DNA of 64,000 nt, taken from Niabella aurantiaca DSM 17617 (GTDB lineage: Bacteria > Bacteroidota > Bacteroidia > Chitinophagales > Chitinophagaceae). The position numbers and the translations under genes were made by a program. The notes below the pieces were generated by a model. It was not told where the DNA came from and ran no database searches. It worked only from the letters and a program-made list of their open reading frames with translations. The stretch is taken from assembly GCF_000374125.1 (NCBI RefSeq), contig NZ_KB893626.1:124001-188000 (forward strand), in the 5' to 3' direction. Shown in pieces: positions 1 to 64,000 of this stretch (positions are counted from its first letter, which is position 1; each line of letters begins with the position of its first letter).

Positions 1-1659
1 CGTATATTTTTTTATCTGACGCTCTCGATATTGCAAATTGTATTGTCGTGCAAAAGGCCGGTGGAAAGATTGCCGGGGCAGGAGGATGCTGTGGAGGTCC
101 TGAGCGGGGATGTGGATGGAGTGCATTTTTTAACAGACTTAACAAATGTCCGGCTTACGCCGACAATTCGCTTAAGTTTTACACAGGCGATAGATCCCGC
201 GTCCGTTTCTGCAATATCGCTGATGAAAGGAAAGACCCGGCATCCCGTCAGATACCTGATGGAGAAAGGGGATTCGGTTGTTATGATAGAACCCAGCATA
301 TCCTTGCTGCCTTTGGAAAAATATACGCTTGTAGTTGGAACACAGCTTCGGACAAGGTCTGGTGTGGGATCGGCGGCGGATTGGGTGAAGTATTTTGCAA
401 CAACAATTGATTCCTCTCGGAAGTTCCCTAAACTCTCTGAAGCGGAGTTGCTTACCAAAGTGCAACGGCAAACCTTCAACTACTTCCGTGATTTTGCACA
501 CCCGGTTTCCGGCATGATCCGTGAAGGATCAAAACATGCACCGGATATCGTAACCACGGGCGGAACAGGTTTTGGGGTCATGGCATTGCTGGTGGGCGTA
601 GAACGGGGATTTATCACAAAGGCAGAAGGCCTGCAGCGGATCACCAGGATTGTGGACTTTTTAAAGAACACTGCGCAAACTTTTCACGGAGCCTACCCGC
701 ATTGGCTCAATGGCAGCTCCGGCGAGGTGATCCCGTTTAGCACGAATGATGACGGGGCCGACCTTGTGGAAACGGCATTCCTTGTTCAGGGGCTCATCTG
801 TGCCCGGCAGTATTTTTCCGGGGCAGGGGAGGAGGCGCTGCTGAGAACAGCGATCAACGCAATAGCTGACAGCGTGGAGTGGAACTGGTTCCGGCAAAAC
901 AACCAGCAGGTATTGTACTGGCATTGGAGCGCAGATAAAGGCTGGGCTATGAATTTAAAGATACGGGGATGGAACGAATGCCTGATCACCTATGTCCTTG
1001 CGGCGGGCTCAAAAGATCATGCGGTTGCCAGGTCTGTTTACGATGAGGGCTGGGCCGGGAGCGGTGCCATGAAAAACGGTAAGTCTTTTTATAATATCCG
1101 CTTACCGCTGGGACCAGATTACGGCGGCCCGCTGTTCTTTGAGCATTATTCATTTATGGGGATCAACCCCAATGGCTTAAGCGATGCGTATACCAGTTAT
1201 GAAGAACAAGCAAAGAATCACAGTTTGATCAATTATCATTATTGCAGCACCAATCCCCAAAATTATTTTGGTTACAGTGATTCTGTGTGGGGACTGACCG
1301 CCAGCAATACAAAAAATGGGTATGTGGCCAGCTCACCCACCAATGACAGGGGGTTCATTGCTCCGACCGCAGCTATTTCATCCATGCCCTACACTCCTGC
1401 GGAGTCGATGGCCGCGCTTAAATTTTATTATTATGTGCTGGGAGATAAACTTTGGAAGGCGTATGGATTTGTAGATGCTTTTTCGCTGGATGTGCTAAAG
1501 AATGATGGCGCCTGGTTTGATGACGCTTTCCTGGCCATTGATCAGGGACCCATTATCGTGATGATCGAAAATTATCGTACAAAGCTGTTGTGGAACCTGT
1601 TCATGAGCGCGCCGGAGGTAAAAAGCGGGCTGACGAAGCTGGGATTTGCGGGGTTTTGA
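1..1659 (+). CDS. GH144 endo-beta-1,2-glucanase-type lipoprotein, 5' end cut by window
   Basis: Probable endo-beta-1,2-glucanase of glycoside hydrolase family 144 (Pfam Glycoamylase, (alpha/alpha)6 barrel). The frame is open to base 1. Its first codons read RIFFYLTLSILQIVLSC, a lipoprotein signal with the lipobox cysteine at bases 49-51, so only the start codon and perhaps a few residues are missing; the TTG at base 31 lies inside the signal peptide. A Big_5-like Ig domain (about bases 150-400, NVRLTPTIRLSFTQAIDP) precedes the catalytic domain (about 430-1650). Motifs shared with the two paralogues downstream are DDGADLVE (from base 748), VEWNWF, LYWHWS, YGGPLFFEHYSF and AIDQGPIIVMIENYRT. Most likely surface-exposed and first to cut the polymer. 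Family assignment is firm; beta-1,2 specificity is inferred from the characterised Chitinophaga member. Confidence 0.88.
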   Translation, partial: RIFFYLTLSILQIVLSCKRPVERLPGQEDAVEVLSGDVDGVHFLTDLTNVRLTPTIRLSFTQAIDPASVSAISLMKGKTRHPVRYLMEKGDSVVMIEPSISLLPLEKYTLVVGTQLRTRSGVGSAADWVKYFATTIDSSRKFPKLSEAELLTKVQRQTFNYFRDFAHPVSGMIREGSKHAPDIVTTGGTGFGVMALLVGVERGFITKAEGLQRITRIVDFLKNTAQTFHGAYPHWLNGSSGEVIPFSTNDDGADLVETAFLVQGLICARQYFSGAGEEALLRTAINAIADSVEWNWFRQNNQQVLYWHWSADKGWAMNLKIRGWNECLITYVLAAGSKDHAVARSVYDEGWAGSGAMKNGKSFYNIRLPLGPDYGGPLFFEHYSFMGINPNGLSDAYTSYEEQAKNHSLINYHYCSTNPQNYFGYSDSVWGLTASNTKNGYVASSPTNDRGFIAPTAAISSMPYTPAESMAALKFYYYVLGDKLWKAYGFVDAFSLDVLKNDGAWFDDAFLAIDQGPIIVMIENYRTKLLWNLFMSAPEVKSGLTKLGFAGF

Positions 1660-2023
1660 GTTCTTTGAAAGATCTATTTCCTGTAATGAAAGCGGCATTG
1701 AAGAATATGTAAGCGCTTATCTTTGACAGCGTATACAAGGCGGTGTTCCTGGTCAATTCTTCTGCTCCAAAAGCCGGTTCAATCAGCTTTTGCTCTTTAC
1801 CACGGTCATTTTTAAAGCTCTTTATGGCTCCATCGAGGCGATCTTTATTTGCTTTGGTGCTGGTCAGGTATTCCGTCTCTTCATAACTATTAAAATCGTC
1901 CGGCGATATCATTACCACGGTTTTACCACTGCCGGTCACGATCAGTGTATCATTATTATCATATACATTGTCGATACAGGATTTAAGATTTTTCCTGAAC
2001 TCAGAAATAGTTGCTACTAACAG
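1601..2023 (-). pseudogene. Orphan, decayed YefM/Phd-family antitoxin
   Basis: Read on the minus strand from CTG at 2023-2021, the frame gives LVATISEFRKNLKSCIDNVY, then TLIVTGSGKTVVMISPDDF, NSYEETEYL and a helix ending GAIKSFKNDRGKEQKLIEP. This is the whole DNA-binding part and neutralising start of a YefM antitoxin. Family members are about 85 residues; here the frame runs on for about 50 unrelated residues and ends inside the 3' end of the convergent GH144 gene. No YoeB, RelE or other toxin follows. The expected ATG appears as CTG; the first ATG in frame (1939) would delete the DNA-binding strand. It is therefore an antitoxin remnant, or a solitary regulator using CTG. A perfectly spaced operator lies just upstream. 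Homology is clear; activity is uncertain. Confidence 0.75.
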
Positions 2024-2024
2024 G

Positions 2025-2052
2025 GTACAATAATTTGTACAAAAAAGTGTAC
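2025..2052. promoter_or_regulatory. YefM-type operator: three GTAC cores at 12-base spacing
   Basis: GTAC occurs at 2025, 2037 and 2049, exactly 12 bases apart. The first two form the inverted repeat GTACAA-TAAT-TTGTAC. The second sits in the palindrome TTGTACAA. The third sits in AAAAAAGT-GT-ACTTTTTT (2041-2058). In E. coli the yefM-yoeB operator consists of adjacent palindromes with a TGTACA core about 12 bp centre to centre, so the layout fits. It lies directly upstream of the antitoxin remnant (minus strand) and 21 bases before the GH30 ATG (plus strand), so it could touch both promoters. Confidence 0.6.
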
Positions 2053-2072
2053 TTTTTTTATTAAAAACTGAA

Positions 2073-3509
2073 ATGAAAAAAAGGATTACCGGTTATTGTT
2101 GTATCCTGCTGGCACTTACTGGTTTAGGTGCGCAAGGCCATAAAAACGGAAACCCGAATGCCGCAAGTTCGTACCCGGAAAGCGGAACGGGCATCTGGCT
2201 CACCAGGGCGGATCGGACCGCTTTGCTGGAAAAACAAGCAGGAATGATGATCCGTTTTGGAACGGAACACAACGATTACCCGGACCTGGATATCGATGAT
2301 AACAAAAAATACCAGCAGGTAGAAGGGTTCGGATATACGTTAACCGGGGGCAGCGCACAGCTCATCAACCGGATGGATGCGGCTTCCAAAGCAGCGCTGC
2401 TGCATGAATTATTTGCAAAAGACGACCGGGCCATAGGGATCAGTTATCTCCGCATCAGCATGGGTGCATCCGACCTGGACGCATCGGTTTTCAGTTATAA
2501 TGATCTGCCGGAAAGGAAAACGGATATCAGCCAGGCAACGTTCAGCCTGGCACCGGATAAGGCAGCACTGATACCACTGCTGAAGAGGATCCTTGCAATC
2601 AACCCGTCCGTAAAGGTCCTTGCAACACCCTGGAGCGCGCCGGTATGGATGAAAGACAATCGTAAAAGTATAGGCGGCAGCCTGCAGCCCGGGTATTATA
2701 ATTCTTATGCCACGTATTTTGTAAAATACATCCGGGCCATGAAAGCGGAAGGGATCACCATTAATGCCATAACGCCACAGAATGAGCCCCTGCATCCCGG
2801 TAACAACCCAAGCATGTATATGACCGCCGAACAGCAGCGGGATTTCATAAAAAACAACCTGGGCCCTGCGTTCAAAGCAGCCGGGCTGTCCACAAAGATT
2901 ATTGTGTATGATCACAACCTGGACCGGCCGGACTATCCTGCTGTTATATACAATGACGCCGGTGCCGCCAAATATGTAGATGGGGCCGCCTTTCATCTCT
3001 ATGCCGGAGATGTGAACGCAATGGGGGCCCTGCACCATAGTTTTCCGGCGAAAAATCTCTATTTTACAGAACAGTGGACCGGTTCAAAAGGCAGCTTTGA
3101 CGGAGATCTGCAATGGCACGTCAAAAACGTCATCATCGGCACGATGCGCAACTGGAGCAGAACGGCATTGGAATGGAACCTGGCCAATGATCCGTCGTAT
3201 GGGCCGCATACGCCCGGGGGCTGTACCCAGTGTAAAGGAGCACTGACGATCGATGGTTCAGCTGTTTCCCGGAATGTTTCTTATTACATTATTGCACATG
3301 CGTCAAAATTTATTCCCGCCGGGTCCCTCAGGATCGGAAGCAAGGGTGCGGAGGGCTTGCATCATGTGGCTTTTTTACGGCCGGACGGTAAAAAAGCATT
3401 GATCGTTTTAAATGAAGCCGGTACATCTTATACCTTTAACGTCCGGTATAAAAATAAACGGGCGCCGGTTACCATAGCGGGGAAATCGGTAATAACGGCA
3501 GTGTGGTAA
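2073..3509 (+). CDS. GH30 family glucanase, secreted
   Basis: Glycoside hydrolase family 30, probably subfamily 3 (beta-1,6-glucanase) or a glucosylceramidase-like enzyme. A signal peptide (about residues 1-20, ending LTGLGAQG) has no lipobox, so the protein is probably periplasmic or released. The TIM barrel starts at VEGFGYTLTGGSA. E238 in PQNEP is the expected acid/base and E333 in YFTEQW the expected nucleophile. A beta-sandwich typical of the family closes the protein (about 395-478). Length (478 aa) is normal. It lies between GH144 genes. In a beta-1,2-glucan context a beta-1,6-glucanase would remove branches or mixed linkages; that role is inferred, and the linkage cannot be read from the sequence alone. 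Confidence 0.88.
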   Translation: MKKRITGYCCILLALTGLGAQGHKNGNPNAASSYPESGTGIWLTRADRTALLEKQAGMMIRFGTEHNDYPDLDIDDNKKYQQVEGFGYTLTGGSAQLINRMDAASKAALLHELFAKDDRAIGISYLRISMGASDLDASVFSYNDLPERKTDISQATFSLAPDKAALIPLLKRILAINPSVKVLATPWSAPVWMKDNRKSIGGSLQPGYYNSYATYFVKYIRAMKAEGITINAITPQNEPLHPGNNPSMYMTAEQQRDFIKNNLGPAFKAAGLSTKIIVYDHNLDRPDYPAVIYNDAGAAKYVDGAAFHLYAGDVNAMGALHHSFPAKNLYFTEQWTGSKGSFDGDLQWHVKNVIIGTMRNWSRTALEWNLANDPSYGPHTPGGCTQCKGALTIDGSAVSRNVSYYIIAHASKFIPAGSLRIGSKGAEGLHHVAFLRPDGKKALIVLNEAGTSYTFNVRYKNKRAPVTIAGKSVITAVW

Positions 3510-3537
3510 TATAATTTTTATAAGAATATTTGAAACC

Positions 3538-4899
3538 ATGCATATAACAAATTTTCGATTGCTGTTTTTAGCAACGATGATCGGTATCAGCAGTGCCCTG
3601 GTGGCACAGAAACCGGCATCCGTATCAAAATACGACATTCCTTACACCTTAAAGATCGATAAGGGTATCTCCGACTCTGCGCTGGTGGACCTTGTTCAGA
3701 AACAGACCCTGCGCTATTTCTGGGATTTTGCCCACCCGGTAAGTGGTATGGCAAGAGAGCGAAGCAACCAGTCGTTCAATTACGGGCAGGAGGTGGTCAC
3801 CACCGGCGGCACCGGTTTTGGAGTGATGGCCATTGTTGCGGGGGTGAACCGCGGATGGATCGGGCGGGATACGGCAGCGCGCTTCCTGTTAAAAATGGTG
3901 AAATGGTTGTCGAAGGCAGACTCCTACCACGGCGTGTTCCCGCACTGGTACAACGGAGCAACGGGCAAAACCATTCCCTTTAGCCGCAAGGACGACGGCG
4001 CTGATCTTGTAGAGTCCTCGTTCTTATTGCAGGGATTGCTGTGCGTGCGCCAGTATTTTAACCGGGACCTTCCCGTAGAAAGAGATCTGCGCAACCGTAT
4101 CAACGGACTGTGGAATGATGTGGAGTGGGACTGGTTTACCCGCGGCGGGCAGGACGTATTGTACTGGCATTGGAGCCCGAACAACGGCTGGGCCATGAAC
4201 TTTCCCTTAAGAGGGTTTAATGAATGCCTGATCACTTATGTACTGGCGGGCTCAGCAGAACGGTACCCGGTGAGCCGGAAAGTGTATGACCGCGGCTGGG
4301 CACAGAGCAACTTTTTTAAGAATGGCAGGAAGTTCTACAACTACACCCTTCCATTGGGTTTTGATTACGGCGGCCCGCTGTTCTTTTCGCATTATTCTTT
4401 CCTGGGTCTGAGCCCAAAAGGGCTAAAGGACCAGTATGCCGATTACTGGGTGCAAAACCAACATCACACGCTGATCAATTATGCCTATTGTGTCGACAAT
4501 CCGAAGGCATTTAAGGGATATGGGGAAAATTGCTGGGGACTTACGGCCAGCGATGATCCGGGGGGCTACGATGCGCATCAACCTTCGAATGATAACGGGA
4601 CCATCACGCCTACGGCAGCATTGTCTGCCTTTCCTTATACACCGGAACAATCGATGAAGGCCCTGCGGTATTTTTACGGAACACTGGGCGACAGGATATG
4701 GACGGAATACGGGTTCACCGATGCTTTTAACGAAACGAAGAACTGGTATGCAAAAAGTCACCTGGCCATTGACCAGGGCCCCATTGTGGTGATGATCGAA
4801 AATTACCGTACCGGCCTGCTCTGGAACCTTTTTATGAGCTGTCCCGAAGTGCAGAATGGACTGAAAAAACTGGGTTTTACAAGTACTTATCAGAAATAA
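3538..4899 (+). CDS. GH144 endo-beta-1,2-glucanase-type enzyme, secreted
   Basis: Second GH144 paralogue, 453 aa, consisting of a signal peptide (about residues 1-23, ending SSALVAQ, no lipobox) and one catalytic domain with no Ig module. Motifs are DDGADLVESSFL, VEWDWFTRGG, LYWHWSPNNGWAMN, YGGPLFFSHYSF and AIDQGPIVVMIENYRT (D412). It is expected in the periplasm, where it would shorten oligosaccharides imported through a SusCD pair. It follows GH30 by 28 bases and precedes the third paralogue by 2, so all three are probably one transcript. Length and architecture match the characterised single-domain Chitinophaga enzyme most closely. Confidence 0.88.
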   Translation: MHITNFRLLFLATMIGISSALVAQKPASVSKYDIPYTLKIDKGISDSALVDLVQKQTLRYFWDFAHPVSGMARERSNQSFNYGQEVVTTGGTGFGVMAIVAGVNRGWIGRDTAARFLLKMVKWLSKADSYHGVFPHWYNGATGKTIPFSRKDDGADLVESSFLLQGLLCVRQYFNRDLPVERDLRNRINGLWNDVEWDWFTRGGQDVLYWHWSPNNGWAMNFPLRGFNECLITYVLAGSAERYPVSRKVYDRGWAQSNFFKNGRKFYNYTLPLGFDYGGPLFFSHYSFLGLSPKGLKDQYADYWVQNQHHTLINYAYCVDNPKAFKGYGENCWGLTASDDPGGYDAHQPSNDNGTITPTAALSAFPYTPEQSMKALRYFYGTLGDRIWTEYGFTDAFNETKNWYAKSHLAIDQGPIVVMIENYRTGLLWNLFMSCPEVQNGLKKLGFTSTYQK

Positions 4900-4901
4900 G
4901 C

Positions 4902-6149
4902 ATGACAAAGCAAACGGCCCTTCCCTATTTAGAGGACGACGCATTGCTGGAGCTGGTGCAGCGGCAGACCTTTTCGTATTTCTGGGATTTTGCCCACTCC
5001 GGCAGCGGGCTGCCCCGGGAAAGGGATCACGAGCATTACAAGGATGTGATCACAACGGGCGGGTCCGGGTTTGGCGTGATGACCATTATCGTGGCGGTGG
5101 AGCGGAAATGGATCAGCCGGGCGCAGGCGATAATGCGTCTTTTGAAGATCGTTGCTTTTTTAGATAAGGCGGAGAACCATCGCGGGGCTTTTTCCCACTG
5201 GCTCAACGGGCGCACAGGAAAGACCATTCCGTTCGCAAAAAAGGATGATGGTGCCGACCTTGTTGAAACTGCCTTCCTTTTTCAGGGCTTGCTGACGGCA
5301 AGGCAATATTTTAACCGGCGGAATAAAGAGGAGCAGATCATCAGGGCCACCATTACCAGGCTCTGGCATCAGGTGGAGTGGAGCTGGTTCACGAGGGGCC
5401 GGGATGCCCTGTACTGGCATTGGAGCCCCAAACATCGCTGGGCAATGAATTTACGGATAGAAGGCTACAATGAGGCCCTGATCACCTATATACTGGCAGC
5501 AGCGGCGCCTAAACATTCGATCACTAAAAACGTGTATGAATGCGGTTGGGCCCGGAACGGTGCCATGAAGAACGGAAGATCATTTTATAAGACCCGGTTG
5601 CCTCTGGGACCGGATCTTGGCGGCCCTTTGTTTTTTGCCCATTACAGCTTTGTGGGGCTGGACCCAAACGGGTTGAGGGATGCGTTTGCGGATTACGGGA
5701 AACAAAATAAGGCCCAGGTAACGATTAATTACCGGTATTGTGCAGACAATCCCAGGGGGTATAAAAACTATGGAAAAAATTCCTGGGGGCTGTCAGCCTG
5801 TGATTATAAAAGAAGATACCGTGAGCATTCGCCGGTAAAAGACAACGGAACCATCTGCTGTGCAGCGGCTCTTGCCAGTATGCCCTATTTTCCCGAAGCA
5901 TCCCTGGATGCATTGCGGTATTTTTATGAGGTGCTGGGAAACAGGATCTGGGGCCGGTATGGGTTTTCGGAAAGCTATAATGAAACCCGCAAATGGTACG
6001 CTACATCCCATCTGGCCATTAACCAGGGCCCTATCATCCTGATGATCGAGAACTACCGGAGCGGCTTGTTGTGGAAATGGTTCATGAAGGATAAAGACGT
6101 ACGGCGTGGATTAAAAAAGCTGGGCTTTAAAAGCCCGCATTTAAAATAA
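4902..6149 (+). CDS. GH144-type enzyme without signal peptide
   Basis: Third GH144 paralogue, 415 aa. The protein starts MTKQTALPYLEDDALLELV and runs straight into the catalytic domain. No signal peptide exists, and the upstream frame holds no alternative ATG, so the protein is probably cytoplasmic unless it is exported another way. Motifs are kept (DDGADLVETAFL, VEWSWFTRG, LYWHWSPKHRWAMN, LGGPLFFAHYSF), but the aspartate of AIDQGP in the two paralogues is asparagine here (AINQGP, N374). It starts 2 bases after the previous stop. It may act on short oligosaccharides inside the cell or have changed activity. The C-terminal part is lysine/arginine-rich compared with the paralogues. Confidence 0.85.
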   Translation: MTKQTALPYLEDDALLELVQRQTFSYFWDFAHSGSGLPRERDHEHYKDVITTGGSGFGVMTIIVAVERKWISRAQAIMRLLKIVAFLDKAENHRGAFSHWLNGRTGKTIPFAKKDDGADLVETAFLFQGLLTARQYFNRRNKEEQIIRATITRLWHQVEWSWFTRGRDALYWHWSPKHRWAMNLRIEGYNEALITYILAAAAPKHSITKNVYECGWARNGAMKNGRSFYKTRLPLGPDLGGPLFFAHYSFVGLDPNGLRDAFADYGKQNKAQVTINYRYCADNPRGYKNYGKNSWGLSACDYKRRYREHSPVKDNGTICCAAALASMPYFPEASLDALRYFYEVLGNRIWGRYGFSESYNETRKWYATSHLAINQGPIILMIENYRSGLLWKWFMKDKDVRRGLKKLGFKSPHLK

Positions 6150-6167
6150 ACGATAGAAAAGGATTTG

Positions 6168-6427
6168 ATCAGCGAATCAGCGGCAAATGAAGAACGTATC
6201 GATGGATTATTTTGTCTGAATAATAAGCCGCAGATGCCCGCCTGATTTATTCGGGCAGGCACTGATTAAGCCGTAGCAAGAAAATTAAATCAGCGAATCA
6301 GCGGCAAACTGAATACCCGCTGCAGACGTGCAGGTTAGCTGGGTACAAAAAAGAAGAATCGGCGATGGGATAAAGGAGTTGCAGTGCTACCTTTGATGTT
6401 CGGCTATGAAAAACAATTTTTGAAAAT
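6168..6427. repeat. Direct repeat copy 1, upstream of the GxxExxY gene
   Basis: A ~240-base repeat occurs on both sides of the GxxExxY gene. Its first 70 bases (6168-6237) are identical to 6883-6952. The rest is close to identical except for a ~25-base palindromic insertion unique to this copy. Within the repeat the phrase AATCAGCGAATCAGCGGCAA occurs twice (near 6168 and 6288). The end holds TACCTTTG (6388-6395), a perfect TAnnTTTG -7 element, so the repeat includes a promoter-like segment in front of the gene. Confidence 0.85.
6235..6261. repeat. 27-base imperfect palindrome inserted in repeat copy 1
   Basis: TGCCCGCCTGA-TTTAT-TCGGGCAGGCA can fold into a hairpin with two mismatched or wobble positions in the arms. 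The matching place in copy 2 (near 6950) reads only gatgcgcagatta, so the palindrome was gained in copy 1 or lost from copy 2. It looks like a small dispersed palindromic element nested in a larger repeat. Confidence 0.55.
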
Positions 6428-6441
6428 TAAAGCTAATCGTT

Positions 6442-6843
6442 ATGAAAAAGAATTTTGATGAAAAGGAGTATCCCTGGCAGTCTGAAAGCTATGTACTGAT
6501 TGGTATTGCAATGGAAATTCATCGGATATTGGGTAAAGGCTTTCTGGAAATTGTGTACAAGGATGCGTTTGAATATGAATTAAATAATCGGGGGATCTTT
6601 TATGAACGGGAAAAAGAGTATAGTATTTCATATAAGAACATCATATTGCCTCATCGGTTTTGTGCTGATTTTGTAATTGAAAACAAGATTATATTGGAGT
6701 TGAAATCAAGAAAAGGAATTGTGGAAGATCACTACGCGCAAGTGATCAATTATCTTGCTGTATCAAAGCTGCGATTGGGGCTACTGATCAATTTTCATGA
6801 AAAGTCGCTGGAATACAAACGGATCATATCGTCCGAGTCCTAA
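6442..6843 (+). CDS. GxxExxY protein (PD-(D/E)XK-3 family)
   Basis: 133 aa member of the GxxExxY family. The naming motif is G33-FL-E36-IV-Y39. A PD-(D/E)XK nuclease-like core follows: D76 in CADFVIE, then E86-L-K88, then Q100 and NYL. Biochemical function is unknown for the family, which is often present in many dispersed copies per genome. No signal peptide or membrane segment. AT content is higher than in neighbouring genes. The stop codon TAA is the first triplet of the phrase TAAGCCGCARATGC that belongs to the repeat family. The gene and repeats interrupt an otherwise continuous run of carbohydrate genes, which suggests insertion. Nuclease activity is a structural inference only. Confidence 0.85.
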   Translation: MKKNFDEKEYPWQSESYVLIGIAMEIHRILGKGFLEIVYKDAFEYELNNRGIFYEREKEYSISYKNIILPHRFCADFVIENKIILELKSRKGIVEDHYAQVINYLAVSKLRLGLLINFHEKSLEYKRIISSES

Positions 6844-6882
6844 GCCGCAAATGCAGAAATTAGGCCGTGGAAAGAAAATTAA

Positions 6883-7117
6883 ATCAGCGAATCAGCGGCA
6901 AATGAAGAACGTATCGATGGATTATTTTGTCTGAATAATAAGCCGCAGATGCGCAGATTATGCCGTAGAAAGAAAATCAAATCAGCGAATCAGCGGCAAG
7001 CTGAATACCACCGCAGGCGTGCAGGTTAGCTGGTTGCAAAAAAGAAGGACAGGCTATGGGATAAAGGAGTTGCGGTGTTACCTTTGATGTTCAGCTATGA
7101 AAAGTATTTTTTGAAAA
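6883..7117. repeat. Direct repeat copy 2, downstream of the GxxExxY gene
   Basis: Second copy of the ~240-base repeat, with the same order of elements: AATCAGCGAATCAGCGGCAA phrases near 6883 and 6982, GTGCAGGTTAGCTGG, GGGATAAAGGAGTTGC, and TACCTTTG at 7079-7086. It ends 14 bases before the SGNH hydrolase start, so it supplies the 5' region and probable -7 element of that gene. Copy 1 supplies the same parts to the GxxExxY gene. A further partial unit (6841-6882) starts at the GxxExxY stop codon. Confidence 0.85.
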
Positions 7118-7131
7118 AATAAAATAGAAAC

Positions 7132-7788
7132 ATGAAACGGATTTGTTTGCTTTTTGTATGGTTATCACTATCAGTAATGGGTGTTCAGGCGCAGACGCCA
7201 CGGTTTTACAAAGACATCCAGCACTTTAAAGAACTGGACCGGCAGCAACCGCCTCCAAAGAAGGCCATACTGTTTATCGGTAGCTCTTCCTTTACCAAAT
7301 GGAAAGATGTTGGCGAATATTTTCCCGGTTATACGATCATCAATCGCGGTTTTGGCGGATCAACGCTGAAGGATCTGATCTATTATTTCAATGACCTGGT
7401 GCCGGTTTATCGGCCACGGCAGATCGTGATCTATTGCGGCGAGAACGACCTGGCTAATAATGCAACGCCTGCAGACAGCGCGGTAAGCCGTTTTAAACAC
7501 CTGCTCAGCCTCATACGGGGGTACAATAAAAAAGTGCCGGTGGCTTTTATTTCAATAAAACCAAGCCCGGTTCGTATAAAGTACCTGCCCAAGATGAAGG
7601 AAGCGAATGCCACTATAAAAGCATATATCGCAAAGCAGAAAAATACGCGCTACATTGATGTATTCCCGGCGATGCTGGGTGAAAACGGCCGTCCAATGCC
7701 TTCCATCTTCTTGAGCGACAGTCTGCATATGAACGCCGGCGGCTACGAGATCTGGCAGAAGATCATGCGCCCCTACCTGAAAAAATAA
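7132..7788 (+). CDS. Secreted SGNH/GDSL hydrolase
   Basis: SGNH-fold esterase, 218 aa, with signal peptide (residues 1-21, ending VQAQ). Block I is FIGSSSFTKW (nucleophile probably S52). Block II is INRGFGGSTL, block III is CGENDLANN, and block V is D196-SL-H199. In this family such periplasmic enzymes remove acetyl or other short acyl groups from sugars. Placed 6 bases before the acetyltransferase and in the same run as GH144, GH30 and GH3, it most likely deacylates a substituted glucan. The acyl group (acetyl, succinyl) cannot be told from the sequence. Confidence 0.85.
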   Translation: MKRICLLFVWLSLSVMGVQAQTPRFYKDIQHFKELDRQQPPPKKAILFIGSSSFTKWKDVGEYFPGYTIINRGFGGSTLKDLIYYFNDLVPVYRPRQIVIYCGENDLANNATPADSAVSRFKHLLSLIRGYNKKVPVAFISIKPSPVRIKYLPKMKEANATIKAYIAKQKNTRYIDVFPAMLGENGRPMPSIFLSDSLHMNAGGYEIWQKIMRPYLKK

Positions 7789-7794
7789 TGCAGT

Positions 7795-8316
7795 ATGACC
7801 CTTATGCAATATTCGATCGTAAAAGCCGAAGTAAAGGACCTGAAAGCACTTCAGGCATTTGCCCGGCACACATTTGCCGATACCTATGAGCAGTATAATA
7901 CAGCGGAAAATATGCGGTACTATCATGAAGTGGTGTTCTCGGATACCGGCTTTGAGAACGACCTGCTGGGAACGGCATCTGAATATTACATTGCCCGGGA
8001 AGATGAAAAGATCGCAGGTTACATGAAGCTGAATATAGATGCGGACAAAGATGGGCCCGGAGGTATGGAGCTGGAACGGATCTATGTTTCCAAAGAGCAA
8101 AAAGGGCGCGGAGTTGGGAAGGCGTTACTGCAAAAGGCGGCAGAGGCAGGCAAAGCATACGGAAAGCGATACCTGTGGCTGGGCGTTTGGGAACGGAATA
8201 ACGCCGCGCTTGGTTTTTACCAGAAACAGGGGTTTGAGCCGTTCGGTACCCATATGTTTATGTTGGGAACAGATGCGCAGCAGGATATTTTAATGAAAAA
8301 AAGTCTGAGGCCATGA
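7795..8316 (+). CDS. GNAT family N-acetyltransferase
   Basis: 173 aa GNAT-fold acetyltransferase. The acetyl-CoA binding motif A is LERIYVSKEQKGRGVGKALL (Q/R-x-x-G-x-G/A form), followed by NAALGFYQKQGFEPFG in motif B. It resembles PaiA/spermine-type and general small-molecule acetyltransferases. The start could also be the ATG 9 bases further on. It ends with a 4-base ATGA overlap with the GH3 gene, so the two are translationally coupled. Cytoplasmic; the acceptor substrate is unknown. Its operon position does not by itself prove a role in glycan use. Confidence 0.82.
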   Translation: MTLMQYSIVKAEVKDLKALQAFARHTFADTYEQYNTAENMRYYHEVVFSDTGFENDLLGTASEYYIAREDEKIAGYMKLNIDADKDGPGGMELERIYVSKEQKGRGVGKALLQKAAEAGKAYGKRYLWLGVWERNNAALGFYQKQGFEPFGTHMFMLGTDAQQDILMKKSLRP

Positions 8317-10640
8317 TAAGGAAAAACAAAATCCACAGGATCTGTAAAAGAGCAGGCATGCTGTTCCTGCTTACAGGGATCATGATTGCAGGCATCCATG
8401 CACAGACGGGGCGTGCGGGATCCGGTAGCCGGATGCATGCATTTATCAGCACTTTGATGAGCAAGATGACACTGGAGGAAAAAATAGGTCAGCTGAACCT
8501 GCCCAGCGCAGGGGAGTTTACAACCGGTACCGCTACCAATTCGGATATCGGTAAAAATGTAAAGGAAGGCCGGGTTGGGGGATTGTTCAATATCAAAGGG
8601 GTGGAAAAAATAAAAGCGATTCAGAAAGTAGCCGTCGAGGAAAGCCGCATGAAGATCCCCATGCTGTTTGGGATGGATGTGATCCACGGGTATGAAACCA
8701 CGTTTCCCATTCCCCTGGGCCTGTCCTGTACCTGGAATATGAGCGCCATTGAACGATCCGCAAGGATCGCGGCCATCGAAGCCAGCGCAGATGGCATCTC
8801 CTGGACTTTTAGCCCGATGGTGGACATTGCCCGTGACCCACGCTGGGGAAGGGTTTCGGAAGGAAATGGTGAAGACCCCTACCTGGGTGCACAGATCGCA
8901 AAAGCAATGATAAAGGGATACCAGGGCGATTATTCTCAAAACACCAACATTATGGCTTGCGTAAAACACTATGCGCTGTATGGTGCAGCAGAAGCAGGAC
9001 GGGATTATAATACGGTGGACATGAGCCATCTCCGTATGTACAATGAATATTTTCCTCCTTATAAAGCAGCGGTGGATGCAGGCGTAGGCAGTGTGATGGC
9101 TTCTTTTAATGTGGTGGATGGCATCCCGGCTACGGGCAACCGGTGGCTGTTAACAGATGTGTTGCGGAAGCAATGGGGGTTCAGGGGCTTCGTGGTAACG
9201 GATTATACGGGCATTAACGAAATGACCGATCATGGGATGGGCGACCTGCAGGCAGTGTCGGCCCTGGCTTTAAAAGCGGGAGTGGACATGGATATGGTGG
9301 GCGAGGGCTTTTTAAAAACGCTGAAGCAATCGCTGGAAGAAAAAAAGATCACGCTGGCGGAGATCAACGCGGCCTGCCGCAATGTGCTCGTGGCAAAATA
9401 CAAACTGGGCCTGTTTACAGATCCGTATAAGTACTGCAACGGGCAGCGGGCTAAAACAGAGATCTATACGCCGGAGCACCGAAAAATAGCGCGGGAGATC
9501 GCCGCAGAAAGTTTTGTATTATTGAAAAATAAAGGCAATATGCTGCCGTTGAAAAAGGGAGGTAAGATCGCACTGATCGGTCCGCTGGCCGATGCGGCCA
9601 ATAATATGGCCGGAACCTGGAGTGTGGCCACTGTGCAGAATCGTTCCGTTTCTGTGCTGAAAGGGTTGAAAGAAGCCCTGGGGAATAAAGCGGAGGTCGC
9701 TTATGCCAAAGGATGCAATCTTACAGAAGATGCTGCATTGGAAGAGCGGGTCACCATGTTTGGAAAAACACTGAACCGGGAACGGGATACGCGAACCCCG
9801 GAGGTCATGAAAGCAGAGGCGCTGGAAATCGCTAAAAGATCGGATGTGATCATTGCTGCCATGGGTGAGTCCGCAGAGTTCAGCGGGGAAAGCAGCAGCC
9901 GCACCAGTCTGGATATTCCCCGGGCACAGCAGCGTCTCTTAAGAGAGCTGTTAAAAACAGGCAAACCGGTAGTGCTGGTATTGTTTACCGGCAGACCGCT
10001 GACGTTGAACTGGGAACAAAAGAACATCCCTGCTATTTTGAATGTATGGTTTGGCGGTTCGGAGGCAGGTGCTGCTATTGCAGATGTATTGTTCGGAGAT
10101 GTCAATCCCTCCGGAAAACTAACGATGACCTTTCCGCAGAACGTCGGACAGATCCCCCTGTATTATGCGCATCTGAATACCGGTCGCCCGCTGGAAGAAG
10201 GAAAATGGTTTCAGAAGTTCCGGTCCAATTATCTCGATGTTTCCAATGAGCCGCTCTATCCGTTTGGCTATGGGCTTGGTTATGCAGCCTTTACCTACAG
10301 CGATATAACGCTGAGCAGCAAATCGCTGAAAGGGGCGCAAACGCTGAAAGCAACCGTTACACTGACCAATAGTGGAAAATATGACGGTGCCGAGGTCGTA
10401 CAACTTTATATCCGCGACCTGGTGGGTTCCGTAAGCCGCCCGGTAAAGGAGCTGAAGGGGTTTCAGAAGATCTGGTTGAAAGCGGGAACTTCAAAGACCG
10501 TTACTTTTCAGATAACCCCCGGAGATTTGAAGTTTTATAACAGCCAGCTGCAATATGGCTGGGAACCCGGTGCGTTTGAGATCATGATCGGCGGTAATTC
10601 CAGGGATGTGAAAAAGGCACAGGTGAACTGGGTAAAATAG
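8313..10640 (+). CDS. bglX: GH3 beta-glucosidase (BglX type), periplasmic
   Basis: 775 aa glycoside hydrolase family 3 enzyme with signal peptide (about residues 1-31, ending GIHAQ). An N-terminal TIM-like domain carries GMDVIHGYETTFPIPLG, KHYALYGAAEAGRDYN and the nucleophile D297 in VVTDYTGINEM. The alpha/beta sandwich domain follows with the candidate acid/base E526 in FSGESSSRTSLDIP. A fibronectin-III-like domain closes the protein (VVQLYIRDLVGSVSRPVKEL). Length and order are those of periplasmic BglX. It would release glucose from the ends of gluco-oligosaccharides made by the GH144 and GH30 enzymes upstream; some family members prefer beta-1,2-linked sophoro-oligosaccharides. Confidence 0.9.
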   Translation: MIRKNKIHRICKRAGMLFLLTGIMIAGIHAQTGRAGSGSRMHAFISTLMSKMTLEEKIGQLNLPSAGEFTTGTATNSDIGKNVKEGRVGGLFNIKGVEKIKAIQKVAVEESRMKIPMLFGMDVIHGYETTFPIPLGLSCTWNMSAIERSARIAAIEASADGISWTFSPMVDIARDPRWGRVSEGNGEDPYLGAQIAKAMIKGYQGDYSQNTNIMACVKHYALYGAAEAGRDYNTVDMSHLRMYNEYFPPYKAAVDAGVGSVMASFNVVDGIPATGNRWLLTDVLRKQWGFRGFVVTDYTGINEMTDHGMGDLQAVSALALKAGVDMDMVGEGFLKTLKQSLEEKKITLAEINAACRNVLVAKYKLGLFTDPYKYCNGQRAKTEIYTPEHRKIAREIAAESFVLLKNKGNMLPLKKGGKIALIGPLADAANNMAGTWSVATVQNRSVSVLKGLKEALGNKAEVAYAKGCNLTEDAALEERVTMFGKTLNRERDTRTPEVMKAEALEIAKRSDVIIAAMGESAEFSGESSSRTSLDIPRAQQRLLRELLKTGKPVVLVLFTGRPLTLNWEQKNIPAILNVWFGGSEAGAAIADVLFGDVNPSGKLTMTFPQNVGQIPLYYAHLNTGRPLEEGKWFQKFRSNYLDVSNEPLYPFGYGLGYAAFTYSDITLSSKSLKGAQTLKATVTLTNSGKYDGAEVVQLYIRDLVGSVSRPVKELKGFQKIWLKAGTSKTVTFQITPGDLKFYNSQLQYGWEPGAFEIMIGGNSRDVKKAQVNWVK

Positions 10641-10844
10641 AAAGGGATACCGGTCTGTTACCCGGTAAAGTTGGCTGCAAACAGGGGATAGAAAAATTGC
10701 AGACCGGCGCATTTCCAAACAGCCGGTACGGAAAAAAAAGACCGGGCGCAGGTTCCGGTGTAGTCATGGAAGGTAAAATATTATCAGTTTTAGCTAAAAT
10801 TGTACCTTTTCTGTTGTGATTTATTTAAAAGCACAAACAATTCA

Positions 10845-10874
10845 TTAGTGAAACACTAAACTTTAGTAAGTTTG
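10845..10874 (+). promoter_or_regulatory. Promoter-like region with two inverted repeats
   Basis: TTAGTG-AAA-CACTAA (10845-10859) and AAACTT-TAGT-AAGTTT (10858-10873) are two perfect inverted repeats placed end to end. The second overlaps TAAGTTTG (10867-10874), a perfect match to the Bacteroidota -7 element TAnnTTTG. The first would sit at the -33 side, where a regulator could block access. This is the only strong signal in the 316 bases between the GH3 gene and the cytochrome-containing cluster. Confidence 0.5.
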
Positions 10875-10956
10875 GGAGAGCGAAAAGTGCTGTGTGGAAT
10901 GCGGGTTCATATCTGTTTATATTTACAATAACAGGAATTGTTGATTGCTGAATACG

Positions 10957-13695
10957 ATGCTTCATATTTTTCATAATAAAAAGATAGTGTTGGTTTTTGC
11001 ATTGCTGGTGGTGAGCGGTATGGTTGCCTGCTTTACCAGTGGTTCAAAAAAAGTGGATTTTAGCACAGAAGTAAAGCCCATCCTCAATAAAAAATGCATC
11101 ACCTGTCACGGAGGGGTTAAGGCCAAAGGAGGCTTTAGTGTACTGTTCCGGGAAGATGCGCTGGCGAAAACAGAATCTGGTAAACCGGCGATCATACCTG
11201 GTGATCCGGACAACAGCGAAATGATCAGGAGGCTGACCCTGAAAGACCCGGAAGAGCGGATGCCCTACAAGCACGAACCACTGAGCGAAGATGAGATCGG
11301 CATTTTGAGGAAATGGGTCAAACAGGGCGCTAAATGGGGCGATCACTGGGCCTACCTGCCGGTAAAGCAAACACCGGTGCCCGATGAAGATAATTCCTGG
11401 GTCCGGAATGATGTGGACCACTTTATCTATGAAAAGCTGGATGAGCTGGATATGCAGCCGGCTGCGCAGACCGACCCGTACACCTTATTGCGAAGAGTAA
11501 GCCTGGATCTGATCGGGATGTACCCGTCTGCAAAGGTTGCAGATCAATACCTGAAAAACAGCGATGATAAGGGCTATGAGCGGCTGGTGGATTCACTGCT
11601 TGCTTCCCCGCATTTTGGCGAAAAATGGACCTCCATGTGGCTGGATCTGTCGCGGTATGCCGATACGAAAGGCTATGAATCCGATGGCGGGCGCAGCATC
11701 TGGCGGTACCGCGACTGGCTGATCGACGCATTCAACGCCGATAAACCGTACGATGTTTTTTTAACCGAGCAGATAGCCGGGGACCTGTTGCCCAACGCCA
11801 CAGACGCCCAATATATTGCCACAGCATTCAGCCGGAATACGATGACCAACGATGAAGGAGGAACGGATAACGAAGAATTCAGAGTGGCCGCTGTAATGGA
11901 CCGGGTAAATACGACCTGGGAGTCGCTGCTGGGCACTACCTTTTCCTGCGTGCAGTGCCATAGCCATCCTTATGACCCGTTCCGGCATGATGAATATTAT
12001 AAATTCATGGCGTATTTTAATAATACAAGAGACAATGATATCCCGGCGGAGTATCCCCTCATCCGCGAATACAACGACTCTATGAAACTGCAGATGACCC
12101 AGCTGATGGAATGGATCCGCACCAACGGCAGCGCGGAGCAGGCACGGCAGCTCTACCAGTTTCTCAGAACCTGGCAGCCGGTGGTGTATGCTACTACCGC
12201 CGACAGCCTGAAAAATGCGATCATCATCAACAAGAACGTGGCTTTGGGAATGCGCAACCATTCTCATGTACGGCTGAAACATGTGAAGCTGGATGATGCC
12301 GCGCAGGTGATCTGGAACTTTTATTCCAATAAGGCAGGAGGGCGGCTTACCTTCAGGAGCGATGCTCCCGACGGGCCTATGCTGGCATCGGTGTTGATTG
12401 AGCAAAAAGATGGATGGCGGAAGGTATCGGCGGAAATGCAGCCGCATACGGGTACGCACGATGTGTATGTAATCTATGAAAATCCTTCCTTGCCCGCAAC
12501 ATCGGAAGATATTCTGGGCGTATTTGAATGGTTTGGCTTCATTCCCGAGCTGCCGGCAAAAGGCAGTCCCGAGTATGCCGCCCGGAAACATACCTACTGG
12601 GACCTGCTGAATGCGCCGGTTACCACCACGCCGGTTATGATGGAAAATCCGGACTGGTTGCGACGCGAGACCCATGTGTTTGAACGCGGCAATCGCCTTA
12701 CCCTGGGCAAGGAAGTAGAACCGGCCGTTCCGCAGTCGTTGCAATTTGCCATGCCGGCCAATGCACCAAAGAACCGCATGGGGCTTGCACGCTGGCTTAC
12801 TGACAAACGGAACCCGCTGGTTTCCAGAACGATGGTGAATCGGCTTTGGGAGCAGTTGTTCGGAACGGGGATCGTGGAAACGCTGGAAGATATGGGCACA
12901 CAGGGAATGCTTCCCACACACCGGGAGCTGCTGGACCACCTGTCCTGGAAATTCATGCATGATTATCAGTGGAGCATTAAAAAAGTGTTGAAAGAGATGG
13001 TAATGAGTGCTACCTACCGGCAGGATTCCAGGCTAACGGAACCGGTAAAAGAAAAAGATCCGGCCAATAAATTTTATGCAAGAGGCCCGCGGGTGCGGCT
13101 GAGCGCTGAACAGCTGAGAGATCAAAACCTTTGCATTAGTGGCCTGATGAGTAATAAAATGTATGGGAAGGGCGTAATGCCCTGGCAGCCGGACGGAATC
13201 TGGCTTTCACCGTACAACGCAGCCAGGTGGCATAACAGCACGGGTGAAGACCAATACCGGCGGGCCGTTTATACCTACTGGAAACGTACGGCACCTTATC
13301 CTTCAATGATCGCATTTGACGGGGTGCAGCGGGTATTGTGCACGGCAAGACGGATCAATACGAATACACCGCTGCAGGCGCTCACCACGCTGAATGATTC
13401 TGCCTATATCGATATGGCGCGGCATTTTGCCTTTCGCATGCAGGAGGGCGCCGGTGATCTGGCAGCACAGATCAAAAAAGGATACCAGCTGATGCTGTAC
13501 AAACCGATAAAGGAAGATAAACTGAAAGTGTTTGAGGAGCTGTATCAGCAGGCATTAAAAGAATTTAAACCGAACCCGGGGAAAACAAGGGCTATGGCGG
13601 GCGGTCAGGGCGAAAAGGCAACGCCTGCGACAGCGGCCCTGGTGGCCGTTGCCAATGCCATGCTGAACCTCGATGAGGTAGTGACGAAAAACTAA
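10957..13695 (+). CDS. PSCyt1-DUF1549-DUF1553 cytochrome lipoprotein
   Basis: Large extracytoplasmic protein of a type common in Planctomycetes and Bacteroidota. The start is placed at ATG 10957, which gives a lipoprotein signal (VVSGMVAC). Next comes a Planctomycete-type cytochrome domain with haem site C47-IT-C50-H51, then DUF1549 (about residues 140-350) with a second CxxCH, C331-VQ-C334-H335, and DUF1553 in the C-terminal half (LARWLTDKRNPLVSRTMVNR, ARRINTNTPLQALTTLND). Length (912 aa) is normal. Function of the family is unknown; two haem motifs imply electron transfer outside the cytoplasmic membrane. It is first in a four-gene cluster with DUF1501, an isomerase and a second cytochrome protein. 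Confidence 0.85.
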   Translation: MLHIFHNKKIVLVFALLVVSGMVACFTSGSKKVDFSTEVKPILNKKCITCHGGVKAKGGFSVLFREDALAKTESGKPAIIPGDPDNSEMIRRLTLKDPEERMPYKHEPLSEDEIGILRKWVKQGAKWGDHWAYLPVKQTPVPDEDNSWVRNDVDHFIYEKLDELDMQPAAQTDPYTLLRRVSLDLIGMYPSAKVADQYLKNSDDKGYERLVDSLLASPHFGEKWTSMWLDLSRYADTKGYESDGGRSIWRYRDWLIDAFNADKPYDVFLTEQIAGDLLPNATDAQYIATAFSRNTMTNDEGGTDNEEFRVAAVMDRVNTTWESLLGTTFSCVQCHSHPYDPFRHDEYYKFMAYFNNTRDNDIPAEYPLIREYNDSMKLQMTQLMEWIRTNGSAEQARQLYQFLRTWQPVVYATTADSLKNAIIINKNVALGMRNHSHVRLKHVKLDDAAQVIWNFYSNKAGGRLTFRSDAPDGPMLASVLIEQKDGWRKVSAEMQPHTGTHDVYVIYENPSLPATSEDILGVFEWFGFIPELPAKGSPEYAARKHTYWDLLNAPVTTTPVMMENPDWLRRETHVFERGNRLTLGKEVEPAVPQSLQFAMPANAPKNRMGLARWLTDKRNPLVSRTMVNRLWEQLFGTGIVETLEDMGTQGMLPTHRELLDHLSWKFMHDYQWSIKKVLKEMVMSATYRQDSRLTEPVKEKDPANKFYARGPRVRLSAEQLRDQNLCISGLMSNKMYGKGVMPWQPDGIWLSPYNAARWHNSTGEDQYRRAVYTYWKRTAPYPSMIAFDGVQRVLCTARRINTNTPLQALTTLNDSAYIDMARHFAFRMQEGAGDLAAQIKKGYQLMLYKPIKEDKLKVFEELYQQALKEFKPNPGKTRAMAGGQGEKATPATAALVAVANAMLNLDEVVTKN

Positions 13696-13718
13696 GCACT
13701 GCACAAAAACGGATTAAA

Positions 13719-15227
13719 ATGACAAAGAAAGATCTTATTGATCAGCGATTGGTCAGGGAGGCCGAACAAATGGTAATGCGCACCCATACCCGGCGCCACT
13801 TTTTAAAAGAAAGTGCCATGGGACTGGGCGCATTGGCCATGGGATCGTTGCTGGGCGGCTGCGGAGGCAAAACAAAAGCGGCCCATTCCGTTGTATTTGA
13901 TCCGGCTCATCCGTTGCTGCCCAAAGCACCTCCTTTTATAGGAAAAGCGAAGAGTGTTATCTTTTTGCACATGGCGGGCGCACCTTCGCAGTTTGAGTTG
14001 TTTGATTATAAGCCGGAGCTGGCAAAGATGGATGGACAGGACTGTCCGCCTTCTTTCCTGGAGGGGAAACATTTTGCTTTTATTACAGGTGTGCCCAAAA
14101 TGCTGGGCCCGCAGGCAACTTTTGCCCGGCATGGCCAGTCCGGGGCCTGGGTGAGCGAGCACCTTCCGCATTTTTCGGAGGTGGTAGATGAAGTTTCTTT
14201 TCTCAAGGCAGTAACCACCGACCAGTTCAATCACGCACCGGCACAGCTGCTGGTGCATACCGGAAGTCCCCGGCTGGGGCGACCAAGCATCGGTAGCTGG
14301 GTTACGTACGGCCTGGGTACAGAAAACCAGAATCTGCCCGGTTTTGTGGTGCTCACAAGCGGAGGCAGTTTTCCGGACGCCGGCAAAAGCGTGTGGGGCA
14401 GCGGTTTCCTGCCCTCCGTGTACCAGGGTGTGCAGTGCCGGAGCGAAGGCGATCCCGTGCTGTTCATAAAAGATCCCGATGGTATGAGCCGCGATCTTCG
14501 TAAGGCCTCCATCGAAGCGGTTAACAAGGCCAACATGCAGGAGTATAAAGATTACAATGATCCCGAGATCCTTTCCCGCATCTCCCAATATGAAATGGCG
14601 TACCGGATGCAGATTACGGCGCCGGATGTGATGAACATCAACGATGAGCCTCCATACATTCATGAAATGTACGGAACAAAGCCCGGCAAGGCCTGCTTTG
14701 CCAACAATGTGCTGCTGGCCAGAAAGCTGGTAGAAAAAGGGGTCCGCTTTGTACAGCTGTTTGATTGGGGGTGGGACGCGCATGGCGATAACGCCAGCAA
14801 TGCGCTCAATATCGGCATCATCAATAAATACCGGAGCGTGGATAAACCGGTAACCGCACTGTTGCTGGATCTGAAACAGCGCGGATTGCTGGATGAGACC
14901 CTGGTTGTATGGGCGGGGGAATTTGGGCGCACGCCGATGATGGAAAACCGCAACGGAGCACAAAACCCTTTTAAAGGAAGGGATCATCACACCGAAGCGT
15001 TTACGATCTGGATGGCGGGAGGGGGCATCAAAAAAGGGCATACGCATGGAGAAACGGACGAAATAGGCTACACTGCCGTAAGCGGTAAAGTGGATGCTTT
15101 CGACATACAGGCAACCATCTTGAACCAGCTGGGATTTGATCACGAGCAGTTCACCTACCCCTACCAGGGACGGCCGTTCCGTCTTACCGATGTGGGTGGG
15201 AAAGTGATCCGCGAAATTATTGCATAA
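13719..15227 (+). CDS. DUF1501 protein, Tat-exported lipoprotein
   Basis: 502 aa DUF1501 protein, an alkaline-phosphatase/sulfatase-like fold. The N-terminus has a twin-arginine motif (RRHFLKES) followed by a hydrophobic stretch and a lipobox (LLGGC), so it folds in the cytoplasm, perhaps with metals, and is then exported and lipidated. Family motifs are SVIFLHMAGAPSQFELFDYK near the start, WGWDAHGDN, and WAGEFGRTPMMENRNGAQNP, followed by GRDHH. These histidine and aspartate residues would bind metals in the sulfatase fold. It follows the DUF1553 gene by 23 bases; the two families nearly always occur together. Substrate unknown. Confidence 0.87.
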   Translation: MTKKDLIDQRLVREAEQMVMRTHTRRHFLKESAMGLGALAMGSLLGGCGGKTKAAHSVVFDPAHPLLPKAPPFIGKAKSVIFLHMAGAPSQFELFDYKPELAKMDGQDCPPSFLEGKHFAFITGVPKMLGPQATFARHGQSGAWVSEHLPHFSEVVDEVSFLKAVTTDQFNHAPAQLLVHTGSPRLGRPSIGSWVTYGLGTENQNLPGFVVLTSGGSFPDAGKSVWGSGFLPSVYQGVQCRSEGDPVLFIKDPDGMSRDLRKASIEAVNKANMQEYKDYNDPEILSRISQYEMAYRMQITAPDVMNINDEPPYIHEMYGTKPGKACFANNVLLARKLVEKGVRFVQLFDWGWDAHGDNASNALNIGIINKYRSVDKPVTALLLDLKQRGLLDETLVVWAGEFGRTPMMENRNGAQNPFKGRDHHTEAFTIWMAGGGIKKGHTHGETDEIGYTAVSGKVDAFDIQATILNQLGFDHEQFTYPYQGRPFRLTDVGGKVIREIIA

Positions 15228-15250
15228 GGATAAGAACGATTGTAACGCAT

Positions 15251-16186
15251 ATGAATCAGAACAGGAGAAGTTTTTTAAAAACATCGTCTGCAGCGGCGAT
15301 GGCAGGAATGTTTTTGCCGGCAGCGGCTTCCATCACCAAACCCGCCGCACTCAGCATGCCTGCAAAGCCCGGCTTCCGGCTGATCGTGATGGCCACAAAC
15401 TGGGGGTTTAAAGGATCAACGGATGCCTTTTGCGCGGCCGCAAAAAAAGAAGGGTATGACGGCGTCGAAGTCTGGTGGCCGGCAGAAACTGCACAGCAAA
15501 AAGAATTGTTTGAGGCATTAAAGAAACATGAGCTCCGGGTAGGGTTTCTTTGTGGCGGCTACCAGCCCGGTTTTAAAGAGCACCTGGAGTATTTTAAGGG
15601 TGCGGCAAAGGCTGCGGCAACAAACAGCGCCCAGCCACCGGTGTACATCAATTGCCATTCCGGAAGAGACCATTTCAGCTATGAGGAAAATAAAGCCTTT
15701 ATCGATTTTACCGGTTCACTTGCTGCACAAACAGGGGTCACCATCTGTCACGAAACCCATCGCTCCCGCATGTTATTTGCCGCGCATGTGGCTCGGCAGT
15801 TCATTGAAAAGAACCCTTCCTTAAAACTGACCCTGGATATTTCGCACTGGTGCAACGTGCACGAGAGCATGCTGGACGATCAGGAGGAAACTGTTGCCCG
15901 GGCCCTGGAGCGGACGTCACATATCCACGCGCGTATCGGTCATCCGGAAGGCCCCCAGGTAAACGATCCGCGCGCACCGGAATGGGCCGCGGTGGTAAAA
16001 CAACATTTCGACTGGTGGGATGTGGTTGCAGAACGGAAACGGAACCAGGGGGAAGTAATGACCGTGCTCACAGAGTTTGGCCCGCCTACATATATGCCGG
16101 TATTGCCTTATACCCAGCAGCCCCTGGCCGATCAATGGGCCATAAACGTGCATATGATGAAAACACTCAGACAAAGGTATCAATAA
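15251..16186 (+). CDS. Sugar phosphate isomerase/epimerase-like TIM barrel, Tat signal
   Basis: 311 aa protein of the AP-endonuclease-2/xylose-isomerase-like family. A Tat signal is visible (NRRSFLKTSSAAAMAG, then an alanine-rich core). Likely metal ligands are the glutamate in CHETHRSR, aspartate and histidine in LDISHWC, histidines in HIHARIGHPEG and the glutamate in LTEFGPP. The fold resembles hydroxypyruvate isomerase. Because it is exported, its substrate must be a free sugar or keto-sugar in the periplasm, not a sugar phosphate. It lies in the same cluster as the DUF1501 and cytochrome proteins, which suggests isomerisation of an oxidised sugar. That is inference. Confidence 0.83.
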   Translation: MNQNRRSFLKTSSAAAMAGMFLPAAASITKPAALSMPAKPGFRLIVMATNWGFKGSTDAFCAAAKKEGYDGVEVWWPAETAQQKELFEALKKHELRVGFLCGGYQPGFKEHLEYFKGAAKAAATNSAQPPVYINCHSGRDHFSYEENKAFIDFTGSLAAQTGVTICHETHRSRMLFAAHVARQFIEKNPSLKLTLDISHWCNVHESMLDDQEETVARALERTSHIHARIGHPEGPQVNDPRAPEWAAVVKQHFDWWDVVAERKRNQGEVMTVLTEFGPPTYMPVLPYTQQPLADQWAINVHMMKTLRQRYQ

Positions 16187-16192
16187 CAACAT

Positions 16193-17599
16193 ATGACCAT
16201 TCTCGCTATTGTGGAAGTTTTAGGAAGATTTCACCCTGTATTGGTACACCTGCCTATCGGCATATTGCTGGTTGCCTGTTTGTTCCAGCTGTTTGTAAAA
16301 CGGTTCCCGCTACTGCGGCCTTCGGTTCCGGTACTCCTTTTTTGGGGAATGCTGGCGGCTGTTGCATCCTGTATTACCGGGTATCTGCTGTCGTTAAGCG
16401 GCGACTACGATGCCGTGCTTACCAGGCGGCATCAATGGTTGGGGATCATTACAGCGGCGGCGGCTTTCCTGTTTTATATGCTGCACCGGCTTTCGTTAGC
16501 TTCCAGATATGCCAATCCAATGGCGGCTGGGGTGATTGCGTTAATCATGGTTACCGGGCACCTGGGCGGCTCGCTGACACATGGTACCGATTATTTAACA
16601 GCAGGGATGGATGATGCCGGTGCAGACCAGACCATGAAACCGATCCCCAACATCCAGGAGGCGGTGCTGTACACGGCGGTGGTGCAACCGATCCTGCAGC
16701 GAAAATGTTATAGTTGCCATGGAAGCAGCAAACAAAAAGGAAAGCTGCGTCTGGATGAAGAAAATTATATCCTGAAGGGCGGGAAGGATGGAAAGGCGAT
16801 CGAGAGTGGCAAGCCAGATGAAAGTGCAATGATCAAACGGTTATTGCTGCCACTGAATGACGATGATCATATGCCTCCCAAGGAAAAACCCCAGCTCACC
16901 CCCAACGAAGTGGCGGTCCTGAACTGGTGGGTAAGTACCGGCAACAGCTTTACAAAAAAAGTAAAAGAATTACCGCAAACCGATAAGATCAAACCCGTAC
17001 TGGCTGCGCTGCAGTCGGGCAGCGGCGGCAATGTGGCAAAAAGCGCAGATGTGCCGGATGCTGCAGTAAGCGCCGCAAGCGAAGACGCCGTAAACAAGCT
17101 GAAAGATGCCGGTGTTATGGTGGTTCCCGTTGCGCATGAAAAAAATTACCTGTCGGTAAACTTTGTTACCGCCGGCAATCAGGCACGGCAGCTGGTAAAA
17201 TTGCTGGAGCCCTTAAAAAAACAATTGGTGTGGCTCAGGCTCGATGGCAGCGATATAGACGACGCCGCTCTGGCAGCGATTGCAAAGCTGGAAGGCCTTA
17301 CAAGACTCTACCTAAGCAACACCGCGATAACCGATGCCGGTCTGCAACACCTGAAGCCGCTGAAACAACTGCAGGTACTGAACCTGGTAGGAACGAAGGT
17401 TACGGATAAAGGCGTTGCGGAGTTAAAAACAATGCCGGCGCTGCGGGCCATTTATCTTTACAAAACCAATATAAACAGGAACGCCTGGGTACAGCTAAAA
17501 CGGGCCTTTCCCAAAACGATACTGGATTCAGGCGGCTATAACGTTCCTACCCTTGTAACGGATACTACATTGGTAACAGCAGATCAGCAGAAGAAATAG
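16193..17599 (+). CDS. DUF2231 membrane / PSCyt1 cytochrome / leucine-rich-repeat protein
   Basis: 468 aa three-part protein. Four membrane helices form a DUF2231 domain (about residues 1-135) that begins with the conserved RFHPVLVHLPIG. A Planctomycete-type cytochrome domain follows with haem site C172-YS-C175-H176, then a linker. The C-terminus has leucine-rich repeats (LTRLYLSNTAITDAGLQHL, LQVLNLVGTKVTDKGVAEL). The membrane part could pass electrons from periplasmic cytochrome domains towards the quinone pool. The repeats probably bind a partner. It starts 6 bases after the isomerase stop and closes the cluster. Architecture is clear; the electron route is inferred. Confidence 0.83.
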   Translation: MTILAIVEVLGRFHPVLVHLPIGILLVACLFQLFVKRFPLLRPSVPVLLFWGMLAAVASCITGYLLSLSGDYDAVLTRRHQWLGIITAAAAFLFYMLHRLSLASRYANPMAAGVIALIMVTGHLGGSLTHGTDYLTAGMDDAGADQTMKPIPNIQEAVLYTAVVQPILQRKCYSCHGSSKQKGKLRLDEENYILKGGKDGKAIESGKPDESAMIKRLLLPLNDDDHMPPKEKPQLTPNEVAVLNWWVSTGNSFTKKVKELPQTDKIKPVLAALQSGSGGNVAKSADVPDAAVSAASEDAVNKLKDAGVMVVPVAHEKNYLSVNFVTAGNQARQLVKLLEPLKKQLVWLRLDGSDIDDAALAAIAKLEGLTRLYLSNTAITDAGLQHLKPLKQLQVLNLVGTKVTDKGVAELKTMPALRAIYLYKTNINRNAWVQLKRAFPKTILDSGGYNVPTLVTDTTLVTADQQKK

Positions 17600-17609
17600 A
17601 CTATAGTTG

Positions 17610-17975
17610 CTATGCGGCATCCAGGTAATATCCGATTTCAATAAAAAGGGCATCGAAGTAAAAATAAAAACCATAGCTGTCTCTTATTTTTCGGGGCGAT
17701 TGCACCCCGGGCACTCCGCCGGCAGTTAATTGCAGATGCAATTGGTCAACAGCCGCTACACTATCAAGCATCCAGCCGACGTGAAAGCTTTTGGGATATA
17801 CGACCGGGGCGTCCTTCTGCGCCATCAATACCAGTGTGCACCCGGCTGCATTCTTTAAAACTGCGATCTGGTGGTCGCCTTTGATGTCCACGCAGGAAAA
17901 ACCGAAATAGGTCTCAAAAAAAGAAACTCCATTTTCGACATCGGAAAGAACAAGATTAAGGTGATTTATTGTCAT
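17610..17975 (-). CDS. VOC-family (glyoxalase/bleomycin-resistance-like) protein
   Basis: 121 aa vicinal-oxygen-chelate protein: MTINHLNLVLSDVENGVSFF, the first beta-alpha-beta unit with metal-ligand histidine H5, then SFHVGWMLDSVAAVDQ and YFYFDALFIEIGYY carrying the second histidine and the final glutamate. Such small proteins are dioxygenases, lyases or drug-binding resistance proteins; the substrate is not evident. It is convergent with the cytochrome cluster. An inverted repeat matching the one beside the adjacent tetR-type gene lies just upstream, so it is probably repressed by that regulator. Confidence 0.8.
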   Translation of the reverse strand: MTINHLNLVLSDVENGVSFFETYFGFSCVDIKGDHQIAVLKNAAGCTLVLMAQKDAPVVYPKSFHVGWMLDSVAAVDQLHLQLTAGGVPGVQSPRKIRDSYGFYFYFDALFIEIGYYLDAA

Positions 17976-17993
17976 GAATTAAATAGATTTTAT

Positions 17994-18013
17994 AATCGAA
18001 TAACTGTTCGTTT
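17994..18013. promoter_or_regulatory. Probable TetR operator, copy 1
   Basis: AATCGAAT-AACT-GTTCGTTT matches, at 6 of 8 bases in the right arm and fully in the left arm, the perfect palindrome at 18627-18646 next to the regulator start. It lies 19 bases upstream of the VOC gene start, in the gap between that gene and the regulator stop, where a repressor would block transcription of the VOC gene. Confidence 0.55.
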
Positions 18014-18027
18014 ATTGGGTAAAAAAA

Positions 18028-18615
18028 TCAGGGTTTCAGGGCCTCCAATACCGGCAGGAAAGCCTGTTTCAGCTTTTGTTCTGTCAGCGAAAACGGAAGG
18101 CCTGCCATACTGCTTTGATCCAGGTGAAATTTGATCAGCATGTAAAAGGGGCCATGTGCCAGTGACCAGAAAATTTCCAGGGGTAGCTGCCTGATGCTTC
18201 CACTGCGAACGGCATTTCTCACAAACAGGTTCATCGCTGTCCGGAAGGCCACCGGCTCAGGAACGTGATGCCGGACAAGCGGCGAATTTCGAAACTGCTC
18301 GAAAAAGCGGTATTCCAGGGGGTTTTTACAAATATTCTTAAAGCGGTTTTTCCATTGAAGCCATAACCCTTCTTCAAAAGGCAGGGTCTCCGAAAATCCC
18401 GTTAATGCGTCCCGCTCGAACTTTTCCTGTACACCGGCATATAATTTCAGCAGCAGGTCTTCCCGGTTTTTAAAATAGACGTAGAGGGTTGAAGGCGACA
18501 GGCCGGCTGCCCGGGCCAGTTTTTGCATGCTGAATCCGTCAAAGCCCAGCTTCACGATCAGCTCAATGGCTTTTTGCCGGATCCGGGCTTCTTTTGCGTC
18601 ATCGCGGGGCCTCAT
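18028..18615 (-). CDS. TetR/AcrR family transcriptional regulator
   Basis: 195 aa TetR-type repressor. The N-terminal helix-turn-helix is canonical: IRQKAIELIVKLGFDGFSMQ, KLARAAGLSPSTLYVYFKNR, EDLLLKLY. The C-terminal ligand-binding half is divergent, as usual. A perfect palindrome, AATCGAAT-AATC-ATTCGATT, begins 11 bases upstream of its start and a related copy precedes the VOC gene downstream. It therefore probably represses itself and the VOC gene in response to a small hydrophobic ligand. Confidence 0.88.
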   Translation of the reverse strand: MRPRDDAKEARIRQKAIELIVKLGFDGFSMQKLARAAGLSPSTLYVYFKNREDLLLKLYAGVQEKFERDALTGFSETLPFEEGLWLQWKNRFKNICKNPLEYRFFEQFRNSPLVRHHVPEPVAFRTAMNLFVRNAVRSGSIRQLPLEIFWSLAHGPFYMLIKFHLDQSSMAGLPFSLTEQKLKQAFLPVLEALKP

Positions 18616-18626
18616 CCTGCAAATAT

Positions 18627-18646
18627 AATCGAATAATCATTCGATT
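18627..18646. promoter_or_regulatory. Probable TetR operator, copy 2 (perfect palindrome)
   Basis: AATCGAAT-AATC-ATTCGATT has two perfect 8-base arms around 4 bases. It sits in the divergent space between the TetR gene (minus strand) and the serine hydrolase gene (plus strand, start 18711), so it could control both. The same left arm recurs upstream of the VOC gene. Confidence 0.6.
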
Positions 18647-18710
18647 AAAAATAAAAATGAGATACAAGGAAAACTGTAAATCGTCATAATTTTTGTAGCT
18701 TAGAAGCCAA

Positions 18711-19994
18711 ATGCTGATAAAGAGAAGGATTCGCTTGTTGGTGCTGGGCATAGCCCTGCAGTTGGCTGCCCAGGCACAGTTGATCACAGCGGTTCCCGCG
18801 AAGGGATCCCCTGACGGTTTTTCGAACGAACGGCTGCAGTATATCGACCATGTTATTCAGGATTATGTGCACCGCAAATGGATCAAAGGCGCAACAGCCC
18901 TGATTGTACACAAAGGCGTAATCGTTTATAATAAAGCCTTTGGATACAGCAATGCCCAAACCCGGGTGCCTTTAAGAACCGATGCTATTTTCCGGATCGC
19001 ATCTCAGACAAAGGCCATTACCAGTGTGGCAGTCATGATGCTTTTTGAGGAGGGGAAATTTTTACTGGATGATCCCATTTCCAGGTTCATTCCTTCTTTT
19101 GCAGACCCGAAAGTGCTGGACAGGTTCAATGCGGCAGATTCTTCTTATACTACGGTTCCTGCAAAAAGAGGCATCACCATCCGGGATCTGCTGACGCATA
19201 CTTCGGGATTGGATTATGCACAGATCGGATCGCCGGCAATGAAAGCAATCTATGCAAAAGCCGGCATCCCCGCGGGGTTTGTGACCCATCCCCAAAAGCT
19301 GGCCGATGCCATTAACAAGCTGGGAACGCTGCCCCTGGTACATCAGCCGGGAGAGCGGTTCACTTACGGCCTGAACACCGATGTGCTGGGCCGCCTGGTG
19401 GAGATCGTTTCGGGCATGAGCCTGGATGAATTTTTCCGCAGACGCATTTTTGAACCGCTGAATATGAAGGATACCTATTTTCATTTGCCGGATGCAAAAA
19501 GACCGCGCCTGGTAAGCGTCGATACGGAGGATAAAGGAACAAAAGCCCTCATCCCCTGGTCTGACACCACGTTCCCCGGAATAACGGTTGACTATCCGGT
19601 AAACAACAACGGGTATTACTCGGGGGGCGCCGGCCTCGTTTCTACCACGGCAGATTACGCGGCCTTTTTACAGATGATCGTAAACAAGGGAGTCTTTAAG
19701 GGAAAACGCTTCCTGTCCCGGCATTCTGTTGAAATGATGACCCAAAACCAGATCGGTGACCTTTCCCTGGGTAACAATAAGTTTGGTTTGGGCTTTGAGA
19801 TCACCACAGATAAAGGCTTCTTAAAGCTGGGCCAGTCCGCCGGCAGTTTTGCCTGGGGCGGTTTCTTTGGTACCACTTACTGGGGCGATCCCCGAGAGGA
19901 AGTGGTAGCGTTGCTGTTTGTGCAGCAGTGGCCATTTTCACATGGTGAATTGGGCGATAAGTTTAAAGCCCTGGTGTATCAGGCATTAAAGTAA
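18711..19994 (+). CDS. Serine hydrolase, class C beta-lactamase family
   Basis: 427 aa exported serine hydrolase of the beta-lactamase/transpeptidase-like family, signal peptide about residues 1-22 (ending LAAQAQ). The catalytic tetrad motif is S98-QT-K101, followed by the tyrosine motif YGLNTDVLG (Y219). The third motif lies in the region GGFFGTTYWGDP instead of a clear KTG. Family members include EstB-like esterases, D-aminopeptidases and AmpC; the EstB/penicillin-binding-like group is the best match. Divergent from the TetR gene across a palindromic operator. Not likely to be a true drug-resistance beta-lactamase, but this was not tested. Confidence 0.85.
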   Translation: MLIKRRIRLLVLGIALQLAAQAQLITAVPAKGSPDGFSNERLQYIDHVIQDYVHRKWIKGATALIVHKGVIVYNKAFGYSNAQTRVPLRTDAIFRIASQTKAITSVAVMMLFEEGKFLLDDPISRFIPSFADPKVLDRFNAADSSYTTVPAKRGITIRDLLTHTSGLDYAQIGSPAMKAIYAKAGIPAGFVTHPQKLADAINKLGTLPLVHQPGERFTYGLNTDVLGRLVEIVSGMSLDEFFRRRIFEPLNMKDTYFHLPDAKRPRLVSVDTEDKGTKALIPWSDTTFPGITVDYPVNNNGYYSGGAGLVSTTADYAAFLQMIVNKGVFKGKRFLSRHSVEMMTQNQIGDLSLGNNKFGLGFEITTDKGFLKLGQSAGSFAWGGFFGTTYWGDPREEVVALLFVQQWPFSHGELGDKFKALVYQALK

Positions 19995-20021
19995 AATCAA
20001 ATACCATATCTTTTACAAAAC

Positions 20022-21560
20022 ATGAAACAATTTTTATTTCCTGCTGCGTTGCTGGCATTCCTGCTGGGCGGATGCAGCGCCCCGGCGAAGACACAACGTG
20101 CAAAAGAGGGGATAACCTTTGCGTCGAATCCCATCGTAGCGCACAGGGGAGCGTTTAAGAAAAACCGGCTTCCCGAAAATTCCATCGCCTCGCTGAAGCA
20201 TGCGATCGCGTTGAACTGTACGGGGTCTGAGTTTGATGTACAAATGACCGCAGACGATTCACTGGTCATCAACCATGATCCGCATTATAATAAACTACCG
20301 ATTGAGAAGACCCCTTATGCCGAGCTGATCAAAACACCTTTGTCGAACGGTGAGCAATTACCCACGCTGAGAACCTATCTCCTGGAAGGAATGAAGAACA
20401 ACCGGTCAACCCGGCTGGTACTGGAAATAAAACCTTCGGTGATCAGTAAGGAAAGGGGGCAGCTGATCGCACAACGGGCGGTGGCCCTCGTACATGAGCT
20501 GGGCGCGGCTCGGATGACAGTGTACATCAGTTTCGATTATGATATTTGCAAAAAAGTGAAGGAGCTGGACCCCAAAACGCATGTACAGTACCTGAATGGC
20601 GATAAATCGCCGGAAGTGGTCAAAGCAGGAGGACTGGACGGCGTGGATTATCATTACTCCGTTTTTCAAAAGCACCCGGAATGGATCGCTCAGGCGAAGC
20701 AGCAACATATTGCACTGAATGCCTGGACTGTGAATACGGCAGCAGAAATGGACTGGCTGCTGGCAAACGGCTTTGAGTTCATTACGACCAATGAACCGGA
20801 ACTGCTGACAGAGCGCATCAAAAAAACATCGGCTGCAAAAGGATGGAAGCTGGTATGGAGCGACGAATTTAACAACAACGGGTTGCCGGATGACCACAAA
20901 TGGGGATACGACGTGGGGGGTAGCGGCTGGGGGAATCGTGAGCTGCAGTATTATACAAAGGCCGATAGCAATAATGCACTGGTTAAAGACGGAACGCTCC
21001 GGATCATTGCACATAAGGAAAAACGGGAGCAAAACACCTACACTTCCGCCCGGCTGATTACAAAAGGAAAGGGCGACTGGTTATACGGCAGGGTGGAGGT
21101 AAGCGCTAAATTACCGGCAGGCAGGGGCGTATGGCCGGCAATATGGATGTTGCCCACCGATTGGAAATATGGCGGCTGGCCCGCAAGCGGTGAAATGGAT
21201 ATTATGGAGAATGTGGGCTATAATCCCGATACGGTGTTCAGCAGTGTGCATACCAAATCATTTAACCATGTAATCGGGACGCAAAAAACAAAGGGTTTCT
21301 TTTTAAAGGATGCAGGAACAGCTTTTCATCTGTATGCTGTTGAATGGAATAAGGACCAGATCGATTTTTTTGTAGACGACCGGTTATTCTTTTCATTTAA
21401 GAATACCGGAAAGGGATTTGAAGAATGGCCCTTTGATCAGAAATTTCATTTACTGCTGAATATGGCTATGGGTGGCAATTGGGGCGGCAAAATGGGGGTG
21501 GATGAAAAACTGGACAGGGCCGTAATGGAAGTGGATTATGTGCGGGTGTTTCAAAAATGA
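20022..21560 (+). CDS. Glycerophosphodiester phosphodiesterase-GH16 fusion lipoprotein
   Basis: 512 aa two-enzyme lipoprotein (lipobox LLGGC). The N-terminal domain (about residues 33-268) is a GDPD TIM barrel with H41-R42 in AHRGAF, E70-F-D72 and H85 in INHDP, all key residues present. The C-terminal domain (about 275-512) is a GH16 beta-jelly-roll of laminarinase type: LVWSDEFNNNGLPDDHKW, then the catalytic motif E391-MD-IM-E396 and MAMGGNWGG. No stop or linker gene separates them. One domain releases phosphoglycerol, the other cuts internal beta-glucosidic bonds (usually beta-1,3). The fusion implies a beta-glucan decorated with glycerophosphate. An alternative target would be a teichoic-acid-like polymer. 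Confidence 0.9.
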   Translation: MKQFLFPAALLAFLLGGCSAPAKTQRAKEGITFASNPIVAHRGAFKKNRLPENSIASLKHAIALNCTGSEFDVQMTADDSLVINHDPHYNKLPIEKTPYAELIKTPLSNGEQLPTLRTYLLEGMKNNRSTRLVLEIKPSVISKERGQLIAQRAVALVHELGAARMTVYISFDYDICKKVKELDPKTHVQYLNGDKSPEVVKAGGLDGVDYHYSVFQKHPEWIAQAKQQHIALNAWTVNTAAEMDWLLANGFEFITTNEPELLTERIKKTSAAKGWKLVWSDEFNNNGLPDDHKWGYDVGGSGWGNRELQYYTKADSNNALVKDGTLRIIAHKEKREQNTYTSARLITKGKGDWLYGRVEVSAKLPAGRGVWPAIWMLPTDWKYGGWPASGEMDIMENVGYNPDTVFSSVHTKSFNHVIGTQKTKGFFLKDAGTAFHLYAVEWNKDQIDFFVDDRLFFSFKNTGKGFEEWPFDQKFHLLLNMAMGGNWGGKMGVDEKLDRAVMEVDYVRVFQK

Positions 21561-21643
21561 CACACCCAATACTCCGTTTTAAACCGGGTGGCTGCTCATG
21601 AGTCGCTATGACCGGAAAAGGGTTAACAATCTTAAACGCACAA

Positions 21644-22453
21644 ATGAAAAAAATACTGTTTGTACTGGCAGCAACTTTATTATGGACAACAGCAGATGCC
21701 CAGGATCATGCATTGTTTCAGAAATTCAGGTTCATACAGAACGGAGATACACTGCCTTACCGGCTGCTGCTGCCGGAACATTATGATCCGCAGAAAAAAT
21801 ACCCTCTCGTATTGTTCCTTCATGGCCGTGGCGAAAGCGGCAGCGACAACGAAGCACAATTATTGCACGGGGCTGCGATCTTCCTTAAAGAAGAGAACCG
21901 GAAACAATTTCCCGCAATTGTTGTCTTTCCGCAAAATGCAGCAAAATATTACTGGAGTAATGTTCAGACCGTTGCAGACTCCAGTGGTAAACGGAGTTTT
22001 TACTTTATAGCGGGTGGAGAGCCGTCTCCCAGCATGCAGCTGGTGATGGCGCTTATGCGTAACCTGGACCGGCAGTATAAAATAAAAAAAGATCAGGTCT
22101 ATGTAATGGGACTGAGCATGGGCGGAATGGGTACTTTTGAAATTGTCAACCGCATGCCCCATACTTTTGCTGCGGCCATTCCCATCTGCGGCGGCGCGGA
22201 TCCCGGTATTGCCGGTAACCTGAAAAACACGGCGTGGTGGGTGTTTCATGGTGGTAAGGATGAAGTGGTATCGCCGGAGTATTCCCGGAAAATGGTACGC
22301 GCCATGAAAGCGAATGGAGTGCCGGTACAATTCACTGTTTATCCCGGGGCCGGCCATAACAGCTGGGATGCAGCTTTTGCAGAGCCCGGATTGCTCGGGT
22401 GGCTTTTTGCTCATAAAAGAAAGAATAATTTTAGCAAAACCTCCAACAATTGA
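21644..22453 (+). CDS. Alpha/beta hydrolase, probable secreted carbohydrate esterase
   Basis: 269 aa alpha/beta hydrolase similar to CE1/prolyl-oligopeptidase-like esterases. The start was set at the ATG that gives a signal peptide (MKKILFVLAATLLWTTADAQ); an upstream ATG in frame would add 12 residues before it. The oxyanion region is LVLFLHGRGESGSDN, the nucleophile S158 lies in GLSMGGMG, and the catalytic histidine is in GAGHNSWDAAF. It follows the GDPD-GH16 gene by 83 bases and may remove ester-linked groups from the same polysaccharide. Acetyl, feruloyl and succinyl esters are all possible. Confidence 0.82.
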   Translation: MKKILFVLAATLLWTTADAQDHALFQKFRFIQNGDTLPYRLLLPEHYDPQKKYPLVLFLHGRGESGSDNEAQLLHGAAIFLKEENRKQFPAIVVFPQNAAKYYWSNVQTVADSSGKRSFYFIAGGEPSPSMQLVMALMRNLDRQYKIKKDQVYVMGLSMGGMGTFEIVNRMPHTFAAAIPICGGADPGIAGNLKNTAWWVFHGGKDEVVSPEYSRKMVRAMKANGVPVQFTVYPGAGHNSWDAAFAEPGLLGWLFAHKRKNNFSKTSNN

Positions 22454-22533
22454 TTCCCGCCGATGTTAATTTATTATGAATTAGCAATTGATTAATGCCT
22501 GTTTGCATGATTCATGGATAGTTTTGCACGATG

Positions 22534-22604
22534 ATAAATGGAGAATAGTTGCTAACACTCATTCGTTTTAAAATGAGAAAAAGGGCGCAACTTTTACCAT
22601 TTAT
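22534..22604 (+). other. Nested inverted repeat, possible structured leader
   Basis: An outer stem pairs 22534-22552 (ATAAATGG...AGTTGC) with 22587-22604 (GCAACT...CCATTTAT). An inner stem pairs CTCATT (22558-22563) with AATGAG (22572-22577). The 71-base element ends 39 bases before the small membrane-protein gene, so it could be an RNA leader structure or a regulator site. No T-run follows, so it is not an intrinsic terminator. Confidence 0.4.
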
Positions 22605-22643
22605 TTCATATCTTACAGGTATGAATGAATAAATAGTAGAGTG

Positions 22644-22868
22644 ATGAAGAATACGTATCGTTTAATAGGATTTGTGATTTTGGGAATCGCTGCATCTGCA
22701 GTTACGGGTGCGGTATGTGAAGCGCGTAGAAGAAATGCGATGAAACGATTGCTGGATACCGCAAATGAAGGCTATGAAACCGCTCACGATATAATCTATC
22801 CCGGAAAGGGTACGCCGCGCCGCCGTTCGAAGAAACTTCGTTATGGCCCTATATATCCCGGAATGTAA
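22644..22868 (+). CDS. Small membrane protein of unknown function
   Basis: 74 aa, starting at ATG 22644 (GTG one codon earlier is possible). One N-terminal membrane segment (YRLIGFVILGIAASAVTGAV) is followed by a basic amphipathic tail with RRRNAMKRLL and RRRSKKLRYG. This resembles the short YtxH-like stress proteins of Bacteroidota in layout, without enough sequence to assign the family. It lies alone between the esterase and metallophosphoesterase genes and has a folded element upstream. Function unknown. Confidence 0.6.
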   Translation: MKNTYRLIGFVILGIAASAVTGAVCEARRRNAMKRLLDTANEGYETAHDIIYPGKGTPRRRSKKLRYGPIYPGM

Positions 22869-22925
22869 TGATCCCTCTGGGAAAATGTTACCAATCGGAC
22901 ATACCAAAAACGTAATTTTGAAACC

Positions 22926-24026
22926 ATGCGTCGGTTTCTCCGGTTCCTTTTATTAAGGCCCGTTTTATGGGCGGCCAGAAAGTTTGATTCGAACCCTGAT
23001 AAGGTCAGGATCTACGATGCGCTTACAAAGCTATTCAATCATATTTTAAACAACCCCGGGAAGCTTGGACCCATAGTCGATTTTGACGGACAATCGGGCA
23101 GGCTCATCATCTTTTCCGATCAGCACAAAGGAGCCCGTAACGGGGCCGATGATTTTGCAATAGCGGCGCCGGCCTATCTGGAAGCGCTGAAGTATTATAA
23201 CGAGCAGCAGTTTTATTTTATAAACCTGGGAGATTGCGAAGAGCTTTGGGAGAATACGCTTTCAAAGGTTAAAAAGTATAACGAAACATCCTTTGCGGCA
23301 GAGCGGGCTTTTGTGCAGCGGGAAGCCTTTATAAAGGTGATCGGCAATCATGATCTGTATTGGGACAACGATCCGTTGGCAGGGATGGAGCTGGAAGCCG
23401 TGTACGGACAGAAGATAAAGGCCTGGGAGGGGGTTGTCCTGCGTACCCGGATCAACGGGGAACTCCTGCGTATTTTTTGTACACATGGCCACCAGGGAGA
23501 TGCTAACAGTGACGGGAACTGGTTTACAAAATTTTTTATATCCAGGATCTGGGGGCCGCTTCAATCGTACCTGCAGATCAATACCAACGAGCCCTCTACC
23601 AATGCCTATAAGAAAACGGTGCACAACGAGATCATGTATGAATGGTCTGCGGAACAGGAGCGGATCCTTTTGATAACGGGGCATACGCACCAGCCCGTTT
23701 TTGAATCGCTGACACATATTGAGCGCCTGTATCGCCAGATGGATATTGCAAAAGGCCTTCAGGACGCAGGAACAATAAAAAAGATACAGGAAGAAACCCA
23801 TCTCTACCAGGACCGGTTCAATAACCTGGTCTTTGATTACAAAGAAATGCTGCCCACTTATTTTAATACGGGTTGCTGCTGTTTTTCCGATGGCGACATT
23901 ACCGGTATTGAGATCAGGGATGGCTTTATCCGGCTGGTAAAATGGGAAAGCAAGGGGCAAAGCCCCGGGAGGACGGTGCTGGAAGAAATGCCGCTTGTGG
24001 AGATCATGGACCGCATCCGGAAATAA
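22926..24026 (+). CDS. Calcineurin-like metallophosphoesterase
   Basis: 366 aa cytoplasmic metallophosphoesterase. All metal-binding blocks are present: IIFSDQHKG (D-x-H), NLGDCEELWE (GD), IGNHDLYWD (GNHD), CTHGHQGDAN and LITGHTHQP (GHTH). The arrangement resembles LpxH-like and other large phosphoesterases, but an extra helical insert (about residues 250-300) and the length make a different substrate likely. No signal peptide. The exact phosphate ester is not apparent. Confidence 0.85.
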   Translation: MRRFLRFLLLRPVLWAARKFDSNPDKVRIYDALTKLFNHILNNPGKLGPIVDFDGQSGRLIIFSDQHKGARNGADDFAIAAPAYLEALKYYNEQQFYFINLGDCEELWENTLSKVKKYNETSFAAERAFVQREAFIKVIGNHDLYWDNDPLAGMELEAVYGQKIKAWEGVVLRTRINGELLRIFCTHGHQGDANSDGNWFTKFFISRIWGPLQSYLQINTNEPSTNAYKKTVHNEIMYEWSAEQERILLITGHTHQPVFESLTHIERLYRQMDIAKGLQDAGTIKKIQEETHLYQDRFNNLVFDYKEMLPTYFNTGCCCFSDGDITGIEIRDGFIRLVKWESKGQSPGRTVLEEMPLVEIMDRIRK

Positions 24027-24088
24027 ATACTCACCAGATTCAGGTATGCGCTGCCGTTTTTCAGAGCCTTATCTTCAGCTCTAAATTT

Positions 24089-25447
24089 ATGGATATGAAC
24101 CGTCGCCGTTTTATTCGTGAAGGCACTTTGTCGGCCGGTGGGCTGCTGCTTGCCGGGTCGTTGCCGTTGAGCGGCTATTCCGTAAAAAAACCGCAGGTCA
24201 TCATCATAGGCGCCGGTTTTGCCGGTCTTGCAGCGGCATTACGGTTAAAAAGAAAAGGAATTACGGTTACGGTTATTGAAAGCAGGAACCGCATCGGTGG
24301 CCGCGTTTTTTCTCACACTGTGGGCGATGACCTCGTCATTGAGCTGGGAGGCGAATGGGTGGGGAACTCACATACACGAATCCGGGAGCTTTGTGAGGAG
24401 TTTGGTCTGCCGCTGGAGAACAACCAAATGAATACCCATCTTGTGTACAAAGGGCAATACCATCCTGCCGGCAGCTGGGATTATAGCAGCGAATGGCGTG
24501 CAAAGTTTAAAAGCATTCTGGAAGCCTACCCGAATTTGAAAGAAGCAGATAAGCGGACGCTGGACCGGTACGACTGGTGGCGTTTCCTCGTGAACAACGG
24601 TTGTAGCGGCCGTGACCTTGATATCCGGGAACTGCTGGACAGTACCGACTTTGGAGAAAGCATCCGTCATGTTTCAGCCTTTGCGGCGCTGGCGGAGTAT
24701 GCGGAAAGCAGTGAAAAAAATGAGATGGATCTTAAAATAAAGGGGGGGAATGCCTTGCTGGCACATAAGCTGCGCGGGGAGATCGGAATGGAGCATATTC
24801 ACTGTGGTCATCATGTTGCGCATATTTCTCAAAAGAACCGGGTGGAAGTGACCTGCACCAATGGAAAAAAGTTTACTGCAGATAAGCTGATCTGTGCCAT
24901 TCCTACATTTTCGATTCAGCGGATCAACTGGAGTCCCGGCCTGCCGTCCCCGCTTTCTGCCGCACTGAATGAACTGCAATATGCCCGGATCAATAAACAC
25001 GCCCTGCATTTTTCCGAACGCTTCTGGAAGGAAGAGGCGTTTGATCTGGTGTCGGACCAATCGCCGCATTATTTCTATCATGCTACCAAAAACCAGCGCT
25101 CTAAGGAGGGAGTGCTCATAGCCTATAGCGTTGGTGATAAGGCGGCATCCAATGCCAATCAGACGGACGAGTTCCTGGCAAATGATGTTTTTCGTTGCCT
25201 GGAGCCACATTTCAGCGGTATCAGGTCCTTGCTGAAAGGACAGGCAAATTATTACTGGGGAAATGATCCCTATTCATATGGGGCCTATGCGCTTTATGGC
25301 ATCGACCAATGGTTTCGGGTAATGCCGGAACTAAAGAAGAAATTCCTGCATACGTATTTTGCAGGAGAGCACCTGGCTGACTGGCAGGGATTTATGGAAG
25401 GAGCGATCAATACAGGTGAAGCTGCTGCGCATGCTGTGATGGGATGA
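24089..25447 (+). CDS. Tat-exported FAD-dependent amine-oxidase-like oxidoreductase
   Basis: 452 aa flavoprotein. The start is placed at ATG 24089 because it begins a Tat signal (NRRRFIREGTLSAGG); the frame is open further upstream but reads through the end of the preceding gene. The FAD-binding fold follows: VIIIGAGFAGLAAALRLKRK (GxGxxG), then ESRNRIGGRVFS. The C-terminal FAD motif is FAGEHLADWQGFMEGAINTG. This pattern is that of monoamine oxidase/phytoene-desaturase relatives. Export with bound FAD fits the Tat route. The substrate amine or other donor is unknown. Confidence 0.85.
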   Translation: MDMNRRRFIREGTLSAGGLLLAGSLPLSGYSVKKPQVIIIGAGFAGLAAALRLKRKGITVTVIESRNRIGGRVFSHTVGDDLVIELGGEWVGNSHTRIRELCEEFGLPLENNQMNTHLVYKGQYHPAGSWDYSSEWRAKFKSILEAYPNLKEADKRTLDRYDWWRFLVNNGCSGRDLDIRELLDSTDFGESIRHVSAFAALAEYAESSEKNEMDLKIKGGNALLAHKLRGEIGMEHIHCGHHVAHISQKNRVEVTCTNGKKFTADKLICAIPTFSIQRINWSPGLPSPLSAALNELQYARINKHALHFSERFWKEEAFDLVSDQSPHYFYHATKNQRSKEGVLIAYSVGDKAASNANQTDEFLANDVFRCLEPHFSGIRSLLKGQANYYWGNDPYSYGAYALYGIDQWFRVMPELKKKFLHTYFAGEHLADWQGFMEGAINTGEAAAHAVMG

Positions 25448-25755
25448 GTCGGTATCAAAAGCCTGCATCCGTCATTTCGTATTCTGAAGCGAAGCAATCC
25501 CAAATATTTGAAACCCGAAGTCTTGAATTGTTCAGGAGCGGCTAGCCGTTCACCTTTGTAACCGGGAGCGAGGTGCCATTGTCTTAGCCGCAGCGCGGCG
25601 GTGATCTTTGCCGGAAGTCTGCGGGTAGATCGCTGTGTTACGGGTGTGCTGCAGCCTCCGGATGTAGATTCAGGGCTAGCAGGTCGTAGCATTTAACCTG
25701 GCGCAGACACAATAACTATCGGGAAGAGAAGACTCAATGTAGGGCATTTATGTAT
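25448..25755. other. Intergenic region without a supported gene
   Basis: 308 bases between two convergent genes. No open frame with coding character. Near the start, GTCATTTCG...GAAGCGAAGCAATCCC resembles, from memory, a dispersed intergenic repeat seen in Bacteroidota genomes. The remainder looks like decayed sequence. No clear terminator hairpin was found. Confidence 0.4.
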
Positions 25756-26328
25756 TTACCAGATATATTTTGACAGCGATTTTCCCGCTTTGGCATAGGC
25801 TTCCGAGATCCTCCAGCTCGTATCAAAATCAACGCCCATTACATCCCGGCCGGGAGCTTTGTCGACCGTAAGCACGGCAACAACATGGCCGCGGTTGGTG
25901 GTTTCCACAATGGTTACCGTTGCATCTATATACGCGTTCTTCCTCCAGGCGCCGACGTTGAGCCCCGGTTCAATAAACCTGGTATGGAAGATCAGTGTAT
26001 ATTTCGCCGTCTTTTCGTTTTTGAGTTTTGATTTTTCAAGGAACTGCTCCAGGAACTGGGGCTCATAGGCACGGGATCTATCCTGTTGCCAGGCCTCGGC
26101 CCATTTATCGCCTTTGCCGGCTTCTTTCTTATTGTACTCCTCTGTTTTCTTTGCAATATAATCGGCTTCTTTTTTAAATTTCCCGACGCTTAAGCCTTCA
26201 TAATTGAATTCGATGTTCACACTGGTCTGATCTTTCAGTACCGAAGGGTCGCCTTCCGTTGTTTTGATCTTTTGGGAATAAGCGGTGGTCGTAATGGTTA
26301 ACAGCGCTAATAAAAAGGAGAATCTCAT
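25756..26328 (-). CDS. Secreted protein of unknown function
   Basis: 190 aa with a signal peptide (MRFSFLLALLTITTTAYSQ). The mature part is rich in lysine and glutamate up to about residue 110. It then forms predicted beta-strands (YTLIFHTRFIEPGLNV, YIDATVTIVETTNRGHVVAV) and ends SLSKYIW. This looks like a conserved Bacteroidota periplasmic protein. No catalytic motif is visible and I do not recognise the family. It is on the same strand as the ketosynthase-like gene, 33 bases after it. Confidence 0.7.
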   Translation of the reverse strand: MRFSFLLALLTITTTAYSQKIKTTEGDPSVLKDQTSVNIEFNYEGLSVGKFKKEADYIAKKTEEYNKKEAGKGDKWAEAWQQDRSRAYEPQFLEQFLEKSKLKNEKTAKYTLIFHTRFIEPGLNVGAWRKNAYIDATVTIVETTNRGHVVAVLTVDKAPGRDVMGVDFDTSWRISEAYAKAGKSLSKYIW

Positions 26329-26361
26329 AGAGTTTTATTTAAGAGTTAAAAATAGAAGAAG

Positions 26362-27387
26362 TTATCTTTTTGAAACAACAAGAAAACTGTGTTGTTTCCC
26401 GTGGTAGTGGTTGTAAATGATCACCTGGTCGATCGCAGTTTGTATGGTTCCCTTCTTTAGAAAGGAAGCAGGTATTTCCTGGTTTTGCAGGATATAGGTT
26501 GCCAGCCAGGTAGCAAAGGATGTAGCGGTCGGGTATTCACCGGTTGCGTGCTTAAACCGGAGCACAGGCGTTGATGGCAGCAGAGCCTCCAGGCCTTCAT
26601 AAAAGAACCGGTACCGGTTATCTCCGTTTTCTCCCGACAGGAAAAGTGTGTTGGGAGTAGCAGGGTATTCCGTAAGTAGGGCCTGGAACCGTTCTTTTAG
26701 CTGCTGCAGGTCGGTAGTATGCAATGTTTCGATCGCTGCTATTTTTGCAAGGGCGCCTTCAGTCTTTCCGCTAAATAAAAAAAGAGCGGCGCCCTCGCCG
26801 GCAATGGTGGCCGGGTGGTCGGTGTCAAATAAACGCGCGTTGGTCAGCGTGGGATCATACCATCCTGCAAGCCGGTCGATATTATAATTGTAGGTTGATA
26901 TTTCGTCCACGGCCCCCACGAGGTACACCCGCTCAGGATGGTCGTTCAGGAACATTTTTGCGTCCGTAAGGGCATTTTCAAAAGCCAGCCCGAGGTGTAC
27001 ATGGGTGGCATTGTAATTCCGGTTTTTAGTGATGAGGCTCAGTTGTCCGGCGATAGCATTGGGAGTACTTTGAACAAAATTGCCCGGTGTCAGCATGCCT
27101 TCCTCATAGTCGATGATCTGATTCAGGAACTTGATACAGTCTTCCATGCCTCCGTTTGCCGTTCCAATAATGATGCCGTCCGGTACGGTATCTTTTAGCA
27201 GGGGCAGTCCGGCCCCGACGCCCATGCGCACAGCTTTGCTCATTCTCCGCAACATGGCCGGGGGCACTCCTTCCAGCATGGGTTCCAGCGCGATCAGCTT
27301 TCCATCCACAGAAGCGATCACCTCCTCCAGGTTTACCGGGTCAACCGTATATTGAGGGGAGATGCAAAATTGCTGATGAATGTACAC
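26362..27387 (-). CDS. Beta-ketoacyl synthase homologue lacking catalytic residues
   Basis: 341 aa thiolase-fold protein related to ketoacyl-ACP synthases (starts MYIHQQFCISPQ; later QSTPNAIAGQLSLIT and GEGAALFLFSG). The place of the active cysteine reads NATHVHLGLAFENA with no cysteine. The usual HGTGT segment reads SGENGDNRY and the second histidine site reads KHATGEYPTA. All three catalytic residues are therefore missing, as in chain-length factors or the partner ketosynthases of flexirubin/aryl-polyene clusters. The protein is also shorter than a full ketosynthase (about 410). It is divergent from an SDR gene that could be a ketoreductase. No other pigment genes are visible. Confidence 0.75.
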   Translation of the reverse strand: MYIHQQFCISPQYTVDPVNLEEVIASVDGKLIALEPMLEGVPPAMLRRMSKAVRMGVGAGLPLLKDTVPDGIIIGTANGGMEDCIKFLNQIIDYEEGMLTPGNFVQSTPNAIAGQLSLITKNRNYNATHVHLGLAFENALTDAKMFLNDHPERVYLVGAVDEISTYNYNIDRLAGWYDPTLTNARLFDTDHPATIAGEGAALFLFSGKTEGALAKIAAIETLHTTDLQQLKERFQALLTEYPATPNTLFLSGENGDNRYRFFYEGLEALLPSTPVLRFKHATGEYPTATSFATWLATYILQNQEIPASFLKKGTIQTAIDQVIIYNHYHGKQHSFLVVSKR

Positions 27388-27719
27388 GGATGTAATTTTT
27401 TTGGCGCTAAGATAGGTAAACTTGGTTATCAGTCATTCGCTATTAGCGGTCAGTCTTCAGCAATCATTGTCTTCAGTGACGCTCTTATGTTTGTTTCTGG
27501 TTTGTTGTTTGAGTTTTTGATTGGGTCTGTGCGTCACTTCTCACTGATCACGAACAGGTTTTTAGTTTGAAACAGATGCAGTTTCTGCAACGGCTCCGGA
27601 TACTAAAACTCTGAATACAACGATCTGGTCCCTGAATCTGAACTGATAACTGGTTTCTTATTTAACGAAACCATAAAAAAAATTATCCGTACTTCGTAGG
27701 GTTAAACAAAACAGGGGAT
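27388..27719. other. Divergent intergenic region
   Basis: 332 bases between the ketosynthase-like and SDR genes. It contains near-repeats such as GTCTTCAGT and CAGTCATTC, AT-rich stretches and no supported gene. A short open frame through 27352-27570 has no homologue that I recognise. Promoters for both genes must lie here, but no clear TAnnTTTG element with a matching -33 site stands out. Confidence 0.4.
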
Positions 27720-28418
27720 ATGAATATTTTAGTTACCGGTGCCTCACAGGGGATCGGGTTTGCTGTTGCTGAGATTTTTGCAAAAGAAGAAAACAGGGTG
27801 CTGATCACATCGAGGAATGAAGTACGGCTTTACCATGCGCTGGAAAGCCTGCAGACAAAATACCCCGGTACGGATCTTCGGGCAAAAGCGTTTGATCTTT
27901 CTGTTAAAGCGGAGGCGGTTGCGTTGGGGCAATGGGCGCTGCAGCAAGGGGTTCCGGACATCCTGGTGAACAACGCCGGTCTTTTTGAGCCGGGAAACGT
28001 AAGCGAAGAAGCAGACGGGGCTTTGGAAAGTCAGATGGCGACCAATCTTTACAGCGCGTATCATCTCACAAGAACGGTGTTACCGGCTATGAAGGAAAAA
28101 AAACATGGGTTTATTTTTAATATCTGTTCGATTGCCGGACTGCAGGCCTACCCGGGCGGCGGTTCTTACAGTATCAGTAAATTTGCCCTCAATGGTTTCA
28201 GTCAGAACCTCCGGGAAGAGCTGAAACCATACGGGATCAAAGTGGCGGCATTGTTTCCCGGTGCAGTAATGACGGCTTCCTGGGATGGCTTTGATAACAG
28301 CAAGCAGCGGATTATGGAAGCAACCGATATTGCGACTCTGATCGAAACAGCTACCCGGCTTTCGGATGCCGCTTGCGTAGAAAGTATTATCTTAAGGCCG
28401 CAATTAGGCGATTTATGA
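27720..28418 (+). CDS. Short-chain dehydrogenase/reductase
   Basis: 232 aa classical SDR. The cofactor loop is TGASQGIG. NNAG sits at the end of strand 4. The catalytic serine is in ICSIAG and the tyrosine/lysine pair in YSISK. The arginine after strand 2 (ITSRNEVRL) points to NADPH. The closest functional types are 3-oxoacyl-ACP reductase and sepiapterin-reductase-like enzymes. It may work with the divergent ketosynthase-like protein, but that link rests only on position. Confidence 0.85.
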   Translation: MNILVTGASQGIGFAVAEIFAKEENRVLITSRNEVRLYHALESLQTKYPGTDLRAKAFDLSVKAEAVALGQWALQQGVPDILVNNAGLFEPGNVSEEADGALESQMATNLYSAYHLTRTVLPAMKEKKHGFIFNICSIAGLQAYPGGGSYSISKFALNGFSQNLREELKPYGIKVAALFPGAVMTASWDGFDNSKQRIMEATDIATLIETATRLSDAACVESIILRPQLGDL

Positions 28419-28510
28419 ACGGGCCCGGACAGGCACCCGGATAAATTTCCTGTTTCTGCGGTGTGAACATAAAAAAGAGTCCTGCAAAGCGGGAACGCAT
28501 ACAAGCATAC

Positions 28511-29920
28511 ATGAAACGGTTTGGTTTACTGACGCTTTTGCTGGTGACCTCATTAGCAGTATTTGCCCAGCGGAATGTACTGGAGGCAAGGTTAAGAAGT
28601 AATATTTATTTGAATGTATATGCAAATAAAACGAATTGTTATGTAGGAGAGCCCATCATTGTAACGTATAAGCTGTATTCCTCGCTCGAATCGGTTTCGG
28701 AAGTAGTAAAAGATCCGGCTTTTGACGGATTTGAGTTCAGGGACCTGATCAGCTCCGGAGACGGAATGGTAAGCCGGGAAACCGTTAACGGGGAAAGCTT
28801 TGATGTGCATACCATCCGTAAGGTACAGCTTACGCCGATGGAGGCGGGAAAGCTGCAACTGGACCCGATGGTGATCAGTAACCGGATCAAGCTGACCGAC
28901 GGGGCAGGCAACCGTTCTTCCATATTAGACGGGATCGATGAAAACATTCCGTTAAAGAACGGTGAATACCGGATGACGATTTCCTCCGTGCCTATTACCA
29001 TCACCGTAAATAACCCGCCGGCCAATACGCCTTCGTTGGTATACAACGGGGCAGTGGGCGATTTTAAGATGAGTGTTCATCTTTCCAAGATCAATTTTAC
29101 ACCCGGGGAGCGCGGAACCTTGCAGATCACCATTTCAGGAGCGGGGGATTTTAGTCAAATAACACAACCTGATGTGGAATGGCCCCGGGGAATTGTGATT
29201 TACCCGGTCAATGTACAGGAACAGTACAACCGGAACAGCCGGACCGCCCCGGGCTCCAAAATATTTACCATACCCTTTACCATGGGAAAAGTAGGTACTT
29301 ATACCCTTATGCCCATCCGGTTTTCTTATTTTGATGCAAAACAAAACCGCTACAACACGATCAATAATCCCCCTATTACCTTTTATTCGAGAGAACCGGG
29401 TGCTGCCCGCCAGGCTCCCGGCCGGGTAAATACGGAAGCCGAGCGGAACGATAATTTTGGGGCATTGCTGCTTGGATCGGGCGTTGTGGCCCTCCTGCTG
29501 CTGGTGCTGTTGCTGATCAGGCGATCTAAGAAGAAGCGGGCATCCCGCCAACCCGGCCCGCGGCAGCCGGCAACACCGCAGTCTTCTATTGTTTTGCCGG
29601 CACAGCATGCACCTGTAAGTATTCAGGAGCTGCTGCAGCCCGCCGAAGACGCTGTTTCCAAGGCGGGCAGCGCCTTCTATAGCCTGTTAAAGCAGGGCAT
29701 GATACAGTTTTTTGAACAGCGGTACCAGGTGGCGGCGGCATTGTTCAATAAGGCAGCGCTAAAGGAAAACATGACCTTCCGGAAGGTTCCGGAACCGCTC
29801 CAGAACGAGGTGTTCAACACCCTTACAGAAATCGAAATGAATATTTATTCTGCCGGGGGAATGGATGGCGACCGGGCAAGGATGCTGGAGAAAACACGGG
29901 AAGTGCTGCGTAAATTGTAA
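28511..29920 (+). CDS. BatD-like oxygen-tolerance protein
   Basis: 469 aa BatD-family protein. The start was moved to the ATG that opens a signal peptide (MKRFGLLTLLLVTSLAVFAQ). Two or more Ig-like beta domains follow (NCYVGEPIIVTYKLYSSLES, FKMSVHLSKINFTPGERGTL). One membrane helix is at about residues 310-331 (ALLLGSGVVALLLLVLLLIR), then a basic stop-transfer sequence and a cytoplasmic helical tail. In Bacteroidota BatD usually lies with the MoxR-BatABC operon; here it stands alone. It probably helps assemble or protect envelope proteins under oxidative stress. Confidence 0.83.
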   Translation: MKRFGLLTLLLVTSLAVFAQRNVLEARLRSNIYLNVYANKTNCYVGEPIIVTYKLYSSLESVSEVVKDPAFDGFEFRDLISSGDGMVSRETVNGESFDVHTIRKVQLTPMEAGKLQLDPMVISNRIKLTDGAGNRSSILDGIDENIPLKNGEYRMTISSVPITITVNNPPANTPSLVYNGAVGDFKMSVHLSKINFTPGERGTLQITISGAGDFSQITQPDVEWPRGIVIYPVNVQEQYNRNSRTAPGSKIFTIPFTMGKVGTYTLMPIRFSYFDAKQNRYNTINNPPITFYSREPGAARQAPGRVNTEAERNDNFGALLLGSGVVALLLLVLLLIRRSKKKRASRQPGPRQPATPQSSIVLPAQHAPVSIQELLQPAEDAVSKAGSAFYSLLKQGMIQFFEQRYQVAAALFNKAALKENMTFRKVPEPLQNEVFNTLTEIEMNIYSAGGMDGDRARMLEKTREVLRKL

Positions 29921-29954
29921 TTCGGGGCTATGTTGCACCGGCCGGCCAACCGGC

Positions 29955-30401
29955 TTATTTTATTTTTCCGGACCGCACCATCGTTACCTCTGTTTTGGTA
30001 ATTCCGGTACCGGTATTACCGAAACTCTTTCTTATATAGGTAAGTACATCCGCAACCTGCTGGTCGGTAAGCGTTTTAAACGGGGGCATATTATTTGAAT
30101 AGAACTCCCCGTCGATCTCTACCCGCTCCTGCATTCCGTTGAGGATGACCTTGATCAGCGGAGCCTTCTTGCCCGCAATACGGCTGGTGCCGACGATAGG
30201 CGGGTTTAAATTCGGCACGCCTCCTCCGTCCACCTGGTGGCAGGAGATGCAGAACTTCTGATAAAGGACCTTTCCGCGTTTCAGCGTTTCAACCGGTGAT
30301 GTGGCCGGGACCACTTTTTTTGCTGTATAAGCTTTTTTGGTTTGGGCATGCACCGGAGCGATGCAGCAAAGCAGGCAGGAAAAAACAAGAATTTTTTTCA
30401 T
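29955..30401 (-). CDS. Periplasmic c-type cytochrome
   Basis: 148 aa with signal peptide MKKILVFSCLLCCIAPVHAQ; this internal ATG was preferred to one 18 codons upstream that gives no signal. The haem site is FCISCHQVDGGG (CxxCH). The distal methionine is probably in NNMPPFKTLT, followed by the final helix VADVLTYIRKSFG. This is a class I cytochrome c fold. It lies 78 bases downstream of the sorbosone-dehydrogenase-like gene on the same strand, so the pair probably form one operon in which the cytochrome accepts electrons from the dehydrogenase. Confidence 0.87.
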   Translation of the reverse strand: MKKILVFSCLLCCIAPVHAQTKKAYTAKKVVPATSPVETLKRGKVLYQKFCISCHQVDGGGVPNLNPPIVGTSRIAGKKAPLIKVILNGMQERVEIDGEFYSNNMPPFKTLTDQQVADVLTYIRKSFGNTGTGITKTEVTMVRSGKIK

Positions 30402-30479
30402 CGGATGAATGATAGCATTGTCAGTAGCCCTGCCCACCGAACCGGTAAAATGCATTCCGGTGGATAAACGGGAAGCCGA

Positions 30480-31769
30480 TTATTTTTTATATTCAATTTT
30501 GTAAATGGTTCCTTTTACGTCGTCGGTCACATACAGGGCTCCATCGCTTCCCTGTGCCAGACCGCAGGGGCGGTGTTTTGCCTGTCTTGGAGAAAGCACT
30601 TCCGGAACGCCGGCAAAGCCATTGGCAAAGACCTCCCAGTCTCCGGAGGGCTTGCCATCTTTGAACGGAACAAACGCCACCATAAAACCTTCCTGTTTTT
30701 CGGGTGTCCGGTTCCAGGACCCATGGAATGCTACAAATGCACCATTCCTGTATTTTTCCGGGAATTGATTACCGGTGTAAAACAAAAGCCCGTTGGGCGC
30801 CAGGTGCGCAGGAAATGCAACAACGGGGCTGATGTACTCCGGGCTGCCTTCTTTTTTACCGTCACCCCCATATTCAGGTGCCTGTATATTTTTCTTCAGG
30901 AAAGGATCGTAGTAAGTGAACGGAAACCCGGCATTATCGCCTTTTTTGATCATATACATGCATTCTGCCGGCAACTCAGCCGATTGTTTTTGTGTGTACA
31001 GGTCCGGGAAAATATCGTGCAATTGGTCTCTTCCGTGCTGCATGACAAAGAGGGTATTGTTTTGCCGGTTCCAATCCATACCCACTACATTCCGGAGGCC
31101 TGTGGCATACCGGGTGCCTTCGGGATAGGACTGGTTCAGCTTATCGGCGCTGAATTGCCAGATACCGCCTGCAGAATCCAGCAGGGGACATCCCGGAATG
31201 CCCAGTGAACCGGGCTGGCGGTCTTTCTCCTGGCAGGAATTTAGCGGTGAACCGATATTGACATAAATATTGCCATCGTTATCCAGAACGATGGATTTGG
31301 TTTCGTGTTGCCGGCCCATTTTTAATCCGGAGATCACGGTCTCCGGTTTTTCCGGATGAATAACCTCGTTCTTATCATTCAACTGATACCGGAAGACGGC
31401 CTCATTGGAAGAGGCATACAAATATCCGTTCTTCAAGTAAAGACCGGTGCCGTTGTAATTTCCGAACCCTCCGGTGATGGTTGCCTTCCCATCGGGGCCT
31501 TCCTTTAAAACAAGAATGGCTTTTCCGTTTTTGGGCCGGGATAATTTTACATAGATGAGGCCTTGCGGCGTTACAACGATATCCCTTGCTTTTGCCGAAC
31601 TGTCGATAATGGTATGCACTGTAAAGCCTTGCGGGAGCTTAAGCGGAGCGGGGGCCGTGTGCCGGCCGGGCCGGGGTTTTATTTTCCCGGAAGGCATAAA
31701 GGACATGCAGAGCAATCCACAGACAGCTGCCAGCAGCAGGGAAAATAGTTTATTAAGATTCTGTTGCAT
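30480..31769 (-). CDS. PQQ-type sugar dehydrogenase (sorbosone dehydrogenase-like propeller)
   Basis: 429 aa six-bladed beta-propeller of the GSDH/L-sorbosone-dehydrogenase family. The start is placed at the ATG that begins MQQNLNKLFSLLLAAVCGLL, an export signal. Diagnostic segments are LRNVVGMDWNRQNNTLFVMQ, HGRDQLHDIFP, VAFHGSWNRTPEKQEG, HRPCGLAQGSDGALYVTDD and TIYKIEY. Characterised members oxidise aldoses in the periplasm with PQQ and calcium. A cytochrome c gene follows directly. No PQQ biosynthesis genes are in the window, so cofactor identity and supply are open. Confidence 0.82.
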   Translation of the reverse strand: MQQNLNKLFSLLLAAVCGLLCMSFMPSGKIKPRPGRHTAPAPLKLPQGFTVHTIIDSSAKARDIVVTPQGLIYVKLSRPKNGKAILVLKEGPDGKATITGGFGNYNGTGLYLKNGYLYASSNEAVFRYQLNDKNEVIHPEKPETVISGLKMGRQHETKSIVLDNDGNIYVNIGSPLNSCQEKDRQPGSLGIPGCPLLDSAGGIWQFSADKLNQSYPEGTRYATGLRNVVGMDWNRQNNTLFVMQHGRDQLHDIFPDLYTQKQSAELPAECMYMIKKGDNAGFPFTYYDPFLKKNIQAPEYGGDGKKEGSPEYISPVVAFPAHLAPNGLLFYTGNQFPEKYRNGAFVAFHGSWNRTPEKQEGFMVAFVPFKDGKPSGDWEVFANGFAGVPEVLSPRQAKHRPCGLAQGSDGALYVTDDVKGTIYKIEYKK

Positions 31770-31942
31770 ATAGAGAAGTAAAAGTGTAATTAAAGTCCAG
31801 CTTTCTGGTACAAAGAACATGCTGCAAATGACAAAATACTCTATAAAAAAAGTGCCGGTTATTTGGCTATCCTGTAAATTATTTTGGCTTTTTTATGAGC
31901 GGGGATCCATTTATTGAAAAGATGCGCTGCCGCTATTGCCGG

Positions 31943-33014
31943 TTAATTCCGGACGACCACCGAGCGCTGCAGTACGCCGGTATGCAGCCTGGTGGTTTTG
32001 AGTGCTTTGGACAGATCGCCGCCTTCCAGCCGGATATTGCCGGTCTTTTCTCCTTCGATCTCCAGAAAAACGGCAGCTTCCTTCAATACCCTTGCAGCGC
32101 TGATCAGAACGTCCCTGCAATTGCGGGCACGTACAACCGATCGGCCCTCCTGATATCCCCGGGCAGAGAATCCGAGGATCTCCACGTCTTCTGTATTGTC
32201 CATCACCACGGCCGGCCGGTGATCGGTGGCGGTTGTTTCCAGCCGTATATTGTGCAGGGAAAGTCCCTTTACATTCCGGGCAAACAGGCCATAGGAAGGA
32301 GGTGTACCGATCTCAAAATATTCTCCTGAGGAACGCGGCACCTCTGCTGCCGCTTCCACAGCCGTACCACCTCCCGGATAGGAAACCTGAACATCGCTAA
32401 ATGAGATCGCTTCTATATAGTTGGCTCCAAAACCATTTAGTACAATGCAGGAGCGAAGCTCCCCGGGACGGTAGGCGCTTTGAAAAGCTGCGTCGGGCAA
32501 GGGTTGCGGAGTGGCAACCGTAATGCGGATATTGCTGAAGGAAATACGTTTTAATGAGCCGGGAGGCAGGTCCTTGTCTTTAATGCCGGATGACCTTCGC
32601 TCGCTGATACCCATATAGATAGGGCCCGTAACATTTTTCATGATAAGATTGGAGAACGTGATGTCTTCAAACCGGGAGCCGGGACTGCAGTTCATTTTTA
32701 CAGGACAGCCAAAGGTTTCATAAATGGTGCAGTTGGTAATGGGGGTACATACCCGGCGGCACAAATACCACGCCGCCTCCGTTTTTATTACAGGGGTCAA
32801 TGGCGGATTGCAGGGCTTTTGTATCTGGAGTTTTGCCGTTGCCCGCAGCACCAAAGTCTTTTATATTATAGATACCGGAGGCGCCGGTTTGCCCGTTGTT
32901 GTTCGCAGGCAGCCCGGCAGCAACAGGTTGTATTCCCGCCAGAAGGCCGGAACCCAGCGAAGCGGCGGTCATGCGGCCGAGCCAGTTTCTCCGGGAAATG
33001 GGATTTGGGTTCAT
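31943..33014 (-). pseudogene. GH28 polygalacturonase-family pseudogene (internal deletion and frameshift)
   Basis: Minus strand. The 5' part encodes a Tat signal (SRRNWLGRMTAASLG) and the first coil of a GH28 pectin-lyase fold (YNIKDFGAAGNGKTPDTKAL, GGGVVFVPPGMY). Near 32740 the frame shifts and goes straight to ITNCTIYETFGCPVKMNCSP and FEDITFSNLIMKNVTGPIYM, which belong to the last third of such enzymes. About 200 residues, including the catalytic aspartates and the G-H-G segment, are missing. The rest runs in frame to VVVRN and stop. The gene cannot make an active enzyme. The parent was probably a polygalacturonase/rhamnogalacturonan hydrolase paired with the AraC regulator next to it. Confidence 0.8.
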
Positions 33015-33115
33015 GTGCTTGGTAATTAAAGAATAGCTGGTCAGAATATCCGGATCAGAGTCGAATGTGTTTGACCCGGGAAGCTGTAGAAGAACTGCAG
33101 CACCATGCGCCCGGA

Positions 33116-33982
33116 TCAGGCGGTAAATTCCTTCTGATACATCATCGGGCTTTTGCCTGTAATGATCTTAAAGTATTTATGAAAACTGGTGAAGTTATTG
33201 AACCCGCTTTCAAAGCAAAGCCGCTTCAGACATTGATTGGTTTCAATCAAAAGTTTGCAGGCATGCCCCACTCTTAATTCGATCAGGAACTGGGAGTAGG
33301 TTTTCCGTGTGCGCGATTTAAAGAAGCGGCAAAACGAATTCGGGCTGATGTTGGCCACGTCTGCGATCTCCTCCAGTTTTATCTTACGCTTGAAGTTTTT
33401 GATGGAATAGTCAAAAACAGCTTGTATCCGTTCGTTATCGGTTGTCACACCATCCGGCTTAAAGCCAATGGAGGAAAGTGTAGCGCATTTTTTTTCTTCA
33501 GAGAGGATGGCCAGGGCTTCCAGCATGAGTATGATCCGCTGACTGCCTTCAACCGTCAGTAATTTTTCTAAAATGGCTGCTATTTCACGGCGGGCACTAC
33601 CCATCACCTGCAGGCCCCTTCTCGACTTTTCCAGCAATCCCCGGATGCTGCCGTTCTCGGGCAGTTGCAGGAACTGACCGCCCAGAAACAGTTCACCAAA
33701 ATGCGCTACGCGGACATCCGTGGTGCGGATGGAATGCTCTTCAAAAAAGGAGTCATCAAATTTCCAGTAATGGGGAAGATTCGGTCCGACAAGGACTACA
33801 TCCCCGGAACGGAAACGCCGGATATTGTCTCCGATAAACTGAGTACCTTCCCCGCTTTTGATATGAATCAGCTCCAGTTCGGAATGCATGTGCCACTTAT
33901 TGTTCACATGGGGTACCAGGTCTCTGCGGACACTGAACGAACGTTGCGGTTCGTTGGCTACTTTAAGTAACTGCGGTCTCAT
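33116..33982 (-). CDS. AraC family transcriptional regulator
   Basis: 288 aa. The N-terminal cupin-like sensor domain has VNNKWHMHSELELIHIKSGE, then FIGDNIRRFRSGDVVLVGPN. The C-terminal double helix-turn-helix carries KLEEIADVANISPNSFCRFF and CLKRLCFESGFNNFTSFHKY, then FKIITGKSPMMYQ. The layout matches sugar-responsive AraC activators. It lies 101 bases upstream of the broken GH28 gene on the same strand, and was probably its regulator. Whether it still has targets is unclear; the SMP-30-like gene upstream is a candidate. Confidence 0.87.
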   Translation of the reverse strand: MRPQLLKVANEPQRSFSVRRDLVPHVNNKWHMHSELELIHIKSGEGTQFIGDNIRRFRSGDVVLVGPNLPHYWKFDDSFFEEHSIRTTDVRVAHFGELFLGGQFLQLPENGSIRGLLEKSRRGLQVMGSARREIAAILEKLLTVEGSQRIILMLEALAILSEEKKCATLSSIGFKPDGVTTDNERIQAVFDYSIKNFKRKIKLEEIADVANISPNSFCRFFKSRTRKTYSQFLIELRVGHACKLLIETNQCLKRLCFESGFNNFTSFHKYFKIITGKSPMMYQKEFTA

Positions 33983-34482
33983 AGCTATAAGGATTCGTCA
34001 AACAATTGTTACTGCAACAAGCAAACAGGTAATGAAATTAGAAGTTTCGGTACGTTACCAGAAAAAAAACTACGCAATCGTTATCGCAGTTTTTTATCAG
34101 GAAGCCCGTTTCAGGCACTGTTTTTTTGTTTTTTACCGGGTTAAGGCAATTTCTTTAGATGGATTCAAAAAAAACCGGTTAGGGGAAAACGGCTAAAATA
34201 AGGGAACATCTTGCCAAGCAAACGGAACAGTATTAGGCCGGAGTTTGGTTTCTTTGTATTGTTTTTTTAAGATGGGAGTTGTTTCAACTTTTCGGATTCT
34301 AGCAAACGGGCTGCTCCGATGGGGCTTTGTGCAGTTTCGTTGATCCATGTTACCAGCATAGCGCCCTTACAGGGCTGGCCACAGGAGCCCTCTGCCGGTA
34401 AAAACCGGTCATACGATTTTTGAGCTCCACGGGGACGAAATATTAAAAGTTAAAAACAACTTCATGGATAAAAATCATTGCC
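33983..34482. other. Intergenic region with hairpins, no gene
   Basis: 500 bases between divergent genes. No coding frame is supported. Small inverted repeats are present: AGCGCCCT-TAC-AGGGCT (near 34360) and ACCGGT-type arms around AAAAA (near 34398). GAGCTCCACGGGGACGAAATATT (34422-34444) resembles, from memory, a dispersed hairpin repeat of Chitinophagales/Sphingobacteriales. It ends about 40 bases before the SMP-30-like start. No clear promoter was identified. Confidence 0.4.
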
Positions 34483-35319
34483 ATGAAAAAAAATTGGTTG
34501 CTTCTTACGGTCTTTATTTCCGGTATTGCAACGGCGCAGGTACCGCGGCTTGAAAAAGTATGGGAAACAGATACGATCATCCCTGTCCCCGAATCCGTTC
34601 TGCCCGATGCAAAGGCTAACACGCTTTATGTATCGCTGATCAATGGCGGGGGATGGGATGAGGACGGAAAAGGTGGTGTGGGCAGGTTGAGCCCGGACGG
34701 GAAACAGTTTGACGCTACCTGGATCGAAGGATTGGATGCGCCCAAAGGCCTGGGAAGGGTGGGCAATAAACTGTTTGCGGCTGATATCTCTACGGTGGCG
34801 GTCATCGATATCCGGAAAGGAATTATTGAGAAAAAGATCCCCATTGAAGGAGCCGCCGGTTTAAATGATATCACTACGGATGGCCATGGTGCTGTTTTTG
34901 TTGCTGACTCCCGGAAGGCCAGGATATGGAAGCTGGATAAGGGACGGCCGGTCCTGTACCTCGACAGTGTTAAAGGGGCGAACGGGCTGAAAGTGATTGG
35001 CCCGGATCTTTATTTTGCAGAGGGCAAAAAGCTGAAAAAAATAGATCCGCAAAAAAAAGTATCGCTGGTCGCAGAGCTGCCGCAGGGCATTGATGGTATT
35101 GAGCCCGTGGGCAATGGAAATCTTATTGTTACAGCCTGGAGCGGGTATATCTTTTATGTGACGGCTTCCGGTAATGTGACCCTGCTGCTGGATACGCATC
35201 TTGAAAAGATGAATACGGCCGATATTGGTTATGATCCCATAAAAAAGATGCTTTATGTTCCCACTTTTAATGCAAAAAAAGTGGTCGCGTACCGGCTCCT
35301 GCAGGAGGGAACGAACTGA
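34483..35319 (+). CDS. SMP-30/gluconolactonase-like beta-propeller, secreted
   Basis: 278 aa with signal peptide (MKKNWLLLTVFISGIATAQ). The mature protein is a six-bladed propeller with repeats such as LYVSLINGGG, LNDITTDGHGAVFVADSRKA, IWKLDKGRPVLYL and GIEPVGNGNLIVTAW. It resembles SMP-30/gluconolactonase/LRE proteins. A lactonase role would fit with a nearby periplasmic aldose dehydrogenase, which makes aldonolactones, but the metal ligands could not be placed with certainty, so it may only be a binding propeller. Confidence 0.7.
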   Translation: MKKNWLLLTVFISGIATAQVPRLEKVWETDTIIPVPESVLPDAKANTLYVSLINGGGWDEDGKGGVGRLSPDGKQFDATWIEGLDAPKGLGRVGNKLFAADISTVAVIDIRKGIIEKKIPIEGAAGLNDITTDGHGAVFVADSRKARIWKLDKGRPVLYLDSVKGANGLKVIGPDLYFAEGKKLKKIDPQKKVSLVAELPQGIDGIEPVGNGNLIVTAWSGYIFYVTASGNVTLLLDTHLEKMNTADIGYDPIKKMLYVPTFNAKKVVAYRLLQEGTN

Positions 35320-35327
35320 TCAAAACG

Positions 35328-35355
35328 AAAAAACGGCTCCGGGAGCCCCGGGCCG
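35328..35355 (-). terminator. Intrinsic terminator of the zinc peptidase gene
   Basis: On the minus strand a GC-rich stem (CGGCCCGG paired with CCGGAGCCG, one bulge, short loop) is followed directly by six T. It lies between the convergent SMP-30-like and zinc peptidase genes, 33 bases past the latter's stop codon. Confidence 0.6.
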
Positions 35356-35387
35356 CTTTGAACAAGGTTGGCCGGCCGTCTGCCGGT

Positions 35388-36074
35388 TTAGTCCCTTCTG
35401 CCCATAAATATCGAAATATACTGCAACAACATTACCACAGCAGCCAGTGCGGCCACCACATAAGTGGTTGCAGCCCATTTTAACGCATCTTTAGCCATCG
35501 GATATTCCCTGTTGTCAGTAATATTGGTGTGATTGAGCCAGGCCAGGGCGCGCTTGCTGGCATCAAATTCAACAGGCAGTGTAATGAGCGAGAACAAAAC
35601 GGTAATGGCCATCAAAACTATACCGGCCAGTAAAAGCGTATAGCTGCCGGAGGCTGCCAGCACCAGACCTGCCAAAAGCACCCAGTTTACGATCGTAGAG
35701 CTGAACTGTACGGTCGGTACCAGTTTGCTGCGCATCTGGAGCGGGGCATATTGCGTGGCATGTTGTACGGCATGGCCACATTCGTGGGCAGCCACGGCTG
35801 CTGCGGCTACGGTATGCCCCTCATAAACCTCGGGGCTCAGGTTGACCGTTTTTTTGGCCGGATCATAGTGATCGCTCAAAAAACCCTGTACAGAAGTTAC
35901 CTGTACGTCGTAAATACCGTTTTCACGGAGCATTTTTTCGGCAACTTCCTTTCCGCTCAGGCCGGAAGACAGCGGAACCTTACTGTACCGGGTAAATTTG
36001 CTTTTTAAAATCATCGATACTACCATGCTGATACCCATGAATAGCAGCGATACCATCATAATTCCTGGCGTCAT
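35388..36074 (-). CDS. Zinc metallopeptidase (YugP type), membrane protein
   Basis: 228 aa of the Zn_peptidase_2/YugP family. The N-terminal helix is MTPGIMMVSLLFMGISMVVS. The catalytic motif is H97-E98-CG-H101 (HEXXH). Membrane helices follow (VQFSSTIVNWVLLAGLVLAA, LLLAGIVLMAITVLFSLITL, and one near the C-terminus). The third zinc ligand is expected in LPVEFDASKRAL (E or D). It is a widespread housekeeping membrane protease of unknown substrate. Length is normal. Confidence 0.88.
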   Translation of the reverse strand: MTPGIMMVSLLFMGISMVVSMILKSKFTRYSKVPLSSGLSGKEVAEKMLRENGIYDVQVTSVQGFLSDHYDPAKKTVNLSPEVYEGHTVAAAAVAAHECGHAVQHATQYAPLQMRSKLVPTVQFSSTIVNWVLLAGLVLAASGSYTLLLAGIVLMAITVLFSLITLPVEFDASKRALAWLNHTNITDNREYPMAKDALKWAATTYVVAALAAVVMLLQYISIFMGRRD

Positions 36075-36346
36075 ATTTTTTGATTTTTTTTATATACCGC
36101 AAATCTCTGTCCAACCGGCAAGATAAAGAAGGCAACCGACTTTTTGTCATGTAGATAAGTTTTTTTAAGGATATTTTAAAAGATGTTTTTTGAATAAATT
36201 ATTAATAATCAACATATTATTTGTTTTTTACGGCCTGAAATTTCATCAGTTTTTAATTTCTTAACCCTCCGGTCCCGGAATTTGATTTTTTATTTCTAAG
36301 CCAGATTTGTACCTTAGTAGCAGAATTTAATGGGTTAGTAAGTATT

Positions 36347-36373
36347 AAGGTCAGTCGAAAGATTGGCCTTTTT
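36347..36373 (+). terminator. Terminator-like hairpin with GNRA loop in a divergent region
   Basis: AAGGTCAGTC-GAAA-GATTGGCCTT forms a 10-base stem with two G-U pairs and a GAAA tetraloop, followed by TTTTTACTTTTT. It reads as an intrinsic terminator on the plus strand, yet the nearest plus-strand gene upstream ends a kilobase away, beyond a minus-strand gene. A possible promoter (TTTG at 36281, CAGATTTG at 36302-36309) lies before it. It may end a short RNA of about 60 bases or form part of the radA leader. The remaining 36075-36489 region is AT-rich with no gene. Confidence 0.45.
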
Positions 36374-36489
36374 ACTTTTTGAGAATCGAGATCCGGGAAT
36401 TGAGCACAAAGCTATTTTTGGATTTTGCCGGTCTCTTTCCTGAGGCCCGATTCTGAAATCTCAAATCTCAATTCTGTTATCTTTACGGC

Positions 36490-37875
36490 ATGGCTAAGGT
36501 TAAAAAATCGTTCTTCTGTCAGCATTGCGGGTATGAAAGTGTTAAGTGGCTGGGACAGTGTCCTTCCTGTGCGCAATGGAACACATTTGTTGAAGAAGTG
36601 ATCGATAAAGGATCAGACAAGACAGATTGGAATCATTACACCGGGGAAACAAAACGCAGCAATAAAACCATATCCATTCATGATGTGATCAGCAGGGAAG
36701 AAGAGCGCATGGTAACCATTGATGCAGAGCTGAACCGTGTATTGGGGGGAGGCATTGTTAATGGCAGTATTATTTTGGTTGCAGGCGAGCCGGGCATCGG
36801 AAAAAGTACCTTGTTTTTGCAATGCGGCCTGCAGTTTACAAATACAAAAGTTTTATATATAAGCGGAGAGGAAAGTGAGCAGCAGATCAAAATGCGCGCA
36901 GACCGGCTGGCTGCCGGCGGACTGAAGAAGGTGAATGAACAGTTTTTTCTGTTAACCGAAACTTCCACCCAAACCATTTTTCAGGAGATTAAGAAGCTGA
37001 AACCACAGCTTGTTATTGTAGACTCTGTGCAAACCTTGCAATCGCCGGTAATAGATGCCTCACCCGGAAGCATATCGCAGATCCGGGAATGCACTTCAGA
37101 ATTTCAACGGTATGCGAAGGAGACACATACGCCAGTTTTTTTGATCGGGCATATTACCAAGGAGGGAAGCATCGCTGGTCCAAAGGTGCTGGAACATATG
37201 GTAGATGTGGTATTGCAGTTTGAAGGCGACCGGCATTATGCCTACCGGATCCTGCGTACCTTAAAAAACCGGTTTGGCAGCACGTCCGAGCTGGGTATTT
37301 ATGAAATGACGGATACAGGTATGCGCGGTGTACTGAATCCTTCGGAAATATTGATCACCCAGAAAGAGGACCAGTTGAGCGGTATTGCGATTGCAGCAAC
37401 CATTGAAGGGGTGCGCCCGCTGCTGATCGAAATCCAATCACTTGTAACGCAGTCGGTGTACGGAACGCCTCAGCGGACGGCTACCGGTTTTGATCTGCGG
37501 CGTCTGCAGTTATTGCTGGCAGTACTGGAAAAGCGGGGCGGGTTTCATTTTGGCGTTAAAGATGTGTTCCTGAATATTGCCGGGGGCATCAAGGTCGAAG
37601 ATCCTTCCATTGATCTGGCGGTACTTTGTTCCCTGTTGTCGTCTTACGAGGATATACCCCTGGCCCAGACCATTTGTTTTGCAGGGGAAGTGGGCCTGAG
37701 CGGGGAAATACGGGCGGTTAACAAAATTGATCAGCGGATTGCTGAAGCAGAGAAGCTGGGCTTCGAAAAGATCATTGTTTCCAAATACAATCAGTCGTTA
37801 AAAAATACGAGCCGGTTTCATATTGAGGTCATCCGGATGGGCCGGGTGGAGGAGGTGTACCAGTATCTGTTTTAG
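36490..37875 (+). CDS. radA: DNA repair protein RadA
   Basis: 461 aa RadA, a RecA-like branch-migration ATPase for recombination intermediates. The N-terminal zinc finger is C10-QH-C13 ... C24-PS-C27. The Walker A motif is GEPGIGKST (from G99). The RadA-specific KNRFG starts at K259. The C-terminal Lon-protease-like domain (about 300-461) contains VFLNIAGGIKVEDPSIDLAV. Start, length and order are normal for the family. Cytoplasmic housekeeping gene. Confidence 0.96.
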   Translation: MAKVKKSFFCQHCGYESVKWLGQCPSCAQWNTFVEEVIDKGSDKTDWNHYTGETKRSNKTISIHDVISREEERMVTIDAELNRVLGGGIVNGSIILVAGEPGIGKSTLFLQCGLQFTNTKVLYISGEESEQQIKMRADRLAAGGLKKVNEQFFLLTETSTQTIFQEIKKLKPQLVIVDSVQTLQSPVIDASPGSISQIRECTSEFQRYAKETHTPVFLIGHITKEGSIAGPKVLEHMVDVVLQFEGDRHYAYRILRTLKNRFGSTSELGIYEMTDTGMRGVLNPSEILITQKEDQLSGIAIAATIEGVRPLLIEIQSLVTQSVYGTPQRTATGFDLRRLQLLLAVLEKRGGFHFGVKDVFLNIAGGIKVEDPSIDLAVLCSLLSSYEDIPLAQTICFAGEVGLSGEIRAVNKIDQRIAEAEKLGFEKIIVSKYNQSLKNTSRFHIEVIRMGRVEEVYQYLF

Positions 37876-37939
37876 ATTTACCGCAACCAAAGCGGTTTGC
37901 TTCCGGTTCCTTCTTATATTTGGGAATAAGCTAAACTTC

Positions 37940-38641
37940 ATGAACACCGTACAACGCGTTTTTGGCGCTTTTTTCCATCTCTTTTATCCGCATGTTTGTG
38001 CCGGCTGCGGCAGCGATGCACTGCCCGCCAGCAGTGAACTCTGTCTCTCCTGCCTGCACGGGCTTCCGGTTACCGGTTTTGAAAATCATCCGGACAATCC
38101 TGTTGAAAAGATCTTTGCGGGACGGCTTCGGATAGAGGAAGCCTGTGCGCAGTATTATTTTTTAAAGCAGTCGTCCATACAAGAGGTGCTGCATCAGCTA
38201 AAATACAGCGGCAACAGGGCGCTGGGACACCAGTTGGGAGTGCTCCTGGGAACTGCGTTAAAGCGATCGGAACGCTTTAATACCATTGACCTGATCGTGC
38301 CGATGCCGTTATTCAGCAGCCGGCAGCGGGAAAGAGGCTATAACCAGGCGGAGATCCTGTGTGCCGGTATTGCGGCCGTGATGGACCGGCCGGTTTGTAA
38401 GCAGCTGGTTTACAGAAGCGAACGGACTGCCTCCCAAACAAAAAAGAACCGGATCGACCGCTGGAACAATATGCAGGGGAAGTTTCGCATTGCGGACGGC
38501 ACACCAGGAAGGGGCCGCCACCTGCTGCTGGTGGATGATGTGGTGACAACGGGTGCAACGCTGGAGGCCTGTGGCAGCGTCCTATTAGAGATCCCCGATG
38601 TGAAATTGAGTATAGCGGCCCTTTGCTTTGCCAGTGACTGA
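37940..38641 (+). CDS. ComF family phosphoribosyltransferase-like protein
   Basis: 233 aa. The start at ATG 37940 was chosen because the frame further upstream overlaps the end of radA and gives no family sequence. An N-terminal zinc-binding part (CAGCGSD, CLSCL) precedes a type I phosphoribosyltransferase fold with the PRPP loop LLLVDDVVTTGATLEACG and the ComF signature PMPLFSSRQRERGYNQAE. ComF proteins help in DNA uptake and recombination. Position next to radA fits a joint role in processing single-stranded DNA. Confidence 0.88.
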   Translation: MNTVQRVFGAFFHLFYPHVCAGCGSDALPASSELCLSCLHGLPVTGFENHPDNPVEKIFAGRLRIEEACAQYYFLKQSSIQEVLHQLKYSGNRALGHQLGVLLGTALKRSERFNTIDLIVPMPLFSSRQRERGYNQAEILCAGIAAVMDRPVCKQLVYRSERTASQTKKNRIDRWNNMQGKFRIADGTPGRGRHLLLVDDVVTTGATLEACGSVLLEIPDVKLSIAALCFASD

Positions 38642-38714
38642 GGATGCAGGCTCCATTGTTTTAACGGGGAAGAATAAAAAAAAACCGGTTACCTTTAACG
38701 GATAAATTGAGTAT

Positions 38715-39233
38715 ATGAAAATTTTTTTAATGGCATTCATGCTGGCTGCAGGGATTGCGGCGAGTTCTATTTATGATTTTAAGGTAGATGGTCTGACGGG
38801 CGGCTCCATTAATTTCAATGATTTTAAGGGAAAGAAGATATTGGTGGTGAATACGGCCAGTAAGTGTGGCTACACCCATCAGTACGAAGGGCTGGAAGCG
38901 CTGTATAAAAAGTATAAGGACAAGCTGGTGATTGTGGGCTTCCCGGCCAATAACTTTAAATCCCAGGAGCCAGGCAGCAATGAAGAGATTGCTGCGTTTT
39001 GTCAAAAGAATTACGGTGTTAGTTTCCCGATGGCCGGTAAGATTTCGGTTCAGGGAAAGGATATGGCACCAATCTATAAGTACTTAATTGCTGAAGCGGA
39101 GAAAAAAGGAATAAAAGACCCGATCAAATGGAATTTTACGAAGTTTTTGATTGATGAAAAGGGCGCATTGATTACCGTGTTCCCATCGAAGGTAGAACCC
39201 ATGAGTGAGGAGCTTTTAAGATACCTGAACTAA
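38715..39233 (+). CDS. Glutathione peroxidase family thiol peroxidase
   Basis: 172 aa thioredoxin-fold peroxidase with a probable signal peptide (MKIFLMAFMLAAGIAAS). The peroxidatic cysteine is C51 in NTASKCGYTH. The glutamine of FKSQEPG (Q84) and the WNFTKFLID segment complete the catalytic tetrad. A second cysteine in AAFCQKNYG suggests it uses thioredoxin instead of glutathione. It probably reduces organic hydroperoxides in the periplasm. Confidence 0.9.
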   Translation: MKIFLMAFMLAAGIAASSIYDFKVDGLTGGSINFNDFKGKKILVVNTASKCGYTHQYEGLEALYKKYKDKLVIVGFPANNFKSQEPGSNEEIAAFCQKNYGVSFPMAGKISVQGKDMAPIYKYLIAEAEKKGIKDPIKWNFTKFLIDEKGALITVFPSKVEPMSEELLRYLN

Positions 39234-39270
39234 GTCGTCTATATATTTTTCCGGCAACAAGCAATTAATG

Positions 39271-39297
39271 GCCCCTATAAAAAGGGGCTATTTTTTT
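39271..39297 (+). terminator. Intrinsic terminator after the peroxidase gene
   Basis: GCCCCT-ATAAAA-AGGGGC followed by TATTTTTTT. A six-base GC-rich stem with a T-run, 37 bases after the peroxidase stop codon and 22 bases before the amidohydrolase start. Confidence 0.8.
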
Positions 39298-39318
39298 ATA
39301 TTCGCTGTAAAATAGTTT

Positions 39319-40953
39319 ATGCGTACGCTGGCCATCGCTGTATTTATAAGTGCATTTATGATCGCTTGCAGCTCAAAAAAGGAAGCCGACCTGTTGGTAT
39401 TTAATGGCACCATTTATACGGTGGATGCCTCCTTCAGCAAGGCGGAAGCGATGGTGGTGAAGGACGGCAGGATTATAGCACTGGGCACCCAAAGCGAGCT
39501 GGAACAACAATATACAAGTAAAGAGCAGTTCGATGCGAAGGGAAGATTTATTTACCCGGGTTTCATTGATGCGCATGCGCATTTTATCGCGTATGCAAAC
39601 GGGCTTTCCGAGATGGACCTGGTCAATACATCGAGCTGGGAGGAGGTATTGCACCGGTTCAGCAATTATAAGACGGACGATACTACCAGCTGGATCATCG
39701 GGCGGGGCTGGGATCAGAACGATTGGCCCGTTAAGGAATTTCCTTCCAATGAGGCGCTTAATAAAATGTACCCCAACCGGCCGGTGTACCTGGCCCGTAT
39801 AGACGGGCATGCTGCGATTGTCAATAACAGGGCGCTGGAGCTGGCAGGAGTAAAAGTGGGCGATACAATCGCCGGAGGCGAATACCAGACAAAGAATGGA
39901 GTGCTTACCGGCATCCTGATCGATAATGCCATGGATAAGGTTGCTTCCCGGATCCCCGGGCCATCCCTGGAGGAACGGAAAACGGCATTGCAGCAGGCGC
40001 AGGCCAATTGTTTTGCGCAGGGGCTTACCTCGATCCATGACTGCGGACTGAACCATGATGTAGTAGAGCAAATAGAGGCATTGCAAAAAAACGGTGCGTT
40101 AAAAATGCGGTTATATGTAATGCTGAGCGATGCCCCTGAAAATTACGATTACCTGCAAAAACGGGGGATCGTTAAAACGGATCATTTGACGGTACGGGGA
40201 TTCAAATTATATGCCGATGGGGCGCTGGGGTCAAGAGGGGCCTGCCTGTTGCAGGACTATGCCGACAAACAGGGCTGGAAGGGCTTTTTGCTCAGCAGCC
40301 CGCAGCATTTCAATTCGATGGCAGTGCTGATCGCAAAAAATAAATGGCAGATGTGTACCCATGCAATTGGCGACAGCGCTAATCGTACCCTGCTGAAGAT
40401 CTACGCAAAGCACCTGAAGGGGAAGAATGATCTGCGCTGGCGGATCGAGCATGCCCAGGTGATCGATCCAAACGATTTTCATTTTTTTGGTGATTACAAT
40501 ATCATACCCTCCGTTCAGCCCACCCATGCCACATCGGATATGTACTGGGCCGGCGACCGGTTGGGTGCAGACCGGCTGAAGGGCGGCTATGCTTATTTGC
40601 AGCTGTTGAAGGAGAACGGCTGGATCCCGCTGGGAACGGATTTTCCTGTGGAAGATATTTCGCCGCTGAAAACTTTTTATGCGGCTGTTGTACGTAAAGA
40701 CGCGAAAGGGTTTCCGGCACCGGGTTTCCAGATCGAAAATGCGCTGACACGGGAGCAGACATTGCGGGGCATGACCATCTGGGCAGCGAAGGCCGCGTTT
40801 GAAGAACAGGAAAAAGGCAGTCTGGAACCCGGGAAGCTTGCTGATTTTGTGGTGCTGGATCGCGACCTGATGCAAACCCCGGAAACAGAACTATTAAAAA
40901 CAGCAGTGTGGGAAACCTATTCCGGTGGGGAGAAGGTATTTGAAAAGAGATAA
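39319..40953 (+). CDS. Amidohydrolase (YtcJ-like), lipoprotein
   Basis: 544 aa metal-dependent amidohydrolase with a lipoprotein signal (lipobox IAC, C17). The first metal motif is PGFIDAHAHF. Later ligands lie in THAIGDSANR (H), RIEHAQVI (H) and PLGTDFPVEDI (D). The YtcJ family signature GWDQNDWP is present. Members hydrolyse N-acyl or amide bonds; substrate unknown. Lipidation places it in the envelope. The last bases of the gene, including the stop codon, form part of a long terminator stem. Confidence 0.88.
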   Translation: MRTLAIAVFISAFMIACSSKKEADLLVFNGTIYTVDASFSKAEAMVVKDGRIIALGTQSELEQQYTSKEQFDAKGRFIYPGFIDAHAHFIAYANGLSEMDLVNTSSWEEVLHRFSNYKTDDTTSWIIGRGWDQNDWPVKEFPSNEALNKMYPNRPVYLARIDGHAAIVNNRALELAGVKVGDTIAGGEYQTKNGVLTGILIDNAMDKVASRIPGPSLEERKTALQQAQANCFAQGLTSIHDCGLNHDVVEQIEALQKNGALKMRLYVMLSDAPENYDYLQKRGIVKTDHLTVRGFKLYADGALGSRGACLLQDYADKQGWKGFLLSSPQHFNSMAVLIAKNKWQMCTHAIGDSANRTLLKIYAKHLKGKNDLRWRIEHAQVIDPNDFHFFGDYNIIPSVQPTHATSDMYWAGDRLGADRLKGGYAYLQLLKENGWIPLGTDFPVEDISPLKTFYAAVVRKDAKGFPAPGFQIENALTREQTLRGMTIWAAKAAFEEQEKGSLEPGKLADFVVLDRDLMQTPETELLKTAVWETYSGGEKVFEKR

Positions 40954-40993
40954 GACCTGTTAGGTTTAAAAAACCTAACAGGTCTTATCTCTT
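40945..40993. terminator. Bidirectional terminator: 23-base perfect stem
   Basis: Left arm 40945-40967 and right arm 40971-40993 are perfect complements around AAA (AAGAGATAAGACCTG... paired with ...CAGGTCTTATCTCTT). The left arm starts two codons before the amidohydrolase stop (TAA 40951-40953). The right arm ends 4 bases from the stop of gnd on the opposite strand. It would serve both convergent genes. Confidence 0.75.
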
Positions 40994-40997
40994 ATTG

Positions 40998-42455
40998 CTA
41001 TACGTCGTACGTTGTGGAAGCGGTATCACCACCTCTTCCGGTCCAGTTGGTATGAAAGAACTGTCCGCGGGGCTTGTCCGTTCTTTCGTAAGTGTGGGCT
41101 CCAAAGTAGTCGCGCTGGGCCTGTAACAGATTTGCCGGCAGGCGTTCCGTGCGGTAGCCATCATAGAAGCTGATCGCTGCATTCAGGCAGGGTACCGGTA
41201 TCCCGTTTTGTATGGCTGTGGCCGTCACCTGTCTTAATCCACCCTGGCAGGCCTGGATCTTTTCTGCAAAGTACGGATCCAGCAGCAGGTTGGCGAGATC
41301 AGGATTTTTATCAAACGCTTCTTTAATATTGCTCAGGAAACGGGAACGGATGATGCATCCGCCTCTCCACATCAGCGCGATATTGCCATAATTCAGTTCC
41401 CAGTTGTATTCTTTTGCTGCCGCTTTCATCATCTGGTAGCCCTGGGCATAGGAAATTACTTTGGCGGCGTACAGCGCGTCTCTTAAATGATCGATGAATG
41501 CTTTTTTGTCGCCGTCAAAAGCCGGCGTGGGACCTGCGGTCAATACCCTGGACGCTGCTACACGCTCGTCTTTCAAGGCAGAAAGACAACGGGCAAATAC
41601 GGACTCGGTGATCAGGGTAAGCGGAACACCCAGCTCCAGCGCCACGGTTCCGGTCCACTTACCGGTACCTTTTTGTCCGGCGGTGTCCAGGATCCGGTCG
41701 ATGATGGGCGTGCCATCCGCTTCTTTATAGGCCAGGATGTCGCGGGTGATCTCGATCAGGTAGCTGTCCAGTTCGCCCTCGTTCCATTCTTTAAATACTT
41801 CGTGCATCTCGTCTGCGGACAAACCCAGCACATTTTTCATGATGTGGTAGATCTCATTGATCAGCTGCATATCGCCGTACTCGATCCCATTGTGCACCAT
41901 TTTTACAAAATGACCGGCGCCACCGGTACCTACCCAATCGCAGCAGGGAGTACCGTCGGCCACCTTAGCCGCTATGCCCTGGAAAATGGGCTTCACTGCG
42001 GGCCACGCCTCTTTTGAACCGCCGGGCATAATGGAGGGGCCCAGTAACGCGCCTTCTTCTCCGCCAGATACACCGGTTCCGATAAAGTACAGGCCCTTGC
42101 TTTCTACGTATTTTACCCGGCGCTCGGTGTCCGGAAAATGAGAGTTCCCTCCATCGATGATAATATCTCCCTTATCCAAATGCGGAATCAGCAGCTCGAT
42201 GAAGTCGTCTACCGGTTTGCCCGCTTTTACCATCAGCATTACTTTTCTTGGCGCTTTTAAAGAGCTTACCAGATCTTCGATCGATTTTGCGCCGTAAATA
42301 TTCTTTCCTTTTGCCCTTCCGTTTACGAAATTTTCTACCTTATCAACGGAGCGGTTGTATGCGGTTACATGAAAACCCTTGCTTTCCATATTGAGGATCA
42401 GGTTTTCGCCCATCACTGCCAGGCCGATGACGCCTATGTCAGATACTGCATTCAT
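40998..42455 (-). CDS. gnd: 6-phosphogluconate dehydrogenase, decarboxylating
   Basis: 485 aa oxidative pentose-phosphate enzyme, converting 6-phosphogluconate to ribulose 5-phosphate with NADP. The Rossmann loop is GLAVMGENLILNMESKGF. The NADP-binding NR motif is AYNRSVDKV. Substrate motifs are IIDGGNSHFPDTERR, GTGVSGGEEGALLGPS and GGAGHFVKMVHNGIEYGDMQ (catalytic lysine in HFVKMVHNGIE). The C-terminal tail ends FFHTNWTGRGGD. Length is that of the long homodimeric form. Cytoplasmic, highly conserved. Confidence 0.96.
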   Translation of the reverse strand: MNAVSDIGVIGLAVMGENLILNMESKGFHVTAYNRSVDKVENFVNGRAKGKNIYGAKSIEDLVSSLKAPRKVMLMVKAGKPVDDFIELLIPHLDKGDIIIDGGNSHFPDTERRVKYVESKGLYFIGTGVSGGEEGALLGPSIMPGGSKEAWPAVKPIFQGIAAKVADGTPCCDWVGTGGAGHFVKMVHNGIEYGDMQLINEIYHIMKNVLGLSADEMHEVFKEWNEGELDSYLIEITRDILAYKEADGTPIIDRILDTAGQKGTGKWTGTVALELGVPLTLITESVFARCLSALKDERVAASRVLTAGPTPAFDGDKKAFIDHLRDALYAAKVISYAQGYQMMKAAAKEYNWELNYGNIALMWRGGCIIRSRFLSNIKEAFDKNPDLANLLLDPYFAEKIQACQGGLRQVTATAIQNGIPVPCLNAAISFYDGYRTERLPANLLQAQRDYFGAHTYERTDKPRGQFFHTNWTGRGGDTASTTYDV

Positions 42456-42641
42456 AATTACGCGAGATTAATGTATAAACTAAAGTGATTAAATATTATA
42501 AATGCCCCAAATTTAACCCGCTGACGGGTTAAATCCAATTCCTTGCCGCTGATATCCGGTATAATTGCAAAATTTACAATTAACGGGGTGTTTTGATGAT
42601 ACTTTTTTAAGAAGCGCGGCGTTGTGTGGAATCGTTCGGGT

Positions 42642-43691
42642 TCAGGGTATCTTCTTCAGCAGGATCACAAAAACCGGGAAGTGGTCGCTGTAGCCGCCCC
42701 GGTACACATCGCCGGCATAACTGCGCAGGGGATAGCCTTTATAGGGGCCTATGTTTTCGATCAGGTCGTCTTTTTTGAAGATCGCATTTTTGTAAAAGAA
42801 AAAGCCGGACTGGGCCCTGTCCAAAAAAGCTTCTGAGATCAGGATCTGGTCAAAGAGACTCCAGGCATCCTGGTAAGCCAGCGTACCCGCTCCGTTTTTA
42901 TAAAGCGCTGTCCACGGATTGTAGAGTTCCCCCATTTTTATTAGGTTAGCGTTTTCCGTGGTCTGTAATCCTTTTGTTACGCTGTGGTTGACGGGGTCGT
43001 CATTCAGATCGCCCATCACGATGATACGGGTCATGGGGTTGCGGCTGATCAGGGTGTCGATAAACCTCCGGATAGTCAACGCAGCTGCCATCCGGCCAGG
43101 TTCCGATTTCTTTTCACCCCCATAGCGGCTGGGCCAGTGATTTACGAAAACGTGTACCCGCTCGCCGTCGAGCAGGCCGGTTACCCACAGGATATCGCGT
43201 GTATAAACGGAGGTTTTTGCACCCCTCGGAAGCAGCACATACAGCGCCCTGCTTTTGAGCACGCGAAAATACCGGGGATTATAGAGCAGCGCCACATCGG
43301 CGCCACGGGCATCCTTTGAATCGTAGTGCACATACCGATAATTGCGGCCGGCAAGCAGGGGGTGCCGTACCAGGGCGTTCAGCACCGTGCTGTTCTCGAC
43401 TTCCGATACGCCCAGCAGTGCCGGCCCGTCTGGATTGACATTGGTCCCGATCCGGGAGATGACCGTTGCCAGGCGGGTTGTTTTTTCATTGAAGACCGCG
43501 CCGGTATAAGCTTTTGTGCCGCGCGGCGTAAACGTTTCATCGTCGTGCTTTTCATGAAAAATGGTATCGTAAAAGTTTTCAAGATTGTAAAACGCGATGA
43601 TGGCGGACCGGTAGGACCGGGGTTGTGCGGATGCACTGATACAGCAGCCGCTAATAACAGTCAGCATCAGCAGCAGTGGATTTTTTTTCAT
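42642..43691 (-). CDS. Secreted endonuclease/exonuclease/phosphatase family protein
   Basis: 349 aa. The start was set at the ATG that gives a signal peptide (MKKNPLLLMLTVISGCCISA, ending SASAQ); upstream codons look non-coding. Fold motifs are IAFYNLENFYDT, LLGVSEVENS (metal glutamate), NHWPSRYGG, VMGDLNDDP and SDHFPVFV (catalytic histidine). The family covers DNases, inositol phosphatases and sphingomyelinases. Divergent from a TonB receptor and a DUF5689 lipoprotein, a common neighbourhood in Bacteroidota that suggests use of an external phosphorus-containing polymer, perhaps nucleic acid. Confidence 0.85.
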   Translation of the reverse strand: MKKNPLLLMLTVISGCCISASAQPRSYRSAIIAFYNLENFYDTIFHEKHDDETFTPRGTKAYTGAVFNEKTTRLATVISRIGTNVNPDGPALLGVSEVENSTVLNALVRHPLLAGRNYRYVHYDSKDARGADVALLYNPRYFRVLKSRALYVLLPRGAKTSVYTRDILWVTGLLDGERVHVFVNHWPSRYGGEKKSEPGRMAAALTIRRFIDTLISRNPMTRIIVMGDLNDDPVNHSVTKGLQTTENANLIKMGELYNPWTALYKNGAGTLAYQDAWSLFDQILISEAFLDRAQSGFFFYKNAIFKKDDLIENIGPYKGYPLRSYAGDVYRGGYSDHFPVFVILLKKIP

Positions 43692-43795
43692 ACAGTTCCA
43701 GGTTAGATGTTTAACGATGAGACCTTTTGGAGGTCCGTGTTTTTCAGAAGTAAATATACCAAAGATTATTTGTTTTTCTCGTAGGATCCAGGTTG

Positions 43796-43965
43796 GTTTT
43801 TTCACAGAATACACAGATTTGCGCAGACATGGAACGTCCTTTTCTGTGAAGGCCTGTGCCATTTTTTTGCTAATTGCGGAGAACTCTTTAATGAATAATC
43901 CGTAGATTTTGTCGATTGGTACAGACTCGCAAAGCCTTTTTCTATGAAGGTCTGCGTAATCTGCG
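43796..43965. repeat. Degenerate ATCTGCG-type intergenic repeat
   Basis: The region holds CACAGATTTGCGCAGACATGG, CCTTTTCTGTGAAGGCCTGTG, then CTTTTTCTATGAAGGTCTGC followed by GTAATCTGCGTGC. The last two are variants of one direct repeat about 115 bases apart. The TAATCTGCG wording is the reverse complement of CGCAGATTA in the repeat beside the GxxExxY gene at 6951-6959, so both seem to belong to one dispersed repeat family. No gene is present here. Confidence 0.5.
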
Positions 43966-43991
43966 TGCGCCCCCGCTTTTATTCATACGAA

Positions 43992-44010
43992 ATTTGAAAA
44001 AAGTTCAAAT
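43992..44010. promoter_or_regulatory. Inverted repeat upstream of the TonB receptor gene
   Basis: ATTTGAA-AAAAG-TTCAAAT has two perfect 7-base arms. It is 63 bases upstream of the receptor start, within a very AT-rich promoter region that ends TATATTTAC. A possible operator for the receptor-DUF5689 operon. Confidence 0.4.
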
Positions 44011-44073
44011 AAAAAAAATTTAATATTCTATGTTTTTTTTATATTTACAGTAACCTATCAAAAACAATCGTAA

Positions 44074-46668
44074 ATGAAAACCACCATCACCCTGATGCTT
44101 GCATTTATCTGTTTGTCCGGGAAAGCGCAATCACACCCGTTTATGACCGCCCGGGATACCATTCCGGAAACCGACTCCCCGGCCGGAGAACTCAAAAAGG
44201 AAACGGAGGATGAATTGCCCGTTATTACGCTTGATGAAGTGGATATGGACGGAAGTGGTACGGCTACGGTCTCGTCTGTTCTTTCTGCAGGAAGGAATCC
44301 ATTTCTTTCCGCCGCTGCTTTTAGCTTTTCGTCCATGCGCTTCCGCCTGCGTGGTTACAATGCCGGAGATGCCGTTTATCTCAATGGAGCGGATTTTACA
44401 GGGCTGGACAATGGCTTTGTTCCCTACGGTTTGTGGTCGGGGCTTACGCATATAATGCGTTCCCGGCAAAACGCATACGGACTGGAGGCGGCCGGCTTTG
44501 CCCTCGGCGGCATCGGCCTGAACACGAATGTCGATATCAGGGCAGGAGCGCAACGGGCGCAAACACAGGTGGGCTATGCAGCTTCCAACCGGAGCTACCG
44601 GCACCGCTTTTTGCTGACGCATGGGTCCGGTTTTAATCAAAAGGGCTGGGCCTACAGCTTTATGCTCAGCGTCCGTTATGCCCGGGAAGGGTATGTACCC
44701 GGCACCTACTACCGTAGCCTCAGCTATTACGCCGGCGTTGATAAGAGAGTAGGTCAAAAGAACCTCTTTTCCTTTATTGCTTTTGGAGCGCCTACGGAAA
44801 GCGGCCGGCAAACTGCAAGTGTGCAGGAGGCAAAGGATCTGGCCGGTACCGATTTTTACAATCCTTCATGGGGTTACCAGAATGGGGAAAAGCGGAATGC
44901 CGCAGCAATGACGACGCTTCAGCCGGTTTTTATGGCAGTGCACGAGTACCGTCCCAATGCCAAAACGAGCTGGATGACCACCCTGGCTCACGCCTCCGGT
45001 AAACGGAAACTCTCCGGGTTCGACTGGTATAACGCGCCGGACCCGCGCCCCGATTATTACCGTTATCTGCCAGGGTATTATGCAAAAACGCAGCCTGCTA
45101 CGGCGGACGCATTGCGGGACCTTCTGTCCGGAAACCCAGATTTGCTGCAGGTGAACTGGAACCGCCTGTATGAAGTGAACAGGGGAAATGTGGTGACCAT
45201 CCACGATGCAGCGGGGATACCGCGAAACGATGTCAGTGGCAAACGGGCACTTTATATTTTGTCCAACCGGGTGAATGATCTCCGGCGGTATATTGCCGGT
45301 TCCGTGTATCGTACAAAAGTCTCCGAACGGCTGGGGCTTGCCGCCGGCATCAGTTACCAGCATCAGGTCAACCGGCATTACCAGGAAGTAAGCGATCTGC
45401 TGGGGGGCGATTTCTGGGTGAATATAAATCAGTTTGCAGAAAGGGATTTCCCCCGGGATCCGGGTTCTGCGCAATACGACCTGGATCATCCGGATCAGCT
45501 AAAAAAGAAAGGCGAGCAATATGGGTACGACTATGAGATGATCCAGAACCGGATGAAAGCCTGGATGCAGCTGGCTGCAACCCTGGATCATTGGGATCTG
45601 TTCTTTGGCGGAGGTCTTACATACACGCGGTTCTACCGGGAAGGGCTTAGCCGGAACGGTCTTTTTCCGGACAACTCGTATGGAGCATCTCCCCGCCAGC
45701 AATTTATAAGCCCCGGTCTGAAAGCAGGAGGCACCTACAAACGCAATGGCAGGAATTATTTTTTTATCAGCGGAGGTTTTTTCCAGAACCCGCCACTGTT
45801 TGATAATGTATTCATCTCGCCGCGGACTCGGAACACTTTACAGCACAACAAGCTTAAAAACGAAACGGCCTGGTCTGCGGAAGGTGGTTACAAAATCAAA
45901 AGCCCGCGCCTGAAAATTGGACTTACCGGTTATTATACGCAAATAAAAGATGCCTATGATGTCATGAGCTTTTATCACGATCAGTACCGGAATTTTGTGA
46001 ACTACGCTTTAAGCGGCATACATACCGTTCATTTTGGCGTGGAGATCGGGGCGGAGGTCAAACTAAATGCCGGATTGAGTTTTAACGGAGCTGCCTCAGC
46101 GGGAAGCTATTATTATGATAGCCGTCCCTATGCGGTTATCACCATAGATAATGATGCTTCTGTACTGACGGAACAGGTAGTTTATCTAAAAAACTTCCGG
46201 GTGCCTTCGACCCCGCAGCAGGCGTACAGTGGCGGTTTTTTTTACCGGTCGCCCCGGTACTGGTTTCTCAGCCTTACCGGCAATTATGTTGATCATTCCT
46301 GGCTGAGCATCAACCCGATCCGGAGAACGATCGCTGCGATCGGCGATGCGGACCCTGCGTCGGCCGGTGTCCAGGAGCTCATTAGCCGGATGACCGCCCA
46401 GGAAAAGTTTCCGGCATCCTTCACGCTGGATCTTTTTGCCGGATGGTCAAAGCGGCTTCCCCGGCAATACAATATCCATAAGCGACCGGTGTACCTGGTG
46501 TTCAGTCTGGGGGTGAACAACCTGCTGGATCAGAAGAAAACCCGGTCGGGAGGTTTTGAACAACTCCGGTTTGATGCGGAAGACAAAGACGTTGACCGGT
46601 TCCCCCCAAAATATTATTATGCGTACGGCCTGAACTATTATGCCAGCATGATGCTGCGGTTTCAGTGA
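44074..46668 (+). CDS. TonB-dependent outer membrane receptor
   Basis: 864 aa outer membrane beta-barrel. Signal peptide MKTTITLMLAFICLSGKAQS. A short plug domain (about residues 60-150) has FRLRGYNAGDAVYLNGADF. The rest is made of alternating beta-strands typical of a 22-strand barrel and ends with an aromatic strand, YYASMMLRF. There is no CarboxypepD_reg domain or SusC signature, so this is not a SusC. It heads an operon with the DUF5689 lipoprotein and is divergent from a secreted nuclease/phosphatase. Substrate unknown. Confidence 0.87.
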   Translation: MKTTITLMLAFICLSGKAQSHPFMTARDTIPETDSPAGELKKETEDELPVITLDEVDMDGSGTATVSSVLSAGRNPFLSAAAFSFSSMRFRLRGYNAGDAVYLNGADFTGLDNGFVPYGLWSGLTHIMRSRQNAYGLEAAGFALGGIGLNTNVDIRAGAQRAQTQVGYAASNRSYRHRFLLTHGSGFNQKGWAYSFMLSVRYAREGYVPGTYYRSLSYYAGVDKRVGQKNLFSFIAFGAPTESGRQTASVQEAKDLAGTDFYNPSWGYQNGEKRNAAAMTTLQPVFMAVHEYRPNAKTSWMTTLAHASGKRKLSGFDWYNAPDPRPDYYRYLPGYYAKTQPATADALRDLLSGNPDLLQVNWNRLYEVNRGNVVTIHDAAGIPRNDVSGKRALYILSNRVNDLRRYIAGSVYRTKVSERLGLAAGISYQHQVNRHYQEVSDLLGGDFWVNINQFAERDFPRDPGSAQYDLDHPDQLKKKGEQYGYDYEMIQNRMKAWMQLAATLDHWDLFFGGGLTYTRFYREGLSRNGLFPDNSYGASPRQQFISPGLKAGGTYKRNGRNYFFISGGFFQNPPLFDNVFISPRTRNTLQHNKLKNETAWSAEGGYKIKSPRLKIGLTGYYTQIKDAYDVMSFYHDQYRNFVNYALSGIHTVHFGVEIGAEVKLNAGLSFNGAASAGSYYYDSRPYAVITIDNDASVLTEQVVYLKNFRVPSTPQQAYSGGFFYRSPRYWFLSLTGNYVDHSWLSINPIRRTIAAIGDADPASAGVQELISRMTAQEKFPASFTLDLFAGWSKRLPRQYNIHKRPVYLVFSLGVNNLLDQKKTRSGGFEQLRFDAEDKDVDRFPPKYYYAYGLNYYASMMLRFQ

Positions 46669-46710
46669 CCCGGATCGGATGCATGTATTGTTAACAGAAA
46701 AAACAACTTC

Positions 46711-48762
46711 ATGAAAACCTATTTCGCTGCCCCTGGTAAAAAAAACACGCTATTGCTTTGGGCATTTGTGCTGATCATAGCCTGCAATAAGCCCTTTGAT
46801 GTACCTCCTGTAAATGCGGATCCCGATCTGCCTGTGAACATGACCATTGCGGCATTGAAAGAACGCTACCAGGGATATGGTATCTTTCAAAAGATCTATG
46901 ATGACATCACTATCGCAGGTGTGGTAACGGCCAATGACCGGTCAGGTAATTTTTATAAGCAGATCGTGATACAGGATGAAACGGGTGGCATTCCTGTTTT
47001 ATTGGATGGAAACAGTGTGTATACTTCATATCCCGTCGGCCGCCGGGTTTTTGTCAGGCTCAGGGGAATGATGCTGGGCGATTATGGAGGCACCATTCAA
47101 CTGGGGCTGGACTCTGTGCGTGATGGCGGATACCTGAACCTTGGGAGAATTCCTGTTGCGCAATTCGACCAGTTTATTGTTAAAGGATCATTCGGCAATA
47201 CAGTTGTGCCCCGGGTCGTAACGCCCGCAGAACTTTCAACTCATATAAAAGATCCCTTACAGAGTATGCTGGTGCAATTGGAAGACTGCCAGTTTGCAGA
47301 CCGGGACACTTCCAAAACATATGCGGACCCTGAGAAGGGGGTGAGCGCTGTGAATTTTACCATCCGCAATTGTGAGCGGCAATCCATCGTTTTGCGTAAT
47401 AGCAGTTATGCCAGTTTTGCTTCGTTAAAAGTACCTGCCGGAAGTGGTACCCTCACAGGCATTTACAGCATTTTCAATGCAACGCAGCAGCTTTTTATAC
47501 GGGACACGGGCGATGTGCGGTTTGGGCGACCCCGCTGTGGCCAGGAGGAGCGGGTGCCCATAACCATTGCCGCACTGCGGCAACAGTACAAGGGGGGCGA
47601 CCGGGCGTTGGGCCGTTATATTGTGGGGGGAACGGTGATTTCCGATCCCGGGTCCGGTAACGGGCCGGATGGATCGATCGTGCTTCAGAGCGGCAACAGG
47701 GGGCTGACGGTATATATGGGGGATGTGGCTTCGTATCATACCGGGGATTCCGTTGTGCTCCATCTCGGTGATGCCGACTCTCTGATCAATGACCACGGGT
47801 CGCTGAAGCTGAAGACCCATGTGGATTTTGAAAAGCCCCTGCCGGTTGCCACCGGACGTATTGTTCAGCCCCTGGAAAAAAGCCTGCAGGAGATAAATGC
47901 AGCATTGGAGCTGCCGCCGGGCGATGCGGGGAATTTTGAGTCGGTACTGATCACCATTTCCAGGGCGACCGCTGTCCCCGGTCTTTTTTCAGGCGGTCAC
48001 ACGCTTGCGGATGACGGAGGTTCCATTGAGTTGTACACGCAGGAGAATGCCCTCTTCTCTTCCGCTATGATCCCCTCCGGAGCACAGTCGTGGACGGGGT
48101 ATGCCGGGCGGTTCGATGCGGCGAAGCGGTTTTATATAAGGAATACCGGTGATGTTACAGGATTTGTACCTGCGGCATTCTTTACCGCCCTGTTCCGTTT
48201 TCCGGGTGTATCTGACAAAACAGGTTCCGAAGATCCTTCTCCATTGCCGGTGGTCAGCAATTTGATTTTTTCACCCTTTAAGGCAGTTGGAGTAAGCGAT
48301 CATTCGGGTGCCGCCGGGCGTTTTTCGTTCAGCAGCTGGCCTACCGGCGCGGTAAACGGATCGGATGCATTTAACGGCGCGGTTGATGCGGGTAAATACT
48401 ATGAGGTAATGATCGGGCCTGCCGCAGGGACTATAATGAGCCTTTTTAAGATCACTTTTACCCTGCGGCGTTCCGGAACCGGAGTGCGGCAGGTAGCGGT
48501 ACGTGCAGGTGCGGACCAGTTCAGAGAGAACCTTCCGGTATCTGTTGCGCCCGGGCATAAAAACCTGCAGGTCGTTGCGGACAATGTGCTCCAGGTGAGT
48601 GATGCTTCAACGGCGGATAATACCGGATGTGCGGTGATCATGGGTGCGGAATTTTTAGACCTGAAAGATCCGGTGGTCATCCGTTTTTATGGATTTAACA
48701 GCGAATCTCCGGGAGGTACTTTCAGCATCGATGATGTGCGCATCACGGGAAGTGTCCGTTAA
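46711..48762 (+). CDS. DUF5689 domain lipoprotein
   Basis: 683 aa surface or periplasmic lipoprotein (lipobox LIIAC). At least two DUF5689-like OB-fold units are visible: one starting near NMTIAALKERYQGYGIF with GVVTANDRSGNFYKQIVIQD, the second near PITIAALRQQYKGGDRALGR with GTVISDPGSGNGPDGSIVLQ. A third weaker unit and a C-terminal beta-sandwich ending TFSIDDVRITGSV follow. It lies 42 bases after the TonB receptor, in the place where a substrate-binding partner is expected. The binding target is unknown; OB folds often bind nucleic acids or sugars. Confidence 0.8.
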   Translation: MKTYFAAPGKKNTLLLWAFVLIIACNKPFDVPPVNADPDLPVNMTIAALKERYQGYGIFQKIYDDITIAGVVTANDRSGNFYKQIVIQDETGGIPVLLDGNSVYTSYPVGRRVFVRLRGMMLGDYGGTIQLGLDSVRDGGYLNLGRIPVAQFDQFIVKGSFGNTVVPRVVTPAELSTHIKDPLQSMLVQLEDCQFADRDTSKTYADPEKGVSAVNFTIRNCERQSIVLRNSSYASFASLKVPAGSGTLTGIYSIFNATQQLFIRDTGDVRFGRPRCGQEERVPITIAALRQQYKGGDRALGRYIVGGTVISDPGSGNGPDGSIVLQSGNRGLTVYMGDVASYHTGDSVVLHLGDADSLINDHGSLKLKTHVDFEKPLPVATGRIVQPLEKSLQEINAALELPPGDAGNFESVLITISRATAVPGLFSGGHTLADDGGSIELYTQENALFSSAMIPSGAQSWTGYAGRFDAAKRFYIRNTGDVTGFVPAAFFTALFRFPGVSDKTGSEDPSPLPVVSNLIFSPFKAVGVSDHSGAAGRFSFSSWPTGAVNGSDAFNGAVDAGKYYEVMIGPAAGTIMSLFKITFTLRRSGTGVRQVAVRAGADQFRENLPVSVAPGHKNLQVVADNVLQVSDASTADNTGCAVIMGAEFLDLKDPVVIRFYGFNSESPGGTFSIDDVRITGSVR

Positions 48763-48907
48763 CTGCCCCGGCCGGGGGAAATGCAGCAGGTAGAATATTA
48801 AATAAGAAATGCAGAAAAGGTGATTCGTTTAGGCGTGAAGTTCATGGAACGACGATGGTACCTTTTTACTTTTTCATTTAAAATCTTATATTGGATATTT
48901 CAAATTT

Positions 48908-49486
48908 CTATCCTCCCTGTTTGCGGAGGTATCTGGTAAGGATCACGATGGTCTGACCTTCGATCTTTCCTTCAATTTGTTCTGTGTTGTCTGTTACCAG
49001 CCGTATGTTTTTTACAACGGTGCCCATTTTTGCATTCAGTGTAGAACCTTTTACATCCAGGCTTTTGATCAGCACTACGGTGTCCCCGTTCTGCAATACG
49101 TTCCCGTTGCTGTCTTTATGCAGGTCAACGGTGCCGTCGTCCTCGTGATCGCCGGTGGCTTTTGCCCAAGCCAGTGTTTCTTCATCGAGATACAACATGT
49201 CCAGGTTATCTGCTGCCCAGCTTTCGTTCCGCAGCCGGTTCAGCATTCTCCAGGCCGTTACCTGTACGGCAGGCACTTCGCTCCACATAGATTCGGAAAG
49301 GCAGTGCCAGTGTGTGGCATCCAGCGCTTCTTTTTTTTCGATCTGTGCTTCGCACTTGTCACAGATAAAGATCGTATTGGAAGCACTGTTCTGTGCTTTG
49401 GGCGCCACCTCATATGCGCTTATCGCTGCGGCGCTCCCACAAAGTTCGCATCCATTCTTGCTTCTTTCTGCTTGTTCGTTTGCCAT
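48908..49486 (-). CDS. yjdM: PhnA/YjdM domain zinc-ribbon protein
   Basis: 192 aa. An N-terminal zinc ribbon (CELCGS ... ICDKCEAQI) is followed by a linker and the PhnA C-terminal domain (DSNGNVLQNGDTVVLIKSLD, VKGSTLNAKMGTVVKNIRLV, IEGKIEGQTIVILTRYLRK). The family is historically tied to phosphonate loci by name only; no phosphonate genes are nearby and the function is unknown. The Bacteroidota form with an extended middle helix region, as here, is common. Cytoplasmic. Confidence 0.88.
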   Translation of the reverse strand: MANEQAERSKNGCELCGSAAAISAYEVAPKAQNSASNTIFICDKCEAQIEKKEALDATHWHCLSESMWSEVPAVQVTAWRMLNRLRNESWAADNLDMLYLDEETLAWAKATGDHEDDGTVDLHKDSNGNVLQNGDTVVLIKSLDVKGSTLNAKMGTVVKNIRLVTDNTEQIEGKIEGQTIVILTRYLRKQGG

Positions 49487-49560
49487 GCTTTATTTTTTGC
49501 CGGCAAATGTAGGGTTTTCCTTATGTATTTGCAGCGGAGCCATAAGTTTCCTGGAGACCG

Positions 49561-50121
49561 TCATTGTGTTATGGTTTTGATAACCCGCGCCGGGTTGCCT
49601 GCGGCAAAGCTGTTGGGTGGTACATCCTGTGTTACCACGCTTCCCGCCCCGATCACGCAATGGTCACCAATATGCACGCCCGGCAGTATGGTAACATTGC
49701 CTCCTACCCAAACGCTGTCTCCTATGATAACCGCTTTTGCATACTCCTGACCAGTGTTCCGGTCGGCAGCCTTCATCGGGTGCAGGGGCGTATAGATCTG
49801 CACGCCGGGACCAAACATACAATAATGGCCGATGGCTACCGGCATGGTGTCCAGGATCGTGCAATTGAAGTTAAAGAATACATGATCACCGATCGTAATG
49901 TTCACCCCGTAATCGCAAAAGAAAGGAGCTTCAATGTATAGGTCTTTTCCCTGATGGGGGATCAGTTGCTTCAGGATGGAAGATCGCGCTTCCTGTTCCG
50001 GCACATCGCACCGGCTGTATTCCTGGCAAAGGCGGTGTGCCCGGCTGCGCAGGGCGTGCAGCTCCGGATCCGCGGGCGTATAAAGCACGCCGGCAAGCAT
50101 TTTTTCTTTTTCTGTGCTCAT
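49561..50121 (-). CDS. maa: Maltose O-acetyltransferase-type hexapeptide protein
   Basis: 186 aa left-handed beta-helix acetyltransferase. The N-terminal maltose-acetyltransferase helix begins EKMLAGVLYTPADPEL. Hexapeptide repeats follow (VNITIGDHVFFNFNCTILDT, VIGDSVWVGGNVTILPGVHI, GDHCVIGAGSVVTQDVPPNS) and the ending FAAGNPARVIKTI is typical. The catalytic histidine is in MFGPGVQIYTPLHPMKAADR. It transfers acetyl from acetyl-CoA to maltose, glucose or other sugars. Stands alone in its neighbourhood. Confidence 0.9.
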   Translation of the reverse strand: MSTEKEKMLAGVLYTPADPELHALRSRAHRLCQEYSRCDVPEQEARSSILKQLIPHQGKDLYIEAPFFCDYGVNITIGDHVFFNFNCTILDTMPVAIGHYCMFGPGVQIYTPLHPMKAADRNTGQEYAKAVIIGDSVWVGGNVTILPGVHIGDHCVIGAGSVVTQDVPPNSFAAGNPARVIKTITQ

Positions 50122-50231
50122 TGGGTGATGATTTTAGTGTACCGTAAATATAGCAAAACCGGGAGGAGCAGTATTCATACCCGGTCTGCAAAAGAACAGG
50201 GTATCGTGTTTAAAGATTTGTATCTTTAGGT

Positions 50232-50627
50232 ATGGTTACTATGAAAGACACGGAGATGCCTCCGATAGGTCGGTACATCAACCCGCTAACTGATTTTGGC
50301 TTTAAAAGAATATTTGGTTCAGCACCTCAAAAAGAGTTGTTGATCGCGTTCCCTAATGAGTTGTTCAAAGGCTGGAAGGTAGTACACGACCTGGTGTATA
50401 ATCAGCAGGAAAATAACGGTCCTGTATTAGACTGATGGACCTATGCTATCTTAAAGACTGCAGAAGAAAAGGGAATAGCTGAAGGTAAGGCGGCGGTTGT
50501 TGTCAACCTGATCAACAAGTTTGATTTTACAGATGCGCAGGTCATGAATGCTGCTGAAGTATCTCTTGATTTTGTAAAAAAGATCCGGGGTCTCCTTAAA
50601 GAAGGGAAAATAAGATTTTCGAAATAA
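50232..50627 (+). pseudogene. PD-(D/E)XK nuclease family (Rpn/transposase-like) remnant
   Basis: The first 67 codons encode the N-terminus of a PD-(D/E)XK-2 protein (RYINPLTDFGFKRIFGSAPQ, KELLIAFPNELFKG), ending at TGA 50433-50435. The same frame continues WTYAILKTAEEKGIAEGKAA, then NAAEVSLDFVKKIRGLLKEG and stop, which is the C-terminal helix part of the family. Complete members have about 290 residues; here about 130 codons remain, so the middle, including the catalytic core, is deleted. Such proteins are often found in many copies linked to DNA rearrangement. Confidence 0.75.
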
Positions 50628-50763
50628 CTAAAAAAGGACTGTCGCTATTTGTTTAGTGACGGTCCTTTTGTTATCGGGCCGCCGTTACCTATAAGGACTC
50701 TCAAAATAAGATGCCGTTATTATTTCCGGACAACCCCGTATTTTTGCCGGTTCTTTCGTGCAT

Positions 50764-51663
50764 ATGCAAAAAAAACATACCAGATTAAAGTGGGTGCTGG
50801 CAGGGCTGGCGTTCGCAATATTGTGGTCGTCCGCCTCCACGGCGACCAAAGTTGCATTAACGGTTTCCCAGCCGCTGGTCATTGCGGTAATGCGTTTTGG
50901 TGTGGCATCTCTGATCCTGCTGGTAATGGCGCATCTCATTCTTCGAAAGCCACTGCCGCAACGAGGCGAATGGAAGCCACTGATCATTTACGGAATGTTG
51001 AACATCACCGTTTACCTGGGGCTGTACGTGATCGCCATGCAACAGGTAACAGCCAGTATCGGGGCTTTAACGGTGGCTGTAAGCCCGGTTTTTATCAGCT
51101 TTATATCCGTGTTCTTTTTAAAGAAGCCTTTGTCTCCCCGTATTGTTCTTGCGATCTGCATTTGCCTCCTGGGCGTGCTGGTGGTAGCCTGGCCCCTGTT
51201 GGGGGGCGCTTCGGTAACACCCCTTGGCCTGCTGCTGCTGCTGGCCAGTATGCTTTCTTATTCGGCGGGCACCATTTATTTTTCTTCGAGGAGCTGGCAT
51301 CAAATGCACCTGTTTGTAATCAATGGATGGCAAACTTTTTTTGGAGGCTTGCTCATGCTGCCGGTAGCCCTTTGTACTTATAATGAGGCCCAAAACCATT
51401 ATACCTGGGCGTTTTGGGGAGGCACGGTGTGGCTGGCCATACCCGTTTCCATCGGTGCGGTGGTGCTTTGGCTGGACCTGCTGAAGCAGGATGCGGTAAA
51501 GGCGGGGATGTGGCTGTTCATCTGTCCGGTGTTCGGCATCATCATTGCTGCGCTCTGGGTGCATGATCCTATCGGTATCTATACCATCATCGGTGTATTG
51601 ATGGTGTTGGCCGGCCTGGCCCTGAGCCAGTTCAGCAGGAATAAAACCAGTCATAAGGGCTGA
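50764..51663 (+). CDS. DMT superfamily (EamA) transporter
   Basis: 299 aa inner membrane protein with ten predicted helices arranged as two EamA repeats. The first repeat begins WVLAGLAFAILWSSASTATK (the usual start of EamA proteins) and the second spans about residues 150-285. The start was placed at ATG; a GTG two codons earlier is possible. Family members export amino acids, nucleosides or drugs. No neighbouring gene suggests a substrate. C-terminus is basic (SRNKTSHKG) and probably cytoplasmic. Confidence 0.88.
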   Translation: MQKKHTRLKWVLAGLAFAILWSSASTATKVALTVSQPLVIAVMRFGVASLILLVMAHLILRKPLPQRGEWKPLIIYGMLNITVYLGLYVIAMQQVTASIGALTVAVSPVFISFISVFFLKKPLSPRIVLAICICLLGVLVVAWPLLGGASVTPLGLLLLLASMLSYSAGTIYFSSRSWHQMHLFVINGWQTFFGGLLMLPVALCTYNEAQNHYTWAFWGGTVWLAIPVSIGAVVLWLDLLKQDAVKAGMWLFICPVFGIIIAALWVHDPIGIYTIIGVLMVLAGLALSQFSRNKTSHKG

Positions 51664-51816
51664 GCTACCGTTCATCCATTTTTTTTTTAAGAGAACGATC
51701 TTTTTATAATTTTAGCCAACCTTTTATCAAGATCAATAGACGTTTGCACTCAAAAAGGTATTCCCATATTTGAGGCGCTATTATTTTATTAATGAATTCT
51801 AATATTTATTAATGTT

Positions 51817-52668
51817 ATGTTAGCAAAACAGAATCTACTTTCATCGCAAAGCGGGAAGAGAAAACTATCCCGCTGCCTGCTGCTTTTATCAGCAATCTTT
51901 TTTTCGACCGGATCTTCTTTTTCCCAGTCGACGGGCACTACATTTACGGCGCGGCTGATGAACCTGGAAGCCGCTGTCAATGAAACCTTCCGGTACAACA
52001 CGACGTTGCACAACGGGGCCAGGCAGGCCCGGATCTATGAATTGAAGGCGGGCGCCCCTGCCGGCTGGAGTGTAGCATTTAAGGTAGAGGGCAGCCAGGT
52101 GGCATCCTTCCGGCTGGACTCGGGCAAAACGCAGGATATCTCCGTAGAGGTGGTACCTTCGCCTTCAGCCCGGCCCGGTAAATACAGCATTCCGTTAAAA
52201 GCGGTATCCGGTATGGACACAGCGGCACTGACCATTGAAGCCGTGGTGAAGGGAGCATATGCCGTGGAGCTGACCACGCCCTCGGGAAGACTGAGTGACG
52301 AGGTAACGGAAGGCAGCAGTACGCAGCTGCACCTCGTTGTACGGAACAGTGGTACCATTGCACTTGATAACCTGGAGCTTTCTGCACAGGCGCCATCACA
52401 ATGGGATGCTTCATTTGAACCTTCAAAGATTGGCCGGCTGGAACCGGGGAAAACCCTTGATGTGACGGCAACCGTAAAAGTTCCCAATAAGACCATTGCG
52501 GGAGATTATGTGACCAATTTTAGTGTCAAGAACCCGAACGCGAATGCCAGTGCTTCTTTTCGCCTGACTGTGGAAACTTCTCTTTTGTCCGGCTGGATCG
52601 GGTTGCTGGTGATATTGCTGGCAGTAGGCATCATTTATTATCTGATCCGTAAATATGGAAGAAGGTAA
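51817..52668 (+). CDS. NEW3-domain membrane-anchored exported protein
   Basis: 283 aa. An export signal spans about residues 14-35 (SRCLLLLSAIFFSTGSSFSQ). Two Ig-like NEW3 (alpha-galactosidase-associated) domains follow, with ARIYELKAGAPAGWSVAFKV and LELSAQAPSQWDASFEP. A C-terminal membrane helix (LSGWIGLLVILLAVGIIYYL) ends in a basic tail. It is followed after 2 bases by an ABC ATPase and then a permease. This matches three-gene NEW3-ABC-permease operons in Bacteroidota and archaea, where the exported protein could bind the substrate or an envelope partner. The cargo is unknown. Confidence 0.8.
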   Translation: MLAKQNLLSSQSGKRKLSRCLLLLSAIFFSTGSSFSQSTGTTFTARLMNLEAAVNETFRYNTTLHNGARQARIYELKAGAPAGWSVAFKVEGSQVASFRLDSGKTQDISVEVVPSPSARPGKYSIPLKAVSGMDTAALTIEAVVKGAYAVELTTPSGRLSDEVTEGSSTQLHLVVRNSGTIALDNLELSAQAPSQWDASFEPSKIGRLEPGKTLDVTATVKVPNKTIAGDYVTNFSVKNPNANASASFRLTVETSLLSGWIGLLVILLAVGIIYYLIRKYGRR

Positions 52669-52670
52669 TC

Positions 52671-53678
52671 ATGGAATCTCCGATCATTGAACTGAAGGGG
52701 TTAACAAAGCGTTACCGTTCGCTCAAGGCTGTCGACAACCTGGACCTGACCATTTACAAAGGAGAGATCTTTGGGTTGCTGGGACCAAATGGAGCAGGAA
52801 AATCTACCACGATATTGATGATGCTGGGACTGACCGAACCCAGTGCCGGGATGGCGGTTGTGTGCGGGTTTAATGCCACCAAGAGCCCGATCCCCGTAAA
52901 AAAGAAAGTGGGATATATGCCGGATAATGTTGGTTTTTATAACAACATGACCGCATTGGAAAACCTGGTATATATTGGCCGGCTGAACGGTATCCCGGAA
53001 GGCGAAGTAAAAGAGCGTGCCCGGGATATGTTGGAGGATGTGGGCCTGGCGGGTGCTATGAATAAAAAAACAGCTACTTTTTCCCGGGGGATGAAACAGC
53101 GGCTGGGCCTGGCCGATGTACTTATCCGGCAACCGGAAGTGATTGTGCTGGATGAGCCAACATTAGGGATCGACCCGAGCGGGGTAAAAGATTTTCTGGC
53201 GCTCATAAAGCAGCTGAGCCGGCAGCAGGGACTAACGGTGTTATTGTCTTCACATCATCTGCACCAGGTACAACAGGTTTGCGACCGTGTAGGCATTTTT
53301 GTAGGCGGGAAGTTGCTGGCCGAAGGCAATATTGATACACTGGCCGGGAACCTCTTTGCCAGCGAACCTTTTGCGGTGGAAGTAACGGTTAAAGACCTGG
53401 TTCCTGCAGACCTTGAAACGGCATTGCTACAAATAGAAACCATCAAAAAGGTCCTGGTAAATGACCGGGTTCTGCAGATCTCCGGCAGCGCAGACATCAC
53501 ACCGGATATTGTGCGCTTTCTTGTTCATAAGGGTGTAGACATTATGGATGTCCGGCGCCGCTCTTATGGCCTGGATGAGATTTATGAACGTTATTTTGAA
53601 ACCAATTTAAACGAAAACAGTTCCAGTGAAAAATCCAGCGGTTTATTTCAAAGGTCTTTTTTCAGAAAACGCAAGTAG
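52671..53678 (+). CDS. ABC transporter ATP-binding protein
   Basis: 335 aa ABC ATPase of the NatA/CcmA/NosF group. Walker A GPNGAGKST, Q-loop near MPDNVGFYNNMT, signature FSRGMKQR, Walker B VIVLDEPT and H-loop SSHHLHQV. The C-terminal extension (about residues 225-335) is of the DUF4162/CcmA type with RRRSYGLDEIYERYF. Its last 53 bases overlap the permease start, so the two are coupled. It drives the ABC-2 permease that follows; the direction is probably export. Confidence 0.9.
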   Translation: MESPIIELKGLTKRYRSLKAVDNLDLTIYKGEIFGLLGPNGAGKSTTILMMLGLTEPSAGMAVVCGFNATKSPIPVKKKVGYMPDNVGFYNNMTALENLVYIGRLNGIPEGEVKERARDMLEDVGLAGAMNKKTATFSRGMKQRLGLADVLIRQPEVIVLDEPTLGIDPSGVKDFLALIKQLSRQQGLTVLLSSHHLHQVQQVCDRVGIFVGGKLLAEGNIDTLAGNLFASEPFAVEVTVKDLVPADLETALLQIETIKKVLVNDRVLQISGSADITPDIVRFLVHKGVDIMDVRRRSYGLDEIYERYFETNLNENSSSEKSSGLFQRSFFRKRK

Positions 53679-54645
53679 CCGGAGCGCACAGACCGGCGAC
53701 CGGCCGTTTTCCGTAATTGTGCGTAAAGAGATTGCAGATCATATACGAAGCTGGCGGTTTATCATACTGCTGGCTATTGTGTTGCTTACATTTTTAGGAT
53801 CCATGTATGTTTCGCTGTCCAATATTTACAAGGCTACCACAAATGTGGAGGATCCTGACCGGTTGTTCCTGTATCTGAAGCTGCTGACGATCACAGATAA
53901 CACCCTGCCGCCTTTTCACATTTTTGTGGGTTTCCTGGGGCCTTTGCTGGGCATTGGCCTCGGATTTGATGCGGTCAATGCAGAACAGAATAACGGAACA
54001 CTGATCCGCCTGCTGGCGCAGCCGGTGTACCGGGATAACCTGCTGCTGGCAAAATTCACCGGCGCACTCGTGGTCATCAGCGCGCTTTTTTTATCGCTGG
54101 GTTTGCTGATGATCGGCGGCGGGCTCATTATTACCGGCGTTCGTATGGAACCACAGGAGTTCCTGCGCATTCTTTGTTTCATTGTACTCACCATTGTATA
54201 TATTGGATTTTGGCTGAACCTTTCCATCCTGCTCTCTGTAATTTTTAAACAGGCCGCAACTTCCGCACTAACGGCCATTGGTATCTGGCTGTTCTTTACC
54301 GTTTTTTACCAGATGATCATGAGTCTTGTGATCAAGGCCCTTTTACCTGACCCGGCATTGCTTTTGCCGGAGGAGGTGGCCGGTTATAATCATACCATCA
54401 TGACCTTTATGAGGTTGGTTCCCAGTCAGCTGTATGAAGACGGTACCACCACCCTCCTCATGCCTTCGGTAAGGAGCCTGGGGCCGTTGTCGATGGAACA
54501 GATGTCCGGTGCCATTCCCGCTCCGCTTTCGCTCAGGGAAAGCCTTTTAATTGTATGGCCTCAGCTATGCGGCCTGCTGGCAGCAACCCTGCTTTGTTTT
54601 GCGCTGGCCTACCATCGCTTTATGCGAAGAGAAATCCGCAACTGA
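53626..54645 (+). CDS. ABC-2 type permease
   Basis: 339 aa with six predicted membrane helices (for example FIILLAIVLLTFLGSMYVSL, IFVGFLGPLLGIGLGFDAVN, GALVVISALFLSLGLLMIGG). The FDAVNAEQNNGTLIRLLAQP segment is the family signature of NosY/ABC-2 permeases. The GTG start at 53626 overlaps the ATPase gene; a later GTG at 53719 is possible but would cut the basic N-terminal cytoplasmic part. Works with the preceding ATPase and the NEW3 protein. Confidence 0.85.
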   Translation: MKNPAVYFKGLFSENASSRSAQTGDRPFSVIVRKEIADHIRSWRFIILLAIVLLTFLGSMYVSLSNIYKATTNVEDPDRLFLYLKLLTITDNTLPPFHIFVGFLGPLLGIGLGFDAVNAEQNNGTLIRLLAQPVYRDNLLLAKFTGALVVISALFLSLGLLMIGGGLIITGVRMEPQEFLRILCFIVLTIVYIGFWLNLSILLSVIFKQAATSALTAIGIWLFFTVFYQMIMSLVIKALLPDPALLLPEEVAGYNHTIMTFMRLVPSQLYEDGTTTLLMPSVRSLGPLSMEQMSGAIPAPLSLRESLLIVWPQLCGLLAATLLCFALAYHRFMRREIRN

Positions 54646-54878
54646 TTGCAGTGCCTTTATTGCACGCAAAAGTGCAGGAGTTCATACCAAGCAGCGGTTT
54701 TACAGGCAGCGCATTCCTGTTTCTGTGGCTTTATTTCTAATTTCGCAATCCGGGGCCTGTACCTTTGAACAAGACGGGTGTTGCATTGTTTTTAAAAATT
54801 TAAAGTAAAACGGTGCATCGTTCGTTTTCAATAAAGGCAGTTCGGGTCCGGTGTATCATCCCCCGCGTGTAAAAGTAT

Positions 54879-56630
54879 ATGACACAGAAAACAGCAGACG
54901 TCCATAAAACAGTAAAGCCCAGCATGTTTGCCATGCTAAAGCCCTACAGGAGGCTTGTTTTTGTATTACTGATCCTGGCATTGTTCAGCAATGGGTTAAA
55001 TCTTGTGATCCCCAAATTGATACAATCGGCTATTGATGATTTTTCGCATCAGCGCTTTGAGATGCGGCGGCTGGTGCTTTACTTTTCAGGTGCATCGGTG
55101 CTGATCCTGGCGCTTACGTATTGCCAGAGCCTGGTACAGGCATATGTTTCAGAAAAAGTAGCCCGGGACCTGCGAACACAGCTGGCTGACAAGATCTCAA
55201 GGCAAACACATGCATTTATTCAGGATACCGGTCCAAATAAACTGCTCACCAATATTACCTCGGATGTGAATGCGGTAAAGATGTTCGTGTCGCAGGCCAT
55301 TGTCAACATCATATCGTCTGTGGTGCTGATCGTGGGCACGGCAGTCCTGCTGCTCAGCATCAACTGGCGGCTGGGGTTGATCGTGCTCTGCGTGATCCCC
55401 ATCATAGGGCTTGCCTTTATCTTTGTTTTCAGGAAAATAAGAACGCTTTTCAGGCGGTCGCAGGAGGTGATCGATAAGCTGAATAAAACCATCAATGAAT
55501 CCATCCTGGGTGCGGCGCTGATCCGGGTGCTGAACGCGCAGTTCCAGGAATACAACAAGTTCATGGAAGCCAGCGGCGAGGCAAAAAATCTCGGACTTTC
55601 CATCCTGAAGCTGTTTGCCACGCTGATCCCGATCATTGTATTTACGGCCAACCTGGCGATACTTTCGGTAGTAGCGGTTGGCGGATATTATGCCATCGAA
55701 GGCTCTATGACCATGGGGGAATTTGCGGCCTTTAACAGCTACATTGCCATCCTGATCTTCCCCATTTTGCTGATCGGATTTATGAGCAACCTGATTGCAC
55801 GCTCGTCGGCTTCCTATGGCCGCATCTATCAGGTACTTCATGCTCCCGATACGGAAACGGGGGGTAGTGTTGAGCGGCAGCTGGAAGGGAACATTGAGGT
55901 AAAAGGGCTGACCGTGCTCTTTGGTGAAAAAAAAGCACTGGACAATATTTCGTTCCGTGTGAAGGCGGGTTCCCGTACGGCCGTCATCGGGCCAACGGCT
56001 GCAGGCAAAACACAATTGTTCTATGCATTAACCACATTGATCAGGGCACAGGAGGGGGCGATCTATTACGACGACATCCCTTTGGAAACTTATAACCAGG
56101 AAGTGCTGCTCCGGCAGATTGGCCTGGTATTCCAGGATGCTATTATTTTTAATATGAGCCTACGGGAAAACATCGCCTTCAACGCCGGCGTTTCGGAAGA
56201 AGCCTTGCAAAAAGCGGTACGCACGGCAGAACTCTCTGATTTTGTAGCTACCCTTCCCCGGGGGCTGGATACCGAGGTAGCTGAGCGGGGTCTCAGCCTG
56301 TCGGGCGGGCAGAAGCAGCGGATCATGCTGGCGCGGGCGCTGGCCGGCAATCCGAAAATTTTATTGCTGGACGAATTTACTGCCCGGGTAGACCGGAACA
56401 CCGAGCAACGGATATGGAAGAACGTAGCGGAGCATTATCCCGGCATTACCGTTGTTTCCATTACCCAGAACCTGGAACCGGTGGAAGACTATGAGCAAAT
56501 CATCCTGCTGATGGAAGGGGAGCTGGTGGCGATGGGCACCCATGCACAATTGCTGCAGACCAATCCCGAATACAACCAGATCCTGCAGAGCCAGCAAAGC
56601 CTGAACAATTATCAAACAACAGAAGCGTAA
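54879..56630 (+). CDS. ABC exporter half-transporter, first of a pair
   Basis: 583 aa fused membrane-ATPase protein. Six helices span about residues 20-310. The nucleotide-binding domain has Walker A GPTAAGKT, signature LSGGQKQR and Walker B ILLLDEF. The H-loop histidine is replaced by glutamine (SITQNL, Q530). The next gene starts 5 bases later and encodes a second half with a degenerate signature. Together they fit a heterodimeric MsbA-like/BmrCD-type exporter with one weak ATP site. Possible cargo: lipids, drugs or peptides. Confidence 0.9.
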   Translation: MTQKTADVHKTVKPSMFAMLKPYRRLVFVLLILALFSNGLNLVIPKLIQSAIDDFSHQRFEMRRLVLYFSGASVLILALTYCQSLVQAYVSEKVARDLRTQLADKISRQTHAFIQDTGPNKLLTNITSDVNAVKMFVSQAIVNIISSVVLIVGTAVLLLSINWRLGLIVLCVIPIIGLAFIFVFRKIRTLFRRSQEVIDKLNKTINESILGAALIRVLNAQFQEYNKFMEASGEAKNLGLSILKLFATLIPIIVFTANLAILSVVAVGGYYAIEGSMTMGEFAAFNSYIAILIFPILLIGFMSNLIARSSASYGRIYQVLHAPDTETGGSVERQLEGNIEVKGLTVLFGEKKALDNISFRVKAGSRTAVIGPTAAGKTQLFYALTTLIRAQEGAIYYDDIPLETYNQEVLLRQIGLVFQDAIIFNMSLRENIAFNAGVSEEALQKAVRTAELSDFVATLPRGLDTEVAERGLSLSGGQKQRIMLARALAGNPKILLLDEFTARVDRNTEQRIWKNVAEHYPGITVVSITQNLEPVEDYEQIILLMEGELVAMGTHAQLLQTNPEYNQILQSQQSLNNYQTTEA

Positions 56631-56635
56631 ATAAA

Positions 56636-58417
56636 ATGCAGGAGCAACACGGGGATGAGCAAACGGATTATAACCTGGACACAGAACAAAAGAGTTCTGC
56701 AGGCGCGGCATTGCGCAAGATGTTCCGGTTTATGAGGGGAGAAAAAAAGAGCCTCCTGGCCGCTTTTTTTGTAATGATGCTGAATGCAGGTATTACCATG
56801 CTGACACCCTACCTGATCGGGTATATTGTGGATCATTTTATCCTTAAAAAGCAATATGGACCTTTAATGCAATACAGCGCATTGCTGCTGGGTATCTATG
56901 TTGTGTGGGCCGGTACCGAGTACCTGCAGGCCAAGCTGATGGGGAGTGTGGGGCAGCGCATGCTGTATCTGCTGCGGAACGAGGTGTTTAATAAGCTACA
57001 GCAATTGCCGGTTGCTTTTTTTAACAGCAACCGCTCCGGTGACCTGATCTCACGGATCAATAACGATACAGATACGGTGAACCAGTTTTTTTCCCAGTCG
57101 CTGATGCGGTTTATGGACAGTATCTTTTCCATGATCGGGGTAGCGGTGTTTGTATTATCTATTCACTGGAAGCTGGGTGCGGCGGCATTGTTGCCTGCTG
57201 TGCTGATCCTGCTTTTTGTACTGCTGGTTTCTCCCTGGGTAAAGAAAAAGAACGCGGCCAGTTTAAAGGCCAACGGCGGACTGAGCGCCAATGTACAGGA
57301 GGGGTTGCATAATTTTAAAACCATTATTGCTTTTAACCGGCGCGATTATTTCCGGGAACGTTTTCAAAAAGCCAACGAAATCAGTTATAAAACAGCGGTA
57401 AGTTCCGGTGTTGCCAACAGCCTGTTTACGCCCGTGTTCGGCTTTTTTTCCAACCTGGCCCAGCTACTGGTGCTGGGACTGGGTATTTACCTGATCCTTA
57501 ACGGGCAGTTTACACTGGGTCTGCTGATCAGCTTTATGACCTATGTGCAGCTTTTTTACCGGCCGCTGCGCGAGCTGGCTGCATTGTGGGCCAGCTTTCA
57601 AACAGCGCTGGCGGCCTGGGATCGGATCTCTGTGATCCTTTCCCGGCGATCGAATCTGCCGGTAACGGATAAAAAGGCTGCCATGGCCCCGGCATCAGAT
57701 ACCGTTATGACCTTTAAGGATGTTTCCTTCAGGTATCCCGGTGGTAAGAACGTGCTGCATGGCATTAACTTTAATATGCAGCGCGGCAAAACCTACGCGC
57801 TGGTGGGGCCTACAGGGGGAGGAAAGAGCACAACGGCTGCGCTGATCGCACGTTTATATGACCCTTCCGAAGGAATGGTGCTTTTGAACGGGCAGGATAT
57901 CCGTTCCTATACCGCAGAAGAACGTACCCGCGAGATCGGATTTATTTTACAGGAACCGTTCTTATTTACAGGAACGCTCCGGGAAAACATCCTTTATGGA
58001 AACACCGCATTGTATGGGCTGGATGATGCACAGCTGCTGCAGGCGATCGGTGATGCAGGATTAAATGACCTGCTCTCCCGGTTTGATGAAGGATTGCAAA
58101 CCCGGCTGGTAAGTACGGCAGATGCCGTCAGTCTGGGGCAAAAGCAACTGATCGCCTTTATACGGGCCGTACTACGCAAACCTCCGATCGTGATCCTGGA
58201 TGAAGCGACCGCTAATATTGACACGGTAACCGAAAAGATCCTGGAGGAGATCCTGGAGAAGCTGCCGGAGACCACCACAAAGATCATCATTGCCCACCGG
58301 CTGAATACGATCGAAAACGCTGACGAGATCTTCTTCGTTAATGCCGGCGAAGTGATCCCGGCGGGTACCCTCGAACATGCAATGGATATGCTGTTGCAGC
58401 ATAAACGGGCGAGCTAA
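56636..58417 (+). CDS. ABC exporter half-transporter, second of a pair
   Basis: 593 aa fused membrane-ATPase protein. Membrane part about residues 40-330. Walker A GPTGGGKST, Walker B IVILDEAT and H-loop IIAHRLNTIE are canonical. The signature is degenerate: V-S499-L500-G501-Q502 in place of LSGGQ. Paired with the preceding subunit, one composite site has Walker A of subunit 1 with this weak signature, and the other has Walker A here with LSGGQ of subunit 1. This is the usual asymmetry of heterodimeric ABC exporters. 5 bases separate the genes. Confidence 0.9.
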   Translation: MQEQHGDEQTDYNLDTEQKSSAGAALRKMFRFMRGEKKSLLAAFFVMMLNAGITMLTPYLIGYIVDHFILKKQYGPLMQYSALLLGIYVVWAGTEYLQAKLMGSVGQRMLYLLRNEVFNKLQQLPVAFFNSNRSGDLISRINNDTDTVNQFFSQSLMRFMDSIFSMIGVAVFVLSIHWKLGAAALLPAVLILLFVLLVSPWVKKKNAASLKANGGLSANVQEGLHNFKTIIAFNRRDYFRERFQKANEISYKTAVSSGVANSLFTPVFGFFSNLAQLLVLGLGIYLILNGQFTLGLLISFMTYVQLFYRPLRELAALWASFQTALAAWDRISVILSRRSNLPVTDKKAAMAPASDTVMTFKDVSFRYPGGKNVLHGINFNMQRGKTYALVGPTGGGKSTTAALIARLYDPSEGMVLLNGQDIRSYTAEERTREIGFILQEPFLFTGTLRENILYGNTALYGLDDAQLLQAIGDAGLNDLLSRFDEGLQTRLVSTADAVSLGQKQLIAFIRAVLRKPPIVILDEATANIDTVTEKILEEILEKLPETTTKIIIAHRLNTIENADEIFFVNAGEVIPAGTLEHAMDMLLQHKRAS

Positions 58418-58579
58418 GGAGTAAGCGGTTTTTCAACACAGCAAAATATTTCAATTAAAAATGATGCATCCTTAGGAAGGACCGGAGTTGTTTGATGCGT
58501 TATAACCAACAGCAAGGGCGGTGCAAAAATGGTTTGAACAGCTCCACCTCTTCTAAGGGTACTGCATTACAGGGGAAGT

Positions 58580-59992
58580 CTATTTTTTTGAAGTGGGACA
58601 GGCAAAATCTGTTATCTTAAATTTCCCCGAATCTTTAATGGCTTTAAAGCCGCCCTGCACATCAACCACATTGTCAAAACCACGTGCTTTTAAAATAGAG
58701 GAGAAAACCATGGAGCGATATCCCCCGGCGCAATGCACATAGACCGGCTGGTTCCGGTCGATGGCAGCGATGTGATGGTTGATATAGTCCAGTGGCAGAT
58801 TCTCTGCGCCCGCAACGTGCTCCGCATCGTACTCGCTCTCTTTGCGTACGTCTATGATATGCGGATTTTCAACAGCTGCTAAAGCGTCTGCCGGAATGCT
58901 TTCAATATGGTCGGTTTCTTTTCCGGCCTTCTTCCATGCTTCCATGCCGCCCTTCAGGTAGCCGATGCTGTGATCGTAACCAACGCGGGCCAGTCGTGTA
59001 ACGACTTCTTCTTCGCGGCCTTCATCGGCAATGATCAGGATCTCCTGCCTCAGATCAGGGATCAGGGTACCTACCCAAACGGCAAAGCTGCCATCGATGC
59101 CAATATTGATCGAGTTGGGAATAAAGGCCTTTGCAAAGTCCTGCGGTGCACGGGTGTCCAGCATAATGGCCCCGGTGTGGTTGGCTGCTTCTTCAAAAGC
59201 ATCCGGGTCCAGCGCATGATTGCCCCGTTCCAGCACTTCATCAACACTGTCGTATCCCTCAATATTCATTTTTACATTTTCCGGAAAATATTGAGGAGGC
59301 TCTGTGAGACCGTCGGTAACGGTAGCAATAAACGCTTCACGGGTCAGCTGGGGATTCAGGGCATAGTTCACTTTTTTCTGATGCCCCAGGGTGTCCGATG
59401 TTTCACGGCTCATATTTTTACCACAGGCACTGCCTGCGCCATGAGCGGGGTAAACGATCAGGTCATCCGGCAGCGGCATGATCTTATTCCGCAGGGAATC
59501 GAACAGCAGACCTGCCAGCTTTTCTTTTGTAAGATCTCCGGCTATTTTTTGTGCCAGGTCGGGCCGGCCTACATCGCCGATAAATAAGGTGTCTCCGGTG
59601 AAGATAGCAGTTTCCTTTCCCGCTTCATCCATCAATAAATAAACGGCGCTTTCCAGGGTGTGGCCCGGTGTATGCAGCACTTTTATGGTAACATCGCCAA
59701 TGTGAAAGCGTGCTCCGTCTTCGGCAATATATGCATCATATCCCAGGTGGGCGTTGGTAGGGCCAAGAACGATCTGCGCGCCGGTTTTTGCCGCCAGGTC
59801 CACGTGGCCACTCACAAAATCCGCATGAAAATGGGTTTCAAATATATACCGGATGATAACCCCGTCCTTTGCCGCCCGGTCAATATAGGGCTGTACTTCC
59901 CGCAGGGGATCAATGATAGCTGCCTCTCCTTTTGATGAAATATAATAAGCTCCCTGCGCCAGGCATCCGGTATAGATCTGTTCTATTTTCAT
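58580..59992 (-). CDS. Persulfide dioxygenase-like MBL fold with two rhodanese domains
   Basis: 470 aa fusion. The start is the ATG of MKIEQIYTGCLAQGAYY; one 7 codons earlier is possible. The N-terminal metallo-beta-lactamase domain (1-230) has H54-F-H56-A-D58 ... H63 and GAGSACGKN, a pattern of ETHE1-like persulfide dioxygenases with one iron. The first rhodanese domain (about 265-360) has no catalytic cysteine (IIADEGREEE). The second (about 375-465) has the active loop HCAGGYRS. Likely role: oxidation of persulfide sulfur with transfer to or from sulfite or thiosulfate, for sulfide detoxification. Cytoplasmic. Confidence 0.88.
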   Translation of the reverse strand: MKIEQIYTGCLAQGAYYISSKGEAAIIDPLREVQPYIDRAAKDGVIIRYIFETHFHADFVSGHVDLAAKTGAQIVLGPTNAHLGYDAYIAEDGARFHIGDVTIKVLHTPGHTLESAVYLLMDEAGKETAIFTGDTLFIGDVGRPDLAQKIAGDLTKEKLAGLLFDSLRNKIMPLPDDLIVYPAHGAGSACGKNMSRETSDTLGHQKKVNYALNPQLTREAFIATVTDGLTEPPQYFPENVKMNIEGYDSVDEVLERGNHALDPDAFEEAANHTGAIMLDTRAPQDFAKAFIPNSINIGIDGSFAVWVGTLIPDLRQEILIIADEGREEEVVTRLARVGYDHSIGYLKGGMEAWKKAGKETDHIESIPADALAAVENPHIIDVRKESEYDAEHVAGAENLPLDYINHHIAAIDRNQPVYVHCAGGYRSMVFSSILKARGFDNVVDVQGGFKAIKDSGKFKITDFACPTSKK

Positions 59993-60013
59993 ACACACTG
60001 TTTTAGGATGCAA

Positions 60014-60492
60014 AGATCGTCATTTATCATGAATCCCTGTTTTTGCCCATCTGCCCCCGAGAGGCATCTTTGTTTTTATATGAGGCGCACTAAAATATAG
60101 CGGGTATAATTTTTTTTATCCATCCGCGAAATTTTTTTCGTTTTTTCAAAAAGTAATTTATATTTGGTTATTGTATTTTTATTACTAAACCAAAGGACGA
60201 TTGTATCGCTTTATCTGTTAAGGCCATATTTACAGATTGCATTGCCGGATTCTATTTTCAATTTTAAAGTTGATCCAACTTTTTGCTGACAATAGCTTTT
60301 GGGCATAAAAGGTTATTTAGCCGGTCACTGGCAAATAGTGACCCGGCTTACAGGGAAATGTATTTTATGATCGGGTGATCCTGGTATCGTCGGGACCATC
60401 ATGGTATCTTATTGATTTGTTTAAGAAATTAAACGGATCCTCCCTTCACAAACGATTGGTTAGATAGATTTTTTTTAAATAAAAACTGACTC
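60014..60492. promoter_or_regulatory. Long promoter region of the SusC gene
   Basis: 478 bases, AT-rich, with no gene. TATATTTG at 60159-60166 matches the -7 consensus TAnnTTTG, but no convincing -33 TTG precedes it and it is 326 bases from the SusC start, so a long leader would follow. No clear palindrome of regulator type and no anti-sigma/sigma pair was found beside it. Confidence 0.35.
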
Positions 60493-63400
60493 ATGTTTAA
60501 AAATAAGAGCACCCGCTGCCTGGGTGGAATTTATTTGAGTAAGCGTTTACTGTTGCCGGCGATTCTATTGCTGCTACTTTCATCGTCGTTGTTGGCGCAA
60601 AACAAAGGCATCTCTGTTGACGGCAATAAAACGGTAAAAGAAGCTTTAAAGATCATCGAAAGTCAGTCTGCTGCACGGTTTATTTACGGTGAAGGGTTTT
60701 TAGATTATGATAAAACCGTGCAACTGAGTTTAAAGGATGCAACCATTGAGGAGGCGCTCAGGCAAGTGCTTGCCGGACAAAAGGTGCAGTATCTGAAACA
60801 GGACAATGGTGTTTTTATTTTCAAACCGGCAACGGATGCTCCTGAAACAGCTGTTGCTACGGAAACTTCGGGTAAAACACTGCTGGTACGCGGTACAGTG
60901 CAGGACAAGACGGGATCTGTTATGTCCAGTGTATCGGTAAGTATCAAGGGAAGCACCAACGCGGTCATTACCAATACAAAAGGCGAATTTAATATCCGGG
61001 CCAGCCTGTATGACAGCCTGGAGTTTTCTTTTGTTGGGTACAAGTCAAAAACGGTATTCGTGGCCGATACGAAACCGATGACCATCATTATGGAAGGGGA
61101 AGTGGGAAGCTTGAATGAGGTTTCGGTAGTGGCTTATTCCCGGCAGAAAAAAGCGAGCGTACTGGGATCGATAACAACCATCAAACCCGAAGAGCTGAAG
61201 ATCCCCAGCAGCAATCTTACAGCCGCGCTTGCCGGCCGTGTGGCGGGAATGATATCGTACCAGCGGAGCGGAGAGCCGGGCAATGACAATGCCAACTTCT
61301 TTATACGGGGGATCACCACTTTTGGCGCAGATGCAAAAAAAGATCCCCTCATCCTGATCGACGGTATTGAGCTGGGACCGGACGACCTGGCACGGCTCAA
61401 TACGGATGATATTAACAGCTTCAGCATTATGAAAGATGCCACCGCTACATCGCTCTATGGTGCAAGAGGTGCCAATGGAGTGATACTGGTAACCACCAAA
61501 GAAGGCCGGGAAGGAAAGGTGCAGCTCAGCGCAAGGCTGGAAAGCTCATTGTCCTCCCCAACAAGAAAAGTGGAAATTGCCGACCCGGTTACGTTTATGC
61601 GCATGCAAAATGAAGCGGTTAAAACAAGAGATCCGCTTGGTCTTGCTATTTATTCCGAAGAAAAGATCACCATGACCGAACGGGGCATGCATTCGGATAT
61701 TTACCCTGCCACGGACTGGAATAAAGCCATGTTCCGGGATCAGATCATGAACAACCGGGTGAATTTAAGTTTACGGGGCGGGGGAAGTGTGGCCCGGTAT
61801 TATGTGGGCGCCAGTGTAACCAAGGATAATGGGAATCTGATCGTAGACAAGCGGAACAATTTTAACTCCAACATCAAGCTGATGAAGTACCAGTTCCGGA
61901 CGAATATCAACGTGAACCTGACAAAGACCACAGAAATGATCACCCGGTTCGCATCGACCTTTGACGATTATACCGGTCCCATCGATGGGGGAGCTTCCAT
62001 GTACCGGAAAGTAATGCAAACAAACCCGGTATGGTTTAAGCCATACTACGCACCCGATTCCGCATTTGCTTATGCCAAGCATATCCTTTTTGGCAATGTT
62101 GATAATGCAAACTACCTGAACCCCTATGCGGAGGTCCTGAGAGGTTACCGGGACTACAGCAAGAATACCATGTTTGTGACCTTTGAGTTCAAGCAGAACC
62201 TGAAAGCTATTTTAAAAGGACTGACGGCACGCACCCTGATCAATTTTGACCGGTTCTCGGAATACAATGTTACCCGGGCCTATTTCCCTTTTTATTATAA
62301 CCTGAAGTCCTTTGATCTCGTCAATGATACCTATACATTAAGAAGACTGAATCCTACATCGGGTACAGAAACCATCAATTACATGCCCGGTCAGCGGTTT
62401 ATCAATAATGTATTCTATTCCGAAAGCGCTGTTGAATACAATGGCAGCTTTGGAAAGCATTCCATCAACGACCTGCTGGTGTTCACGATCCGCCAGGAAA
62501 AAAAGGGCATCGCAGAGAACCTGCAGATGTCGCTGCCCAGCAGGAATGTGGGCCTTGCAGGCCGCTTTGCCTACAACTATGATACCCGGTATTTTGCAGA
62601 GCTGAACTTTGGCTACAATGCATCTGAGCGGTTTGCGGTCAACAACCGCTGGGGTTTCTTCCCCTCCATCAGCGGGGGATGGATGCTTTCCAATGAAAAA
62701 TTCTTTGAGCCGCTTACTTCCGTATTCAAGCAGCTGAAGCTGAGGGGGTCTTACGGGATGGTAGGCAACGATGCCATTGGCAGTTACCTGGACCGGTTTT
62801 ACTATTTATCCGATGTAAATCTTTATGCACCTTATTTGGTAAACTGGGGGATCAATATGAATGAGAACCCTGGCGGCATCCGGGTGAACCGGTACGCCAA
62901 TGACCAGATCGGGTGGGAAACGGCCTATAAGGCCAACCTGGGGCTTGAAATAAATATGGTGAACGGGTTTTCGTCCATTATCGAAGTGTATAAGGAGCGG
63001 CGGAAGAATATCCTGCTTGGCCGTATCATTCCTTCTACGATGGGCATTATACCGGATGTGAAGGCGAACCTGGGTGAAGCGGAAGGAAAGGGCGTGGATG
63101 TGGAACTGAATTATGATAAAACCTTCAGCAATGGCTTGTGGGTGAGCGGAAGGGGAACATTTACCTATGCCACCAATAAGGTGTTGAAATGGGAAGAGCC
63201 GGACTATTCCAACACGCCCTGGAACTCTCGGGTGGGCCATCCCATCGGCCAGGTATGGGGCTATGTGGCCGACCGTTTGTTTATCGACTCACTGGAAGTA
63301 AAGAATTCACCGTTGCAAACCTTTGGAGCCTACAGCGCCGGCGATATCAAATACCATGATGTAAATGGGGATGGCAAGATCAATGGACTGGATATGGTAC

Positions 63401-63924
63401 CCATTGGCCATCCGACCACACCGGAGATCATTTATGGGTTTGGCACCTCCATAGGTTATAAGGGCTTTGACCTGTCCGTGTTCTTCCAGGGATCGGCCCG
63501 GCAATCGTTCTGGTTCAATATGCAAAATGTGGCTCCCTTCCTGGACGGAGATGCAAATGACGGAAGGATCGGGCAAAATTCCGTACTGAAGGTTTTTGCG
63601 GAAAGCTACTGGTCCGAATCCAACCGCGATCCTTATGCGATCTGGCCCCGGTTGTCAAATTACGCCCTCAATAACAACTACCAGACAAGCACCTGGTTCA
63701 TGCAAAATGCCGGGTTCCTGAGAATGAAATCTGCAGAAGTGGGGTACACTGTTCCGAAATCATTTCTGCAGCGGTATCGCATCGCCAACCTGAGGGTTTA
63801 TTTCAGCGGGCTCAACCTGCTGTCCTGGAGCTCCTTTAAGCTATGGGACCCCGAAATGGCGGGCGAAGGGCTTGGATATCCGATACAGAAAGTATACAAT
63901 TTTGGTTTAAATCTTGGGTTTTAA
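60493..63924 (+). CDS. SusC-type TonB-linked outer membrane protein
   Basis: 1143 aa SusC/RagA family transporter. An export signal (LLLPAILLLLLSSSLLAQ, about residues 19-36) is followed by an STN domain (about 50-100), a carboxypeptidase-regulatory-like domain (about 130-205, TVQDKTGSVMSSVSVSIKGS) and the plug with the SusC signature SIMKDATATSLYGARGANGV. A 22-strand barrel makes up the rest. The STN domain often signals to an anti-sigma factor, but none lies beside it. It starts a locus whose SusD partner follows after 15 bases. Substrate not known. Confidence 0.95.
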   Translation: MFKNKSTRCLGGIYLSKRLLLPAILLLLLSSSLLAQNKGISVDGNKTVKEALKIIESQSAARFIYGEGFLDYDKTVQLSLKDATIEEALRQVLAGQKVQYLKQDNGVFIFKPATDAPETAVATETSGKTLLVRGTVQDKTGSVMSSVSVSIKGSTNAVITNTKGEFNIRASLYDSLEFSFVGYKSKTVFVADTKPMTIIMEGEVGSLNEVSVVAYSRQKKASVLGSITTIKPEELKIPSSNLTAALAGRVAGMISYQRSGEPGNDNANFFIRGITTFGADAKKDPLILIDGIELGPDDLARLNTDDINSFSIMKDATATSLYGARGANGVILVTTKEGREGKVQLSARLESSLSSPTRKVEIADPVTFMRMQNEAVKTRDPLGLAIYSEEKITMTERGMHSDIYPATDWNKAMFRDQIMNNRVNLSLRGGGSVARYYVGASVTKDNGNLIVDKRNNFNSNIKLMKYQFRTNINVNLTKTTEMITRFASTFDDYTGPIDGGASMYRKVMQTNPVWFKPYYAPDSAFAYAKHILFGNVDNANYLNPYAEVLRGYRDYSKNTMFVTFEFKQNLKAILKGLTARTLINFDRFSEYNVTRAYFPFYYNLKSFDLVNDTYTLRRLNPTSGTETINYMPGQRFINNVFYSESAVEYNGSFGKHSINDLLVFTIRQEKKGIAENLQMSLPSRNVGLAGRFAYNYDTRYFAELNFGYNASERFAVNNRWGFFPSISGGWMLSNEKFFEPLTSVFKQLKLRGSYGMVGNDAIGSYLDRFYYLSDVNLYAPYLVNWGINMNENPGGIRVNRYANDQIGWETAYKANLGLEINMVNGFSSIIEVYKERRKNILLGRIIPSTMGIIPDVKANLGEAEGKGVDVELNYDKTFSNGLWVSGRGTFTYATNKVLKWEEPDYSNTPWNSRVGHPIGQVWGYVADRLFIDSLEVKNSPLQTFGAYSAGDIKYHDVNGDGKINGLDMVPIGHPTTPEIIYGFGTSIGYKGFDLSVFFQGSARQSFWFNMQNVAPFLDGDANDGRIGQNSVLKVFAESYWSESNRDPYAIWPRLSNYALNNNYQTSTWFMQNAGFLRMKSAEVGYTVPKSFLQRYRIANLRVYFSGLNLLSWSSFKLWDPEMAGEGLGYPIQKVYNFGLNLGF

Positions 63925-63939
63925 TAAATACGATCAATC

Positions 63940-64000
63940 ATGAAGAACTTTTTTATGAAGCTGCTGGTTTTTGTATTGCTGGCGTCCGCAACCGGCTCCT
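63940..64000 (+). CDS. Probable SusD/RagB lipoprotein, cut by window end
   Basis: Only 20 codons are visible: MKNFFMKLLVFVLLASATGS, the basic and hydrophobic part of an export signal. The position 15 bases after a SusC gene on the same strand makes a SusD-family glycan-binding lipoprotein very likely. No domain can be seen. Confidence 0.65.
   Translation, partial: MKNFFMKLLVFVLLASATGS

Follow-up and report, generated by a model that had tools for sequence, protein, structure and literature searches.

A SusCD-linked GH144 locus of Niabella aurantiaca, probably for branched bacterial glucans, and a neighboring GDPD-GH16 unit

PULs built around GH144 are abundant in Bacteroidetes and have been assigned to beta-1,2-glucans (PMC6499787). 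The accessible part of that source makes no mention of GH30, GDPD, or osmoregulated periplasmic glucans (OPGs) as targets of these PULs; the links of GH144 with GH30, GDPD, and an esterase type called Est2 that are reported below were counted here. CpSGL from Chitinophaga pinensis is a characterized GH144 enzyme, in which mutation of D135, D139, E142, or E211 is harmful, as stated in the accessible part of PMC12102758. As for the glucans, periplasmic glucans are made by most Gram-negative bacteria, and among OPGs, beta-1,3 bonds are found in group 4 but not in groups 1 to 3 (PMC10514313, accessible part). The open-access literature yielded no paper on loci eating decorated periplasmic glucans and nothing pertinent on GH144 together with glycerophospho- terms.

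The stretch analyzed here, called the window, is 64 kb of Niabella aurantiaca DSM 17617. An earlier note had described a run of three GH144 genes with GH30, SGNH, and GH3 genes, followed at a distance by a GDPD-GH16 fusion and a second esterase; Pfam recovered every gene that it named. It had also proposed looking for a SusCD pair just upstream of base 1, and such a pair is present there, accompanied by genes for an ECF sigma factor, FecR, and a LamG lipoprotein. The first gene run and its upstream half comprise the following features.

About -7.8 kb to -0.1 kb (outside the window), + strand: ECF sigma, FecR, SusC, SusD, and LamG lipoprotein genes, upstream of GH144 #1
1 to 1659, + strand: GH144 #1, putative lipoprotein (Pfam PF10091, the GH144 domain)
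2073 to 3509, + strand: GH30, beta-1,6-glucanase-like (Pfam; best solved relative 5ngk)
3538 to 4899, + strand: GH144 #2, endo-beta-1,2-glucanase-like, signal peptide by eye (Pfam PF10091; solved relatives 4gl3 and 5gzh; key residues)
4902 to 6149, + strand: GH144 #3 (Pfam PF10091; N-terminus; key residues)
6442 to 6843, + strand: PDDEXK_3 gene, probably outside the pathway (Pfam)
7132 to 7788, + strand: SGNH/GDSL hydrolase, putative secreted esterase (Pfam; solved relatives)
7795 to 8316, + strand: GNAT acetyltransferase (Pfam)
8313 to 10640, + strand: GH3, beta-glucosidase-like (Pfam; solved relatives 3u48 and 5xxl)

The window opens inside GH144 #1, a gene that begins 21 bases 5' of it. Because the ECF-FecR-SusC-SusD-LamG set stands immediately 5' on the same strand, the gene run is no chance grouping, and bases 1 to 10640 form the enzyme half of a PUL in which the SusC/SusD pair adjoins GH144, as in the described beta-1,2-glucan PULs. 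SusD of the subtype encoded just upstream of GH144 #1 is carried by 42 of 394 Chitinophagaceae genomes, and GH144 was present in 31 of the 38 loci with this subtype that were read. The PDDEXK_3 and GNAT genes are members of the run that were missing from the earlier note. Two relatives (L009 and L010) carry GH43 inside the locus, and their gap corresponding to the PDDEXK_3 region is longer.

The likeness to CpSGL and the GH144 relatives 5gzh and 4gl3 extends over the whole domain, and equivalents of all four mutation-tested residues are kept in all three GH144 proteins of the window, which, judged by sequence, are close to characterized endo-beta-1,2-glucanases. In contrast to CpSGL, the window holds three paralogues; at the N-terminus of GH144 #3, no signal peptide was seen. 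The putative specificities of GH30 and GH3 are taken from their nearest solved relatives. For GH30, the relative is 5ngk, a GH30_3 beta-1,6-glucanase, which makes this protein the PUL's candidate for cutting beta-1,6 branches. Of 45 matches to this kind of GH30, 17, from 10 genera, are no more than 15 kb away from GH144; this count and the other by-eye counts below were made from coordinates and repeated once. Among 80 GH144 loci, GH3 is present in 57 and SGNH in 32. The commonest extra enzyme of these loci is GH43 (42 of 80), which is absent from the window's GH144 locus and for which OPGs offer no obvious target bond; its frequency elsewhere and absence here suggest that part of the natural substrate is unexplained by reading the locus as a beta-1,2-glucan PUL.

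The explanation that we favor, and hold to be reasonably probable, is that a single SusCD PUL for bacterial beta-1,2-glucans spans the DNA between about -7.8 kb and 10640, while the S12-GDPD-GH16-Est2 genes farther on are a second unit with its own substrate. The target of the first PUL is probably branched bacterial glucans. The ECF-sigma/FecR pair would control the PUL, and the surface SusC-SusD-LamG set would bind and import glucan chains. GH144 #1 and #2, both bearing a lipoprotein or secretion signal, would cleave the beta-1,2 backbone, GH30 would trim beta-1,6 branches, GH3 would complete oligosaccharide breakdown, and the SGNH enzyme may strip acyl groups. The likely food would be a beta-1,6-branched, OPG-type glucan shed by Gram-negative neighbors. 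We also considered that the PUL recycles a cyclic beta-1,2-glucan of the bacterium's own. The genome does encode a 2895-aa protein (G000:C2:85051-93738) with GH94 and PF10091 domains that matches the Agrobacterium tumefaciens cyclic glucan synthase NdvB (8rf0, E 0; also 8wy1). However, SusCD, surface lipoproteins, and regulation by ECF-FecR typify uptake from outside the cell, and an unbranched cyclic beta-1,2-glucan offers GH30 no target, which leaves recycling very improbable.

From the end of GH3, 9.4 kb pass before the GDPD-GH16 gene begins. By Pfam, the genes in this gap are PSD1/PSCyt, DUF1501, AP_endonuc_2, PSCyt-LRR, and the S12 hydrolase, with a glyoxalase gene and a TetR gene on the opposite strand. 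We rejected the cytochrome cluster (PSD1-DUF1501-AP_endonuc_2-PSCyt-LRR) as a PUL member, since a by-eye count from coordinates placed it near GH144 in only 1 of 31 PSD1 matches among 99 relatives other than Niabella. The two loci L139 (genome G049) and L073 are places where the cluster adjoins GH144. The second unit and the gene next to it read as follows.

18711 to 19994, + strand: hydrolase of family S12 (beta-lactamase fold), at the head of the second unit (Pfam)
20022 to 21560, + strand: GDPD-GH16 fusion, putative lipoprotein (Pfam; solved full-length relative 7ww4/7wwc)
21608 to 22453, + strand: Est2, alpha/beta-hydrolase esterase (Pfam; solved relatives)
22926 to 24026, + strand: metallophosphoesterase, possibly linked to the second unit (Pfam)

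Only 27 bases separate the end of S12 from the start of the fusion, whose GDPD and GH16 domains share one 512-aa open reading frame. The solved relative 7ww4/7wwc, deposited as a beta-1,3(4)-glucanase in a record that names no function for its GDPD half, shares both domains and their order and aligns over residues 34 to 512 of the window's fusion; a literature search on 7ww4, or on GDPD joined to GH16, returned nothing fitting. By its closest solved relatives, the GH16 half is laminarinase-like. Since beta-1,3 bonds belong to group 4 OPGs and not to groups 1 to 3, the statement in the earlier note that the enzymes fit almost every bond goes too far for any single molecule.

Could both units nonetheless work as a single OPG-scavenging system? 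In it, phosphoglycerol would be removed by GDPD, succinyl groups by SGNH, S12, and Est2, and branches by GH30, while GH144 and GH3 would degrade the backbone. Part of the evidence points that way. Of 46 stand-alone GDPD cases within Chitinophagaceae, 9, from 6 genera, have GH144 no more than 9 kb away; outside the family, the figure is 5 of 14, all in one genus and in the order SusC-SusD-GH144-GH3-GDPD-GH43. On the GDPD tree, the GH144-linked state must have changed 4 times or more. Est2-type esterases recur in GH144 loci (5 of 29 matches by eye from coordinates, with six matches beside Niabella fusions set aside), and Est2 lies near stand-alone GDPD in four GH144 PULs (G134, G137, G309, and G339) and in G262, which pulls the second unit toward the one-system view. 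Moreover, all eight Niabella genomes in which the fusion is complete have it on the same strand as GH144, 14 to 28 kb away (for G005 and G006, the fusion census covered 10-kb stretches, and this distance comes from separate coordinates).

Against this, the check proposed in the earlier note, for GDPD-GH16 beside GH144 in other genomes, came out negative: fusions with GH144 within 9 kb number 0 of 13 in Chitinophagaceae and 0 of 6 outside, or 0 of 19 in total. The spacing in Niabella can be explained by shared synteny, and we therefore rejected fusion-GH144 linkage as functional evidence. An unrelated PSD1 block separates the two units in 7 of 8 Niabella genomes, and the window's fusion, 13.9 kb from GH144, is in a separate unit, outside the GH144 PUL. 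The laminarinase-like GH16 would be without a target in group 1 to 3 OPGs. Furthermore, the phosphoglycerol of OPGs is of the sn-1 kind, whereas the studied GlpQ-type enzymes prefer sn-3. A single system for both units is, in our judgment, on the unlikely side.

Statistically, stand-alone and fused GDPD near GH144 do not differ significantly within Chitinophagaceae (9/46 versus 0/13, Fisher p 0.18); once the phylum sample is added, they do (14/60 versus 0/19, p 0.017), and GDPD also exceeds GH16-only genes (9/46 versus 1/35, p 0.037), the latter being a by-eye count from coordinates in a different genome set with Niabella left out. All these p values are only indicative, because the rows share descent. 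A parallel by-eye count in Niabella placed 2 of 9 GH16-only matches within 9 kb of GH144 (G001 and G009). Contig ends and stretch limits may hide GH144 links; G220, G262, and G192, scored as unlinked, have SGNH (and, in G220 and G262, GH3 and GH43) and lack GH144 in the stretch read. The OPG-scavenging idea thus stands in part. The SusCD-GH144 PUL, GH30 beside GH144 in 10 genera, and the presence of GDPD of the same family and of esterases in other GH144 PULs speak for it, whereas the fusion of the window's GDPD to GH16, its missing linkage to GH144, and the lack of the common GH43 here do not. Comparison with relatives suggests that some GH144-type loci also remove phosphate decorations from beta-1,2-glucans.

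What the second unit acts on can be approached through its relatives. Of 13 Chitinophagaceae fusions, 6 have GH30 within 9 kb; these GH30 genes are of two kinds, presumably the GH30_1 and GH30_3 subfamilies, and neither these nor any other GH30 kind searched for turned up in the stretches examined around the six fusions from outside the family. The six GH30-adjoining cases resemble the GH30_1/GH30_3 PULs of Bacteroidetes (PMC6499787, accessible part); unlike those PULs, the window's fusion lacks both SusCD and GH30 for 9 kb around it. Fusions with both alongside occur in G011 and G034, and G011 carries a whole SusCD-GH30-S12-GH30-GDPD-GH16 PUL at the place corresponding to the window's second unit. 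Bases 18711 to 22453 would then most likely descend from a beta-1,3/1,6-glucan-type PUL and act on a phosphodiester-bearing glucan of their own, with possible help to the first PUL.

It is quite possible, if short of an even chance, that the second unit and its SusCD-bearing relatives target fungal or algal beta-1,3/1,6-glucan, with GDPD cutting other, unrelated phosphodiesters, for example those of lipid head groups or GPI remnants. The closeness of GH16 to laminarinases, the GH30 genes beside fusions, and a SusC-SusD-GDPD-Exo_endo_phos locus in which no glycosidase was found (L263) are consistent with such a target; yet GDPD also sits inside GH144 PULs, where fungal glucan makes little sense, and Est2 is common to the second unit and GH144 PULs. 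This account of the second unit is compatible with our preferred explanation of the first.

A wider reading, which we put forward as speculative and rather doubtful, is that Bacteroidota possess loci specialized for periplasmic glucans from other Gram-negative bacteria, with a secreted GDPD as the marker that removes phosphoglycerol or phosphocholine. One type, for beta-1,2-glucans, would combine GDPD with GH144, GH3, and an esterase, and in some loci also with GH30; in the other, for cyclic beta-1,3/1,6-glucans, GDPD would be joined or fused to GH16 and frequently accompanied by GH30. Niabella would then carry a GH144 PUL near a remnant or reduced GH16 type. The recurrent joining of GDPD and GH144 would offer a concrete marker for loci eating decorated periplasmic glucans, and it singles out GDPD, Est2, and GH43 as candidate enzymes.

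Finally, the metallophosphoesterase gene downstream of Est2 was not seen in the stretch read beside the G011 fusion, and it is kept beside the fusion in G005, G006, G008, G015, G014, and G010.

The gene run at the start of the window is a real, well-formed polysaccharide utilization locus (PUL) for beta-1,2-glucans, of a known kind, in a genome of 5.93 Mb. Pfam verified every gene named in the earlier note; the run and a second unit comprise the following:

1-1659, GH144 #1
2073-3509, GH30
3538-4899, GH144 #2
4902-6149, GH144 #3
7132-7788, SGNH (putative esterase)
8313-10640, GH3
18711-19994, S12 hydrolase
20022-21560, GDPD-GH16 fusion
21608-22453, Est2, an alpha/beta-hydrolase esterase

GH144 #1 starts 21 bases 5' of the window edge, and 5' of it on the + strand lie genes for an ECF sigma factor, FecR, SusC, SusD, and a LamG-domain lipoprotein; the SusCD pair that the earlier note suggested looking for just upstream of base 1 is thus present. 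The passages of PMC6499787 on GH144 PULs describe them as abundant and attribute them to beta-1,2-glucans, and the core of the finding is already known in kind. A PDDEXK_3 gene at 6442-6843 also occurs in four GH144 loci (L011, L044, L058, and L082).

GH144 #2 is 90-91% identical to its nearest named relatives (Niabella drilacis, a Niabella MAG, and N. pedocola) and matches over its full length the solved structures 4gl3, 5gzh (an endo-beta-1,2-glucanase), and 5z06 (BDI_3064). Mutation at D135, D139, E142, or E211 harms CpSGL, the GH144 enzyme of Chitinophaga pinensis, according to the relevant passages of PMC12102758. These residues are present in all three window GH144 proteins; over a 252-row alignment, three of these positions never vary, and the remaining one is D in 247 rows. 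Judged by eye, GH144 #1 is a putative lipoprotein and GH144 #2 a putative secreted protein. As no signal peptide can be seen at the start of GH144 #3 (ATG at 4902), a cytoplasmic GH144 is possible; its counterparts lack a signal peptide in three of the four Niabella relatives read, the start being unclear in the other one. The GH30 best matches 5ngk, which we take to be a Bacteroides GH30_3 beta-1,6-glucanase, and the GH3 best matches 3u48, with 5xxl (presumably BT_3567) also close.

Across 80 named loci around GH144, many cut by contig ends, at least two GH144 genes were found in 63, GH3 in 57, SusC in 55, SusD in 54, SGNH in 32, GH30 of the window type (at least 50% identity) in 23, and Est2 in 12. 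Exo_endo_phos (5/80), GH16 (4/80), and GDPD (2/80; L040 and L067) were far less frequent. Among 99 relatives, 17 of 45 GH30 matches, from 10 genera, lay within 15 kb of GH144. The transporter genes seem, from sequence comparison, to have been exchanged: between the window and its closest relatives GH144b is 87-93% identical, SusC only 41-52%, and the nearest match of the SusC-SusD-LamG set upstream of the window (L006:13965-19867) is in genome G001 (SusD 83%). The window's SusD subtype is present in 42 of 394 Chitinophagaceae genomes; of 38 mapped loci carrying it, L174 and L175 included, 31 had GH144 in the stretch and 8 had GDPD.

The earlier note proposed that the locus scavenges phosphoglycerol-substituted beta-1,2-glucans, either osmoregulated periplasmic glucans (OPGs) or cyclic glucans, and looked to linkage of GDPD-GH16 with GH144 in other genomes. 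Of the 394 family genomes, 59 carry a close homolog of the GDPD, and all 59 loci were read, 9 kb to each side where contig and stretch allowed. Thirteen genes were fused to GH16 and 46 stood alone. The linkage sought was not seen, with GH144 within 9 kb of 0/13 family fusions and near 0/6 fusions outside the family among 228 genomes sampled from the phylum. That sample held 20 GDPD matches outside the family, the other 14 being stand-alone, of which 5, all from genus g138, lay 2.7-3.2 kb from GH144. In the family, 9 of the 46 stand-alone genes, from six genera, had GH144 on their own strand no more than 9 kb away (genomes G134, G137, G141, G145, G199, G271, G309, G314, and G339). Two others follow a SusC-SusD-LamG set without GH144 (G037 and G038, the latter with kdp genes next), four adjoin GH3 and/or SGNH only (G192, G220, G262, and G436), and the remaining 31 showed no link to GH144, SusC-SusD-LamG, GH3, or SGNH. 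Mapped onto the GDPD tree, linkage to GH144 requires seven changes, and well-supported branches force at least four of these; fusion to GH16 requires three, and it may have a single origin. The five g138 loci, L251-L255, each contain a single run, SusC-SusD-GH144-GH3-GDPD-GH43, with an esterase between GH144 and GH3 in four of the five.

Residues 34-512 of the window's GDPD-GH16 protein align with 7ww4/7wwc, deposited as a beta-1,3(4)-glucanase, and laminarinases are the next closest to its GH16 half. The gene is separated by 27 bases from the S12 hydrolase and by 47 from Est2, and we read this unit as the remainder of a SusCD-type fusion PUL. Eight Niabella genomes, including the window's, have a complete fusion that shares the strand of GH144 and is 14-28 kb away from it, and in seven of them a PSD1-DUF1501-AP_endonuc_2-PSCyt block intervenes; at that place G011 instead carries a whole ECF-FecR-SusC-SusD-GH30-S12-GH30-GDPD-GH16 PUL. 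GH30 is within 9 kb of 6 of the 13 family fusions and alongside 5 of the 7 outside Niabella, with SusCD too in G034. Outside the family, L256-L258 carry SusC, SusD or a SusD-like gene, GDPD-GH16, and then Exo_endo_phos. The neighborhoods of Est2 are a sign against reading the unit as such a remainder: Est2 is near GDPD in G134, G137, G309, and G339, all with GH144, and in G262, and 5 of 29 Est2 matches lie within 15 kb of GH144 when those beside Niabella fusions are left out.

L263:4014-10540 (SusC-SusD-GDPD-Exo_endo_phos, with no glycosidase found in it) and L256-L258 are putative phosphodiester-directed SusCD loci. In the window, the PSD1/PSCyt-DUF1501-AP_endonuc_2-PSCyt-LRR block spans 10945-17599; the same four genes adjoin GH144 in L139 (G049) and L073, and elsewhere the block is mostly without a GH144 link.

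The relatives lend the OPG proposal support that is real, though indirect, and the GDPD-GH16 fusion on which the earlier note leaned is the weakest part of its argument. The sections of PMC11842490 and PMC10514313 on OPG structure describe group 1 OPGs as linear beta-1,2-linked chains that bear beta-1,6 branches and can be substituted with succinate, phosphoglycerol, and phosphoethanolamine, and group 4 OPGs as cyclic beta-1,3/beta-1,6-glucans. GH144, GH30, and GH3 fit group 1, GH16 with GH30 would fit group 4, and GDPD beside GH144 and GH16 alike fits a phosphodiester decoration. The commonest extra enzyme of the GH144 loci is GH43 (42/80, with queries carrying GH43 and F5/8C domains), which matches neither chemistry, a caution that the natural substrate may include some further component. 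It is absent from window positions 1-10640; GH43 with F5/8C domains occurs in L251-L255, L067, L204, and L101. Between GH144 and SGNH, L101:13379-18978 (G011) encodes a GFO/IDH oxidoreductase, a glucosamine-isomerase/6PGL-like protein, a GMC oxidoreductase, and GH43, and G008 has open reading frames of similar size at the matching position.
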